From Amphiura filiformis (taxonomy: Eukaryota > Echinodermata > Ophiuroidea > Amphilepidida > Amphiuridae), in the NCBI RefSeq assembly GCF_039555335.1, contig NC_092629.1, forward strand, positions 3,677,912-3,741,911: 64,000 bases of DNA, given 5' to 3'. The notes under the pieces are model-generated. The model saw nothing but the letters and a program-made list of their open reading frames with translations, had not been told where the DNA came from and made no database searches. Both the position numbers and the translations under genes were made by a program. Positions 1-64,000 of the stretch are shown here, piece by piece; the first letter of the stretch is position 1, and each line of letters opens with the position of its first letter.

Positions 1-2108
1 AAATTTGGAGTAAGTATATTATTTGCTCTTGCAATACGCTTTGAAACCATACTAATTCCTCCTCTTAAACCTTTTTCAATAAACAAATGCATGTCGTAGT
101 CGGTAAGTAATTCTAGCTGAATTTCAGTTTTCTTGAGTAATGCATCCCAGCTTAAACCTGGAGATGTGAAATAATGTGCAGGATCTAACTCATATTGTTT
201 GAGACAAGTTGTTCTAAAATTTTCAAACACGTCAGCTAAAAGAAACACATCTGTCCTGAGATAAAGATCATGGTAATCGGCTAGCGTCTGACATCCAAAA
301 GTTCGCCATACATTCTGAGCATGCTCATAGTCATTTGCAGAAACACTTTCATCTGTTAGTGAACTATAAAAATCATCAATATCTGGCAGTTGTGTTTCTT
401 GAAAGTGCTCCCAACTATCCATGTATTCATAGGGGTAAATTCCTTTTCTAAGAAGCAGTGCACGTTTTATTTGATCAGGTTCAAATTTGGTTGTAATGTG
501 AAAGTCTTCTGGTTTGTTTGCTTTGACTAATTTATCAAGTGATGCAAGAAGAAACTGGGCACTGTCAATAAAGCATAGCTGACGTAATGAAAAAGAAATA
601 TAACGTTCTAAATTTTGAGGAATAATTTTAATGTTGCCATCTACTTTGCTTATGGCTTGCATGATTAAATGGGCGTCGTATCCTTTAAGATTGTGAAACA
701 CAACTGGAATAACAGTTGTTTCTGGTTTTAATCCTAATTTTAAATTACACACGTAATGTGCTGCACCGCGGAACTTACCTGTTAGATGACAGTGATCTCG
801 TACTTTATCTAAGTAAGGCTTGTTGGTTTTTTTTATTTTGTTTTATTGTCATACGGTTTTTACAAATATAACAATGAGTTGTATTATTATAATTATTCCA
901 GTCTTTAGTCATGTTTATAGGAAGTTGGGTTTTTAAAAATTCCTTTATTTCATTTCCTGTTTGCCCAAGACATTGCAAAAATACTTCAGCTGCATTAGGT
1001 CCTCTGTATGTAATTGGTTCCCACGTTTGTCCATCAGATCGTACAACGATATAAGTGAAACCGCACGGCACATGTATTTGTGTTTTCTGAGTGCTGCTTT
1101 TGTCAGGATCTAATGCAGGGCCTTCAATTTTATTAATAATGGATTCAAAATCAGCATAGATTACAAATGGTGCTTTCATTTGCTTGTGCCAGTTTTCAAA
1201 TTTTAATATTGATTTTTCAGGTTTTGGCATTTCAATTCGAAGCGCTCTTTCTCCATTTCCTTGGCATTCGGGTTTATGATCTTCTAAAAGATCAGCACGT
1301 GTATAACCATGAAGACATCGTTCACAAAAGTATTTTCGATGCGGGTCTTTTGTTTGATCATTTAAAAGACGATTCAAATCTTTTATCCAAGTGTAGTGTG
1401 TACGAATGCCATGCTTTTTATTTTGCTCAATAATCATCAAATTAATACGGGGAATATGAAAAGGTTGTTTGCTTAACTGATGTACTATTACACATCCTTT
1501 CCAGCCAAAAACATTAATTGCAAGATTATTCATTTTTTCTACAAGATGCATTTGGTTAATAGGCGTTGGGGTGTCAATACTTGTAAAATTCAAGTTGTCT
1601 TCAGTAGGGTATTTTCCAGGTCGGTCAGAATGATCTTGTGCAGGAAATAACGCACTACGAAGAGACCAGCGTAAACAATTATCATCTTTATTCTTAACAT
1701 TAATAATTGCGTGTTTATTTTTTAAGGCTGGTGGTAAATCAATATATGAACCACCGCGAAGAGGTTGGTAATTTGCAATATTGATCCACAAATTTTCAAC
1801 ACGCACAATAACCCAATTTGAACCATTTTTAACCCACTTCTCAATTTTTTCTAAAATGCTAGCAAAAACAGTATCCATGTTTATTTCATTTTCATTTATA
1901 ATAGGAATTTGCTCATGATAAAATGTTGGGTATCATATATTACATCACCGTAATTATATTTAGACATCATTATTCTAAAGCCTAACTGAAATTTTAACGA
2001 ACCTAAGGTTTTAACTTCTTGTGATAATATATTTTGAATTTGTGGTTTAACATTTTGCAAAAATGTAAGTGGATCTTGTTCCGTATTTTGTCCATCGGGC
2101 ACATTCAT
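1..2108 (-). pseudogene. Protein-primed family B DNA polymerase (Polinton/adinto-like), frameshifted, cut by window edge
   Basis: This is the replicative polymerase of a Polinton/Maverick or adintovirus-like element, which would copy the element's DNA from a protein primer. Three minus-strand reading segments follow one another. The segment 2108-1896 (70 aa) looks like the conserved N-terminal stretch. The segment 1878-805 (357 aa) holds a PLRGGSYIDLP motif, a Cys/His cluster (CERC...H...C) and the exonuclease motif YADFES. The segment from about 830 to position 1 is open without stops to the window edge and carries DHCHLTG, VFHNLKGYDAHLI, YPYEYMD and DYHDLYLRTDVFLLADVFE, all typical of this polymerase group. 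The change of frame near 824-833 lies in a T8 run (plus strand), and another lies between 1896 and 1925. The catalytic palm motifs lie outside the window. The breaks may be real decay or homopolymer sequencing errors. The family call is secure, but the exact element class is inferred. Confidence 0.85.
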
Positions 2109-2129
2109 TTCATATCCTTTTAAAATGTT

Positions 2130-2498
2130 TTAGTTGTCATAGCTCTTTTGATTGGTTTTAAGGGAGTCGAAAGACCCCCTTGAAAAGCAGGCTGATCTAA
2201 AAATATAATCTTGCGTCATCTCATTTCTTAAATCAGCCATTGTTGGAGGGTGATATAAAGTAGGCTGTTCTGGTGGTTTAAGGTTTAAAGCACGCATAAA
2301 TTCAACACCATGGTTTTGCAAACTAGATTTAGAATAAAAATTACTAGAATTTTTAACTTTGCTAAGTGGAAACCATTCATTGTTGTACTGAACAAATAGT
2401 CTGTTAGTATCGTCTAATGCAAATGACTGGCTTATGTTTTCAGTAATGTTATGAAAGCTCAGAAACTTTTTAACCTGAATATTTACAGCATCTTCCAT
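2130..2498 (-). CDS. Hypothetical 122-aa protein upstream of the polymerase
   Basis: A 122-codon reading frame lies on the same strand as the DNA polymerase, 21 bp before its N-terminal segment. It starts at an ATG (2498) and ends near a KTNQKSYDN tail. No family is recognised. The sequence is polar and mildly basic, has no membrane segment, and contains a proline-rich piece (KPPEQPTLYHPP). Its length, codon use and close spacing to the polymerase suggest it is a small gene of the same Polinton-like element, possibly a virion or accessory protein, but that is inference from position only. It could also be the N-terminal portion of a longer gene broken by another frameshift. Confidence 0.4.
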   Translation of the reverse strand: MEDAVNIQVKKFLSFHNITENISQSFALDDTNRLFVQYNNEWFPLSKVKNSSNFYSKSSLQNHGVEFMRALNLKPPEQPTLYHPPTMADLRNEMTQDYIFRSACFSRGSFDSLKTNQKSYDN

Positions 2499-2784
2499 AT
2501 ATTATATCTAATTTTTTTAAGTCTTTAATTGCTTAAAAATAATACAAACCATTCTTAAAAAAATGAGAAGCAATGCCACTTGACATACAAAACAAAATAA
2601 GAACTGAGTTAATGTCTACTTTTATATCTTTTGTTGGAAAGGGCAAACAAAATAATAAAAAATTATAGGCATTTAATTTGTCTTAAGTAATTAAAAAAAA
2701 ACATATTAAAGAAACAAATTTAATATAAAAACACTGACACAAACTGTACAAGATATTTTTCCTATTAACATAGACTGTAAGAAT

Positions 2785-3420
2785 TTGCGTGTTGTTCGTC
2801 AAAAGGAAAACAACAAAATTATGTTTGAATTATTGAGAACAGGAAATACATACTTAATCAAGCAGTCTTGCAATAATAGCGAACTTAATCGCGTGTTAGA
2901 AAATCTTGAAATTAGTTTAGAAGACTTGCTAAATAAATGTTGTAATGATTATCTATTTGCAAAATTACTTGCCAGTAAAATTAGTAAAATGGCATCACGT
3001 CAAGGTACAAAGGATGAATCTTATGTTTTAAGCAAATGTAATGAGGCTGTAAGTCAAGTAGGCATTCATGTTAAAAATTTGAAAACTACAGAATATAGGC
3101 CTACAAAAGACGGACGAATACTTAAACAAACAGAATATACAAATTCTGGTTTTAAAAAAATGAGTGTCTTAAATCTTTTGATGCAAAAATATCAGGTCTT
3201 ATTGATGGTTGGCTCTTTGCCAAAATTGTTTTTAGGGAAGGAGGTCATCAGGACAATGTATTTATGGAAGCACATGTTTACTGAATTGAAAAATAAATTT
3301 CAAAAAGAAACTAATATTCTTGTGTGTAATCATGTAGAATTTCAACTATATTGTTTAGACTTTTACAGGAACAACGCTGGTGTTTCCTAATTACTTTCAC
3401 TTTTTAATTTTACTTTTACT
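2785..3420 (+). pseudogene. Conserved element-encoded protein with SRQGTKDE motif, frameshifted (endonuclease-like, tentative)
   Basis: The plus-strand frame is divergent from the polymerase. It has no ATG before 2821, so its true start is uncertain. The N-terminal half carries ASRQGTKDE and a YRPTKDGRIL stretch that I associate with an uncharacterised protein seen in Polinton-like and other large DNA elements of invertebrates, possibly a restriction-endonuclease-fold protein. After an A7 run at about 3160-3166 the conserved continuation lies in another frame (SFDAKISG, then GGHQDN, visible between 3174 and 3265), while the original frame carries on with unrelated residues to a stop near 3388. 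This is a single frameshift of the same homopolymer type as in the polymerase. The enzymatic role is a guess from remembered family resemblance. The co-occurrence with the polymerase is what the sequence shows. Confidence 0.5.
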
Positions 3421-3712
3421 TCACTTTTACTTTTATTTTTACTTTTATTTTTTTACTTTTACTTTTACTTCCCTTTCACTTTTATTTTTACTTTTATTTT
3501 TTTACTTTTACTTTTACTTCCCTTTCACTTTTATTTTTACTTTTATTTTTTTACTTTTACTTTTACTTCACTTTCACTTTTATTTTCACTTTTACTTTTT
3601 TTCTTTTACTTTTATTTCTTTTTTACTTTTATTTTTACTTTTATTTTCACTTTTATTTTCACTTTTACTTCACTTTTACTTCACTTTTACTTCACTTTTA
3701 CTTTTACAAAAT
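3392..3712. repeat. Pyrimidine-rich simple repeat, (ACTTTT)n-like
   Basis: About 320 bp of near-continuous ACTTTT, ATTTTT and TTCACTTTT units on the plus strand, with a partly regular 60-bp higher repeat near 3450-3560. It is open in several frames only because it contains few stop trinucleotides, so the apparent Phe/Leu/Tyr-rich 118-aa frame is not a gene. It directly follows the frameshifted SRQGTKDE gene and may have replaced its end. Confidence 0.9.
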
Positions 3713-3782
3713 AACGCGCCAGTCAAAAAAAAATAAGCTTAATGAAAATCTAAAACATCCTGTTTTGATATATGAGTACCTG

Positions 3783-4277
3783 TTAGTACTTTGTTATCTC
3801 TATTAAGACTAATTTCTTACCTGCTATAAATGCATCAATATGTAATGCTGTGTTCCATACAACTTTTACACCATTAAAAATCAGTGAAGCTATTTTAATT
3901 GGTATATTCTTGATTGCAATAAAACATAAAACTAGTATCACATAGGTAAATTTGATAATTTCCTTAAATATTCTCCAAAATATATCTAACAAAAGAAATA
4001 ATACTACTTTTGGTAGTACTACTTTTACTAGGCTTATAAAACAAATTATTTCTCCTACCATGTCATCATTATTTGGAAAATAAAGACCCGTAATCTTACC
4101 GCCTTTATCATAGTTGAAAAATTCACCATGACAGAACTTGAATTCTTTTTGCCATGTTATAGTATTTTTTACAGCGTATTGTGAGATTGACAGAACTGCA
4201 GAAACACAAAGCAAAAACCCAAGAATTTTGCATCTTGTAGAATAGCTAGGAAGACTAATTTCAATTTGAGGAGTCAT
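3783..4277 (-). CDS. Hypothetical 164-aa membrane protein
   Basis: A single ATG-started frame on the minus strand with three or four hydrophobic stretches. One lies near residues 18-35 (ILGFLLCVSAVLSISQYAV). A strong central block at about 80-125 contains ICFISLVKVVLP, VVLFLLLDIFW and FTYVILVLCFIAI. A less hydrophobic C-terminus follows. A loop with two Cys/His residues (FCHGEFFNYDKGG) lies between the first and second stretches. No family is recognised. Its position beside the Polinton-like polymerase and SRQGTKDE gene suggests it belongs to the same element, for instance as a small membrane or virion protein, but it could equally be flanking sequence. Confidence 0.4.
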   Translation of the reverse strand: MTPQIEISLPSYSTRCKILGFLLCVSAVLSISQYAVKNTITWQKEFKFCHGEFFNYDKGGKITGLYFPNNDDMVGEIICFISLVKVVLPKVVLFLLLDIFWRIFKEIIKFTYVILVLCFIAIKNIPIKIASLIFNGVKVVWNTALHIDAFIAGKKLVLIEITKY

Positions 4278-4564
4278 GTATATATTAAGTATAAAGTATT
4301 AAAGGGACATTTTATAAATTAATATTACAACATGTTTTTATTTTAAGTCGTTTTTTGTTTGTTTTTGTTTTTTAAATTTTTGGTCATTTCCGGTTTAAAG
4401 GTCATTATCCTGGCTTGACCTTATGCAGCTATGGTGGTGTTTTAAAATAAAAAACAGAAGCAGTTAAAAATACTTTTTGGAAAATTTACAACTTTTTTTA
4501 TTGCATTTTTTGAATCAGTGTTGTATTTAGAATTTTTTTAATTATTTCTGTTTTAATAGGTCAT

Positions 4565-4711
4565 AGGTCAAAGGTCATAAGTCGACCCACGCTAGAAGAC
4601 ATTTTTAGAGGATTTATCACTTTTTTTTATTGCATTCTGGGATAAGTGTTGTATTTTAAATTTGGTTTTTTTTTCTGTTTTAAGGGGTCATAGGTCAGAG
4701 GTCAAAGGTCA
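4565..4711 (+). promoter_or_regulatory. Direct-repeat-1 nuclear-receptor-like half sites (two clusters)
   Basis: At 4565-4577 the sequence reads AGGTCA-A-AGGTCA. At 4692-4711 three AGGTCA half sites follow one another with one-base spacers. DR1 spacing is the recognised binding pattern of RXR/HNF4/COUP-TF-type receptors. Both clusters sit in similar flanking repeats (a TTTTTTATTGCATT context at 4495 and 4623), so they may be part of a dispersed repeat and not a host enhancer. Function is not shown by the sequence. Confidence 0.3.
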
Positions 4712-4739
4712 ACCTATGGTAGTATCTATACTACTAGTG

Positions 4740-6589
4740 AACTTTGTGCCCCAGATTGAGCCCCGGATATCGTATTGAGTAGTATACATGACTGTAGTGT
4801 TTTAAAAATAGGTCCTGGCAAATGTAAATAATCTATGTTGTACAAATTAAAGAACAAACAAGAACAAACTTGCTACATTTGTCAATAGCCTATATAACAT
4901 TAGGTAGGCCTATGGAGGATAGATCATTGATTTTGCATATTTTTTTCTTGTAAGGCGCCCTGCGCTTTGTAGAGCACCATAGAAATGTAATAATAATCAG
5001 TACAATGCCTACTTGATTAAAGGTTAAGCACTTTTTTTGCGTAAAGTTTAGAGGGCTGTAAAATTCATTTTATCATAATAAAAAAATATATAAGAAATCC
5101 AAGACGTTTTGGAGTAAAAATTGTAGTGTACTAGTGAATGACGGACGTAATTTTAACCAAAAAAGGAAAAAAAATTGTGATCCATCAAGAAACATTTTAT
5201 CAATTTTAAATTTAGCCTAAGATCAAAAACGGTTCAAAAACCCTTTCTTGCTCTGTTTTGGTCAAGACCGTTTTTACTATGAATCAGTAAGCCATTGTTC
5301 ATGTTATTTCAGAAACATGTTTCAAGCACTCCAAATAAAGAATGTGGCCGTATATTGTTGAAATATCTTTTCATGATTCTAAATGATAATGGAATGGTCA
5401 AGTTTTGGGTCATCTTGTACGCACATTGCACAAAACATAACGACGCAGAGATTCCCCGTCTCAGGAATATCATCATCTTAACACCTACATTATTTGTTTG
5501 ATGTCTTCTGTAAATGTTCATGCTATTTATACATAAACTGGCCGTTGAATATTTACAAAAGTGCGTTATTTTTTATGTAAACAAAGGAATAATAGATAAT
5601 AATAAATTATATACTTCTCCTTTTCAACTTCCTAGTTGGTGCAGTCCGCTTGGCGTCAGACTTACATAATCAACGGTGGATGGAAGCAGGAGGGTGAAAG
5701 TGCATATAGGAACAATGCCAAAAACTACGTCACGCCGGTCACGCTATTGTTCGACTTAAACTACATCATTCGCCATTTTGTAAGTATTAACGCATGATCG
5801 TTGCTTTGAAGTTTCCACCGGATAGTCTGTGGATAGCGCAAGAGCATGCTTTGACCATGCGCAAAAAAATGAATATCATGAAGATGTTTAAGATTGATTC
5901 TTAGATGTTTCAAAAATTACCGTCATATTGCATAGATTCATCAAAGAATGGTTTGAAGTACTAACCTTATTTAGTAATTTTAAAAATCGGGAGAATTTTA
6001 CAAAATCAATGTTTTTACCTGTCGGTATTACAACTCGTGAAACACATTAGTGATGTGCCTGGGTGACCTAATCTACTAACCTTTAACGTTTCCTCTATGA
6101 ACTCTAACCCTCCTGCAATATGGCGCCTATTGTCTAGAGTTAACCTACATCTTTCGGTGTGTTACGTAATACTACGATGCCTATCCCATTATATCGATCC
6201 CTGATGGAAGTAACAGATCGCTTGGTCGAGTCCCATTGAAGCCGTGTTTTTTTTCATAATATATAATTACATTCCGATTCATGAAATTTTGAGCAACAGG
6301 ATCGCTAAGATTATCTTCCAATACCGTATCACCCGATTTAGCGTTTGTGATTGTGTTTCATTTTCAGGACGTAGTGGGGCTAATTATGTTGAAGTAGCTG
6401 CACAGTACAGAATCATCATGCCGTCTCTATCATTTTGACTATATGCTAGTCTTGCTAGAGTTTCAATATGGATACTTGATTTTCTTGATGTTCTATGAAC
6501 AATTGCCATCCTATTTAGCAAAGTATAGCAAAGTTCCATGAGTGATTTACACAATTTCACCAATGCATTATGGGAAGGCGTGATTTTCT
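4740..6589. other. Non-coding stretch without recognised feature
   Basis: AT-rich sequence with only short reading frames (70 codons or fewer), which overlap on both strands near 5295-5521 and show no recognisable domain. No terminal inverted repeats or tandem arrays were found by eye. It separates the Polinton-like block from the 27-bp minisatellite. Confidence 0.5.
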
Positions 6590-7735
6590 GCTGTGACTGT
6601 ACGCGTACTCAGCTGCGTACTCAGCTCAGGTGATTGTACGTGTACTAAACTATGGGGTGACTGTACGCGTACTCAGCTGTGGGATGACTGTACGTGTACT
6701 CAGCTGTGGGGTGATTGTACGTGTATTAAACTATGGGGTGACTGTACGCGTATTCAGCTGTGGGATGACTGTGCGTGTACTCAGCTGTGGGGTAAATGTA
6801 CGTGTACTAAACTATGGGGTGACTGTACGCGTACTCAGCTGTGGGGTGATTGTACGTGTACTCAGCTGTGGGGTGATTTTACGTGTACTAAACTATGGGG
6901 TGACTGTACGCGTACTCAGCTGTGGGGTGACTGTACGTGTACTCAACTGTGGGGTGACTGTACGTGTACTCAGCTGTGGGGTGACTGTACGTGTACTAAA
7001 CTATGGGGTGACTGTACGCGTACTCAGCTGTGGGATGACTGTACGTGTACTCAGCTGTGGGGTGATTGTACGTGTACTTAACTATGGGGCGACTGTACGC
7101 ATACTCAGCTGTGGGGTGACTGTACGTGTACTCAGCTGTGGGGTGATTGTACGTGTACTAAACTATGGGGTGACTGTACGCGCACTCAGCTGTGGGATGA
7201 CTGTACGTGTACTCAGCTGTGGGGTGATTTTACGTGTACTCAGCTGTGGGGTGACTGTACGTGTACTCGGCTGTGGAGTGACTGTACGTGTACTCGGCTG
7301 TGGAATGACTGCACGTGTACTCAGCTGTGGGGTGACTGTACGTGTACTCAGCTGTGGGGTGACTGCACGTGTACTCAGCTGCGGGTGACTGTACGTGTAC
7401 TCAGCTGTGGGGTGACTGAATGTGTACTCAGCTGTGGGGTGACGGTACGTGTACTCAGCCGTAGGGTGACTGTACGTGTACTCAGCTGTGGATGACTGTA
7501 CGCGCACTCAGCTGTGGGGTGACTGTACGTGTACTTAGTTGTGGGATGAATTACGTGTACTCACCTGTGGGGTGACTGTACGTGTACTGAGCTGTGTGGT
7601 GAGTGTACGTGAACTCAGCTGTGGGGTGACTGTACGTGTACTCAGCTGTGGGGTGACTGTACGTGTACTCAGCTGTGGGGTGACTTTACGTGTACTCAGC
7701 TGTGGGGTGATTGTACGTGTATTCAGCGTGTACTT
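6590..7735. repeat. 27-bp minisatellite, about 42 copies, with 81-bp higher-order units in its first half
   Basis: The unit is close to TGACTGTACGTGTACTCAGC plus TGTGGGG (27 bp). Because 27 is a multiple of three, all frames stay open, which explains the spurious 162- and 252-aa reading frames. From about 6630 to 7220 the units cycle through three types. Type A carries ACTAAACTATGGGG, type B carries the palindrome GTACGCGTAC, and type C carries GTACGTGTACTCAGCTGTGGGG. This gives an 81-bp higher-order repeat about seven times over. From 7220 to 7735 nearly all units are type C. Most B and C units contain the E-box CAGCTG. Confidence 0.95.
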
Positions 7736-7764
7736 GTATATATATATATATAGAGAGAGAGAGC
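7736..7764. repeat. (TA)n(GA)n microsatellite
   Basis: TATATATATATATA followed by GAGAGAGAGAG closes the 27-bp array on its right side. It is a simple repeat with no coding content. Confidence 0.85.
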
Positions 7765-7829
7765 TCTACATCCAACTATAATGACCAATTGACTCAACCC
7801 TTCAGTTTTCAATATCTACGCACTGTTAG

Positions 7830-9065
7830 GTCGGGGTATTTATTTATTTTATTTATTTCAACTTTCTTTATACAGGGTAGCTCCTTCAGTGTAAAAGCAC
7901 TGCTATTCTTGGAGGCCCTGTGACATACAGGGTGTAATTTACTTAAATACATATATTACACAAATATTACAATGTACAATGCCATTATAAAGAAATTACA
8001 AGAATCGTGAAAATTTTTATAAAAGTGAAAATCAATGAACAGTGTAGTTTGTGAGAGCTCTTGATTTAAATTCAATTAGGCTCAAGGAAATAAAATTAGT
8101 GCGAGTGTCAACATCAACAGAACTATTCCACAGGTTTGCTGCTCTCGCCAGAGTTATTGTTAAATTGAGGAACAACAAGTGAATTGGAGGAAGTACCCTC
8201 TTGTGTCATGATCATGTGTGGATTTGGTAAATGAAATTTTGAACAAAGATAATCATGAGCTCTTCCATCTAGTTTGAGAAACTTGAGAGAAGACATCATT
8301 GAACCAATATTAGTTCTGATATCAGCAGAAAGAATAATTCTGGCAAGGTTGTTCAAGAGAATTTGTAACTTGCTTGACAGAGCAAGTGAGCAGTTGGACC
8401 AAACATGACTGCAGAAATCAAAATGTGGCATGACTAGAGAATCAGCAAGTTTTTTGAGAATATAATTTGGAAGATAATATTTAACACGACGTATAACACC
8501 ACAACGTTTAGAGACATTGGAAGCAATTAAATCAATATGATGTGACCAAGTCATGTGACTATCAAATATAATTCCAAGATATTTGAAGTTGTCAACTCTC
8601 TCAATAGTCTCACCCTCATAAATTAAAGAAATATTTTGGTACTTATTAAGATTTTGAGGGGTGCCAAGAATCATCAATTTAGTTTTGCTGATATTCAAAG
8701 TGAGGTGGTTCTTTACACATGTTAAAATTGAGACTGTTTTGAAGACACAAAGGATCTGATGAGCTAACAAGCAATGAAGTATCATCAGCATACATTACTG
8801 TTTTACATATAACACTATCAGGCAGATCATTTACAAAAATAATAAATAATAAAGGCCCTAATATAGACGCTTGTGGAATTCCAATTTTATTGGTTTTAAT
8901 GTCCCTGATGCCAAATTTCTTGAGCTTATTAAGAAGAAGACTGTGATTGACAGTGCTTTCTTCAGATCAAGAAATATGGCACCAGTTACCTTTCCCTCAT
9001 CCACGTTCATAAGAATAAAATCTTCAACATCAATCTTAATCCTTTACTTAGTTCTAACTGGCAAT
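7830..9065 (-). mobile_element. 5'-truncated non-LTR retrotransposon (CR1/L2/jockey-like)
   Basis: This is the 3' part of a LINE reverse transcriptase on the minus strand. Reading from 9060 downward there are a FLDLKKA block, a decayed GIPQ.SILGPLLFIIFVNDL block, and the catalytic YADDT (8778-8792). A 222-codon frame (8791-8123) continues with FKYLGIIFDSHMTW and PHFDFCSHVW, the thumb region of this clade. The LDLKKAFD region has lost bases and a frame shift separates it from the 222-aa frame, so it is inactive. The 3' end has a hairpin-like tail (AGGGCCTCC...GGAGCTACCCTGTATAAAG in minus sense, about 7870-7922) and a TAAATAAA-type tail at 7840-7860. The endonuclease and ORF1 parts are missing. 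Confidence 0.85.
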
Positions 9066-9730
9066 ACATTTTAATGGTTTTGCGATTTGAGGGAAAATGT
9101 ACCAAAATCATGCAATTTTGCATGATTTCTTATTGCAGTCACAAAATTCAAAGATTTCCCAGGGCCGGACGGACTTAGCATTGGGCCAGATGGGCCCGAG
9201 TCAAGGGTCCCAACATTTGGGGGCCCCAAAAATTGCCCTGTGTACGTTCCTATTCAGCCCTCAAACCATGTTTTGAATAAAAATATGGTAATATTGCAAA
9301 CATTTTTTGAGATTCGCGCGCACTAGCCGACTGTATAGCAAAATTCACCTTCATCTTGGGCCTGAAATTGGAACTTTTCGCACGCAAACGTCCTAGTAAA
9401 ACCGTAACAATTATGCTCGTCACCCTCTAAACCAAAACTTGGCCACTTGAATGCACATGCCTTCCTCACGGTGAGTTTTGGGGCCTTCAAAATCTGACCT
9501 GGCCCAAGCCCCAAAAAAGGTAAATCCGGCTCTGGACTTTGCACAAGTCTAAGCAATGAAAATTTCGAGTACAGGCTATGAATTTGCTCATAAATTTAAT
9601 TTGTTATGTTAATTTTGATGATAATTGGTTATAAAATATATTAGAAAATGTGTTCTCTAAATATCAGAATAGATAACCTGAAATAGTACAAGTCGTTGTG
9701 CTTGATTGTCACAACATACGAAAAACAACC

Positions 9731-9999
9731 TATACTTTGATCAGCTCGTTATCGGCGGGAATTGTTAGGCTTTTACCACTACGCCGAAAAGTAGGCCCAA
9801 GTTTAGAGTGATCTAGACGTTTAGTTGACCTGTCTGGTCAATATTGTGCATGTTAAATAAAGTAGTCAAGGTATAGGGCTTGAATTAATATGTTGTGGTA
9901 CTTCTGGCTAGATGTCACAAGCCAATTCTCGAAATGAAATATATTGATATCAATCCGCGATGTTATAAGGCCCGCCGATTACGAGCTGATCAAAGTATA
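9731..9999. mobile_element. 269-bp MITE with 29-bp terminal inverted repeats
   Basis: The left end (9731-9759, TATACTTTGATCAGCTCG...) and right end (9971-9999) are inverted copies with a single mismatch over 29 bp. Both ends can be read with a TA target duplication, as in Tc1/mariner-type MITEs. It has no coding capacity. It lies about 150 bp past the stop codon of the Death-domain exon, inside or just beyond the likely 3' untranslated region. Confidence 0.85.
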
Positions 10000-10151
10000 A
10001 AACCGCTCATTTTTGATGTGGCTTCCATTACGTGGAAGTTCAAAAGTGAATTTTAAACCCTCCTCACGACAGGACAGAAGTACAGTTGGCACGCTACAGA
10101 AAGTTAAAACCCATATAAAAATCCCACAGGTTTCAACTATGTAACTCAAAA

Positions 10152-10441
10152 CTAAAGGTTCCATTTTTCTTCTAGTATTTCTTTTGCGTCACGAAAGCCA
10201 CATTCACGAAGAGCATCAAGTATCTTCCGTCTCGTAGCCTTTCGCCCATTTGTCTGTCGCCAGAATCGTAAAACCGTAATTGATTGGAGTTTGACGTCAG
10301 AGGTGCAAGCCCCAAATTTGGCTGATTCAACTTCAGGTGAAGGGATTTCAAGTTCTGTAAATAGCTCCGTGAGATTGTCTGATGTAAGGTTAGCTTTCCC
10401 CACTACAACTTTGATGTCTAAATCAGACACTTGCTCCATAC
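10152..10441 (-). CDS. Terminal exon of UBL-ZU5-UPA-Death gene: Death domain
   Basis: Ninety-five codons and a TAG stop encode a Death domain, a six-helix homotypic interaction fold used by signalling adaptors. Diagnostic residues are LTELFTELEIPS, then VLRFWRQTNGRKATRR and ILDALRECGFRDAKEILEEKW, the last two helices with the conserved Trp and ATRR. The upstream side reads TTATGTTTAG|GT with a long pyrimidine tract (TTTCTTTATGTTTCTTACACC), a good 3' splice site at 10442-10443. The first two exon bases (GT) complete a Gly codon begun by the final G of the exon at 31006, so phase 1 meets phase 1. The preceding intron is about 20.6 kb. I read it as the last exon of the gene whose other exons are at 31.1, 46.3, 49.3 and 50.7 kb. 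Similar Death domains occur in UNC5, PIDD and ankyrins. Orthology is not settled. Confidence 0.85.
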
Positions 10442-10480
10442 CTAAACATAAGAGGTGTAAGAAACATAAAGAAAGAAATT

Positions 10481-10665
10481 CAATTGATCTTTTCGGTAAA
10501 TCCCATATGCCTATGCTGTTAGACCTGTGATGTCATCACGCCGAATCGGACATCGTTACTGCGTAATTCAAGGTTTTGAAATGAACTGTAACGATGTTCG
10601 CTAAACGATGTGACATCTCAGGTTTACCCGGAAAGGTTTATGGGATTTACCGCAAAGATCAATTG
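10481..10665. mobile_element. 185-bp MITE with 27-bp inverted ends, next to the Death-exon acceptor
   Basis: Ends 10481-10507 (CAATTGATCTTTTCGGTAAA...) and 10639-10665 are inverted copies with one mismatch in 27. A second, weaker inverted pair lies inside. It is non-coding. It sits about 40 bp upstream, in gene sense, of the Death-exon 3' splice site, so it abuts the pyrimidine tract and probably occupies the branch-point region. Confidence 0.8.
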
Positions 10666-10794
10666 GAAAGCAATGTTGCGCTTGATGTGGCCTGTGGTTT
10701 TCAACACTGATTTAGCAAGAAATATTATTAGAAGACCCAGTCCTCTGGTTTGAAATACAATTAAACATGAGTTTATGTATTTAAAAGAATATAT

Positions 10795-11062
10795 AAGTCA
10801 TATATATTGTCATATCAAGGGTTTAAATGTTTGGTTATATAAAGGGTATAAAACGTTTTAATAACATTCATTAAACATTTTTGAAAACGTGATACAAAAC
10901 ATACCAACATAACGTTATTTAACTGTTTTTAACAAGTTTGCCCAAAATATTCTATAATAACATTTTTAAAATGTATTCATGATCTTTATATAGCCCGACA
11001 TTTAAATGTTATTAAAACGTTTTGAAAAACCATTTAAGAATACTTTTGTGTTTGCTGGGATC
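10795..11062. mobile_element. Fragment of the CCCAGCAAACAC MITE family
   Basis: The internal motifs GGTTATATAAAGGGTATAAAACG, TTTATATAGCCCGACATTTAA and the right end GTGTTTGCTGGGA match the better preserved copies at 33.5-34.2 kb. The left terminal repeat is missing, so this is a truncated copy. Dense AACGTT-type palindromes are typical of the family in this window. Confidence 0.75.
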
Positions 11063-11338
11063 CAGAAACTAATTTTGTTTACTTGTAACTAGTTATAGTA
11101 ACTTTTAATTAGTATTTTGCTAAAGCTGATGCCATCATCACTGCTTTCACTTTAGTGTTTAGTCGCAAATGTCCTGCCTGGTCCTGTTTGGCACTTGCAC
11201 TGTCCTGTCCCTTATTTGTAGTCTTGGTGACCATACATTTCGAGTGTTACTCTTTTTGGTCTCCCACCAACGTTTTCTTATATTATTATGTTTGTATTGT
11301 GTGGTGAAAATAGTTTGTCCAGACTTAAGGAATCGGAT

Positions 11339-11892
11339 AGCAACGTTTGCACAATATATGTTTGGGACCTGAGAGCACATCAGCCACACCATATTGCATT
11401 TTGAATACGAGGAATGTCCTGATATTAAATAATTTTGATAATTTTGACTTTCGCGATATAATACAAATTTTATGGCAAATATTAAAAATTGATATTCTTC
11501 ATATTTTTGATATTTAACAGTCATGAAAGTAAACTTTACAAATCTAATGATATGTACTTAAAGCGTATTTAGCTGGGAGGAAAAGCCGTCCATGATATGA
11601 AAATGTTGACCTTTCGTATTAAAGATTACATTTTTGCCCAAAAAGACTAACATTTTTGTGTCTTGGGGGATGTGAAAGGTCAAAATTTTCAAATGATGGA
11701 CGGCTTTTCCTTCCAGCTACATACATTTTAAGTACATATCATTAGATTGATAAAATTTACTTCGAGGACTGTTAACTGTGAAAATATCAATTTTAATAAT
11801 TTACAATAAAATTTGTATTATATCGCGAATTTCAAAAATGATGTGTCTAAAGTGCTCTCATGTCCCACAAAAAATACTATGCAAACGTTGCT
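11339..11892. mobile_element. 554-bp imperfect foldback element
   Basis: The sequence folds on itself around position 11640. Paired blocks from outside inward are AGCAACGTTTGC / GCAAACGTTGCT, GAGAGCAC / GTGCTCTC, CGCGATATAATACAAATTTTAT and its inverse, AATGATATGTACTTAAA and its inverse, and GGAAAAGCCGTCCAT / ATGGACGGCTTTTCC. It is non-coding, and the short frames within it are artefacts. It is a foldback or MITE-type element in the last intron of the UBL-ZU5-UPA-Death gene. Confidence 0.8.
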
Positions 11893-12505
11893 AATAATAT
11901 TTAACCTTTGGAGCTTATTAGAGAGATTGCAATTTCCAAACGTAGGTATCGGACGTACGTTGATCTATTCAAAACCACTCCCTGTATCGAAGCGAGGTCA
12001 CGTATTTAGCCAGTTTTGAACATTTTCCACGTGCGAAATAAACGTAGATACATCGTTGAAAATGCACAAAATTTGTCCATTTCACAATATTTTAAAGACA
12101 GTAAAGGATAATGAACATACGAAGGAAAGTGTAATTATTATAATGATCCTTTTTGTTTGTAACAAATCTTTGTAATAAAGGTACAGCGATGTGTTAAAAA
12201 TTGACTAAATATTATACGCGATGTTCATACGCAGAGATTGTCCATTGAAATGTGTGTGATACTTGGCGTATAAAAAATGACATTGTGATTTCACATATTG
12301 GACTCCAACGTAGCATTAAAACTTACGTGCCACGTTGAAATATGCTGATTTTGCCTCATGTCGAAGTTCATGCAGCGCGCCCAATTGTCATGACGAAAAA
12401 GTCTCATTTTTGAAAGTAAAGTCATGATATATGGATGTAGTGATCCTAAATCTACCAAAATATATGTTTTTGGGCAACTATACTATTTGGGGAGCACAAA
12501 AAAAT

Positions 12506-12563
12506 CACTATGCCCTCTATTGACCTAGATAAAATCTGATATAGGTCAATTGAGGGCATAGTG
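12506..12563. repeat. 58-bp hairpin
   Basis: CACTATGCCCTCTATTGACC (12506-12525) is answered by its inverse ending at 12563, with one mismatch over 22 bp and a 14-bp loop. It may be a miniature transposon remnant. Confidence 0.75.
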
Positions 12564-12841
12564 AATACTACAGTCTTTATTCCAGGCGCCTTGTTCTCCG
12601 TCGTGACGAATGAGCACAATCCAGTTTGGAACCGAGACTAGCAATATTTAACACCGTATTAACGTACGTAAAAACGTACGTTAAAACGTACGGGCTACGT
12701 GCTGCGTATGGAACGTCGCAATCTCTCTATTATGAACCATGTAAAGAAAAAAATACTCAGTTATATCCGTGGAGCTAGTTAATTAGAAACGGTCGGCCCT
12801 TTGTTTTGAAAATTGAACCTTGCAAATCCGGGCAAACGGAT

Positions 12842-12987
12842 TTTGTAGTTTTAGAGTTTTAGAGCTAGCCTTGTCAGCGCAAGCCTTGTTTGCTCCGTGG
12901 GGCCCATACTAGATGACCTACATGTATGGGCCTATTTGTGAATGATAATGCTATTTTATAGGTTAAGAAACAGTATCCTCCGTATAT
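12842..12987 (+). repeat. Composite repeat block X, copy A, left part
   Basis: The sequence from TTTGTAGTTTTAGAG through CATACTAGATGACCTACATG to CCTCCGTATAT matches 20543-20681. The match stops exactly at the left end of the transposon at 12988 and resumes at 15416, after its right end. This block is therefore the left half of a repeat that was split by the insertion. Confidence 0.85.
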
Positions 12988-15415
12988 GGTCGAATCCAAC
13001 CAAAAGTGTCCACGGGCCAAAAATAAAATTCCGAAATAAAAATGTCTCCACAATTTTTTCCTTTTGCCCATTGATTGATGACATATTGGCCTTATAGGAA
13101 CCAAAAGTGCCATTACTAATCTTGAAAAATAAATCCAGGACGTGTGATAGTAAATGTGATATCAAAACCCAATGTTACCTACGAATACCACTAGGATGCT
13201 TTCACTATCGCAATACTAATCAACCTAAAACAAATGGAATATTCCCATTAACGCTTTTTTCGTGTAATGTAGACCACAGGGTGTCAGGAAAATGCTAACT
13301 CGACCAGAAAATATTTATTTTTATTTTTATAACGAGATCAATATGATCTTAGTCAATTTATGCTAGTTTATTTTTGAAAATGAAGTTTAGGTCAGTTTCT
13401 GTATTTTATCTATCAAGTGAGTATGAATCAATTTACACATTGTATAAGAACAAGTATGATATATGTTTTTCAAGAATATTAGGAATTATACGCATACACC
13501 TAACGCTTTATACAATGAAAAGGTGAAGAAACCCGGGTATTCGTAGGTAACATGAGCGATTTAACAATATCTGTATTGAGTTTATAGGTTTAAATTTTGC
13601 TATTATGGTAATGAATTAATAAAATGGTAGTTTTTAGATCTCTTTCAGATGGTATGTCCAAATGAATAAATGCTTTTACCTTAGATCAAAAATTTTTGAT
13701 GCTTTTAGCAAGATTTTGACCACTTCATTTTGATATACAAGTAGTAAATCAGCAATTTTACATAATAAATAATTGTTGAACGAATCCGTATATGGGTAAT
13801 AATAGTGTCCTGGGGTACCGCTTAAAGTTTTTGACAATTAATTTTCATTGGCAGGGACACTTCATTACACATGTCATGTATTATGCTGTATTCGTAAGTA
13901 ACATTTCAGTATTTGTAGGTAAGAATTAGACTTTTGGTGGATATCGCAATCAAAACGTCATTTTATAAAGCACTTTGAATGTATTATTTTCTTTATGTGC
14001 GTTTATTGATACTTTAGACCCTATCATGTATTAATAATGCCGGTTCACAGCGGTTGAAAGAGGATTGAAGTAAGAAACAAAGGCACTAAAGTGACTTTAA
14101 TTTGCTTAATTGCACACAAATCGCTTAAAACCGTTATTGCAGACTTGTGAAGTCCATCTTGGAGTCAGTTACGCCTTGTGGCCTTTCGTTTGAGGGCAAC
14201 TACAATTAGCTTTATACCAGGGTCCATCAATGTGTTGTCTAGATCATGAGACAATGAGAACAGTCGTTTTTCCATGGTATTCGTAGGTAACCTTAGCGAA
14301 AACGTCAAAAGTTACCTTCGAATAAATCAATTTGGACACAAATTACTCAGAAACCAGAAGGTCGGTAAACATTTAAAATGAAGCACACATGACAGTTGAC
14401 AAATCCAAGTATTTATCCCTTCTAATCTTCTTTGAATCTGATTTTTCTTTCAAATGACCAGACCGTCGTCTATTTCAGTACATATTTTTCACCAATTAAG
14501 CCGTATTCAGTTTTGCATGGTGGGCATGTATGAGAATTCACAACTTTCATTGACATATGATTTGATAGCAAACATAAAGGCCTTCGTTATGTACCAATAT
14601 GGGCATTGGCATGAATGGCAGTGTTTCACAATACTGTCATGATGTCAAAGTGTATTCGTAGGTAACATTCGGTTACCGAAATTTACCTACGAATACTTGC
14701 TTTTATTGTTGACATCTCAGAAATATTTAAACGCAGGTTATTGAAACTTGGTAGAAATAAAGAGTGTATTACCCTGCACCTATTGCTTAACTATTGTTTA
14801 CTATTCTCTCACTTTGTGGAAATGGCACAGCTTTTAACATGTATTCGGAGGTAATGCATATTTTTACCAAACCTACCTTTGTGCCATTTAGAATTTCTGG
14901 CAGCTAAACACAATAATAAAGATGTCCGAATGCAATGCATTTCAGTATTGGACATATCAAAGCTTGTATCAATTGCGCATTTATTAGTGATTTCCATTTT
15001 TTAAAGATATATCGAGTGCTATGAAAAATTGTATTCGTAGGTAATGTAAAAAAATACCACTCAAAAAATTATCACAAAAAATTCATAATTATGTACAAAT
15101 ATGTGAAAAATTGAACAGGCAATCTTTGAATACACACCTTTCAGGAAATCAATTTAGATTCAATCCAATGACTTCTTTTCATAACTGATTTAGATGTTTT
15201 AAAAATACTTTAAGAAATATTTTGAAAAAATGTGTAAAAATAGCATGTTTTGGGTTCTCTGTGTCTAAGTTTTTTCACAGAAGGGGTCTTATTATATATG
15301 GCGCGAAGCGTATGATCAAGGCGAATAAACACAATACAAAAACGAATGCCAATTGATTAATACTTTTAAGTTATGGCCCTGAACATGCCGTGTACACTTT
15401 TGGTTGGATTCGACC
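12988..15415. mobile_element. 2.4-kb non-autonomous DNA transposon with 28-bp inverted ends and spaced GTATTCGTAGGTAAC motifs
   Basis: Ends 12988-13015 (GGTCGAATCCAACC...) and 15388-15415 are inverted copies with one mismatch in 28. ATAT flanks both sides (12984-12987 and 15416-15419), consistent with a 4-bp or TA target duplication. The paralogous sequence near 20681 reads straight through the site without the insert, an empty-site proof. No long reading frame exists inside. The interior instead carries the motif GTATTCGTAGGTAAC or its complement at 13174, 13537, 13888, 13909, 14277, 14311, 14652, 14682, 14841 and 15031, with main spacings of 351 to 389 bp. It is non-autonomous, and the superfamily is unknown. 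Confidence 0.85.
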
Positions 15416-15620
15416 ATATATGATTACATTTGGGCTTCTGTGACCCTTGACCTTTGACATCTGGCTAGGGCGACAATTGGCAAAATGCACATCTTCGGTG
15501 TAGGGCCCTTAGCTGACCAAAACTAACACCTATAATAGCTGCTGCATGTTATTATATGTTGCCGTTTTGCATCGTAAAATAATTAAGCTTTGAATACGGA
15601 ATTAAAGAACAAGAAACTTT
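15416..15620 (+). repeat. Composite repeat block X, copy A, right part
   Basis: ATGATTACATTTGGGC through TGTTGCCGTTTTGCATCGTAAA matches 20682-20841. It contains TGACCTTTGACATCTGG, a degenerate DR1-like receptor motif that is better preserved (TGACCTTTGACCTC) in copy B. It continues the block interrupted at 12987. Confidence 0.8.
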
Positions 15621-15633
15621 TTCTATTGTCTTT

Positions 15634-15925
15634 ACGGTTCAGCGTGTGGCAGAAAAAAGGACAAACCATATGTAGCTTATTAGCATTACCTCGTTTTCTT
15701 CCTGACCGGCTGCTTGATGGCATTTCCGTGAATGCTTCCATATGATCTGAAACGACCAAAAGCTTTGCATCACAAATCTGGAATCATAATGTTTATACTG
15801 AATAGCAATGAAATGTTAGCAAAAGATCCTGTTAAAACAAACGAGTTAGATCTGTTAGTTAGATGATGCGCAAAATGTTTTCTACGAATTTAAGGCAACA
15901 TGGTCATCTTATTCTTTCGCTAATA
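15634..15925 (+). repeat. Composite repeat block Y, copy A
   Basis: GGTTCAGCGTGTGGCAGAAA, TTACCTCGTTTTCTTCCTG and AACAAACGAGTTAGATCTG match copy B at 21236-21262 plus 22072-22315. In copy B the block is split by an 0.8-kb insertion. It is non-coding. Confidence 0.8.
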
Positions 15926-16535
15926 TTGATTTAAGGAGGCTGTGTACTCTCAGACATGCATGTAGTAAAAGTGCAATAACTTTGTAATTATTCGCGCAAG
16001 ACATATAAAAGTATACATTTTTATAAAGGCAAGACATCAATAAATCTTAATATAAATACAGATTTGGGGTAAAAACAACAATTATGAAGAAAATCACAAA
16101 AAAACACTCTTTCCAAAATATTTTATTTTGTTTTAGCTCAATCTTGAGGCTCCATTCCAAAAACGTTTTTTTTTATATATTTTTTTTGATATTGGCCTTA
16201 GTTTTTGAGATATTGACCATATAAGGCATCAAATTGAACTTTTTAAAATTAACAAACGCCGATTTGCACAAAATGAAGCCTAAAATCGGAAATAGACCAA
16301 AATATAAAAAATGAGAAACCGTTTCTTGAGTCGATCATGCTTTTTACGATGATCATACTTGCTTACCTATAGATGCTGTATTTTATTGAGTTATCGTGTA
16401 CCTAAATCGTCATTTTACCGAGAAAATGAACATTGAAATAATGGCCGTTGAAGTTTAAAGTGGTCACATTTTGCCCTTTCATCGAATCTCACAGGAGAAT
16501 GCGGCAGTTTTCGTTTATTTACCTTATATTACGTA
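15926..16535. other. Intronic sequence without recognised feature
   Basis: AT-rich sequence with no reading frame over 60 codons, no inverted termini and no tandem array visible. It lies between blocks Y and Z of composite repeat copy A. No counterpart was noticed in copy B. Confidence 0.4.
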
Positions 16536-16925
16536 AACATCGGGTAAATCCACAGCCCCTCGAGAAGTTTGAGCGAAATCCATTCATAACTTGATATTCA
16601 AATCGAGGGAAAGAACTTGAAAAAACCCACATTTTATCAGCTAAAACGGAGCCATTTGACCACTTGGAATTAGTGTTTCCAAAGGATGCGCCACGCATGC
16701 AGATTAGCGTCGCGTATGCGTAGCGTATCTGTGCGTTAACAAATTGCGCGATACGCAGCGCGATGCGTTGTTGCGCGCGTGTACCCCGCTGATCCAACAA
16801 AGATTTTCTCTCTTTTAAAATTGCAAACACGAATGAAATAGTGAAATAAAATCCACAAAATAGCGCAGTTGGAGTTTATAAATCTGGATTTTCTTTCCTT
16901 GTATTTATAAAAAACATAACAAAGT
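16536..16925 (+). repeat. Composite repeat block Z, copy A (interrupted by a LINE)
   Basis: AAATCGAGGGAAAGAACTTG through CGCGCGTGTACCCCGCTG to TGAAATAGTGAAA matches 20868-21147. The block resumes after the LINE at about 19360 (AAAAAGCTCAATTTTGCGAA, matching 21179). It is rich in GCG-containing CpG steps compared with its surroundings. Confidence 0.8.
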
Positions 16926-19358
16926 AACAAATATCAGATCAAATAAAGACAGACTCTATAAAAAATATATCTCTAAACCCACTGTGGAGAATAAACTGAA
17001 ATATAATAAATATAGAAACTACTTAAACTCACTGCTTCGTACCTCAAAGAAACTGCATATCACATCCGAAATTGAATTTCACAGTCATAACATGAAAAAA
17101 ATGTGGCAAACTCTAAATAAACTCTTAGGTAGGAATAAAAAAACGAAATTTCCTGATTTCTTTACTGATACCGTTAACGGTCATAAAGTCACTAATAATA
17201 AAGACATTGCATTGAAATTTAATGATTTTTTCACAAATATTGGACCATTATTGGCAGAAAAATTCCGGAACCCGATAATAATTCCCCGTCAACCTTCAAT
17301 GACTTTTCAAACAACAAAAGCCTCTTCCTTTCTCCAACATCAATTGAGGAAATTATCAAGCTCTCTTCCAAAATTAACAACACCTATAGCTCTGGTGCAG
17401 ACGGAATAAGCTCCAATCTTCTAAAATCAATCATCTTCGAAATAAGTATTCCTCTCACCCACATCTTCAATTCATCTTTATCATCCGGTATTGTACCCTC
17501 AAAACTAAAAATTGCTAAAGTCACACCCATTTTTAAAGCAGACGATTGTCACAATTTCTCTAATTATAGGCCTATATCAATTCTACCTTCAATATCAAAA
17601 CTTCTTGAAAAAGTTATTTATAATCATATTTTAAATTTTATTTCACTTCATGATATTCTAAGTCCTCATCAGTTTGGTTTCCGGCCACAAAGATCCACAT
17701 ATATGGCCATTAATGAGCTTTATTGCAAAATTGCAGAAAACCTTGATAAAAAGCATCATGTTGCAGGCATTTTTCTTGACCTCAGTAAGGCATTTGATAC
17801 CTTAAACCACAACATCCTCTTGAACAAACTCGATCATTTGAGGGCCTGCTTGAAAAGCAGTGCTTGTCACTGAAGCAGTATTACCCTCAATAAAGAAAGA
17901 ATTAATAATAATAATAATAATAATAATTATGGTATCAGAGGTCTGGCCAATACATGGATTCGAAATTATCTCAGTGATAGGAAACAATGTGTGGTATTTA
18001 ATGAAGCAGTTTCTCCTCTCACGAATATCACCTGCGGAGTTCCACAGGGGTCAATTCTTGGTCCCTCCTCTTCTTATTATATATTAATGACCTTCCCTGT
18101 GTTCCAAAATCCCACATTTTATCCTTTTCGCAGATGATACCAACATACTTTTCTCGCATGAAGATCACCATCACCTCGAATCAATCATTAATGCTGAGCT
18201 TATTTTAATATCAAATTGGTTTAAATTAAATAAACTTTCACTAAAAAAAAAAAAACTAATTATATGCTTTTTAAAAATAAATACAATAATAAATCTGAAA
18301 TCAATATAAAAGTACTAATAGATAATACAGAATTAAATCTGGTTCATACTACCAAATTTCTAGGCCTACTTATTGATGATAACCTCAGCTGGAAATCACA
18401 CACTACACACATCACTAAAATTGTGTCAAAATATAATGGTATTATACGTAAAGTCCGCCCTTTTCTACCGGAGGCCTCTTTGCAAACCTTATATAATACA
18501 CTTGTGCTTCCCTATTTAACTTACTGTGCAATTGTCTGGGCAGATAAAAACAACGCCAATCTGGATTCTTTTTCTCCTACAAAAACGAGTTGTTAGGACG
18601 TGCACAAATTCTTTGTGGCTCGCCCACACTGACCCACTTTTCCACCAATTAAATGCCCTTAAGATCCATGACATTTTCAAATTTCAAACAGCATTTTTAT
18701 GCATAAATTTCATTACAAAATGCTACCAAATGACCTCTACGACAACTTCTTTACTACTAATGACGACATCCATACACACGATACCAGACATTCTAAAGAC
18801 TTTCACATCCAATTATTTAATACGGTTTTTGCTAGCAACACCATCAAAACACATGGTGCTCTCCTCTGGAATGATCTTGACCAATCCCTTAAACTCATCC
18901 CGTCTCCTACAGTATTTAAAAAACATTCAAACAAAACCTCATCAATGGATATTTACATGATGATGTTTAAAGTGCTTTCTCCTGCATGATGGATTTACAT
19001 GCGCTGCTTTAGTTCGCATTTTATGCTTCATTGATTTTTCGGACTTTATGTTGTCTGTCTATGGCATTCATAGAATTTGTAACCTTATAAATATCGAATA
19101 TTGTATTTAAGCTATAGACTTGTCTGTAACTTTCAAATGGGTGCCACAACTTTACACGCTTTGCGTTTCTGTGGCATCCACATCTCTCATACCACATTGT
19201 TAAAATATTATTTTGTAATATTAATATTGGTATCTCAATTATAAATTATTTGGCATTGCATTGTTACTAATTTATTACAAAATGTTTTTTTTATATCATG
19301 TTATTTATATGTATGTGTGTTGAGATGAAAATAAAACTGAACTGAACTGAACTGAACT
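16926..19358 (+). mobile_element. 5'-truncated LINE (CR1/L2-like) with (CTGAA)n tail, inactive
   Basis: The plus-strand reverse transcriptase is spread over several frames. A 141-codon N-terminal piece (16984-17409, MKKMWQTLNKLLG...NDFFTNIGP) is followed by NYRPISILPSISKLLEKV, FLDLSKAFDTLNHNILLNKL, CGVPQGSILGP, FADDTNIL (about 18125-18145), FLGLLIDDNLSW (18264-18596) and a C-terminal segment to 18989. There are frame shifts at 17409, around 18060 and at 18585, and a 90-bp insertion at 17838 splits the palm domain. The 3' end is ACTGAACTGAACTGAACTGA, a short tandem tail typical of L2/CR1-type elements. It is inserted in block Z of the composite repeat. Confidence 0.9.
17838..17927 (+). mobile_element. 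Very short LINE 3'-tail insertion inside the LINE reverse transcriptase
   Basis: The host LINE reads CTCGATCAT then TATGGTATCAGAGG once this piece is removed. The insert carries GAGGGCCTGCTTGAAAAGCA, CACTGAAGCAGTATTACCCTC, AATAAAGAAAG and an (AAT)n tail. The same hairpin-like 3' end is found in the LINEs at 7.8 kb and, more diverged, 33.4 kb. It is therefore an extremely 5'-truncated second LINE copy. Confidence 0.8.
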
Positions 19359-19655
19359 ATCAAAAAAGCTCAATTTTGCGAAAGAAACAACGTCTTGTGT
19401 ACACAGCCGCGTTAAACAAGTTTACGATTTTTCTTTGATTGTTCACGCTGTCAGAGATTGTTCGGGTGATTCAGACTCTTCCAGACCGACCCTACTTGGT
19501 AATTCCGGCCACCCGTAAAACACCACAATATATATTATATGTTATAAAGTATTGATAGACCTACACATTGTTTTCATTTTGCAATCTCACATTATTTTAC
19601 ACCCAAATCCAGGTGTTTACCGAATGTGAAGGTATTTAAACAGTAATAAGGCCTA

Positions 19656-19859
19656 AAAATTGTTTGATTGGCGTAACATAAAAATTAAATAAGGGTAGGT
19701 AGGTCGGGATTTTTTTTTTACGTTTGATAAAGATCTTGGAACTTTTTTTTTTTATCAATTTATTATATTTTTTTATTTTTTATTTTTTGCGAAAAAAAAA
19801 AAAGTTTAGGGTCGGGCCTAATTTTAGGGTCGGTCGGGTTACGCCAATCAAACAATTTT
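19656..19859. mobile_element. 204-bp MITE with 22-bp perfect inverted ends
   Basis: The left end AAAATTGTTTGATTGGCGTA... (19656-19677) and the right end 19838-19859 are exact inverted copies. The inner pairs TAGGTCGGG and GGTCGGGCCTA extend the similarity. The loop is poly-T and poly-A rich. It is non-coding. Confidence 0.85.
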
Positions 19860-21265
19860 GCTTTCTTTGAGTTGTCAGAGGAAATCCTCGACCCCCCCCC
19901 TTCAGGCACGCCACTGGTTCCAATGCACGCTTCGCGTTAACGCCGTGGTGCGAAGCCGTATATAAGGATAGGGTCCAGGGGCCGTCTTAGAGCCTCTGGT
20001 GGAGTCCAGGGGCGGAGGCCCCTTGAAGCTGATGGATTTCGGCCATTTCATTTAAAAGCATACCAGCATGAATATAGACAGCCCTTACTTTTCAACATAA
20101 TGTGGGTCAATGTATTATCATATACCAATGCAGTGTCCTGAAGCCGTTTTATTTGTTAAGAAGCGGCTAACCCTTTGTTATAACAATTGGGCCAGATATT
20201 ATGGCTCATGTACCTATGTAAATATGTATTGCTCAAGTGTTGTGGTTGTACCAACTCAGAACAAAGTAGCTGCTATATTTGCTTTAAATTACTTTTAAAT
20301 TACTGGGGCACAGGCCATAAATGTTAAAACATAGGGTCATGGGCCCATAATATTTGACCTTTGGAGCTTATTATGTACCATGTAAAAATACTTTGTGATG
20401 TGATATCAGTGGAGCTTTATTTTGACAATTGGGCCCACCCTGGGTGTCCTTGACCTTGGATATAGGACCAAAATTGGCAAAAGTCATATGTAGGGGGAAG
20501 GCCTTTAAGTGTTCCAGTCCACATAATGGGCCATGGGTCCTTTGTAGTTTTAGAGCTAGCCTTGTCAGCCTCAAGCCCCTTGCGCCGTGGGGCCCATACT
20601 AGATGACCTACATGTATGGGCCTATAAGTTTGTGAATGTATAATGCTATTTTAGTGGTTGAGAAACAGTATTCTCCGTATATATGATTACATTTGGGCCG
20701 CTGTGGCTCTTGACCTTTGACCTCTGGCTGGGGGCGACAATTTGGCAAAATACACATCATCGGTGTACGGCCCTTAGCTGACTAAAACTATCACATACAA
20801 TAGCTGCTGTGTGTATCATATGTTGCCGTTTTGCATCGTAAAGCTTCTGTGCATTTGGATATTGATATTTAAATCGAGGGAAAAAACTTGAAAAAACTCA
20901 CATTTTACCAACTAAAACGGAGCCATTTTTGACCACTAGGTTTTTGTAAAATCAATGCTTCCCTGGTGCTTCTATAGGATGCGCCGCGCATGCAGATAAG
21001 TATCGCGTATGTGTAGCGTATATGTGTGTTAACAAATTGCGCGACTACGAAACTCGGTGCGTTGTTGCGCGCGTGTACCCCGCTGGTACAACAAAGACTT
21101 TCTTTCCTTTTAAATAGCGAACACGAGTGAAATAGTGAAAGAAAATCCATAAAACAGTGCAGAGCACATACATATCGAAAAAGCTCAATTTCGCGAAAGA
21201 AACAACGTCTAGAGTACACAGCCGCGTTAAGGTTCAGTGTGTGGCAGAAAAAAAGGGCAAACCAT

Positions 21266-22067
21266 TTAAAGGTCCGTAACCCCCGATCCCCCCGATTTTT
21301 TTCATTGTTGATGAGGTTTTGGTATCACATGATAGATACTATTTTTCTCATTACTATCCTGAAATTTGACGCTCCAAGTCGATGTATTTTCGGAGAAATC
21401 ATGAAACACAGCGGCTTTTACAGGCTACCAGTTTGTAAATACTAAAACTTACTTCGGATTTCTGGGTAGGGAATGAATTGCGAATCATGGGTTTCCTCAA
21501 CAGCTACTTTGGTTTCGCGTCATACACATTCTGTGAAAAAGCGAACCACACTAACTGCTGAGGAGACGGTGCGCCGTATATATTTATAAAACTTCCACGT
21601 CGCTCGTAGTGGGCCGAATAGCTCAATTAGTTAGCGCATCAGGTTTCAACCGTGAGGTACCCGGTTCAAAATCCGGTATCGGAAGATTTTTTCCTCTCTA
21701 TTTTTAACCCAAACCTTTTTATATTCATTTGAAATGTACATATTGCAAGGGGAAATATATTTTGTTTCCTTTTTTTCTGAAACGGTACGAAAAAAACCCA
21801 AATATTTTCCGTTCAATACGGGCTGGGCATTGTACAGCATGTCAGCATTCGTCATACGAGCGGGAATTATTGTTGTTGCTTGCCTGCCCAGAATGCAATT
21901 CACGTATACCAAGGTATTGGATTGCAAATTTGGCTATTTATTCACATTTACGCTGAAAATGCTCTCGTTTTTCACAAAGCAGCATAAAGGGGCGATATTT
22001 GATATTATTATGTAATTTTAAAGACAATCCATATCCAAAACCAATAGGGTTACCCCCTTTAATATGA
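21266..22067. mobile_element. 0.8-kb insertion with TTAAAGG...CCTTTAA ends
   Basis: The left end TTAAAGGTCCGTAACCCCC and the right end GGGTTACCCCCTTTAA are imperfect inverted copies. The TTAA termini recall piggyBac-type target sites. It splits block Y, which is continuous in copy A. It contains a tRNA-like sequence at 21611-21684 and short frames without recognisable domains. The superfamily assignment is tentative, because the empty site in copy A does not show an exact TTAA duplication. Confidence 0.55.
21611..21684 (+). tRNA. tRNA-like sequence (probable pseudogene or element-borne)
   Basis: It has pol III-type boxes: ATAGCTCAATTAGTTAGCGC (A box region) and GGTTCAAAATCC (B box). A T-arm CCGG/CCGG stem is visible. 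The D stem is imperfect and only four pairs of the acceptor stem can form, so a functional tRNA is unlikely. The layout resembles Lys/Glu-type tRNAs. It lies inside the TTAA-bounded insertion. Confidence 0.45.
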
Positions 22068-22320
22068 TAGCTTATTATATAGCATTACCTCGTTTTCTTC
22101 CTGACCGGCTGCTTGATAACTTTTCCGTCAATGCGTCCATATTATCTGAAACAACCAAAAGCTTTGTATCACAAATCTGGAATCATAATGTTTATACTGA
22201 ATAGCAATGAAATGTTAGCAAAAGATCCTGTTAAAACAAACGAGTTAGATCTGTTAGTCAGATGATGTGCAAATTGGTTTCTACGAATTCGAGGCAACAT
22301 GGTCATCTTCTTCTTTTATA

Positions 22321-23080
22321 ATATTCTATAGGGCACATTTATGCGACGACGAAAACCCCTGTTTTACGGAGGGACAGAATTGCCAAGTAGGGTCGGTCGG
22401 TAGGACCACGGTACACTGCGATAGATCAACGTGTGCACAGTATGTAATATATGAATGGGTGCGATTGTCCAGAAAGAGTAAGAGAATTTTCTTTCCGATG
22501 ATCACTTTTTCAAAATGTATACCCAATGACCCCCTTTTATAATTTTGTTATACCCAATGATCCGGTTTTTTTCTTTTTTTTATAGTCGATGACCCCCTCC
22601 TTTTTTAAAGCAATATTTTGTACTGATAGGCCCTACTTCCTGAATGTGACAGAATTCACATATAGCATGGGGACTTTGACTGTTGATGGATAGTCTGTAG
22701 TAAATTGTGATTAAATAAATCATGTCAACTAGAAAAACTCATGTTATCACCGACGTTGCGGCCAAAGCCTTTGGCCTTCAGCTGGGTGGATGATTTAGGG
22801 TTATCTGAGGTCAATTGATGAGGAAGCTGCTTGCTGACCCGATCCCAACCATGTGACAGATTCAATCTAACGCCCTTGCTCCTGTTGAGGGCAGAGGATG
22901 TTTAAAGACATTCCCATAACCCAAATGGGCTTTCTGACCTTGGTATGTCTGAAATTGTACACATGTGGCACAGTTGACCATACCTTGCATTGGGATTGTG
23001 TGCAAATATCTGGTATTTTCATCCTTTTATTTACCATTCAAAACATTAAGACTTATGAATAAAATTAATGCAGTGAGACA
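22321..23080. other. Intronic sequence with near-repeated ATACCCAATGA motif
   Basis: Only short frames are present. The phrase ATACCCAATGACCCCC / ATACCCAATGATCCGG / GTCGATGACCCCC recurs at about 22518, 22551 and 22584, a small 33-bp tandem triplet. Nothing else was recognised up to the mariner-like element at 23084. Confidence 0.45.
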
Positions 23081-23083
23081 ATA

Positions 23084-24070
23084 CAGGCTGAGTCAAAAAG
23101 AAGTAAACTCATGTCTGAGGGCTGTAACTCGAGATCTGCAAGAAATCTGCTAAAAATAAAATACGTCTATACGTCTAAATAAAAAAAACCGAATTGTTGC
23201 AATTGCTCACAGCAAACTAAAGATTATACTCATTTGAATACAACCACCCATTTGTGTAGCTGCACACGGCTAATTTTCATCCATTTCAATTTCGACGAAT
23301 CAGCAAAGTGCTAACAGGATTTATTGTTGAAAAGACAACTTTTGCTTTTAATTAATATTCAACAAAGTCCATGACGGTACTATAGTTTGCAGGGATACCA
23401 ATTCAAGTCTTTACGAACGATCCGGCAGAAGCTTGATTTGGGAATGTTGGGTAAAGGATTGAGCTGATCTTTGGTCTTGCTGTAACGCATGTCTAACTCT
23501 AGCAATGTTCACTTGTGATCTAGCAGTTCGTGGTCTGCCTGAAGCTTCCGGCTGTCTGTTCCTTAGTGTCCCATGCACATGGAGCTTGTTCAAATTCTTA
23601 TATACTGCTCCCTTACATGAAACCCGGTTAGCTGTAGGAAATTGGAGACGAAAAAGACGCTGAACTTCATTGGGACTCTTTAGTTTCATGATACTGCGTC
23701 GACAGAAACGTGCGCTCCCGTGCTGTAAATTGTGGTGCCATGTTGTCATTTGGCCGGTTTTATTATAATGTAGGGCAATGTAGTCACATTGTAGTCACAT
23801 TGAAAAGAGCCTTTTAACATGTAGGAATTATTGATCGAAACCACACCTGCCACAGAACTTTATTTGCATTTTAATATCGTGCCTTACCAATCAATATAGG
23901 TAGGCCCCTACTTGGGAAGTGAAACCGTGTGTAGCTACAAAAATGGGTGGTTGTATTCAAAGACTTGTAGAATTTGCTCTTTCCAGTGGTGTTTTCATTT
24001 TAGCAGATTCATTACAGATCTCGAGTTATAGCCCCTCAAACATGAGTTTACTTCTTTTTGACTCAGCCTG
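23084..24070 (-). mobile_element. 987-bp mariner-like DNA transposon, internally deleted
   Basis: The ends read CAGGCTGAGTCAAAAAGAAG in both orientations, with about 80 bp of near-identical inverted repeat and weaker similarity further in (AATACAACCACCCATTT). TA lies outside each end (23082-23083 and 24071-24072), the Tc1/mariner target. A 112-codon minus-strand remnant of the transposase DNA-binding region is inside, but the DDE catalytic domain is absent, so the copy is non-autonomous. Confidence 0.85.
23411..23749 (-). pseudogene. Transposase N-terminal helix-turn-helix remnant (DUF4817-like)
   Basis: This is a 112-aa frame inside the mariner-like element. SPNEVQRLFRLQFPTANRV followed by LHVHGTLRNRQPEASGRPRT and VNIARVRHALQQ resembles the HTH DNA-binding part (DUF4817 type) of Tc/mariner-related transposases, with the GRPRT AT-hook-like linker. 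In such proteins this part binds the inverted terminal repeats. The catalytic aspartates that should follow are missing because the element is internally deleted. The frame opens with an MTTWHHNLQHGSARF leader, which may be derived from a different frame. Confidence 0.65.
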
Positions 24071-24242
24071 TATGAATGTTACCTATAAGAAAATCAAATT
24101 TAATTTGATAAGTCTCGACTATTAACTTATTGGCTGCAATTTTCAAATCACCATTTTGTGTGTGTGGTAAATTTAGATTTTGCCTTTGAAATTAGGCTAT
24201 ATTGATCAAATTTCCCAATCATAGTGTATTGTAGGAATGCCT

Positions 24243-25050
24243 TTAAGCCTCCTCTGTGTTGATGGAAAGTTGTATGGCTTTTACCCGCACTGTTTCTTTG
24301 ATTCCCCGTTCAAACCAACGGGGTTCACGGTCCAAGATGACAACGTCGCCAATGTCAAAACTGTGAACACCCTCAAGATGTTTGTAGACAGCCGAATCGT
24401 TGCCACTTGATCTGGCGCGTCTATGTTGAGACATGCGACTCTGCAGGGGTTGGCTGATTTCGCCAATGTAAGATCCTTGGCGCTCCTGATTTTCAGCGCA
24501 CTTGACACCGTAAACTACACCACTTATGCGGCCCTTAGGCTGCTTGTCCTTTTGGGTGCACTAGCAACTGTCGCAGGGTATTGGTTGGTTTAAAGTGTGT
24601 GGTGATGCCGTGATCGCGGTAAATCCTCTTTAATTTCTCTAAGACATCCCCATGATAGAGAATGGTGATATAAGTCTTGGTACCGGAACCATAAGAAGTG
24701 GTGTCCTTGTTAACTGGTTTAGCGTCTTTGTCACCACGATTAAGGGCTTTGTCAAATTCCCATTCAACACGTTTTCAAGGCGTGGCGTAGGTCTTGGTGC
24801 TCAGAGATCGTTTCAGAGTCTATTTTGTGATGATGGCATCAGCCCTGTGGTAAAGTGTGTTGACCACACCAAGTTTCTGGACCAATGATTAGAGCTGAAC
24901 TGCCAATATTGATGAGTACTGACGTGTTGGTTTTCGAAATACTGATACTGAGAGAGTGTGATGTTGTTTGATAGTAATCAAGCAATCCACAAATGGAAGT
25001 TTTGTCCGTCAGACCTTCTTGGGTGAATCTAATGTTGTCGCCAACTTTGT
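24243..25050 (-). mobile_element. Penelope-like retroelement fragment with GIY-YIG endonuclease
   Basis: Minus-strand pieces cover the end of a Penelope-like element. FTQEGLTDKTS lies near 25010. The reverse-transcriptase end (HGITTHFKPTNTLRQLLVHP) lies near 24565-24625. Next comes a GIY-YIG-type nuclease segment: GVVYGVKCA (about 24500), GSYIGEISQP (24440-24475), and the frame 24434-24243 with MSQHRRAR, HSFD and DREPRWFERGIKE. The last motif is typical of this nuclease in Penelope elements. The frames change between segments and the RT catalytic region is missing. It is an inactive 5'-truncated copy in intron sequence. Confidence 0.8.
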
Positions 25051-26225
25051 TAATGTGCGCAAAAATTTAAATATCAATTTGTAAGCGCACTTTAGCAAAG
25101 TCATAGTTCATTGAATTTACAACCGTATGACAAAACATGCGAAAATAGTAACTTTTTGCACAAGATTTGCAATTTAAGAGAATTGGCCATTGCTCATTAA
25201 AATGAGGTTAGTATATGGACAACATAGGTGTGCTCTTTCATTTAATGACATAAAATCTGAAAAATATTGCAAGGAACACTTGAGGTTTTGACTTTTTAAG
25301 GCCAGAGAAATGGAAGACACATTCGTCCACGCCCGAATTTGAGATTTCTTGATATTTATCAACACTAAGATGTATTCTTTCACTTGAAACTGATAAAATA
25401 CAACTTGCTAATATTTACTCGTATTTTTGTTTAATTTATTTCACTCTTTTCAACTCTAAAAAGTCACATGGATCCAGACAGCTTAGTAAATTGGCGGGAA
25501 GTAATGAGTCAGAAATGCACGAATGCGAAATATTGTGATTACGCACGCGATTCGAGTCGCGTGACGCGGCGCAACTCTGCGCGTATGAAAAGGTAACTGA
25601 TTTTTTTTACTCCGAACGGATTTTTTTATAAGTTGTCACAAAAAATTGGGGTAAAAAAGTGAATTTTTGTGATTTTTTTCAAAAACTTGAGATTTTTTAA
25701 CAAATCTGACGTCACCATGGGATTCCTTGACTCATTTCCTTTCCAATAATTGACATACAATTCAGAAATAATGATGCTCGAGAAGTTCCATGTTCTCTCC
25801 CATTACACTGGCCTTTGGGTCAAAAATTGTGCTGGGATAGGTCTTTTTCAACAGATTTACCTCGCCTTGCTATAAACATTAAATTGCGTTATCTGTTGAC
25901 CCAATGAAAAAAAGTGTTTTAGGGGGAAGTGTTAGCTTTCATTCGATATAAAAAAAATTCTGATTGGATGAAGGGAACACTTTGACTCGACGACATATGA
26001 AAAGGTTTGACTCCAAAAACGATTATCTTATAAATGCATCTACGCACAGTTTCCACCTCGATACACCCGAGCACGCAGAAACCAGCTAAGTGTACAAAAT
26101 TGACTCTATTTTCCTTTTGTGACATTGATAATATCCAGCATAACAAAACAATAACATAACAGCGCAACACCAAAATAAAATGAACATTGCGCTTTACAAC
26201 ATATACAAAAAATAACAACAGCAAA
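25051..26225. other. Intronic sequence without recognised feature
   Basis: Short frames only. The phrase TTTTTTT-rich with CGCGATTCGAGTCGCGTGACGCGGCG near 25550-25575 is a local CpG-dense spot in otherwise AT-rich sequence. No inverted termini were noticed. Confidence 0.4.
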
Positions 26226-26230
26226 AGACA

Positions 26231-26490
26231 TTAGAAAATATATGTTTTAAGACCCTTTCTGTAAGTTTCAATTGTGAGAGAAGTCCGTAAGGTAACCGGT
26301 AACTGGTTCCAGATAGTAGAACCAGACACACTAAATGAACCATCAGCAATTTTTCTATTACTCCTGGGGATGACAAGGCGAGTAATATCCAGCTCAGAGC
26401 GAAGGCCTCTCCTAGGTGGAATGTAGGTAGCGATGTAGTCAGTGAGATAGATCGGAGACAGTCCATTTAGTACTTTGAAAACGTGAAGAA
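26231..26490 (-). mobile_element. LINE C-terminal fragment
   Basis: An ATG-less minus frame reads HVFKVLNGLSPIYLTDYI, then RLVIPRSNRKIADGSFSVSG, STIWNQLPVTLR and ends GLKTYIF-stop at 26231. This is the conserved extreme C-terminus of CR1/L2/jockey-type reverse transcriptases. Only about 85 codons remain. The overlapping 90-aa frame in another phase is an artefact. Confidence 0.75.
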
Positions 26491-26879
26491 GAATTTAAAC
26501 CAGTAAAGGCATTTCTTTTATTGACATAATACGTCAAAATCGAACGCTGAATTAAACACAAAATGGTAACGAGACTCTCGGTATTAATTCAGCACTGTTG
26601 TTTTAAAGATATGTAATAGATTGACAGATTGTGAAACAGAACAAACAAATTCCAGATCAATTTAATGATACAAGAAGAAACTAAATATAAACAGAACAAC
26701 AAAAACGAAACATTTAACTCCAATACTACAAATATGAGCCAAACGAAATAAGAACCAGAGCAAACCCAAGAATAAAACAATCGGAGAATGCGTCGATACG
26801 GAAAGCGAACCAGACAGATTATATTTCACGTTCACTTAGCTATTTCAGCACTTGTTTTATTAATAATTGTTAAAAATGA

Positions 26880-29868
26880 TAATATGTGATTGGACACTAC
26901 GAATAAGCCGTAAAGTCGGCAAATTGTACCCTGAGTTACAGTGTAAAATGTGCGTGACGGTCGTATTCATAGGTACCTCTATTTGGTGCGACAAGTATCT
27001 CATCAAACACTGTTTAAATCAATCAATAATACTATTGCTGAAAAGGATAATAAGCTTCTACCTATTTCTATAGAATCCTTAAATAGTTCTTGTCTTTGTT
27101 TGCTTTGGCTAAATCCTGTTCAAGTGGGGATAACAAAGCATTGTATTTTGTCTAGGTATGTATAACCAACAATTAACAATGAGAGGTCATTTTATTTATT
27201 TATTTATTTATTTATTTATTAAGGTATAAAGCAATCCAGAAAGCAGGTCACAGACCTGATACGCCTGGGTAACAATTAAAAACATGTATAAAAACAGCAT
27301 ACAAAGCAACAACAAAATGCATACAATAGCATAACATTCAAAGGCAAAAATCACAGATTATTAAGACGCTGAACAACTTGAGGAATGGTAGATTGCATGT
27401 ACATGGTTCGCTTACAGCGAGGAGGATCAATCTGCTGGGCATACCTAAGATTCCTACTGTGCCGATCACCTTTGGATTTAGGCAGCACTTGAGAATGTTT
27501 AGCAGACGCTTGCAAACCTTGGCCAAATCGCACCAACAGCTGATCTCTCCTCTCACATAAAGAAAACCAAACCTAGTTTCTCCAAAGCAGCCCGATAAGA
27601 TGTGTAGCTCTGGCCCAGGATGATACGACACGCCCGCTTCTGGACGAGCTCCATCTGCTCAGACTGTGCTCTGGAGATACTAGTATGCCATAAAGGGCTG
27701 GCATATTCCATGATAGGCCGAATGTACATTTGATAAACTGAAGATAAATCATCCCACGAAGCATTGAAGCGTCTCAAAACATATAGCATATACATTCGTC
27801 TAGAGGCGCGAGATATCATTGAATTGACTTGAGTAGTCCAACTAAAATCACTTTCTAAGGTGATACCAAGAAGTTTCATATTCTGAGTGACATCTAAAAC
27901 AGATCCATTGAGAGTCAAAGGATTGAAGGAATGCTCCTTTTCAAAAAACTGATGTGCATAATATGACATTTGGAAGGTTTTGGTAGCATGTCATTTTTGT
28001 TGCACCACTCACCTAAACCATCAAGATCTTTTTGCAGTTGTGAACAACCACCTGTCTTAGCATTTACAACTTCACCAAACGTCAGGTCATCAACATATTT
28101 CCATTTCAGGGGGGCTTCGGACGCAGCATCATTGACCATGGCGGAAAAAATAATCGGACCAAATTTAGTGCCCTGAGGCACTCCCCCCGAAATAGATTGA
28201 CATGCTGATGACCTGCCTTTGATTCTAACAGATTGGGTGCGATTACACAAAAAGCTACTAATGACAGGAATAATACTTGGGCGAATACCTATATCAATTA
28301 ACTTCTGAACAGCAATATTGTGATTAATCCTGTCAAAGGCTTTGGTAAAGTCAACAGCACATAAGGTTGCATAATGGCCAGCCTCATCAATACCTTTAAG
28401 GACCGTGTCTACAACATCCACTAGGTAGTGAGTAGTAGAGCTGTCCTTCACATTACCGTACTGCTGTTTATCAATGTGAGGGTAAAAGTCGACCATAGTC
28501 CACTCAGCCAGAAAGCTCTCAAAGATCTTACCGTTGAGGCGGGTAAGGCTGATAGGCCTTAGTTGATCAAGGCTTTTAGCATTAGGTGTTTTAGGTATCG
28601 GAGTTATTGATGAGGTTTTCCATACTGCTGGGAACACACCTTGGTTTAAACAACAATTAAATATGTGAGTTAATGGCTCAGTTAGTTCAAATGCAAACTC
28701 CTTTGTGACTCGCGGTGGAATGTCAGCCGGATGCGTGGACTTGTTAGACTTAATGTTACGTAATTTTTTTTAAACTTCACCAGGTAATATCCGCGGCGGA
28801 GGTAGAGTAGGGCAATAAGCGGACAGGTTCCTAAGATCAATCGGGGGTAACTGGTTACAAATATCAGCAACATGATTGTAGATTGCTTCAGCGATAATAG
28901 GAGGATCCTTTGAGATTCCATCGATCTCTATGGTCTTTGCAGTGGATTTTCCTCCAGCTATGTTTTTAACATATTTGTGCCATTTACCCGGTTGGTTACA
29001 ACGCAACCCATCGATGTTCTTATTGTAAAAGCTGTTTTTTGCGTTGACTATCTCGCGTTCCACTTTATTACGTAACTGTTTATAGGTGTCCATATTCGCA
29101 CACATATAGGCTTTCTGACGCTGGTCTATAAACCGCGTTATGGATTCAGTCAGCCAGGGTTTGTCATCCTCCCTGTGTTTGACACATTTCTCAGGAAAAT
29201 GAGTATGGAATTTTTCCAACAAGAGTTCTTCCAAAACAGATGCCCAAAGCTGAGAATTGAAGAGTCAGTTAAAGGACGCACATACGAACGATCAGCTTTA
29301 GGTTTGCGAACTTGTTTGTTTGGGTGTAAGGCAACACAACAATGATCGCTCTTACCAATGGCAGGAAGTTTATCTGGGTCTTGATAAAACGAATGGATAT
29401 CAGTGACAATTTTATCAAGGGTGGCATCTTTCCTCGTTGGAAAGGTAACAAGCTGGCTCATGTTGGCATGACATTCCACAAGAGATGTATTAAATTCATT
29501 AAAATCACCCAAAATAATGATGGAAGCATTCTTTTCAGATCTCAAACTATCAATTGTGTTTACCAAATGCTCTTGACGCTTTCAGAACCTCGTTGACTTG
29601 GGGATGATTTGAAATGACCGCCAAATATGACCGTTTCATATTTATTACCAGAAATGTGGAAAATGAGACACATGTAGAACCGAACAAAGGTACAATTTTG
29701 TTGAAGGAACAGAGTTCAACAAAACATAACCCCGCTTCTGGATATCGTTTGAAGTCAAATGATATACCATTTTAAAGCTTATGATATATATTTTCTAAAC
29801 ACGAAATAAAACAAAATTGACCGAGGGCCGACTTTACGGCTGATTCGTGGTGTCCAGTCACATATAGT
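26880..29868. mobile_element. Inverted-repeat element split by a LINE
   Basis: ATATGTGATTGGACACTACG followed by AATAAGCCGTAAAGTCGGC (26882-26920) is matched by an inverted copy at 29828-29868 (GCCGACTTTACGGCTGATTC...CCAGTCACATA). The two arms flank the LINE at 27174-29610. The simplest reading is a small DNA element into which the LINE inserted, though two separate copies in opposite orientation are also possible. Confidence 0.5.
27174..29610 (-). mobile_element. LINE with endonuclease remnant and reverse transcriptase, frameshifted
   Basis: Minus strand. The distal piece of an APE-type endonuclease is at 29566-29150 (IIILGDFNEF, GKSDHCCV). A linker frame (29234-28770, FIDQRQKAYMCANMDTYK) follows, then a reverse transcriptase frame at 28637-27915. 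This carries PISLTRLNGKIFE, AVDFTKAFDRINHN, GGVPQGTKFGPIIFS and KYVDDL as the catalytic block. The thumb/C-terminal frame is 27969-27553 (MKLLGITLESDFSWT...MYIRPIMEYASPLWH). The tail is a TAAATAAA repeat near 27190-27220. The 5' end is lost and frames change at 29200, about 28750 and 27950. The YVDD and GTKFGP forms mark it as a different LINE lineage from the YADD elements at 7.8 and 34 kb. Confidence 0.88.
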
Positions 29869-29874
29869 AGTTAT

Positions 29875-30370
29875 TAAGGGATATATAATGGGCGGGAACC
29901 TGGTTTGGATTCCAGAGGGAGTGTGCCTGTAAGAGACACAGCCATCAGAAAAGGACCAGCTCAGATCGCGCGCCAAATAAGTTTACAGTTCAGAAATTGC
30001 ATTTTTTCTCAGCCTTGAAAAAAATAGGCAGAGCTGGGAATCGAACCCGGAAACTCCCTGTTGTAAAACTCAGTGCATTACCACTGAGCCAACTAACTAT
30101 TAGCTGTGAGAAGTTTGATAGTAATCCTTGATATTGCTGAATAGAATCAATCAATACTGATTGGCCTATTTATCTAATTTACGATGCCGTTCAAATTAAT
30201 AGACGTTCCATAGGGACCTATAAACTAGGAATATATGTGAAATGGCTATCAATCGATCAATCAATCAAGTTTTCAAGTTAATATCAACAATCAATAATAA
30301 ACCGATGAATCATGGAATATTACTAATTACTTACTAATCTACCAAAAAAAAAATAAGTCAGTAAAACACA
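29875..30370 (-). repeat. Dispersed repeat containing a tRNA-like module (copy 1)
   Basis: In minus sense it begins TTTGGTAGATTAGTAAGTAA, passes through a tRNA-like part (30097-30027) and ends GAACCTGGTTTGGATTCCAG...TTAAGGGAT-side flank at 29875. The same unit occurs inverted at 51530-51850, but there the middle (equivalent to about 29940-30085) is missing. It is non-coding and probably a SINE-like composite. Confidence 0.7.
30027..30097 (-). tRNA. tRNA-like sequence in dispersed repeat (not a functional tRNA)
   Basis: In minus sense it shows TTGGCTCAGTGGTAATGC (A box) and GGGTTCGATTCCC (B box) 71 nt apart end to end. The acceptor ends are not complementary and the anticodon stem is weak, so this is best read as the pol III promoter module of a SINE-like repeat. 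Confidence 0.5.
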
Positions 30371-31005
30371 AAAAACAATGCCCTTATTATGAGATTTGAT
30401 ACGGCGCTGAAGACTACAACAGTTCCATAATTAATCTGAAACCCTGTTTCCAGACGAAAATGTGTATGTTGTTACAAGGAATTCAAAGTATATAATTTTA
30501 TCATCAAGTGACCCACATAGAGGAATACGACATCAATCGTGAGCCAGTCTGCATTCTGTTGCCTGCAAAAGCCGACGATCAGGTAAAAATTCTGAAAGGA
30601 GCGTGAAAAGATATTCGCCTTTTGGAAAAACGGCCCAAAATTTAAAACAAACACGAATCTTCCAAAATAAATACATATTCGCACTTGACGGCCCAGTCAA
30701 TATCTGCCGCTGTGATTTGGGGTAACTTGTTGCTTCCCCTCTCCAGATACCTGTACTTCAAGTTCGCCCATACCCCACGCCTTAAGTATTTGAAAACATA
30801 AAGCATCAGAAAAGACTTTTTTTTCAATAATCATATATACAAATTATATATATTACGCGGTACAAGCTTGATGTGATCAAACATGGTCTGGAAGCTTTAG
30901 TAAACAGTACATAACTTATAATGTTTTAAATCAAATATGCAATTTAATATTTTTAGTGTGTATCATAAGTACTGTTATAGCATTATTTATATAAAAAAAT
31001 AGTAC
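30371..31005. other. Intronic sequence without recognised feature
   Basis: The two short minus frames (30472-30684 and 30642-30827) overlap each other and show no domain. AT-rich intron sequence leads up to the donor site of the exon at 31006-31186. Confidence 0.45.
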
Positions 31006-31186
31006 CTGTGTCTTCACCGTCATGACCAATATATACAGGAATGTCCACTGGATGGTAGTTATAAATTTGCGAGACATGCACGATACCTGCTATGGGCAAG
31101 CTATCAGGTTTGTTAACACCTATTCTTAACTTGAAATCGCAGGACGAATTACGACCGTCCAATTGCATGTCAATTGTGGATATTTC
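31006..31186 (-). CDS. Internal exon of UBL-ZU5-UPA-Death gene: UPA, second part
   Basis: Sixty codons plus one base lie between TATTTTCCATTTTGCAG|GAAATA (acceptor, exon start 31186) and GACACAG|GTACTA (donor, exon end 31006). The reading begins EISTIDMQLDGRNSSCDFKL, followed by RIGVNKPDSLPIAG and HPVDIPVYIGHDGEDT, with beta-strand-like alternation expected for the C-terminal half of a UPA domain. In UNC5, PIDD and ankyrins this domain packs against ZU5 and the Death domain. Entry phase 0 matches the exit phase of the 46156-46382 exon. Exit phase 1 matches the Death exon, where G plus GT makes Gly. Its assignment to UPA rests on position between UPA-a and Death, because the sequence alone is too diverged to be certain. 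Confidence 0.72.
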
Positions 31187-31639
31187 CTGCAAAATGGAAA
31201 ATATATAAGAAAGATTCATTTGCAATGTTACCATATTTTGGTCCAAAACATGGTGTTTTGGGGCTAAAAGGAAACATAATTACATTAGGCAATTTTAGGG
31301 GCCCTGGTCCCGGGCCCATCTGGCCGAATCCAGCCCTGCGTTTGAACTGCAGCCCAATGGTAAATGACTAAATCGGCCAATTTTGTGTCGCACACAGCCT
31401 TCTTGACCACCTTTTTTGACTTTTTGGGGGGTTGGCCATTTTATTGTTTTATTTTTACTAGTCAAGTTACTGCTCCTATAGGTACTTTTTGTGCAATCAG
31501 CTTTTCAATAGCTCTCTATTTCTTTGCCTTCGAGAAGTCAAAAACGATCCTGGGATCAGACATCGTATGGAACTATACATATCGTATGGATTCCCTCTTC
31601 TCTCTCCCTCTTCCCACCCCCCTCTCTTTTTCCTCTCTC

Positions 31640-31760
31640 TCTGCCTCCTTTCTCTTTTTTCCCTGCAGTGCACTAGGGGGGGGGGCCGGGGGCCCAAATA
31701 GAAAATAGACTATTTTTGCCCCCCCACCCCCCCCCACCCCACTCCCTACAGCTACACCAC
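31640..31760. repeat. C-rich and G-rich homopolymer runs
   Basis: CCCTCTCT-type pyrimidine tract (31585-31660), a G11 run (31674-31684) and CCCCCCCACCCCCCCCCACC (31718-31737). Low complexity. It makes the overlapping short frames meaningless. Confidence 0.8.
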
Positions 31761-31885
31761 TGTTTCAGCGCCTTTCTATTGCTCTGCCTTCGAGATGTCA
31801 AAAACGATCCTGGGATACGAGCTAGGGCCTACACGTATATTGAAGCTTATTGATAATATAAATCGAATGGTACTGCATATCTATT

Positions 31886-31927
31886 CCCTCTCTCTCTCTC
31901 TCTCTCCCTCTCTCCCTCTCTCTCTCT

Positions 31928-32006
<79 letters not shown>

Positions 32007-32008
32007 TT
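31886..32008. repeat. (CT)n microsatellite
   Basis: About 120 bp of CTCTCT with occasional CCCT interruptions. The apparent Leu/Ser frame is an artefact. Confidence 0.95.
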
Positions 32009-33217
32009 TGAGCTATGATTGCTGAATAAGGTTTATAAACTACCTCCGACTGCAGTCAGAGTAACATTAGTCCCCATTGTTTCAGTTCTTTAACCCAATA
32101 TGTTTGTATAATGTATAAATGACATATGAATGCATTGCATGTGGTGTTACTATGTGAGGTCACATCTAGGATATCAAAACATTATATTTTTGTGAGTGAG
32201 ATTGTTTCACTGGCAATATGCTTCATCAATGCTTAATGTGCAATATTTTGATACAATTATATCAAACAGTCTAAGTGGAATAACTTGCATGATGGGAGCA
32301 AAGGGATTTTTTAAATTAATTTAGTATCCGATTATAGTAGGCATACTTTAATAGTAGTAGATTAATGGTTCCTTGTATATTAAGTCTGTGATAAGACCAA
32401 CAATGCAAGTTCATGGATGTTTAAGAAGTTGACCTCAGACATGTCAGCTAGCCAAGTTCATGAATTAGTAGCCATGGTAAGTATTACTGATAATTTAGTG
32501 ACTTCTTTCAAACTTCCAGACATTCACCTGTCAGCTTTCATATTGCAACATCATCCCTAGGTCAAAAAATAACTTCAACATTGGCTACTGAACAGCTTTA
32601 TGAATAATTGTCATGGGGAATGAGGTTACTATTCCATCCATTCCCTAGTAAAGTCAAACACTACTGAATACAGTTTTATGAATTTTGTCATGGGGAGTGA
32701 GGTTACTTTTTTAGTAGCCTGCAGATCTATTAGATACTATCCTGTAAAATCATTTAATGAGGACGAATCAAATGCATTTGCCTACTTCGTTTCAAAGTAG
32801 CCAATTTCGGTTCAAAGGGCAAGGTCTTGACTGAATGTAATATCACCCAGGCTAGAGCCTGGGCGAAAAAAAATTAATCGTTTATAAATTGCTTTAAAAT
32901 GAAGGATAAGTTATTCAAATTGTCATTTGATATTTTTGAAATGAACAATTTGGCAAAAAACAAAGCAAACAAGTTGAAGCCCTATTCAAATACATGTAGC
33001 TAATTTATATACTGTCAGTAAATTACAGATTCGTGTAAATGCCTTACTTTGTCTTAAATACACGGCTTTCGGCTAAACCACCAGCAGGCTATGTTACCAC
33101 ATCTATGACAATGACAATGGTACCAAAATCTGAATTTTGATTATTTTTACGATCGTCCGGATGAGCAAATCACTGAAAATGCCTTTCTTTAAATAATTTT
33201 CTGTTCCAAACGTCAAG
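32009..33217. other. Intronic sequence with one short tandem duplication
   Basis: No gene or element ends were recognised. A roughly 90-bp segment is duplicated: TTGTCATGGGGAATGAGGTTACT near 32609 recurs as TTGTCATGGGGAGTGAGGTTACT near 32688, with similar CTACTGAA-containing flanks. Confidence 0.5.
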
Positions 33218-33417
33218 CTTAGTATACAGGGTGTCCCAGAAAAAATTGCCTAATGAATAAAATTGAACGTAAGGCGAGAAATAGACATCAGAATAAAAAA
33301 ATTAAAAAAATGTAGCGCATAGCCTATTTTTATTGTGCATCACATTCGAAAATTATTTATTTATTTGATTCAGTTGACTCGTTGCGAAAAATATTAACGA
33401 TTACATAATGCGCGCTG

Positions 33418-35275
33418 ATGTTTATTTATTTATGTTATTTATTTTATTCATATTTATCCAGGGTAGCCCAATTCAGCCAAATAGCTGGTCTAACATCCCA
33501 GCAAACACAAAACGTTTTCGACATCATTCGCAAAAGGTTATAAAAGGTATCAGAAAACGTTTAAATGTCGGGTTATATAAAGGGTATATTAAGGGTATAA
33601 AACGTTTGTATAACATTGAAAAACATTTTTTGATAAGCTACTGCCCAGCAAACACAAAACGCTTTACAGAAAACGTTTAAATGTCGGGTTATATAAAGGG
33701 TATAAAAACGTTTTAACAACATTCCAAAAACATTTTTGAAAACCTGATACAAAACATTCTAAACAGAATGTTATTTTTTGTTGAAAAAATATTTTGCGAA
33801 AAATGTTTGCCCAAAATATTTGCAATAACGTTTTAAATACGTTTTTATGACCTTTATATAACCCGACATTTAAATGTTATTAAAACGTTTTGAAGAGAAC
33901 ATTTTAAGAACATTTCTGTGTTTGCTGGTGGCAAATATTTTGACATAATGTTATTTAAGTGTTGACAAAATATTTGGCAAAAAATGTTTGAAAAAATAGT
34001 TTACAATAACATTTTTGAAAACATTTTAGAAATATTGTTGTAGTGTGTTTTCACACAAAACGTTTTAAAACGTTTTCATGACCTTTATATAACCCGACAT
34101 TTTAATGTTATTAAAACGTTTTTACCTTAACCAAAAGCCAAAATATAACTTATTTAAAACGTTTTAAAAACGTTTTTGTGTTTGCTGGGATGGGACCCTG
34201 CAATACATTTACATGACATTAAAAGGCAACAATTATCAACATGCAATTTATATAAAATATACAACTATTAGATACAAAATTAAAATACAGAAATACATAC
34301 AAAGTAAATAAAAACACATCATTAACAAGTACATGCTCAAATTTTAAGACTTGAATCTTTGCTTGAAAGTCTGCACATTTGTTAAACTTCTTACATCATT
34401 ACTCAGCTTATTCCCAACCTCAACCCCACTGTACGAAAAAGATGATTTAAAGTATCCAGTGTCATAACCATTTGTACAAGGCGGTAGAGCCAATAAATTT
34501 GACGCAGCTTGTCTGCTGTTAACATTATGCTTTTCATGCACATAAGAAAATCTGTTGGTAAGGTACTGTGGAGAATGAGATATATCGTTTAGACATTTAA
34601 ACATTAACAGAGATTTGAAACACATTGCCCGATTTGGAAGTGATTCCATCCTAATATAGGAAACATAATATCAGAAGACGTAAGATAGTTGGCACGCAAT
34701 ATTATTCTAGCACATCGCTTCTGTAAAACACATATTTTACGTACATTTTCATTGAAGCGACCAAACCATTTACACTACAATAGTCGAACTGCGGTTGGAT
34801 AAGAGCCTTATATGAAACATTAAGAGTGCGAACGTCAAGAAATATTTTAAGACGTCCCATGAGTCCTATTTTACAAAATAACTTCTGTATGACTGAATTA
34901 ACATGATCGTGCCAAAGTAATTTAGAATCAATCTTTCAATCCAAGACATTTGGCACTATGAACTCTTACAAGTTGACAATCATCAATGGTAACTGAAAAA
35001 GCATAGCATTTATCATTGCGTAACTTAGGCTCACTACCAATGACCATAACATTTGTCTTGTCAGTATTAAGAATTAAACAATTTGTTAACATTTAACCAT
35101 GCCTTAACTGCTGAAAAATCGTCAGTGATCTTTTTAGAAATAATATCAGTATCAGTACCACTGACAGACAGAGTGGTATCGTCTGCGTACATAGATATTT
35201 TCCCATGTGATACTACATTTGGCATATCATTGATAAAAATCAGAAATAATAATATACTGCCTTGTTTACATTATT
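33418..35275 (-). mobile_element. 5'-truncated LINE, itself split by a MITE
   Basis: In minus sense, FINDMPNVVSHGKISMYADDTTLS (about 35240-35170) holds the catalytic YADD. Then come RFNENVRKICVLQKRCARI near 34770-34700 and a frame at 34649-34344 ending FKQRFKS. The 3' end (GGGCTACCCTGGATAAATATG..., 33490-33440) resembles the hairpin tail seen at 7.8 and 17.8 kb. The MITE at 33494-34192 is inserted in the 3' untranslated part. Several frame shifts are present and most of the RT is missing. Confidence 0.82.
33494..34192. mobile_element. Nested MITE pair of the CCCAGCAAACAC family
   Basis: The outer ends are CCCAGCAAACACAAAACGTT (33494) and AACGTTTTTGTGTTTGCTGGG (to 34192). A second left end (GCCCAGCAAACACAAAACGC, 33641) and a second right end (CATTTCTGTGTTTGCTGG, about 33911-33928) lie inside, so one copy sits within another. 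The interior is built of AACGTT palindromes and the phrase TTATATAACCCGACATTTAA. It is non-coding. Confidence 0.85.
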
Positions 35276-35339
35276 GGATTCTTATGTCTATTTCTCGACT
35301 TACGTACAAGATAATTTTTTTCTGGGACACTCTGTATAC

Positions 35340-35799
35340 TTTTGTGTGTGCTCATGACGTACACAAATTCAGAAATGAAGCTTTTTAATAATTTCAACGG
35401 CAAGGGGATAAAGTTCCCATATAAATGGTCTGTTTTTACTGGAGCTATCAGTGTGACCTACTTCTGGAAGAGCATATTTTAAATAGAACATGTCAATGGT
35501 AGCGTCTGGTAAGAAAGGAGGACGAGAGGGAGGGCACTGGAAGTGGACAGGGATCGAGGTTCAGTGGCGGTAGCCAAGAGGACGAACAGCTCCCCCATGG
35601 GACATCTTGTCCTCATACTTGACCCTCTTCCTGTCTGTTGGATGATGGCCGCCGTGATATTTTATGATTTAGGCCGTTTTACCCATTTTTGTCAATGTTT
35701 TCCCCACGCCCTCCTAAAAGAAAAACCCCTGACATCGCCATTGAGGAGGGAAAAACTGGAGTGCCCTGGAGTGTGAGTGGGGCATTATAAGAGGGGGTA
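35340..35799. other. Intronic sequence without recognised feature
   Basis: Mostly unique sequence. The 77-codon frame 35543-35776 has no domain and sits beside the long-inverted-repeat element. A purine-rich stretch AAAGGAGGACGAGAGGGAGG occurs at 35514. Confidence 0.4.
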
Positions 35800-37632
35800 A
35801 TAGTCCTGGCCCTGTCCTACAGACCCGTATACATTTTTCAAAGAGGAAAGTTTGAAAGTTGATTCGAGTAGGGTATGCATAGGTCTACTGGGTGGAAAAA
35901 TTCCAAACCCGGGCAAACTCTGTATATGGCCATTTTTCAAAATGGCCGCCAAAATGTACTTATGAACCTGGTAAAATGACAATAACTCTGAAACTACTTG
36001 AATTAGAGGGGTGATTGAGGTGTCTACCCCCACTTGTCAGACATGACAGAGGAAAAGGAAGAAATTACATCTGAGATCGATGGGTTCCTTATTCCCAAGA
36101 TTAAGTCCATCGATCTTAGATGTACATTCTTCCTTTTCCTCTGTCATGTCTGTCAATCTCTACTCACCTGTAACATTAACAAACAAAACTAACAATCAAT
36201 AACGTAACATTGGTTTAGTGGGCAACATTTCATGTTAAATCATTTGCAAGAGTTATAACTGTGGAAATATGCATGTGGTTGCTATGGGTAGCCATCTTGT
36301 ATTTCAGGTGTCCAAGACCTCAGATAACCATGGAAACTAGCCTTGATTTTCATAGGTACATAGGTTATAATTGATGACATTTCATTTGGTTTATAGTGGT
36401 TGCTATGACTGCCATCTGGATTTGGTGTGACTTGATTTAGCGAAGTTACACGCCTTAATTGCTCTTCTAGATTAAATGGTTACCGAGATATTGTAATTTC
36501 ACCCGGTTAATGTGAATATTATATGGTTACTAGGACGGTCATCTTAGATTGTGGGTGTCCTAGACATCAGACAACCACGACACCCTCTTCATTCAATGAT
36601 TTATGGTTGCTATGGGCGGCCATCTTGGATTTCAGGTGTCCTGGACCTCAGACATCCATGAAACCTCCTTCATTTACTCAGCCAGCCTTGATTTAGTAGG
36701 GATATACACCTCAATGACCCTTGTAGGTCAGGCAGATACCGAATTATTGTCATTTCACCTGGCTAATTTGATGATGGTTGCTATGGGCGGCCATCTTGGA
36801 TTACAGGTGTCCTGAACCTCAGACATCCATGAAACCCCTTCATTCAGTCAGCCAGCCTTGATTTAGTGGGGATAGACACCTCAATTACCCTTGTAGGTCA
36901 AGCAGATTCCGAATTATTGTCATTTCACCTGGCTAATATGATGATTTATGGTTTCTATCGGCGGCCATCTTGGATATCAGGTGTCCTGTACCTCAGACAT
37001 CCACGAAACCCCCTTCATTCATTCAGCCAGCCTTGATTTAGTGGGGGATAGACACCTCAATTACCCTTGTAGGTCAGGCAGATTCCGAATTATTGTCATA
37101 TCATCTGGCTAATATGATGATTATGGTTGCTATGGGCGGCCATCTTGGATATCAGGTGCCTGTACCTCAGACATCCACGAAACCCCCTTCATTCATTCAG
37201 CCAGCCTTGATTTAGTGGGGGATAGACACCTCAATTACCCTTGTAGGTCAGGCAGATTCCGAATTATTGTCATATCATCTGGCTAATATGATGATTATGG
37301 TTGCTATGGGCGGCCATCTTGAATTACAGGTGTCCTGAACCTCAGACATCCATGAAACCCCCTTCATTCAATCAGACAGCCCTGATTTAGTGGGGATAGA
37401 CACCTCAATCACCCCTCTAGGTCAAGTAGTTTCAGAGTTATTGTCATTTTACCTGGTTCATAGGTACATTTTGGCGGCCATTTTGAAAAATGACCATATA
37501 CATAGTTTGCCCGGGTTTGGAATTTTCCACCTAGTAGAATTTGGAAGACCTATGCATACCCTACTCGAATCAACTTTCAAACTTTCCTCTTTGAAAAATG
37601 TATACGGGTCTGTAGGACAGGGCCAAGACTAT
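35800..37632. mobile_element. 1.83-kb foldback element: ~240-bp inverted ends and an internal ~175-bp tandem array
   Basis: ATAGTCCTGGCCCTGTCC (35800) to about 36040 is repeated inverted at 37390-37632, sharing CGTATACATTTTTCAAAGAG, AACCCGGGCAAACT and TTGAGGTGTCTA blocks. The middle (about 36590-37390) holds five tandem units of about 175 bp beginning GGTTGCTATGGGCGGCCATC, with CAGACATCCACGAAACCCC and CAGCCAGCCTTGATTTAGTG in each. More diverged units lie at 36280-36590. No reading frame over 85 codons is present. It is a foldback-type non-autonomous element. Confidence 0.85.
36038..36152. mobile_element. ~110-bp hairpin MITE inside the foldback element
   Basis: GACATGACAGAGGAAAAGGA (from 36041) is answered by TCCTTTTCCTCTGTCATGTC (to 36150), and ATCGATGG / CCATCGAT pair further in, around a short loop (TTCCTTATTCCCAAGATTAAG). 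It is inserted just inside the left inverted arm, so it has no inverted counterpart in the right arm. Confidence 0.8.
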
Positions 37633-37639
37633 AAAGTTT

Positions 37640-38255
37640 GACAGAGCGAGGATAGATGAACGGGAGAGGGATATAAGAATATGGAGATAGGAGGAAAAAA
37701 ACAGGAGTGGAAGGAGAGGGAGAGATTGAGAATGAGGGAAAGAATGAAAAAAATGGTGTTTCGTTACGCTTTGTGTTGCATCAAACGCAATATGCACTGA
37801 TATGTAGAAAATAGATAGTGTTACCATAGTTATATGCTCCTTTTTAAATGTTATGATTTTGATAATTATATACTTTTAGAATTATAACAAAACAAAAGCA
37901 TCCGGTGTTTTTTATTGAGACACGTTGTAGATTTCTTAAGATCATTTACCTTTATGGCGTGTTTGATCTCCCATTGCGTTTGCGAGCCTTTCATATCCTT
38001 CAATCCTTTGACTTCAATTCGCAAAGGTCTACATCTTTGCAATATAATCCGTTTTACCAGCTTCTTAGGCCTACAACACATAATGAATGATCCCGAATTG
38101 GTGAGCATCTCTTCTATAATCTGAATAACAAGGCAAGATAATTAAAGCAATTATTGTGAGATTGGTAAGGACTCATTTTGTTTTCCATAATAATGATTTT
38201 TAAAACGATTGGAACTAAATACTTTAATGAGCTAAAATAGCCTGCGAACGTTACA
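37640..38255. other. Intronic sequence without recognised feature
   Basis: A purine-rich stretch (37640-37745) is followed by AT-rich sequence. The short frames on both strands at 37866-38124 overlap each other and carry no domain. Confidence 0.4.
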
Positions 38256-38259
38256 CCTA

Positions 38260-38474
38260 CAGGGTGTATAAAAATAATTGGTACCCGTCAAGTTTGATGT
38301 TTATTGAAAAGCCTGTCTCGTCAAAATACAACATATTATACTCTTGAAATGTACAGAATGTATTGTTATACAATTATTGTACAAATTCCTTCCATCTTAT
38401 GTTGAATTTTGATGTGTCATACTCATTCAATATCAATGAAAACTGATGGGTATCAATCATTTTGATACAGCTTG
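38260..38474. mobile_element. 215-bp mariner-type MITE
   Basis: The left end CAGGGTGTATAAAAATAATTG (from 38260) matches the inverted right end CATTTTGATACAGCTTG (to 38474) with scattered mismatches over about 33 bp. TA lies outside both ends. It is non-coding. Confidence 0.75.
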
Positions 38475-38489
38475 TACACACAGAAAGTT

Positions 38490-38755
38490 TTTTACACAGG
38501 TAATGTAAAAAAAATACATAACATTAGGTAGCATATGAACGCCAAAACAAATAGGTATTTTTTACATAACCATTATGTAAAAATAACATAACAGATAAGT
38601 AAAAAAATACTATGCATATTAGGTAAAATATTTACATAACTTTTATGTAGATTTTTTTACCTGAGCTATTAGGTCTTTTACTACATAATTGTTATGTATT
38701 TTTGTACACAACTTATGTAAAAAATGCATAACATGTATGTAGCATATGAACCCCA
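38490..38755. repeat. AT-rich palindromic cluster of TTATGTAAAAA / TACATAA motifs
   Basis: At least ten ACATAA or TTATGT words in both orientations occur within 265 bp, often as TTACATAACCATTATGTAA-type palindromes. The words GTAGCATATGAACGCC (38530) and GTAGCATATGAACCCC (38738) repeat near both sides and could be the edges of a small element. No coding content. Confidence 0.55.
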
Positions 38756-38804
38756 TATCATATTTAGAACTATAATACGAATTTTATTACAAAATTGTGT
38801 TACG

Positions 38805-39925
38805 TTCTGCTTCAGATGGCCTAATATGTATGCTTTTACCCAAATTCCCTTCAGAGTGCACAACAAAACTCACTGTTTGATTAAGTTAACAATATCTGAA
38901 TCTTTAATCAAAAGTAAAGTATGATTTGACAATAATTTTGAGAGTGAACATAAATACATACAATCAGTCAGAATCAATCTGCGAAGATCACTGTTCAGCG
39001 AAGTCCACTAAAGACTATACTTTTATATCCTTTGCATAAAATACTCGCGCAGTTGACTATCTCCAAAATGGTACTATTTTCACATTTCACACTATTTCTT
39101 CAGGAAAACAGGCCTGCCTCATTAACTGCTCTGTTTCCACTAATATTGACAGATGTGTTGTTTCACAAACCAGACTTCAGCAAGTCGACAGAACATCTTT
39201 GTTTCAGATGGACATTTTATTGTGAGAGGACCTATTATGACATTGTACAAGTAAAGCAACAAAACAAAATCCACATAGCCCCCGAATGAAAAGTATGTAA
39301 TTATCTTTATAATCACTCAAACAGAATCTTGTGTGAATTTTACATCCGAACTAAGAGCTATTCAATTATTTTATTTTACATGTAAAGTCTATGGGGATGA
39401 CGATTAGAAATGAACGGCAGTAATTAAAAAACCCTCATTTTGGGCCATTTTAGACACTAAAATGACCATAAAACTAGAATAGCACTTTAGTTCGGATGTA
39501 AAATGCACATACAATGCTACTACCGGAGTGAGTACAAACATAATTAAATACTCAGTACATTTCATTCGGGGGCTACACCTTAATGGTTATGGAACAAAGG
39601 TGAGAGGAGTATATTCCTTTCTTGGAAGAGGTACGCACTTTGGCGTATTCTAGATAATCTCCGACATTACTTGATAGTAGTACATTGACTACATAAGATA
39701 TGTCTGATTCGCAATTAACTTTCTGTAGGCATATGGACTGTAAGGACATTATCTAGCCCACAACAACACTGTAATAATTGTGTTTACATTTTCTTATATA
39801 CTAAACACAAAAATGTCACTTCCTGTGGTATTTCCCAAAATGATGTCATATCCATTTTACAATCTTGGGGATTCCCCATCCATAGTCCTGACTTTGTTTA
39901 AGGAGAATCCCAACTTTCCTGAAGT
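38805..39925. mobile_element. LTR copy related to the Gmr1-like element (solo or fragment), split by a MITE
   Basis: TTTTACCCAAATTCC, CACTGTTTGATTAAG, ACCAGACTTCAGCAAGTCGA, TATATTCCTTTCTTGGAAGA and CCGACA...TACTTTGACTACATA-like stretches follow the same order as in the LTR at 54527-55688. There is no internal retrotransposon sequence on either side, so it looks like a solo LTR. It is interrupted by a 300-bp MITE (39276-39575) plus short unmatched flanks (39215-39275). Confidence 0.7.
39276..39575. mobile_element. 300-bp MITE with TAGCCCCCGAATGAA ends
   Basis: Left TAGCCCCCGAATGAAAAGTA and right TACATTTCATTCGGGGGCTA are near-perfect inverted ends. An inner pair TTTTACATCCGAACTAA / TTAGTTCGGATGTAAAA supports a foldback structure. 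TA at each edge may be the target duplication. It is inserted in an LTR. Confidence 0.85.
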
Positions 39926-40156
39926 AGCTTAAATAGTAAATAAAGATAAATGATTAACATAATCTGGGCACATCACATTAACTATTTTAACACAATGTTT
40001 GAATGAAGTTTTTAAAGCACGAGTCGAGAACACAAATTGGCTGCGATCAACCAGGACTGTCCCGCTCTGACTGGCCTTTAATCTGAGTGGAGCCAGGCGA
40101 AGCCAATTCAAGGTTGGCCATGCTCCCTCCGTTCGACCTACAGGTAACACAACTTC

Positions 40157-41277
40157 TAAGTTCCCCTAATACTTTTTAAAGTAAGTCGGAAAATATTTTA
40201 CGAAATGTAAAAATGTTAAAAGATATGTATAGCCCTGTTTGTTTTGGCCCTGTGGACCAATTTATAGCGTCACACATCATTGCGTTCAGTCACAATGGTT
40301 AATTATGTAAGAAAACAGGCCGTTTTAAAAGTTGCACCTGAGCCCATAGCAGTCAGGTTTCTGTAATTAGGGATTCAATCATTTTCCACCGTTGTTCATC
40401 ACTGACTAACAACGATGCGTCTTCGCGAGGTCGTAAACGCAGACGCGCCAGGCGCTAGTTGTTAATCGATGACGAACAACGGCGAAACATGATCGAATCC
40501 CTTTCAACAACGAAAACAAGCTATAAAGATCGTCTAATTCACACGATTATTTCATGAGGAATGACCAGTTTAGTCATTGCCACTAAACACAAGAAGATCG
40601 ATGCTTTGATAGCAGCAAAATAACTACAGAATAAAAGAGCAATATTTAGCCGCTTCCTCCAAAATAATGAAAACAACATTTTGCGCACACAAGTTCCAGG
40701 TATGGCAAATTTCTGACGCGTATCGCGTATACGCGCTTCCATTAACTTGCGTTCGCGTATACCCTTTTTTCAAATTGTGGATTTATCACGGATTAACAAC
40801 TATTGGCACCTGTACAAGGGCATAGGACAAGTTGTTGAACAAACACATGAATAGGCCTGGCCTGCTGAATTGTTTGAGAGTTGAACTCAGATGCAACTTT
40901 TAACACAGTTTAAACGGTCTCTTTTTTACATAATGAACCATTGTGCCTGAACGCAATGACGTGTGACGCTATAATTTCTTCCATAGGTGTAAAACAAATA
41001 AGGCTACACATGTCTTTTTACAAGTTTGCATTTCGTTGAATATTTTTCGATTTATTTTAAAAAGTATTTACGGGGAACTTAGAACTTGTGATATGGGCTC
41101 AGGTGCAACTTTTAAAACGGCCTCTTTTCTTACATAGTTAACCATTGTGACTGAACGCAATGATGTGTGACGCTATAAATTGGTCCACAGGGGTAAAACA
41201 AACAGGGCTATACATATCTTTTTAAATTTTTACATTTCGTAAAATATTTTTTGACTTATTTTAAAAAGTATTAGGGG
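40157..41277. mobile_element. 1.1-kb element with ~190-bp inverted ends, right end duplicated
   Basis: The left arm (40157-40346) reads ACTTTTTAAAGTAAGTCGG, TATGTATAGCCCTG, AGCGTCACACATCATTGCG and GTTGCACCTGAGCCC. An inverted copy occupies 41096-41277, and a second, more diverged inverted copy lies at 40890-41075. No reading frame over 70 codons is present. The interior also holds the hairpin at 40369-40502. Confidence 0.75.
40369..40502. mobile_element. 134-bp hairpin MITE
   Basis: AGGGATTCAATCATTTTCCA with CGTTGTTCATCACTGACTAAC is answered by GTTGTTAATCGATGACGAACAACGG and GATCGAATCCCT. The loop is GC-rich (CGCAGACGCGCCAGGCGC). It is nested in the 1.1-kb inverted-repeat element. Confidence 0.75.
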
Positions 41278-42049
41278 GGTTATAGTGCACAGCGCTATGT
41301 TGAATGAAGGGGACGTCGTGCGATTTGTTTGTTAAAAGCAATTTCTCAATTGATTTCATTACATTGGAAGGTAAAGATTGAAATAAAACATGTTTTCATT
41401 TTTTTAAAGACCGTTTAGTGCCTAAAATCCAAGATGGCCGCCGTGATTGAAAATTTGCCATATTTTACTCATAAATTGCGCTTTAGTAGGATACAGAATG
41501 GAAGTCCCATTCTAGGGTTGAGTACAAGAAGTTTTGAAGGTGTTTCTTTATAGATTTGAGGACGCTGAATAAAATGAGAGGGGTCTGCACCATCGAAAAG
41601 TGTGGGGAGCTCTTGGTAGAGGGCGTTTTTCAAAATGGCCGCCAAAATCCCTTAAAATCACCATAACTTGGTCAGAGAAGCACCCAGCAGCACGATTCTG
41701 ATGTCTATACCCATGTTTTCAGGGTCAAGGAATCCAATAGAGTCATTTACAACTGCCTTTAACCTATCATTCCAAGATGGCTGCCAAAATTTCAAAATGG
41801 CCGCCATTGAAAATTAATTGGGCTATATCTTGGGTGCAGAAAGTCCTAGAAGTATGATGCTGGTGTCTATACCCATGTTTACAGGGTCTAAAAATCCATT
41901 GGTATAATCTAAAACAGCACAGGACCTTAAATCCCAAGATGGCCACCAAAATTTAAAAATAACCACCACTAAAATGTAGAATTTAGCCTTTATCTTATCT
42001 TATCAGTGGTTTACGATCCTTACCTGGGGCTAAGATACCTTAACCTTAG
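41278..42049. other. Diverged AAGATGGCCGCC-type repeats
   Basis: The phrases CAAGATGGCCGCC (41429), AAAATGGCCGCCAAAAT (41634), CAAGATGGCTGCCAAAAT (41772) and CAAGATGGCCACCAAAAT (41935) recur, with TATACCCATGTTTTCAGGGT / TATACCCATGTTTACAGGGT at 41707 and 41869. This is a diverged tandem repeat of about 160 bp. It resembles the phrase GGCGGCCATCTTGGA in the satellites at 36-37 and 44 kb. Confidence 0.6.
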
Positions 42050-43165
42050 CATAACGCAGTCTAAACCCCAGATAAGGTATCTAAACCCCAGATAAGGCGC
42101 CGTAACCCCAGATTAAGGGACATAGATTCCAGATAAAGCAGTCCAAACCCCAAATAAGGTGCCTTAACCCTAAATAAGGAACATACACCACAGATAAGGC
42201 ATCTAAACCCCACGTAAGGTGCCTTAACTCTAGATAAGGATCGTTAACCCCCGATAAGGGTCGTAAACCCCAGATAAGGCACCTAAACCCCAGATAGGGC
42301 GCCTTAACCCCAGCTAAGAGACGTAAACCCCAGATAAGAGACGTAAACCCCAGATAAGGCAGTTTAAACCCCAGATAAGGCACCTTAACACCAGATAAGG
42401 AACGTAAACACCAGATAAGGCATCTAAATCCCACATAAGGCATCTAAATCCCAGATAAGGCGCCTTAACTTCAGATGAGGGACGTAAACCTAGGATAACA
42501 CAATCCAAACCCCAGATAAGGCATTTAAACCCCATAAGGCTCCAAATAAGGGATGTAAACCATAAGGGATGTAAAACCCCCCAAAAGGGATGTAAACCAT
42601 ACATAAAGGCAGTATAAATCCCAGATCCATTCTTTAGGCATCTAAATCCAGATAAGGCGCCTTAACCCCTGATAAGGGACGTAAACCCCAGATAAGGCAG
42701 CCTAAACTCCAGATAAGGCACCTTAACCCCAGATAAGAGATGTAAATATAGGATAATGCAGTCTAAATCCCAAATAAGCTGCCTTAACCACTGATAAGGG
42801 ATGTTAACTGGGGATAACACAGTCTAGACCCCAGATAAGGCATCTAAACCCCAGATAAGGGACGTAAGCTCCAGATAAGGCAGTTTAAAAAACCCAAATA
42901 CGGCACCTTAAACCCTAGATAAGAAACACAAACCCCATATAAGGCAGTCTAAATCCCAGATAAGGCATCTAAACCAAGATAAGGTGCCCTAACCCCAGAT
43001 AAGGGACCTGAATCTAGGATAATGCAGTTTAAACCCCAGATAATGTGCCCTAACCCCAGATCAGGAACGTGGATCTAGGATAATGCAGTCTAAACCCCAG
43101 ATAAGGTGCCCTAACCCCCGATAAGGGACGTGAATCTTGGATAACGCAGTCTAAACCCCTAAACC
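42050..43165. repeat. ~20-bp minisatellite rich in AGATAAGG, about 55 copies
   Basis: The unit is AACCCCAGATAAGG plus a variable 5-7 base tail. Tails cycle roughly through CAGTCTA, CATCTA, CGCCTTA and GACGTA, which suggests a four-unit (about 80-bp) higher-order repeat blurred by mutation. Nearly every unit contains AGATAAG, a WGATAR GATA-factor consensus. Two Trp/Gly-rich minus frames (42081-42604) are by-products of the array and not genes. Confidence 0.93.
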
Positions 43166-43785
43166 CATTACACTGTTGTCAATGGCAAAATGGCTGATTT
43201 CGGGAGAAATTTTCTCAAATTTAGAACTCTCACCTGCTTTAATATAGTTAAACGCCACCAATATCAGGTGAAACTAGATGATTTAATAATCAAAAATGAT
43301 CAAAAACTCAACATAGGTTGAAATGAGACTTTTCTTATTTAAATGCACTGAACCGCAAACAAAATGGCATTGCACCCTCGAAGCTGAAAGATGCAATTAA
43401 TTAGATAGGGCGCATATATGCTAAAAGGTGTCATATAATGAGAAAAATATACCATTTCGAAGCATCAAAACCCAAAATGTACTTTTTTGGCAATATAACT
43501 TGGTCAATTACAGTGATTTTATACAGTCTTTTCAGATGCCACGCAAACAAATAGTTCATCATTTCCATGCATCGCCCAGGCCTATTAGTGGTGTATAACC
43601 ATGCACTAGTGCCATGAGTAGGTACTGTATCTGATATGTCGTCCATCTTGGACCTGGCAAGGGTCTGGTTATATAAAACATTGTGCTTTTGGTTTAAAGA
43701 CATAATCACTTTGAAACGTGATCATAAAACAAACTCATGCATTTATATACATTTAAGCAGTATATAAGCAGCCATATTGGTCGCC
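43166..43785. other. Intronic sequence without recognised feature
   Basis: Unique-looking sequence between two tandem arrays. The 92-codon minus frame 43431-43709 has no recognisable domain or splice context. Confidence 0.4.
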
Positions 43786-43789
43786 ATAT

Positions 43790-44630
43790 TGAATAATAAT
43801 CTTAATTCTAGAATATTAAAGTTATCTTTGAGTGCATGACACAATGCTAGTCCCAGTGTTTGAAATTTAGATTTTGAGCATACTTTGAGAGCGGTATATG
43901 GCTTTTTTTTTTTTGCATTTGTCAGTCAGGTTTACAAGATTTTGGTGGCCATCTTGGATTTTACCACTTACCCTGAAATATTAAATCTTTCTTTGAGTGT
44001 CTGACACAAGGCTACATAGTTCCAGTGTTTAAAATTTACGTTTTTAGCATATTTTGAGAGCGATATATAGCTTTTTTTTTTGCATGTGTCAGTCAGTTTT
44101 ATAGGATTTTGGCGGCCATCTTGGATTTTACCACTTACCCCGAATCTTTCTTTGAGTGTCTGACATAAGGCTACATAGTTCCAGTGTTTGAAATTTACAT
44201 TTTAGCATATTTTGAGAGCGATATATAGCTTTTTTTTTTGCATGTGTCAGTCAGTTTTATAGGATTTTGGCGGCCATCTTGGATTTTACCACTTACCCCG
44301 AATCTTTCTTTGAGTGTCTGACATAAGGCTACATAGTTCCAGTGTTTGAAATTTACATTTTTAGCATATTTTGAGAGCGATATATAGCTTTTTTTGCATG
44401 TGTCAGTCAGTTTTATAGGATTTTGGCGGCCATCTTGGATTTTACCACTTACCCCGAAATATTAAATCTTTCTTTGAGTGTCTGACACAAGCCTACATAG
44501 TTCCAGTGTTTGAAATTTACATTTTTAGCATATTTTGAGAGTGATATATAGCTTTTTTTTTGCATATGTCAGTCAGTTTTATAGGATTTTGGCGGCCATC
44601 TTGGATTTTACCACTTCCCACGAAAAAAAA
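43790..44630. repeat. Satellite of five ~160-bp units
   Basis: Each unit contains TTTGAGTGTCTGACA, CCAGTGTTTGAAATTTA, AGCATATTTTGAGAGCGATA, a T-run and GGCGGCCATCTTGGATTTTA. The last phrase falls at 43951, 44118, 44276, 44432 and 44598, so spacing is 156-167 bp. The first unit is the most diverged. It is non-coding. Confidence 0.9.
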
Positions 44631-46155
44631 AATGAAAACATCTTTTTTCCCATTATTTACCCCCACAAGAGACAAAATCAAGTGAAAGTTTGCTTTTAAC
44701 ACCGAAATCACACGACTCGACATAGTGCTGAGCACTATTAGAAGTTGTGTTACCTGTATAGTGTGTTGTTACCACCTACCTTGCGACCCAACCAATACCC
44801 AGGAATAGGATCTAAGACACAAAAGACTTATTGTGTAAAATAGCAAATAGCCCAGAGAAAACAAATATCCCAGTGGCGTACCGTGGCCGCTCCTGCCCCG
44901 GGGGGCTGAAGAAAGTTCAATTTTGCCACCCCTTCCTCAACAGCCCGAAAAGGCTGACCAAATTTTTTTTTCGGTGGTTTATATAGGTTTATATAGGCGC
45001 TAGCGCCCTAAAAGCAACACATTTTCATGTATAGTACCATTTTGTCACAAATTTTTATACTTTTTCAAATTTTTTCCGCCCTTTATTCTTTACTGATTCT
45101 TTTTGCCGCCCCTTCTTCTTCCCCCGCCTCTCTTTTTGCCACCCCTTCGTTTTGGCTGCCCCCCCCCCGCTTTTACCCCGGGGGGCTCGCGCCCCCAAAG
45201 CCCACCCCCACCCCAAGAAAATACGCCCATGTATCCCGGACAAAAACTAGCCAGACCACAATTTAGTGTAATTTGTTTACTTTAGTGATAATGCATGCAT
45301 CTAGCATCTGTATAGAAAACTATTCAACAAAATAATTTGAGATATTGCCAAAATGCAGTATTCCGAGTGCAGTATTCCTGAAACCCATTGCTTCCAAATA
45401 AAACTTCTTTTTAAAAAGGAACGGGGCGTCTAACGGAAAATAGCATCTGTTGGGCTGATACAGTGCACATTTGATGTCATTTTCTTCGTAGTATCGTAGT
45501 AGTAATGGCCAAATTTGTTTCCTGTAGGTGACTTAAAAACCTAAATGCAAAATGAGGTTTTTTGAAAATTATTTTCCATAGTCAAGATGCAACTATCATT
45601 TATGCCTGAAATCATTTATTTATTGTCAAATCAGTGCAGAGTAGGTTCGTATATGAATATTGATGTTAGATCAAAGTAACTCAAAGTACTATACACCTGA
45701 TCCGTGAACTTTGTTTTTTAAAGACAAATTCTTGTAAAACATGTTTGTGTTTACTGAGGCGTCGCATTTGCAGTACCCCCCCCCCCCTTCACAAACATGG
45801 ATTCGCCCCTGCCTAAGCTTATCTATACAAAGCAACTGTAACCCTGAAAATCTTCTTACCCAAGTTCAAACTTTACATATTTTCCAAATGCCCAAAGACA
45901 CACGTTGCAACCAACTTGACAGATGACATATCTTCAAAGTCAAAGAGATGAATTTATTGAAAACTTTAATTTGTCCTTCAATGGATTCACATAATTTGTG
46001 ATCACGACATTCGTTTTATGACATGAACTGTTTATATAATTATGTGGGTGTGTGGGGGTGGGGCTGGGTGTGTGGGGGTGTGGCGGGTGTGTGTGTGTGT
46101 GTTCTTAGGTTTTTTGGGGGTTGGGCTAAAATAAAGCCAATGATTACAGTCTCAC
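44631..46155. other. Intronic sequence with C-rich patches
   Basis: CCCCC-rich stretches occur at 45100-45225 and 45775-45790, and a GT/GGGGTG-rich stretch at 46040-46105. No reading frame has a recognisable domain. It lies directly downstream, in gene sense, of the UPA-a exon donor. Confidence 0.45.
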
Positions 46156-46382
46156 CGTTGCTTGGTGTTTTGATACCACAAAGACCGTTAATGTCCTCTC
46201 ATACGCTGAATACATGCTATTAGAAACGTATGGTAAAATATGCATTGTCAGTGAAGATAGCCCGAAGATACACCATATACATAAGTGATCTATACGTAGC
46301 TTTATCTTATTTTTCAACACTACTACGTTAGGATCCGATATCCCGCTTTCCCCATCAAAGTCAAGCTTCCATTCATTGTCAC
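46156..46382 (-). CDS. Internal exon of UBL-ZU5-UPA-Death gene: UPA, first part
   Basis: An exon without its own ATG, bounded by TTTTTGTTCACGCAG|GT (acceptor, start 46382) and CAAGCAACG|GTGAGA (donor, end 46156). It carries two bases plus 75 codons. The reading DNEWKLDFDGESG is followed by VVVLKNKIKLRIDHLCIWCI and a C-terminal ERTLTVFVVSKHQAT. The Trp-containing opening, then the basic strand with DH and a hydrophobic xWxI stretch, resembles the UPA domain that follows ZU5 in UNC5, PIDD and ankyrins (their DHF/RHF-W pattern). The leading GT completes a Gly codon with the last G of the ZU5 exon, a phase match. Exit phase 0 matches the exon at 31186. The frame would stop five codons into the intron, which also supports the donor. 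Confidence 0.82.
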
Positions 46383-47240
46383 CTGCGTGAACAAAAACAA
46401 AATACTAAAAGTAGGTCTACATATTAATAAGAGCTTTCTGTCACAGTGTTGTTATTATTTAAGCATTTTTACATAAGGTCTCGAATCAAAATTCGAAATT
46501 TCTCAAATTGCTCAAATTGTAATAAAACCATTACCAAATATTATTACCCCTCTGGTAATAAGGATTCCAAATGTATCTATCAATCTGGAGTAATTACTGA
46601 AACGGTCGAAGGTCAAGATTTAGGCTCCACATATGGGCAAAACCAGAAAATGTCCAAGTTTGATGAAAATGGTCTCAAATTGTTTATCTTGATGAAGTAA
46701 TCCAGAAACAGAATAGTTTGCACTATGTAGGACTTTTGTTACCATGGAAAAATATTAAACTAGATACAAGCCGCCGGTCAGGAAATAACATTAATTGTGT
46801 AAAATACACCATAGGTGTCTTCTACACATTTTATAATATTGACCTGCCACTAATGGACCAGCTGCTACTATAGAGCCAAGTATATAGCCAAAAATTACCT
46901 ATTTTGCACCATTTTACAGGGCACCGGAAATGACCTCAAATGACCTTTGACCCCAATTCTGCGTAATCACATTAAAAGCTTGTTAATGACAATACACATA
47001 TGCAAGTGGGGTCAACAAGGTTGCATATTAGAGATAAGATTTTTTTAGCAATTTTGCCATTCCAAGCCACTACGAGGTCAAAGGACATACAACAAAGGTC
47101 AAACTGTATACACCCTGAATACCCATGCAAGTAGTGACCAATGCATCAATAACAGCTTGATTTCATGTTGTTTGCGGAAGAAGAGGCCAGGAGAAAGAAG
47201 AAGAAATCAAAGACTAACTAGATCTAGCTATAGATCTGAG
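46383..47240. other. Intron between ZU5 and UPA-a exons, proximal part
   Basis: No gene features. TGACCTCAAATGACCTTTGACC at 46931 is another DR1-like motif in repeat context. The frame 46446-46700 has no recognised domain. Confidence 0.5.
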
Positions 47241-47259
47241 CCTAGCCGTTAAACAGAAA

Positions 47260-48070
47260 TGACCCATAAACTTTGACTTAACATGTTAAGAACGTAATAA
47301 GGATCATTGCTGTTGAATTTGAGCTCGATTGGAACAATTTTAAAATTTGACCTTTGACCCCTAAAATTTGATCTAGGGGTCATAAATATTTTTAGGATAT
47401 GAGAAAGGTTTTTAACACAAGTTTCCACATACATAATGACAGCCAGTAAAATATTTCACTGACCATCAAGGATTTGAACCTGTGACCTTCGGATCACTGG
47501 ACCGATGCTCTACCAACTGAGCTAATGAGTCAGATGGAGAAAAGCAGTGATGCTATTATATATAGGCCTTCAGTTTAAAATGTTTAGAATATCGTATGGA
47601 ACATTCCTTTTGAATTTGAGCACGATTGGACCAATTTTAAAATTTGACCTTTAACCCATAAGTTTTGACCTTTGGGTCACAATTATTTTTAAAATGTTTA
47701 GGATGTCACAAGGATCATTTCTGTGCAAGTGGCATCAACATGCTACGGTATGTTGATTGTAGCAGATGTCTTACATGGGGCAAACTATTCTTTTTGGGAT
47801 TGTTTTACCGAGATAAACAATTCGAGACCATTTCCATCAAAATCGAAAAATGTTTATGTTTTGTCCCGTGTGGATTTAAAATGTTGACCTTCGACCTATC
47901 CCACACCCAACTCTGTATAAAGGTATATTAAATTGTAAAAAAATCAAATGGTGTGTCCGTAGATAGGTATATAATTATTGAATCCTTATGACCATAGGAA
48001 TATTTAAAAGTAGATTTTAACCAAATCGGAACAATTGTGAATTTTGACACCTGTGTAAACTTTAACCCTG
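47260..48070. repeat. Diverged tandem repeat (~290-400 bp) with DR1-like motif, containing a tRNA-like insert
   Basis: The phrase GAGCTCGATTGGAACAATTT followed by AAAATTTGACCTTTGACCCC occurs near 47320 and again near 47615 (GAGCACGATTGGACCAATTT). Weaker versions near 47865 and 48012 follow. These are copies of one unit. The tRNA-like sequence at 47461-47531 separates the first two. Confidence 0.6.
47461..47531 (-). tRNA. tRNA-like sequence (degenerate or SINE head)
   Basis: Minus sense has TTAGCTCAGTTGGTAGAGCA (A box, perfect D arm) and GGTTCAAATCC (B box). The anticodon arm is TCGG/CCGA around a CCAGTGA-like loop, without the usual T33. The T stem and the middle of the acceptor stem mismatch. 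It looks like a once-genuine tRNA or the head of a SINE, and is unlikely to be functional. Confidence 0.5.
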
Positions 48071-49074
48071 GATATCTGGGAATGCCAAAAGGTGACCATT
48101 TGACACCTGTTATATTCTTATTCAATACACATCAGATATGAACATAAAAAATAGGTCATACCTAAATTGACACGTATTTATACGTCATATTTTCTGCAAT
48201 TATTATCATGTTACATAGTATTATTTGTACTATACAGAATCGTATATTTTGTACCTATTATACATTTCTTACATAGTATTATTCTATATCACACTGTATT
48301 TTATGCCTACTGGCAGGTATAAGATATGAAATACAAGTAGTATTTGAAGTCACGAAAAATCTTTGACACTTCACCTGACCTTCTATCATGGTGTCGTATT
48401 TGTCTGTGTGTTCGTAGTTGTGTCCACATGTGAAAAAAAAATGTCAATCTGCACAAATCAGACATAATGGTACCTAACTCCCGGCATATTTTTTTGATTT
48501 TATAAGTAGGCAACGAAAATCACAGAATATTGACTACTGTGTTAGAGTAAAGCACCACTGAATTGAAAATTGGGCAAGTCTTACTAAGGTTTAGTGACGT
48601 GGCCGGGAAATCGCGTAAAAACTTCGATATGTAAATTGTATAACAAAATGGTATACTATGGAAAGCCGATCATAACCCAACATAGGATTCGAGCTCTGTC
48701 TGCAGAAATTGCTCAAGCCAAGCTTTTAAAGCTTATTATAAGCATACTGGGCTGTATGAGGAGAAAACTAGAACAAAACAGAATGACGAAAAAGATCAAG
48801 GAAAAGAAAGGTCATTCCCAACAAAATCAATTTCCTCTTATAGCCCTTGGGTCGAGAAATAAGAAATTATGAATTCTTCTTCCCTGCCCCGATACAAAGG
48901 TTGTAATTAAAACGTAATTGATAAAATGTGTGTACGTGATGTTTTCAAACATATGCGGGTATATCTATACATGTAAATAATTTTCTAATGAGTGCCTGTT
49001 CTGTGGAAGAAAAACCGAATTGATGACATTCGTACTATACATGGAAAATAATAAGGAAATGAAACCATATATAC
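48071..49074. other. Intron sequence without recognised feature
   Basis: The 92-codon plus frame 48594-48872 is Lys/Arg-rich at its end with no domain and runs antisense to the host gene. A weak periodicity of ACATAGTATTATT occurs near 48210-48290. Nothing else was recognised. Confidence 0.4.
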
Positions 49075-49624
49075 CTGGAATTTCGGATTTGTACCAAACC
49101 TGAATATCTGCACGTGTCAAATCCTCTGCTGAATGTCCAACTGTCAACGTAACAGGTTTCTTGAATTTCTGTGAGTCAGGAGTCAATCGGACAATTGGTG
49201 CCACAAGAAATTTGTCGCCAAGCGACGGAAGATCAGTTTCTGTGTCTGGAGATATTATTGACATAGTTATGTAAACGTTTCTATTAAGTGCTCCTGAAGG
49301 TATATCCAAAGTCACAGGTCCACAGGACAGTTGAAGTTTTCCACCAGCTGATGTTAATCGCTCAGCAGTATAATCGATACCTTCCATTGCAGGCGAACCA
49401 ATCATGTCAAAGTATTGAGTTGTACTTGCTGCATTAATGGTTTTAAGATTCGATGGTAAAAATAAAACAAGCTGATTAAGCAAGTGCAAAGGGATCGTAT
49501 TATCTGTCGTCATGTCTTGTGTTGGTGCTCTTGGGTGGGTTGCTGTGGGGTGAGTTGGGTGGGGAATGTAGGTAGGGGTAAATTCATATGTCTGACTGGA
49601 CGAGGACCCTGAGCAGATTTCCAT
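49075..49624 (-). CDS. Exon of UBL-ZU5-UPA-Death gene: ZU5 domain
   Basis: The frame runs from ATG 49624 to a donor ATTCCAG|GTATAT (exon end 49075), 183 codons plus one base. Residues 1-60 are a Ser/Thr/Pro/His-rich linker. Residues 90-180 are a ZU5 domain, with AGGKLQLSCGPVTLDIPSGA, NVYITMSIISP, FLVAPIVRLTPD and KKPVTLTVGHSAEDL ... IQVWYKSE, which follow the family pattern closely. ZU5 is a beta-sandwich protein-interaction domain found with UPA and Death in UNC5, PIDD and ankyrins. The donor leaves one G that joins GT of the next exon to give Gly. The 5' boundary is less sure. AACATAAG|ATG would fit phase 0 from the UBL exon but has a weak pyrimidine tract, while CACCCCACAG|CAACCC inside the frame is a better acceptor but in another phase. 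Either the exon opens at 49624 or an unseen exon intervenes. Confidence 0.85.
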
Positions 49625-49780
49625 CTTATGTTGTTTTTAAATATCTATTTTGTGCAATAATAAGTAAATGCCCTCAATGGGTTGGAGGAGTCCTATACAG
49701 TCTTAATATGATCGTATTAATCATTCTACAACTGGTCTTAAAATGATCATATCAATAATTTAAGATTCGACGGTAAAAAA

Positions 49781-49934
49781 ATTTAAGATTCGATGGTAAA
49801 AATAAAACAAGCTGATTAAGCAAGTGCAAAGGGTTCGTGTTATCTGTCTTCATGTCTTGTGTTGGTGCTCTTGGGTGGGTTGCTGTGGGGTGAGTTGGGT
49901 GGGGGAATGTAGGGTAGGGGTAAATTCATATGTC
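49781..49934 (-). pseudogene. Partial duplicate of the 5' half of the ZU5 exon
   Basis: This 154-bp stretch is nearly identical to 49441-49592, about 340 bp away and in the same orientation. It covers the Thr/Pro-rich linker up to the start of the ZU5 domain. It has two extra bases in the CCCTACATTCCCCCACC region relative to the exon, which shift the frame and lead to a stop, so it is not a usable alternative exon in the same frame. It is a local segmental duplication inside the UBL-ZU5 intron. Confidence 0.85.
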
Positions 49935-50587
49935 TCTCTTTTGTTTTTGACAATGTGATTTGCACTGTGTTTAGACTATAAATGCTTTGATGTGTTTATT
50001 CCAAAGTGTTTAGTTTAGTTTTATAGGTGTTTAATTTAGTGTTTATATGTTGAAAGGGGTATCCTCTTTTTATGATATGGTTCAATAGAAACAAGGGGCA
50101 GTCAATAAGCTCGTAGAGCAAGATGCTTGAAAGAGTACCAGATACATTATTTTTATCCCCTTTTGGACATGGTCACTGCATAATTCTGTAGGGATTGTGT
50201 GGTCGGGAGTTGTGTGTAGAGGAGGGCAGGGTGGTTGTGAAGGGGATTTGCACCTGTGACACACACTGTAATATTCAGCTTTTTTTTCTCAATCTTGATT
50301 TCCGCTTTACCATTTTGGACAGTATATGAGAGTTCTTTATAATACTACATTAATTTTCAAAATTCCTATTGAAGGTACTCAGTTGTTGCTTCTCATGATA
50401 TAGAATTTCTCTATAGGACTCACCCTCTATGTCTAATATGGTTTAATTTGCTATTTTATAGCCTCATACCCAATTTATTTGAAGATACAGATCCATTTAA
50501 AAATGATTTCCAGCAGTACCTGGAGTTGTAATTAAATTTCCGGCAAATAAGTTCACGCATAATAATGGAAAGGATTTTGCAACTTAC

Positions 50588-50829
50588 CAGAGCCACCACC
50601 CTGGCCATATTTATCAATTGTATGACAGATTCATCTCTTATTCCATAATAAGACAGTGTCCTCGAGTCATATCCCAAAGGTCTATCACCAACGATTAGAC
50701 GTTGATTCGTCGGTCGGATCCCGAACCTATAACCAAGTATTAACTTCAGCTCGCCGACCTTGGTGGAGGGCCGTACTTGAAAGTCGTCTATTTCATTAGA
50801 TAGAGTATATCTTACTTTAATAAGCATTT
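50588..50829 (-). CDS. Exon of UBL-ZU5-UPA-Death gene: ubiquitin-like domain
   Basis: Eighty codons lie between TATTTTTTCATTCCAG|AA (acceptor, start 50829) and GTGGCTCTG|GTAAGT (a consensus donor, end 50588). The reading MLIKVRYTLSNEIDDFQVRP, then STKVGELKLILGYRFGI, PTNQRLIVGDRPL and RTLSYYGIRDESVIQL has the ubiquitin-fold pattern: two strands, a helix, the QRLI strand, then L..YGI...S.I.L. It lacks a C-terminal GlyGly, so it is a fixed UBL module and not a conjugating ubiquitin. The ATG two bases into the exon is the natural start if the upstream exon is untranslated. Otherwise the exon is entered in phase 1. It exits in phase 0, compatible with the ZU5 frame opening at 49624. Confidence 0.8.
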
Positions 50830-50854
50830 CTGGAATGAAAAAATAAAAATGCTA

Positions 50855-51132
50855 TATCGTCACCCTATTACGATAATTGTCATTTTTGACAAAAGTCATA
50901 TTTTGTAATTTTGAGAACAAAGTACAAAATGTGGTTCAAGCATGCATCAGTTACGTAATCAGTTCATCCTAATTATTTCTGATTATTCCCTTTAATTTGT
51001 ATCATTATCATTTGTTCTTGTGCAAATAATGGTGAATAAAAATGTTTAAATGCATGCTTGAATCATATTTTGTACTTTGTTCTCAAACTTACAACGGATG
51101 ACTTAGACCATTGTCGTAATAGGCTGCCGATA
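50855..51132. mobile_element. 278-bp MITE just upstream of the UBL exon
   Basis: TATCGTCACCCTATTACGAT and TTTTGAGAACAAAGTACAAA...TCAAGCATGCAT on the left are answered inverted by ATGCATGCTTGAATCATATTTT...TTGTTCTCAAA and CGTAATAGGCTGCCGATA on the right. The arms are about 95 bp with gaps. It ends about 25 bp from the UBL-exon acceptor. Confidence 0.8.
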
Positions 51133-51529
51133 GGTTAGCATCTTTCATTTAAATCAGAACATGCCAAACTCACGAAGAACATGGTCCCTAAGGACACCAC
51201 ATTGTCTCCAGTAGCATGATACTTTTAACCAGAACTCATCACCATTGCACCTTCCGCGCAGTGATTTGGTGTAATACGCCCTTACTGAGTTGTTTAGCAC
51301 TTGGTCAGTAGATAATCCTACAGGGATGCAGTCAGTAGTTTAACATGTGTGAAAGACCCATTATTGATTAGGCGCAGATATTAAAAGCACAGGTCCTTTA
51401 CGTGCATAGCAGAAAATTATAATATTAAAGAATGTTTGGAATTTTCTAACTAAAATACTAACTGCATTCTGCATTATGTATCTATTTATTTATTTAGGCC
51501 TATGCCTATTTATTTATTTATTTATTTAT

Positions 51530-51850
51530 TTATTTGGTAGATTAGTAAGTAATTAGTAATATTCCATGATTCATCGGTTTATTATTGATTGTTGATAACT
51601 TGAAACCTTGATTGATTTATCGATTTCACATTATATTCCTAGTTTATAGGCCCTATGGAACGTCTATCAATTTGAATAGCATCGTACTTTAGATAAATAA
51701 GCCTATCAGTATTGATTTATTCTATTCAGCAATATCAAGGATTACTATCAAACTTCTCACAGCTAATAGTCCGTTGGCTTAGTGTCTGTTACAGGCACAC
51801 TCCCGCTGGAATCCAAACCAGGTTCACGCTCATTACACATCCCTTAAGTT
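51530..51850 (+). repeat. Dispersed repeat with tRNA-like module deleted (copy 2)
   Basis: TTGGTAGATTAGTAAGTAATTAGTAATATT through TTGATTTATTCTATTCAGCA to GGAATCCAAACCAGGTTC matches the minus strand of 29875-30370. The stretch holding the second half of the tRNA-like module is missing. The join reads GTCCGTTGGCTTAGTGTCTG. It is preceded by a TATTTATTTA simple repeat (51480-51530). Confidence 0.7.
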
Positions 51851-52184
51851 AAGAATATCTCAGTCTTTAATCAAAAGTAAAGTATGACTTAACAATAATC
51901 ATGTGAGTGAACATAAATACATGCAATCATTCAGAATCATTCAAATACAAATGTTTAATAATGTTACTAAGCTAGCAGCCTTCTTGTTGTTGTTGATTTC
52001 AAAGTTCTTATATAATTATATTCTGATTCAATTGTTCTGCGAAGATCACTGTTAAGCGAAGTCCACTGACGACTTTTATATGCTCTGCATAAAATCCTCG
52101 CACAGTTGACTATCTCCAAAATGCTGCTATTTTCACCGTTCACACTATTCCTCAGGAAAACAGGACTGTCTTGGATCCTCCTGT

Positions 52185-54440
52185 TTACATACACACAAGC
52201 AAAATATATACAGAGCTACAGAACAATTAGGAAGAATTATACAAATGTGTCTTAAGAACCTTCTTAAAAACAGCAAGTGATGCAGATTCACGGATATTGA
52301 TCGGTAAACGATTCCACATTCTGTGAGCATTATAGTAGAAGGCCCCACGCTCAGCAGACTTCAGCAATTTAGATGTATTGTGCTCTGTCAGTCGTGTGGT
52401 GTCAGATGCTGAGCGCAGTCCAGCTCTACCAGGTTGATTGAGAGTGATACAAGAGGAGATGTAATTGGGAGCCATATGATTCAGGCATTTGTAAACAAAT
52501 AAAAGTACTTTAAACACAATTCATTTTTCCACAGGCAACCAATGCAATTCTTCCAAACATGGAGTTGCATGATCTTGTTTACGGACTTGACATATCATCT
52601 TCGCAGCCCAGTTCTGGATGCGTTGAATACGCTGAATGTCAGTTTTGTTTGACCCTAGTCAAACCCTACCCCATTGCCAATAGTTAAAATTTTTGGTCTA
52701 TTGCCATTTGGTCTAACACCATTTGGTCTAATTCCCGTTTAGTCTATATTCAATTGATCTATTACCAGACAGTCTAATTGCCACTTAGTCTAATAATCAT
52801 ATGGTCTAATGTCTATTTAGTCTAATATTGTTTGGTCTAATAACCGGTATGTCTACTAACCATATAGTCTAATAATCATTTGGTCTAATATTTCTTAAAT
52901 TACCATTTGGTCTATTACCCATTTGGTCTAATAACCGTTATGTCTTATACTCATTATGGTCTAATAACCAGTTAGTCTAATACCATTTCGTCTATTTATT
53001 AATAAACTAAATGCTTGTAAGACTAAATGGTTTGTAGACCAAATGAGTATTAGACCAAATGGCTATTAGACCTATTGGTTATAGACCAAATGGGTATTAG
53101 ACTAAATGGTAGTTAGACTAAATGGTTTTAGACTTATTGGTTATTAGACTAAATGGTTATCGGATCAAATGGTTATCGGACCAAATGGTTAAAGGACCAA
53201 ATGATTATTGGACGTGGTGGATATAGACTTAATGGGTTTAGACGAAATGGATGTAGACGAAATGGATACTAGACGAAATGGTATTAGACCAAATGGCAAA
53301 TCCCCAAATTTTTGTACAATTGTATGTCATCTGCATACATGTGAATATTCAAATCGAAAGATCTAACTATACGACCAAGTGGCAGAACATACAAAGTAAA
53401 GCCAAGTGGTCCTAAAATAGACCCTTGTGGTAAACCAAACTCTAAAGACATAGGGTCTGAAAGCACACCGTTGATTAACACACTGCTTGATCTATTTGAA
53501 AGGTATGACCTGACCCACTGAAGAACAGTACCCTTTATACCAAGATCAAACTCAAGCCTGTTAATGAGGATTTCATGGCTGACAGTGTCGAAGGCACTGC
53601 TTAAGTCTAGCAACACTAGAAAGACACCTTGGCGTTGAGCAAGATTTTCATGATGTCATCCTTAACTCTCATGAGTGCCGTCTCAGTGCTATGTGCCTTC
53701 CTGTACGCTGATTGAAATTCTTCACCTAGATGATAGTTATCAATATAGTTGGTTATAGTGGTACAAGCTTGTTTTTCGATCAGTTTGGATACAAAGGAGA
53801 GATTTGATACCCGTCTATAGTTTTTAAATCATTTTGGTCAAGAGATGGTTTTTTGATGAGTGGGGTAACAATAGAATGTTTTAAACAACTTGGAAAAATA
53901 CCTGTCGATAGAGAACCGTTGATGATTTTAGTTATGATTGGTACAAAAGAGTCAATATTTTCATGAAGGAACCATGTATGCACAGGATCTAGCGAACACG
54001 ACTTCTTAGCAACTTTATTTATCATCTGGCGAACGCCCGTCTCACTTAACAGATCAAACTCAGAAAGAGAAGGAGAGCTAGGTACAGACCCTTTAGAGTT
54101 AGGATCGGTCAGCCCATCTTCAAGCGAGAGATAAATAGCTTTGATCTTATCATTGAAGTAAGTTGCAAAGTCATTGCTGAGATCCTTTGCCGAATCACGG
54201 ACTGGAAGCTCTTTTGTAGTTTTATTTAGTAAGCCATCAACCTTCTTGAAAATAGCTTTGCAGTCCGCATTCTTAAATTCATGCTTATAGTACACCTGCT
54301 TGGAATGTTCAATCAGCAAGTTTGTGGCATTCCGCTGCTCAACATAAGCTTGGCGATCTATTTCAAGCTGCGACTTTCGCCATCGACGCTCTAGTTTTCG
54401 CCGCAAACGACGAGCCTGATGTATCTCATCATTGTACCAT
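52185..54440 (-). mobile_element. LINE (CR1/L2-like) interrupted by a foldback array
   Basis: Minus strand. A frame at 54406-53780 covers the region before and into the reverse transcriptase (SDFATYFNDKIKA, CSLDPVHTWFL, IINGSLSTGIFPSCLK). The frame 53616-53284 carries LLDLSSAFDTVSHEILINRL, FGLPQGSILGPLGFTLYVLP and MYADDIQLY, where it is cut by the array at 52690-53300. The rest resumes at about 52650 (IQRIQNWAAKMIC, LEELHWLPVEK, then a stop) and ends in frame 52517-52227 (RMWNRLPINIRESASLAVFK...HLYNSS). The stop, the array insertion and frame changes make it inactive. Confidence 0.88.
52690..53302. mobile_element. 613-bp foldback made of inverted arrays of TTTGGTCTAATA units
   Basis: From 52690 to about 52990 the sequence is a chain of 15-18 bp units with consensus CCATTTGGTCTAATA. 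From about 53010 to 53300 the same units run in the opposite orientation (TATTAGACCAAATGG). Both ends read TTGCCATTTGGTCTAA in inverted orientation. It has no coding capacity and is inserted in the LINE right after the YADD region. The units vary in single bases, so each arm pairs with the other only partly. Confidence 0.9.
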
Positions 54441-54526
54441 AGTTACATTACATTGACAGATGTGTTGCTTCATAAACCAGACTTCAGCAAGTCGACAGAA
54501 GAATATCTTGGAAGAGGTACTGTTAC

Positions 54527-55690
54527 GAGTCGTACTTGACTCAAGGCCAAAATCACCTTTTACCCAAATCCACACGAATGCACAACACAAATACACTGTT
54601 TGATTAAGCTAACAAAATCCAAGTCTTTAATTTAAAGCACGTTATGATTGGTACAATATATGACAACAAATGCTCATACACAATAATCAAATATAGACAC
54701 TCTTTATCTATTTAGTACTTAGCCAGCATTCTTCTTCTTGGTGATCATAAAGTTCTTGCAATGTTCTGGACGACTGATATAATATATCCTTATTCACTTG
54801 TCCTGCGAAAATCAGCGAAGTCCAGTGAACACTTGCGTTTATAAATATCCTTGCGTATGAAATCCTCACACAAAAATGGGGTAGCTTTCTCCAAACCGTT
54901 ATCACCTTGCGCTGCTTTCTCCAAACTTAACTCCTTGCGCTGCTTTCTCCAAACTTGGTGCTATTTCCATCTTTCACACAATATCTTCAGGAAGCAGGAC
55001 TGCGATGCAGTAGTCCCCACTTATATTGACAGTTGCGTTGAATCAAAACACCAGACTTCAGCAAGTCGACAGAAGAATATATTCCTTTCTTGGAAGAAGT
55101 ACGTTCTTTGACGTATTCTAGATCTTCTCCGACAACACTGGCAAATAGTAGTACTTTGACTACATACAATATTTCTGGTTTGCAATTTCCTTTCTCTGAA
55201 GGAATTGGACTGTAAGCATATTAGCTAGTTAGCCCAGATCAACACTATAAACTGTGAAGAAATGTGTTTACCTTTTCTTATATATCAAGCAGTGGGAAAT
55301 CCCAAATATTAATAGCCCAAATGTGATCTTGGAAATTCCCAAGCCTTAATTATAACATTAACCTTTCTCATTACATCACTTCCTTAGGGGAATTCCATGA
55401 CATCATTTTCAATTTACAATCTCAGGGGACTTTCCAATTGTGCAACATACTGACAAGGGGAAGTCCCAGCTATCCATTCAATTTGCTGAGAGGGGAATCC
55501 CTCAAATGTCTCATGTAAACAAAGATAATCAAATTAAATTACTCAGGGCACATGACACCCTCACCCTTAAAAGAAGAAAGTTTGAATGTAATGAAAACTT
55601 TCGTAATTGTTTTCTTCTTTTACATCAACTTCAACATAATATTAACTTTGAGTGTTTAACTCAATATACACAGTGACTACTTGTCACACA
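54527..55690 (-). mobile_element. 3' LTR of the Gmr1-like Ty3/Gypsy element (tentative boundaries)
   Basis: It starts TGTTACGAGTCGTACTTGAC on the plus strand and ends near CTACTTGTCACA, just before the RNase H end of the internal region, as expected for the 3' LTR of a minus-strand element. Two related copies (38.8 and 51.9 kb) share its internal order, which supports a mobile LTR. TTTCTCCAAACTTAACTCCTTGCGCTGC is repeated internally (54890-54955). The 5' LTR is not in the window. Confidence 0.6.
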
Positions 55691-55723
55691 AGTTCCTTTT
55701 AAAGGAATTTTTGTTTGTCAGTT

Positions 55724-56026
55724 TTATGCAATTCTGGACAAGGCATCAGCCATTACATTGTCTTTTCCCTTAATATGTTTGATGTCCAGATTGTACTCTT
55801 GCAAGGTCAAACTCCACCTCACCAGTCTTTGGTTTTGGTTCTTCATCCTGTTGATGAAGGTGAGGGGATTGTGATCTGTGAAAACAAGCACAGGGTATAC
55901 TGTGGTACCCAAATACACATCAAAATGTAGCAGTGCTAATAGCAATGCTAGACACTCGTTCTCAATTGTGGAGTAATTTCTTTGGTGCTTGTTGAATTTC
56001 CTTGAAAAGTATGGTGGTCAATTTGA
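55724..56026 (-). pseudogene. RNase H C-terminal part of the Gmr1-like element
   Basis: In minus sense PYFSRKFNKHQRNYSTIENE is followed by LALLLALLHFDVYL, VFTDHNPLTFIN, RLVRWSLTLQEYNLDIKHI and GKDNVMADALSRIA, the standard second half of Ty3/Gypsy RNase H. The first half (LTVDASDTGCGGVVMQE) is at about 56840-56890, separated by an 0.8-kb insertion. A stop also lies just before PYFSRKF. RNase H would degrade RNA in the reverse-transcription hybrid. This copy is dead. Confidence 0.88.
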
Positions 56027-56826
56027 TCTTGCATAGACTATGCCATAGTCGATTTTTGATAAATAAAACATGTTATTAATCATGTTGAACTCGAAATTAT
56101 ACTGATATTTATTACATCAAAATACTAGTATAAAATTGTTATGAAAAAGTTTATATAATTATATTAGTGACAGTAAAAGTAAATTATACGTAGGCTTATA
56201 TTATTGAATGCAACATCATAATGTCATTATATAAACACTTCAGTCTGAATACTGAACAATTCTGATTTTAGAATCTACCAGTTTATTAATCGCATATTAG
56301 TCCCAGTTAAAAATAGACTATGGACATTGAATTTTAAAAGGAACTTCGATCCCTAACCCAAACACTGTCAATCATACTTGTTTATCATCCAATTTAACCG
56401 CACGCACATAGCCTGGAAATACACGCATGGTACAAGACGCGCAGTGTTCCCGCCGACACAAAGGCGGCATAGTTCTGTACCATGTAGTTATTAATGGTAA
56501 TGGCAGGTGCCCGGAGTATTTAAACAATAACGAGATCTGTGCGACCAATCACAAGCCAGATCCATTTAAAGATGCATTACATCATGGCCAATTTTGGTAG
56601 GCCAGGAATCCGACAATCTCATCCATAGAAGCTCATAGACAGCCGTGTTAAGCATTCTGACCGCAATCCAATGTCAGTAGTCCACTTGGGAAGCTAACAA
56701 ACAGAGGGAGTACGGTGACTGAAAAGATGATCAATTGTGAAAATCTATCAATTGTGCACACATTAATTAAATCGGAGTTTTACACTTAAGTGCAATATCC
56801 AGAGTATGCACAATGGGCAAGTGGAC
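56027..56826. mobile_element. ~0.8-kb insertion splitting RNase H
   Basis: Removing this stretch would bring GGVVMQEVD next to the YFSRKFN part, so it is a later insertion. It contains no reading frame with a domain. ATAGACTATGCCATAGTCGA at the left and AAAATAGACTATGGACATTG (56304) inside share an ATAGACTATG word. No clear inverted or direct terminal repeats were recognised, so the element type is unknown. Confidence 0.6.
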
Positions 56827-57748
56827 TTTTTACGGAGAAGTCTACCTCTTGCATCACAACACCTCCACAGCCTGTGTCACTGGCATCAACAGTCAACTTG
56901 AACTGCTTCTGAAAATCAGGTGCAGTAAGTACTAGTGAACTCATGAGTATAGATTTGACTTTGTGAAAAGCATTTTCACACTGTTCTGACCAAATGAATT
57001 TTGTATCTTTCTTCAACAAATCAGTCAAAGGACTTGCTATCTCTGAAAAGTTTGGACAGAACTTTCTATAATAGCCAACCATTCCTAGAAATCTCATGAG
57101 TGCCTTCTTATTTACAGGTGTGGGGTATTGCTCAATTGCTTCAACTTTGGCTTTGATAGGTTTCACCTGACCTTGACCTACAACATATCCTAAGCATGTG
57201 ACTGTGGCATGGCAAAACTCACTTTTTACCAGATTGACTGTCAATTGTACTTCAGACAGCTTCTTAAACAATTGATGGAGTTGTTCCATGTGTTGTTCCC
57301 AAGTTTGACTGCAAACAATCAAATCATCTACATATGCTTCACATCCCTCTATGTCTGCCACAATTTGGTTCACCATTCTCTGAAATGTTGCAGGTGCGTT
57401 TTTCAACCCGAATGGCATAACTTTGTATTGGTAAAGACCAAATGGTGTACAAAAAGCAGAAATCTCTTTGGCACGGTCTGTGAGTGGAACCTGCCAGTAC
57501 CATTTCAAAAGATCAAATTTGCTAACAAATTTTGCATTCCCAATTTTGTCAATGCAATCATCAATTCTTGGAATTGGGTACGAGTCTGTCTTTGAATGAA
57601 CATTTGCAGCTCTCATGTCTGCGACCAATCTGTATGAACCATCAGGCTTGGGAACAATACACGGTGAACTCCATTCACTACTACTTGGTTCTATGATATC
57701 ATTGTCTAGCATATAATTGATCTCATTTTTGAGATGTTCCATTTTCAA
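56786..57748 (-). pseudogene. Ty3/Gypsy reverse transcriptase of the Gmr1-like element
   Basis: A 320-codon frame. EINYMLDNDIIEPSSSEWSS opens the RT. PDGSYRLVADMRAANVHSKTD, FDLLKWYWQVPLT, MPFGLKNAPATFQRMVN and the catalytic AYVDDLIV follow in order. LRFLGMVGYYRKF and the RNase H start LTVDASDTGCGG come next. The last about 13 codons are read from the 56027-56826 insertion. All RT active-site aspartates are visible. It lies downstream of integrase in element sense, the reverse of the usual Ty3/Gypsy order. It converts element RNA to DNA in intact relatives. Confidence 0.93.
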
Positions 57749-57798
57749 TGGATTGACTCTGTAAGGATGCTGCTTGATTGGTTTTGTATCACCAACAT

Positions 57799-58505
57799 CT
57801 ACGTCATGAAATGCAACATTTGAAATATATTGTCAAATTTGTGAATCAAATTTCCAATTTGACTTTGTTGATCTTGAGAAAGATGACCTAACTTTGAGTC
57901 CAAATTAGTGAACACATCAGAATTGTTAAATTTTACATTATACTCTTTGTGCTCTAGCTCTTTATCCTGGTCAAATGTGACATCAGAATTGTCATCTTTA
58001 CTCTTGTCTACATTGGCGATTTTGTCTACATCGGCATGTTTGTCTACATCATCAGCATGTTTTACTGTACACACAGGTTTTGGAATGCCACTGTCACTTC
58101 TTTCAACATACTCTTTGAGCATATTTATGTGGCATAACTGCCTGCTCTTGCGTCTACCAGGAGTTTTGATAATATAATCTACTTCACCCACTTTTGACTC
58201 TACCTCACATGGGCCATGATATCTGGCTTGCAATGGGTGTCCTGGAATTGGAAACAGTACTAGAACTTTGTCACCTGGTTTGAACACTCTTTCTTTGGCA
58301 TGTTTATCATACCATTGTTTCATTTTGGCCTGACCCTGTTTCAAGTTTTCTTTGGCGATATCAGTTACTCTGTTAAGCCTATATGCTTACAATTGGAGAC
58401 ATAATCCAATAAATTGTTATCTGATTTCTCATTTAGCCACTTTTCTTTCAACAACTTAAAGGGCCCGCGCACTGTGTGTCCAAACACTAACTCAAAAGGA
58501 CTAAA
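57799..58505 (-). pseudogene. Integrase C-terminal part and linker of the Gmr1-like element
   Basis: In minus sense, GFSPFELVFGHTVRGPF (about 58500-58450) continues the integrase core after the SINE. The frame 58344-57799 follows with MKQWYDKHAKERVFKPGDKV, VLFPIPGHPLQARYHGPCEV and GRRKSRQLCHINMLKEYVER, the usual integrase C-terminal DNA-binding region. An acidic linker with DVDKHADVDKIANVDKSKDD leads towards the RT. A one-base frame change lies near 58385. The linker-to-RT position shows directly that integrase precedes reverse transcriptase in this element. Confidence 0.85.
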
Positions 58506-58507
58506 TC

Positions 58508-58905
58508 CTAAAAGCAGTCAAGTTTGCTCAATCGATAAGGCGTTCGACTATGGTACGAGAGGTTGCGGGTTCGAACCCCGGTGGTGCTTAGTATGCTCTC
58601 GTGAAAAATTGAGTTTGAAATTCCCTTGGACAAGGAACTCACTGTTAATTGTCTCGTTGTAACCCGTACGAAAACTCGGGGAGCTGATCCTGGTTGCGAT
58701 GGTTAATTGTGGAATGTCTAGGGTGTGCGCTCTTGTTGTAGCAGCAAAGTCCCTGATTAGCTGTTAAATGGTTTATGGAATGATGTGGGCCGTAGTGGTC
58801 AGCGACAAACTGTAAAGTGTGCTGAGGCTTGTGGATCAATGTCTAGGCGTTGTGCCTGTGCGTAGCGCACTATAAATCACTGCGCTTTTTTTCTTTTCTT
58901 TTTTA
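58508..58905 (+). mobile_element. tRNA-derived SINE inserted in integrase
   Basis: This is an about 400-bp insertion, opposite in orientation to the retrotransposon. The head shows an A box (TTTGCTCAATCGATAAGGCG, 58523-58542) and a B box (GGTTCGAACCC, 58569-58579) as in pol III promoters. The body ends in GCGTAGCGCACTATAAATCA and GCGC followed by a T-rich tail (58888-58904). Integrase reads REAVQE on one side and GFSPFELVFG on the other, so the insertion point is clear. The last about ten residues of the 59689-58877 frame (LKKKRKKAQ) come from the SINE tail. Confidence 0.88.
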
Positions 58906-59689
58906 ATGTTTCCTGAACAGCTTCCCTAGCAGCAAACAACAACAAGTGCACTCCCTCATCCCAGTCCCTCTGAAATTCCAAACAATATGTCCTGATCATG
59001 TTTTTCAACGTTTGATGGAACCTTTCTAGTGCACCTTGTGATTCTGGATGGTAAGCACTTGAGGTATACTGTTCTATACCAAATTGATACATGACCTGCT
59101 GAAATACTCCAGAAGTAAAGTTTGATCCTTGATCTGACTGTATGGACTTGGGGAGCCCCACAAATGTGAAGAACTTAGTTAAAGCTTTCACTATAGTCAC
59201 TGCTTTAATATTTCTCAAGGGCATGGCTTCAGGAAAGCGTGTTGACCCGCACATAATTGTCAGAAGGTATTGATTACCTGACTTAGTCTTTGGTAGGGGG
59301 CCTACACAATCAATAATAACTCTGCTAAATGGTTCATCAAAGGCTGGAATTTGCTTTAATGGAGCAGGAGGTATTTTCTGATTTGGCTTCCCTACTACTT
59401 GGCATATGTGACATGTTTTGCAATATTCAGAAACATCTTTTCTGAGAGTGGGCCACCAGAAATGTTTCAGAATTCTTTCATGAGTTTCCTTAACACCCAA
59501 ATGCCCTGCCATGGGACTATCATGTGCTATGTTAATAACTTCAGTGTGGTAGACTTTTGGTACCACTATTTGGTGCACTACCTTCCACTCTTCATCGGCA
59601 GGTACATCAGGCGGGCGCCATTTTCTCATTAGCACATCATCTTGTTTGTAAAAACAGACAGCATTTTGTTCTGCTTCTTCTAGGGTCAA
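58906..59689 (-). pseudogene. Integrase core of the Gmr1-like element
   Basis: The frame carries the zinc-binding HHCC domain (HLGVKETHERILKHFWW...CKTCHIC) and the rve catalytic core, with the aspartate in VIIDCVGPLPK, the second in SIQSDQGSNF and the glutamate in YHPESQGALERFH, so all DDE residues are present. It inserts element DNA into the host genome in intact relatives. It is truncated after FAAREAVQE by the SINE at 58508-58905. In element sense it lies after the gag-protease frame and before the reverse transcriptase, Ty1/copia-like order in a Ty3/Gypsy element. Confidence 0.93.
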
Positions 59690-60948
59690 TGCCCTTTGAT
59701 TGATCTCTTTGAGTTCTGGGTCATTTTGCTGCTCCAGAAACAGCTTGTCATGACTTAAATAATGGGTCTCTCATGTTTTCCCCAATTTGTTCATGCTCAG
59801 AGGCTGTGTCATTTTGAGGGGTATTTTTATCCCCAGGAGAAGGAAGTTTATCTTCTTTCTCATTCAACTTTGACACAAATGTGTCTTCCAAATTGTAGCC
59901 GGCCTAAGTCATCAATTTGGTTGTCCTCAATTGTTTCTAATGAGGCTTTCTTACTCATTGCCCGTGTCACTGCACATGCAGGAAATATCTCCTTTTCCTC
60001 ACTATTATCTTCCTGCAAACAGGGCTTATCTGTAACTATTGGGTCAGGAAAAAACTTCACCCCTGCCAAATCATTTCCTAGCAACATGGACACTCCCTTG
60101 ACTGGCACTTCATGTCTAACTCCTATGGTTACAGGACCAGAAACCAAGTCAGATGTCAAGTTAATTTTGTGGAGAGGTACACTAATTATTTCCATCCCAA
60201 TACCCTGGATCAAAGCATTACCAGCTGAACTATCCTCATTAAAGGGCAAAGTTCCTTCCAGAATCATAGACCGTGTACAACATGTGTCTCGCACTATCTT
60301 AATGGGCTTTGGACTACCATTATCACCTAGTGATACTACTCCCTCTAACACAAATGGTTCAAATTCCTCACACACCTCGTCTGTGTCACCTCCCTTTTGT
60401 GGGAATTCTTGTTTCTTGATTTGACTGACTTGTTTCTTTGACTCAAGTGACACTGCACATCCTACAGTATTACTAGCAGTTTGCTGCTGTTTTTGTGCAT
60501 CTTGTTTGGCTTTTAAGGTTCGACACGTGGTCACTGTATGTCCTGGTTTCTTACAGAAATTGCGAATTAAATGGGATTTAAATTCAGTCCCACCTGTTGG
60601 TTTGCTACCTGTATTCCATGGGGTCCCTCTACCACCAGCACTATGCTGTGAATTAGACCAGGATCTGTGATTAGACTGAGATCTCCCTTCTTGTGTACCA
60701 CCCTGATTTGCTCTAGGTTGGTTATGGCTGAACCAGTTTGAGTAACTTCTGTTTTGACTAAATTTACTTGCATTCAACTTGTGCGTTAAGCCATAATCGT
60801 CAGCCATCGTCGCCGCGTCACTTAGAGTCTTAATTTTGCTAGCGCTTTCATCCAAGTGGGTTTTAATGTCAGCGTGGACACATTTTGTGAACTCTTCTAT
60901 AAGAAGCAATTGCTTAAGTTGGCCGAAATCATCTTTGAACCAAGCCAC
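59690..60948 (-). pseudogene. gag end (zinc knuckle) and protease of the Gmr1-like element
   Basis: The 362-codon frame 60948-59860 starts with the end of gag (WFKDDFGQLKQLLLIEEFTK, a capsid-type helix). A Ser/Gly/Asn/Arg-rich nucleocapsid follows with a damaged zinc knuckle, FCKKPGHTVTTC, which lacks the first Cys. The protease segment has PIKIVRDTCCTRSMILEG, where the active-site DTG/DSG reads DTC, so the enzyme would be inactive, and MLLGNDLAG as the second conserved loop. The region 59860-59690 continues towards integrase in another frame. The gag-to-pol layout and the mutated motifs show a decayed copy. Confidence 0.87.
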
Positions 60949-61372
60949 CTGTCAAACATTTGTTCTTTTATACTCTAGCAAATTCTACATGGGTTTGATC
61001 TGCTTGCTTTCTTGAATCTCTGAACTTAAGGACTGCCTGTTTGAATTCTTCATAATTGTTACACTTCTCTATTGGTAGAGCTGAGTAAGTTTCCCTGGCC
61101 TTCCCTACAAAACTACTTTGTAACAGTAGGGTCCAATGCTCTGGAGGTCATTTCAAATTTGTAGCTACCTTTTCAAAATGTTGGAAATACTCGTCAACAT
61201 CTTTTTCTTTGAATTTAGGCACCAGCTTTACATACTTTGTAACATCAAACCATGACTTTAAGGAGAAACTAGATTAGTATTTGTCACCTAACTTTGCCAA
61301 CTTCTCTTGTTCAAACTTGTATTTTTCCTCAATTTCTTTTTCTTTCAAATGTGCTTCCAAATTGAGCTTTGC
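60949..61372 (-). pseudogene. gag capsid with SCAN-like segment
   Basis: In minus sense, SWFDVTKYVKLVPKFKEKDV and DEYFQHFEKVATNLK precede an in-frame TGA where Trp is expected. PPEHWTLLLQSSFVGKARET, YSALPIEKCNNYEEFKQAVL and ADQTHVEFARV then follow. The alternation of HFE...LKWP..W..LLQ...GKA...Y..L resembles the SCAN domain of vertebrate zinc-finger proteins, which is known to derive from Gmr1-like gag capsid. A second stop follows FARV. In intact relatives it would form the capsid. Confidence 0.8.
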
Positions 61373-61905
61373 TTACCTGTCTTTTTTTTCCATTTCTAAC
61401 TTTTGTTTTTCAAGTTCCAATTTTGCTACCTTTTCTTTTTCTTCTGTTTCTAATTTTTGGTGCTCAATCGCCATCTTTTCTTGACGCAATTTTTCTTCAA
61501 GTGCCATTTTTTCTTGGCGCGCGTTTTCTTCCACAGCCATTTTCTGTTTTTCCATGTCTAGTTTTTGTTGTTCAAGAGCTATCTTTTCTTGTTTTTCATT
61601 CTCTAACTTAATCATTTCCAGTTTTTCTTTTTGGTCCATTTCTATTTTCTTTTGGTCCATTTCCATTTTCTTCATTTCTAATTGAATTTCCAACTCTTTC
61701 AATTTAACTGCTGAGTCCCCACCGATTTCAGTTTCGACCTCTTTTCTCTTGCCCAAAATAGAATCCTCAAAATACTCTTCATCAACCAAAACCTCAATCA
61801 AGACCTTTTTGATTAATTGTCTTCTTGTAGTTTACTTTACTTTCAAGTCATAATGTTTGGCAAGTGCTAATAAATCAGGCTTCTTCAACTTATCAAATTT
61901 CTTTC
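61373..61905 (-). pseudogene. gag N-terminal region: short SAP-like helix and coiled coil
   Basis: In minus sense KFDKLKKPDLLALAKHYDLK precedes a TAA stop (about 61850). The same frame continues TTRRQLIKKVLIEVLVDEE and then a 100-residue Lys/Glu/Met-rich heptad stretch (EMKKMEMDQKKIEMDQKEK ... EKQKLEMEKKD), a long predicted coiled coil, ending near 61373. The layout (small helical N-terminus, coiled coil, SCAN-like capsid, knuckle) is that of Gmr1/SCAN-type gag. The start of gag is fused at about 61905 to a reverse-transcriptase fragment of a second copy. Confidence 0.75.
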
Positions 61906-63705
61906 TATAATAGCCAACCATTCCTAGAAATCTCATGAGTGCCTTCTTGTTTACAGGTGTGGGGTAATGCTCAATTGCTTCAACTTTGGCTTTGATAGGT
62001 TTCACCTGACCTTGACCTATAACATTTGAGTATGTGACTGTGGCATGGCAAAACTCACTTTTTACCAATGATGAGATTAAATGTAAATTTTACTTCATAC
62101 AGCTTCTTAAACAATTGATGGAGTTGTTCCATGTGTTGTTCCCAAGTTTGACTGTAAACAATCAAATAATCTACATACGCTTCACATCCCTCTATGTCTG
62201 CCACAATTTTGTTCACCATTCTCTGGAAAGTGGCTGGCGCATTTGTCAAACCGAATGGCATAACTTTGTACTGGTAAAGACCAAATGGTGTTCAAAAGGC
62301 AGAAATCTCTTTTGTACGATCTGTGAGTAGAACCTACCAGTACCCATTCAAACGTTCAAATTTACTAACAAATGTTGCATTCCTAATTTTGTCTGTGTAA
62401 TCATCAATTCTCGGAAAAGGATACGAGTCTGTCTTTGATTGAACATTTGCAGCTCTCATGTCTGCGACTATTCTGTATGACCCATCATTTTTAGAAACAA
62501 GGATACAGGGTGAACTCCGTTCACTACTATTTGGTTCTATGATATCATAGTCTAGCATATAATTGATCTCATTTTTGAGATGTTCTATTTTCAAGGGATT
62601 GACTCTGTAAGGATTGTATCACCAACATCTACATGATGAAATGCAGCATTTGTTTTACTTGGCATATCTGGAAATATATTGCAAATTTGCAATTTCACTT
62701 TGTTTTGGTGTAAGTTAGTAAGCACGTCAGAATTGTTCAATTTTACATTATACTCAGCTATACTTTTTGTGCTCCAGCTCATTATCCTGGTCAAATGTGA
62801 CATCAGAATTGCCATCATTTCTCTTGTTTACATTGAATATAGACAGTACAGCGGCGAGTTTGACTACATGGGCATTTTTGTCAACATTATTTTGTCACAC
62901 AGGTTTTGAAATGTCACTATCATTTCTTTCAACATACTCTTTGAGCACATTTATGTGGCATAACTGCCTGCTCTTGCGTCTACCAGGAGTCTTGATAATA
63001 TAATCTACTTCACCCACTTTCGACTCTACCTCCATGGGCCATGATATCTAGCTTGCAATGGGTGTACTGGAATTGGAAACACTGCTAGAACTTTGTCACC
63101 TGGTTTGAACACTCTTTTTCTGGCATGTTTATCATACCATTGTTTCATTTTGGCCTGATCCTGTGTCAAGTTTTCTTTGGCGAAATCAGTTGCTCTGTTA
63201 AGCCTATATGCTTAAAATTGGAGACATAATCCAATAAATTGTTATCTGATTTCTCATTTAGCCACTTTTCTTTCAACAACTTTAAGGGCCCGCGCAATGT
63301 GTGTCCACTCGAATACACTAGCTCAAAAGGACTAAGGGTCAATTCCCTTTGATTGATCTCTTTGAGTTCTGGGCCAATTTGTTGCTCCAGAATTAGCTTG
63401 TCATGACTTAAAGGTTTTTTTTATAGTTTCCCCAATTTGTTAATGCACAGAAGCTGTGTCATTTTAGGGGTCTTTTTTTATCCCCTAGAGAAGGAAGTTT
63501 ATCTCCTTTCTCATTCAACGTTGACACAAATGTGTCTTCCAAATTGTAGCCTAAGTCATCAATTTGGCTGTCCTCAATTGTTTCTAATGAGGCCCACTTA
63601 CTCATTGCCCGTGTAACTGCTCATGCAGGAAATATCTCCTTTTCCTCACTATTTTCATCCTGTAAACTGAGCTTATCTGCGACTATTGGGTCAGGAAAAA
63701 CCTTC
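61906..63705 (-). mobile_element. Second, integrase-deleted Gmr1-like pol fragment
   Basis: In minus sense it runs from protease-side sequence (63705-63350, similar to 60050-59690) straight into the integrase C-terminal region (63345-62990, similar to 58500-58150). The join near 63335 (GGACTAAGGGTCAATTCCC) skips the whole integrase core. It then continues to a decayed RT (62594-61906) with EINYMLDYDIIEPNSSERSS, MPFGLTNAPATFQRMVN and YVDYLIV in place of YVDDL. It ends at MVGYYRK, where the gag of the other copy begins. Nucleotide similarity to copy 1 is high but with many small indels. Confidence 0.85.
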
Positions 63706-64000
63706 AGTTTGCATACTTCCTTGCTATATATACGTTACTAAAATAACTTTTATGATTTTTAATGCCATTATGCAAGTGTCTACCCCTTGTAAAGATGCAA
63801 ACAAGATTTAACAAATGTTGGGTCAACTTAGTGTTCAACTTTGAATACAGTTCTACATGCCATCTAACAACCGTGCCTTCACAAAGTGCGCAGTTGGGAA
63901 AGATCGACGAGGAAATCTGCTCGGTTGAAAAATCATCTGTCTTATTTACTGGGATGCCGTATTACGGTACCTGACCCTGCCCCCTATCAGATTGAAAAAA
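63706..64000. other. Window end without recognised feature
   Basis: At about 63705 the similarity to the Gmr1-like protease region stops (GGTCAGGAAAAACCTTCA then unrelated sequence). The 70-codon plus frame 63762-63974 shows no domain. Nothing else was recognised. Confidence 0.4.

What the first reader, a model, noticed from the sequence alone, without database searches (positions are those of the whole stretch)
10152..50829. A host gene with ubiquitin-like, ZU5, UPA and Death domains spread over 40.7 kb
Seen: five minus-strand exon candidates whose splice sites and phases chain together. UBL 50829-50588 exits phase 0. ZU5 ends 49075 in phase 1. UPA-a 46382-46156 enters phase 1 and exits phase 0. 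UPA-b 31186-31006 enters phase 0 and exits phase 1. Death 10441-10152 enters phase 1 and stops. Both phase-1 joins create a Gly codon (G+GT). Known: ZU5-UPA-Death is the supramodule of UNC5, PIDD and ankyrins. Inference: adding a UBL at the N-terminus instead of LRRs, ankyrins or a receptor ectodomain gives an architecture I do not recognise, possibly an innate-immune or apoptosis adaptor expanded in invertebrate deuterostomes.
Basis: partly seen in the sequence, partly recalled or inferred. Interest (0 to 1): 0.9.

Follow-up and report, generated by a model that had tools for sequence, protein, structure and literature searches.

The report
Brittle-star death-domain gene, ubiquitin-like exon
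This stretch of brittle-star DNA holds one gene for a cell-death-type signalling protein, and a ubiquitin-like piece sits just ahead of it that may form its front end, an unusual combination if transcripts confirm it.

Summary
ZU5 to Death is real and is one gene.

The ubiquitin-like (UBL) exon looks genuine: Pfam ubiquitin 7.4e-13, splice sites among the strongest on the window's minus strand. But P0001 lacks it and starts at ATG 49405 inside the ZU5 exon. A better in-frame acceptor, 49471, gives 539 aa, but lies in a repeat whose other copy would truncate the protein.

UPA is not detected by sequence; the structure predictions failed.

Best reading: a PIDD/UNC5-like autoinhibited Death adaptor, with about even odds of carrying the UBL as its N-terminus. 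Self-cleavage at DHL|C with proteasome-driven release is the boldest reading left open.

The parts
50588..50827 (-). UBL exon, coding from ATG 50827, exits phase 0; acceptor puts the exon start at 50829, donor CTG|GTAAGT. Probable, not proven, 5' coding exon
   Evidence: Pfam PF00240 7.4e-13; 24/65 identical to human ubiquitin; donor rank 8 of 3597 GT, acceptor rank 9 of 3552 AG on the minus strand; only open 150-360 nt interval with both sites at 6 or more on either strand
49406..49471 (-). candidate linker (22 aa) if the ZU5 exon starts at acceptor 49471; not in the annotated protein
   Evidence: acceptor rank 59 of 3552, in frame with UBL; the acceptor lies in a 123-nt repeat
49075..49405 (-). 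ZU5 exon, annotated start ATG 49405, exits phase 1
   Evidence: P0001 residues 1-111; Pfam PF00791 1.1e-12 for the exon translation from 49471
46156..46382 (-). end of ZU5 (DHLC at 46290-46279) and presumed start of UPA; exits phase 0
   Evidence: P0001 exon; DHLC place
   Evidence: P0001 residues 187-243
31006..31186 (-). presumed end of UPA, exits phase 1
   Evidence: P0001 exon
   Evidence: P0001 exon
   Evidence: P0001 exon; the two neighbourhoods share a 265-nt stretch at 91%
10152..10441 (-). Death domain exon with stop codon
   Evidence: P0001 exon; Pfam PF00531 2.6e-7
49442..49564 (.). repeat copy that carries the in-frame acceptor 49471
   Evidence: 123 nt, 98% identical to 49782-49904
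49782..49904 (.). second repeat copy; its equal-scoring acceptor 49811 would end the protein 19 codons after the UBL

Best explanation
This is one Amphiura filiformis gene on the minus strand for a ZU5-(UPA)-Death signalling adaptor, whose first coding exon is probably the UBL exon at 50827-50588, spliced to acceptor 49471 to give a 539-aa UBL-ZU5-UPA-Death protein. Shown: ZU5 to Death in one annotated protein; a ubiquitin-like exon with strong splice sites on the same strand about 1.1 kb upstream; an available in-frame junction. Inferred: the junction is used; the UPA fold is present; at rest ZU5 packs on UPA and Death as in UNC5B; the UBL (no C-terminal Gly-Gly; ubiquitin's L8 and I44 kept, V70 replaced by Ile) docks ubiquitin-binding partners such as proteasome receptors, which opens or removes the N-terminal half, so that UPA clusters the Death domains and recruits a downstream Death partner.
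For: P0001 rebuilt exactly from seven window exons. Pfam ubiquitin, ZU5 and Death above curated cut-offs in the 539-aa product. UBL donor rank 8 of 3597 and acceptor rank 9 of 3552 on the minus strand; the only open interval of its kind in the window. Of 63 AGs scored between 50520 and 49300, the best score (3.9) is shared by 49811 and 49471, and 49471 is in frame with the UBL and open into ZU5. UBL against human ubiquitin: 24/65 identical. UNC5B supramodule autoinhibition: PMC8897508, passages. UPA clustering, and release of the C-terminal fragment after proteasomal removal of the N-terminal fragment, in NLRP1/CARD8: PMC7794386, passages.
Against: The annotated protein lacks the UBL and begins at ATG 49405. 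Acceptor 49471 sits in a duplicated repeat, and its twin 49811 would truncate after the UBL. An acceptor 2 nt before the UBL ATG implies an upstream exon that I did not identify. No Pfam UPA hit and no meaningful PDB sequence hit for that stretch. Human ubiquitin used as a tblastn query did not find the UBL exon at E 5, so the likeness is at profile level. No transcript and no orthologue were seen.
Confidence: 0.5

Rival explanations
1. The protein is just the annotated 437-aa ZU5-UPA-Death adaptor. The UBL exon is an upstream open reading frame or 5' leader exon, a separate short unit or a relic, and is not translated in frame with ZU5. If spliced to acceptor 49428, the UBL frame ends in a TGA that overlaps the ZU5 start codon (ATGA), which would be a two-cistron mRNA.
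For: P0001 starts at ATG 49405 although the frame upstream is open to 49636 with in-frame ATGs, which fits a transcript whose ZU5 exon begins downstream of them; 49428 lies just outside the repeat.
Against: 49428 scores poorly (rank 990 of 3552). The UBL exon's strong donor needs a partner. No separate protein with this UBL was found: no candidate of about 72-229 aa shared three words with it, and the joined query (lengths about 244-777, candidates capped at 8000) found only P0001; longer or unrecorded proteins are not excluded.
Confidence: 0.42
2. UBL is included only in some transcripts: alternative promoters or acceptors give a UBL form and a UBL-less form, or a short 99-aa UBL protein via the twin acceptor 49811. 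This overlaps the best explanation and shares its probability.
For: Two equal acceptors in the repeat copies, one in frame and one truncating; annotated UBL-less start.
Against: No transcript seen; one protein record only.
Confidence: 0.25
3. The UBL exon belongs to a different gene that merely lies upstream.
For: The acceptor just before the ATG suggests that the exon is not transcript-initial, so it has unknown upstream exons.
Against: Its donor would have to skip a 40-kb same-strand gene or use an exon within about 1.1 kb. The UBL exon as tblastn query found only itself in the window; the human-ubiquitin query was too insensitive to count.
Confidence: 0.08

Closest known systems
PIDD1 (LRR-ZU5-ZU5-UPA-Death)
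   Same: ZU5 then Death at the C-terminus; a UPA-size region between; His in the ZU5/UPA boundary motif (HFS in PIDD, HLC here, placed by eye)
   Different: no LRR and a single ZU5 in P0001; Leu-Cys in place of Phe-Ser; autocleavage untested
UNC5B cytoplasmic part (ZU5-UPA-Death; PDB 3g5b)
   Same: same order; ZU5 matched at E 0.0063; Leu where CARD8 has the cleavage-site Phe (PMC3210808, passages; my placement here is by eye)
   Different: no receptor ectodomain domain in P0001; possible UBL; presumed UPA not matched by sequence
Ankyrins (PDB 4d8o, ankyrin-2)
   Same: best PDB sequence match of P0001, E 1.2e-5, through ZU5 and a very weak Death stretch
   Different: no ankyrin repeats found; one ZU5
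NLRP1/CARD8 (FIIND)
   Same: ZU5-UPA before a death-fold domain; model for N-terminal removal releasing the C-terminal signal
   Different: CARD instead of Death; SF/S site instead of HL-C
Ubiquitin-like domains inside larger proteins
   Same: Pfam ubiquitin family, no C-terminal Gly-Gly
   Different: I found no UBL-ZU5-UPA-Death protein or in the listings; none of these is exhaustive

Membership tests
ZU5-UPA-Death supramodule proteins | ZU5 domain | tested here: met
   Pfam PF00791 8.9e-12 in P0001, 45.6 bits against cut-off 21
ZU5-UPA-Death supramodule proteins | Death domain at the C-terminus of the same protein | tested here: met
   Pfam PF00531 5.9e-6, 26.8 bits against cut-off 22.6; same annotated protein
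ZU5-UPA-Death supramodule proteins | UPA domain between them | tested here: inconclusive
   No Pfam hit at E 10, one chance-level PDB hit; length and place fit; model pLDDT 31.7, unusable
ZU5-UPA-Death supramodule proteins | ZU5 packed against UPA and Death | not testable with these tools
   model of P0001 unusable
PIDD1 | N-terminal LRRs and two ZU5 domains | tested here: not met
   Pfam finds one ZU5 and no LRR in P0001 or in the 539-aa product
PIDD1 | HF|S autocleavage site between ZU5 and UPA | tested here: inconclusive
   DHLC at 46290-46279: His kept, Leu-Cys for Phe-Ser; placed by eye, no alignment computed
UNC5 receptors | extracellular domains and membrane span | tested here: inconclusive
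   no ectodomain domain hit in P0001 or the 539-aa product; membrane spans not tested; unknown upstream exons
FIIND proteins (NLRP1/CARD8) | C-terminal CARD | tested here: not met
   Pfam gives Death, not CARD
Conjugated ubiquitin-like modifiers | C-terminal Gly-Gly | tested here: not met
   UBL exon ends ...MARVVAL
UBL-ZU5-UPA-Death as one protein | UBL spliced in frame to ZU5 | tested here: inconclusive
   in-frame acceptor exists, annotated protein lacks the UBL

The most novel reading that the evidence does not exclude
A Death adaptor with a built-in proteasome handle: the N-terminal UBL recruits the proteasome, the ZU5 cuts itself at DHL|C with a cysteine in place of PIDD's serine, and removal of UBL-ZU5 frees the UPA-Death fragment to cluster and signal, an NLRP1-like 'functional degradation' switch without a separate ubiquitin ligase.
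Probability: 0.08. Interest if true: 0.8.

Novelty: new variant of a known kind. Interest (0 to 1): 0.42.

Why it matters
ZU5-UPA modules hold death-fold domains silent until the N-terminal half is moved or destroyed. A UBL fused to such a module would tie that release directly to the ubiquitin-proteasome system and suggest how N-terminal sensors of this family are swapped in evolution. Without the UBL this is one more invertebrate ZU5-UPA-Death adaptor. The question turns on a single splice junction, so one RT-PCR could settle it.

Tried and rejected
Acceptor 49591 (rank 183 of 3552) is possible but weaker than 49471. Structure prediction of the UBL (mean pLDDT 49.7) and of P0001 (31.7), each from a single sequence, failed, so I made no fold search. 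NCBIfam: 0 families for both proteins. Homologues: the joined 444-aa query, 8000 candidates scored (a cap), 1 protein; P0001, 4663 candidates, 1 protein, itself; UBL, no candidate sharing three words. This tool sees only relatives with shared exact words, so absence is weak evidence. Human ubiquitin as a tblastn query against the window found only one chance match (E 3.6) and missed the UBL exon itself, so it says nothing about other ubiquitin-like stretches. The bacterial promoter/terminator scan has no meaning for an animal gene and is not used. Searches use a splice-site table that I recalled (human-like), not one trained on brittle stars: five of the six confirmed donors were scored (0.6 to 4.9) and five of the six confirmed acceptors (-0.1 to 7.4, the lowest being 15746); donor 15690 and acceptor 22145 were not scored, because I scored neighbouring positions before the exact boundaries were known. 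No confirmed donor that was scored reaches the threshold of 6, so that scan is strict and is not an exon finder. Papers: PMC8195603, PMC3210808, PMC8897508, PMC7794386, PMC11637483, PMC2575513 and PMC11310086 were seen as passages only; all others as search listings. The searches for UNC5CL and for 'functional degradation' with UBL gave nothing on this architecture in their listings.
Full report
What is there. The window is animal DNA. A protein search with the joined reading found one protein, P0001, 437 aa, named by NCBI 'uncharacterized protein [Amphiura filiformis]' on a contig of 97,728,240 bases. tblastn places it on this window in seven main pieces at 95-100% identity, the shortfall lying at splice edges, and a script reproduces it letter for letter from seven minus-strand exons: 49405-49075, 46382-46156, 38120-37950, 31186-31006, 22145-22089, 15746-15690 and 10441-10152. 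A. filiformis is a brittle star. I do not know whether the NCBI model rests on RNA reads or on prediction alone.

Exon 38120-37950 (57 codons) lies between 'UPA-a' and 'UPA-b'. Two 57-nt exons (22145-22089 and 15746-15690) lie between UPA-b and Death; they are duplicates, their neighbourhoods sharing a 265-nt stretch at 91%, and each adds SSSRSGRKR.

Domains. Pfam on separate pieces: ubiquitin 7.4e-13 for the UBL exon, ZU5 1.1e-12, Death 2.6e-7. P0001: ZU5 8.9e-12, Death 5.9e-6, nothing else up to E 10. The PDB sequence search of P0001 gave 12 sequences up to E 10, led by ankyrin-2 (1.2e-5), with other ankyrins and UNC5B 3g5b at 0.0063. UPA is not found by Pfam; the PDB search of that stretch gave 1 hit at E 1.2, a ribosome-bound protein, taken as chance. 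UPA is inferred from place and length. Single-sequence models were unusable.

The UBL question. The exon has an acceptor (TTTTTATTTTTTCATTCCAG) 2 nt before its ATG and a CTG|GTAAGT donor. With a recalled splice-site table, its donor ranks 8 of 3597 GTs and its acceptor 9 of 3552 AGs on the minus strand of the window, and it is the only open 150-360 nt interval on either strand with both scores at 6 or more. It aligns with human ubiquitin at 24/65 identities; by that alignment ubiquitin's L8 and I44 are L9 and I45 here and V70 is I72 (that these form ubiquitin's binding patch is recalled), and there is no Gly-Gly end. Human ubiquitin as a tblastn query did not pick the exon out of the window at E 5, so the likeness is clear to a profile and modest to a single sequence. 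I take it as more than chance.

Its link to ZU5 is open. The annotated protein starts at ATG 49405. Of 63 AGs scored between 50520 and 49300, two tie for best at 3.9: 49471, in frame from UBL into ZU5, and 49811, which would stop after 19 codons. Both are the same site in two copies of a 123-nt repeat, 98% identical. So the best in-frame acceptor is repeat-borne. Against that, four confirmed acceptors rank 3, 54, 41 and 77 of 3552 and 49471 ranks 59, so it is as good as those; a fifth confirmed acceptor, 15746, scores only -0.1, and the sixth was not scored. A third site, 49428 (rank 990), would put the UBL out of frame, ending in a TGA that overlaps the ZU5 ATG (sequence). Several in-frame choices exist (49624, 49591, 49471), so phase agreement alone is weak evidence.

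How it most likely works. In UNC5B, ZU5 binds UPA and Death and keeps the receptor silent until ligand opens it (PMC8897508, passages). In NLRP1/CARD8 the module cuts itself between ZU5 and UPA, and proteasomal removal of the N-terminal fragment frees UPA-CARD, where UPA lowers the threshold for filament formation (PMC7794386, passages). PIDD1 is cut at S446 and S588, the latter between ZU5 and UPA (PMC11637483, passages). The PIDD motif is HFS; Ser, Thr or Cys can be the nucleophile in such reactions; the CARD8 Phe corresponds to Leu-677 in UNC5B (PMC3210808, passages). Here the stretch KLRIDHLCIWCIFG (DHLC at 46290-46279) sits at that boundary by eye: His as in PIDD, Leu as in UNC5B, Cys as a possible nucleophile. 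Autocleavage is thus possible but not predicted with confidence: Phe to His severely impairs it in CARD8, and a Leu there was not tested in the passages I saw. If the UBL is part of the protein, the natural role is docking of ubiquitin receptors or the proteasome to the N-terminal half.

Novelty. ZU5-UPA-Death is a known kind. Fusions of the UPA-ZU5 module to other death-type adaptor domains (DEDD2-clade TRADD-N), and lineage expansions of those adaptors in marine invertebrates including echinoderms, are in print (PMC8195603, passages), so a new partner for ZU5-UPA in a brittle star is not out of character. UBL-ZU5-UPA-Death itself was not found in the protein searches or in the paper listings; those searches are limited, so I claim only that I did not find it. 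The interest is moderate until a transcript is shown.

Noticed in passing
22145-22089 and 15746-15690 (minus): Two duplicated 57-nt exons, each coding SSSRSGRKR, both kept in the annotated protein; a linker that can grow by exon duplication.
   Followed up: partly
50893-50947 and 51050-51104: 55-nt inverted repeat arms, 89% complementary, 102 nt apart, just upstream of the UBL exon; looks like a small mobile element.
   Followed up: no
47460-47531 (minus): tRNA-like match (Rfam 40 bits) in an intron that ARAGORN does not call; perhaps a tRNA-derived short repeat.
   Followed up: no
56786-57832 (minus) and 27915-28769 (minus): Reverse transcriptases: one with RNase H (RVT_1 1.7e-30, LTR type by its look) and one LINE-like by its look (RVT_1 1.5e-21); a second, partial copy of the first lies near 62-63 kb (translations compared by eye).
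   Followed up: partly
6584-7560: Long open frames in several frames on a short repeated unit, a minisatellite by its look; the tandem-repeat finder was not run.
   Followed up: no
52689-53300: Array of diverged short units of the type CATTTGGTCTAATA, partly on opposite strands.
   Followed up: no
805-1932 (minus): 375-codon open frame without a Pfam hit at 0.01; it looks like a protein-primed DNA polymerase of a Maverick-type element, by recall only.
   Followed up: no
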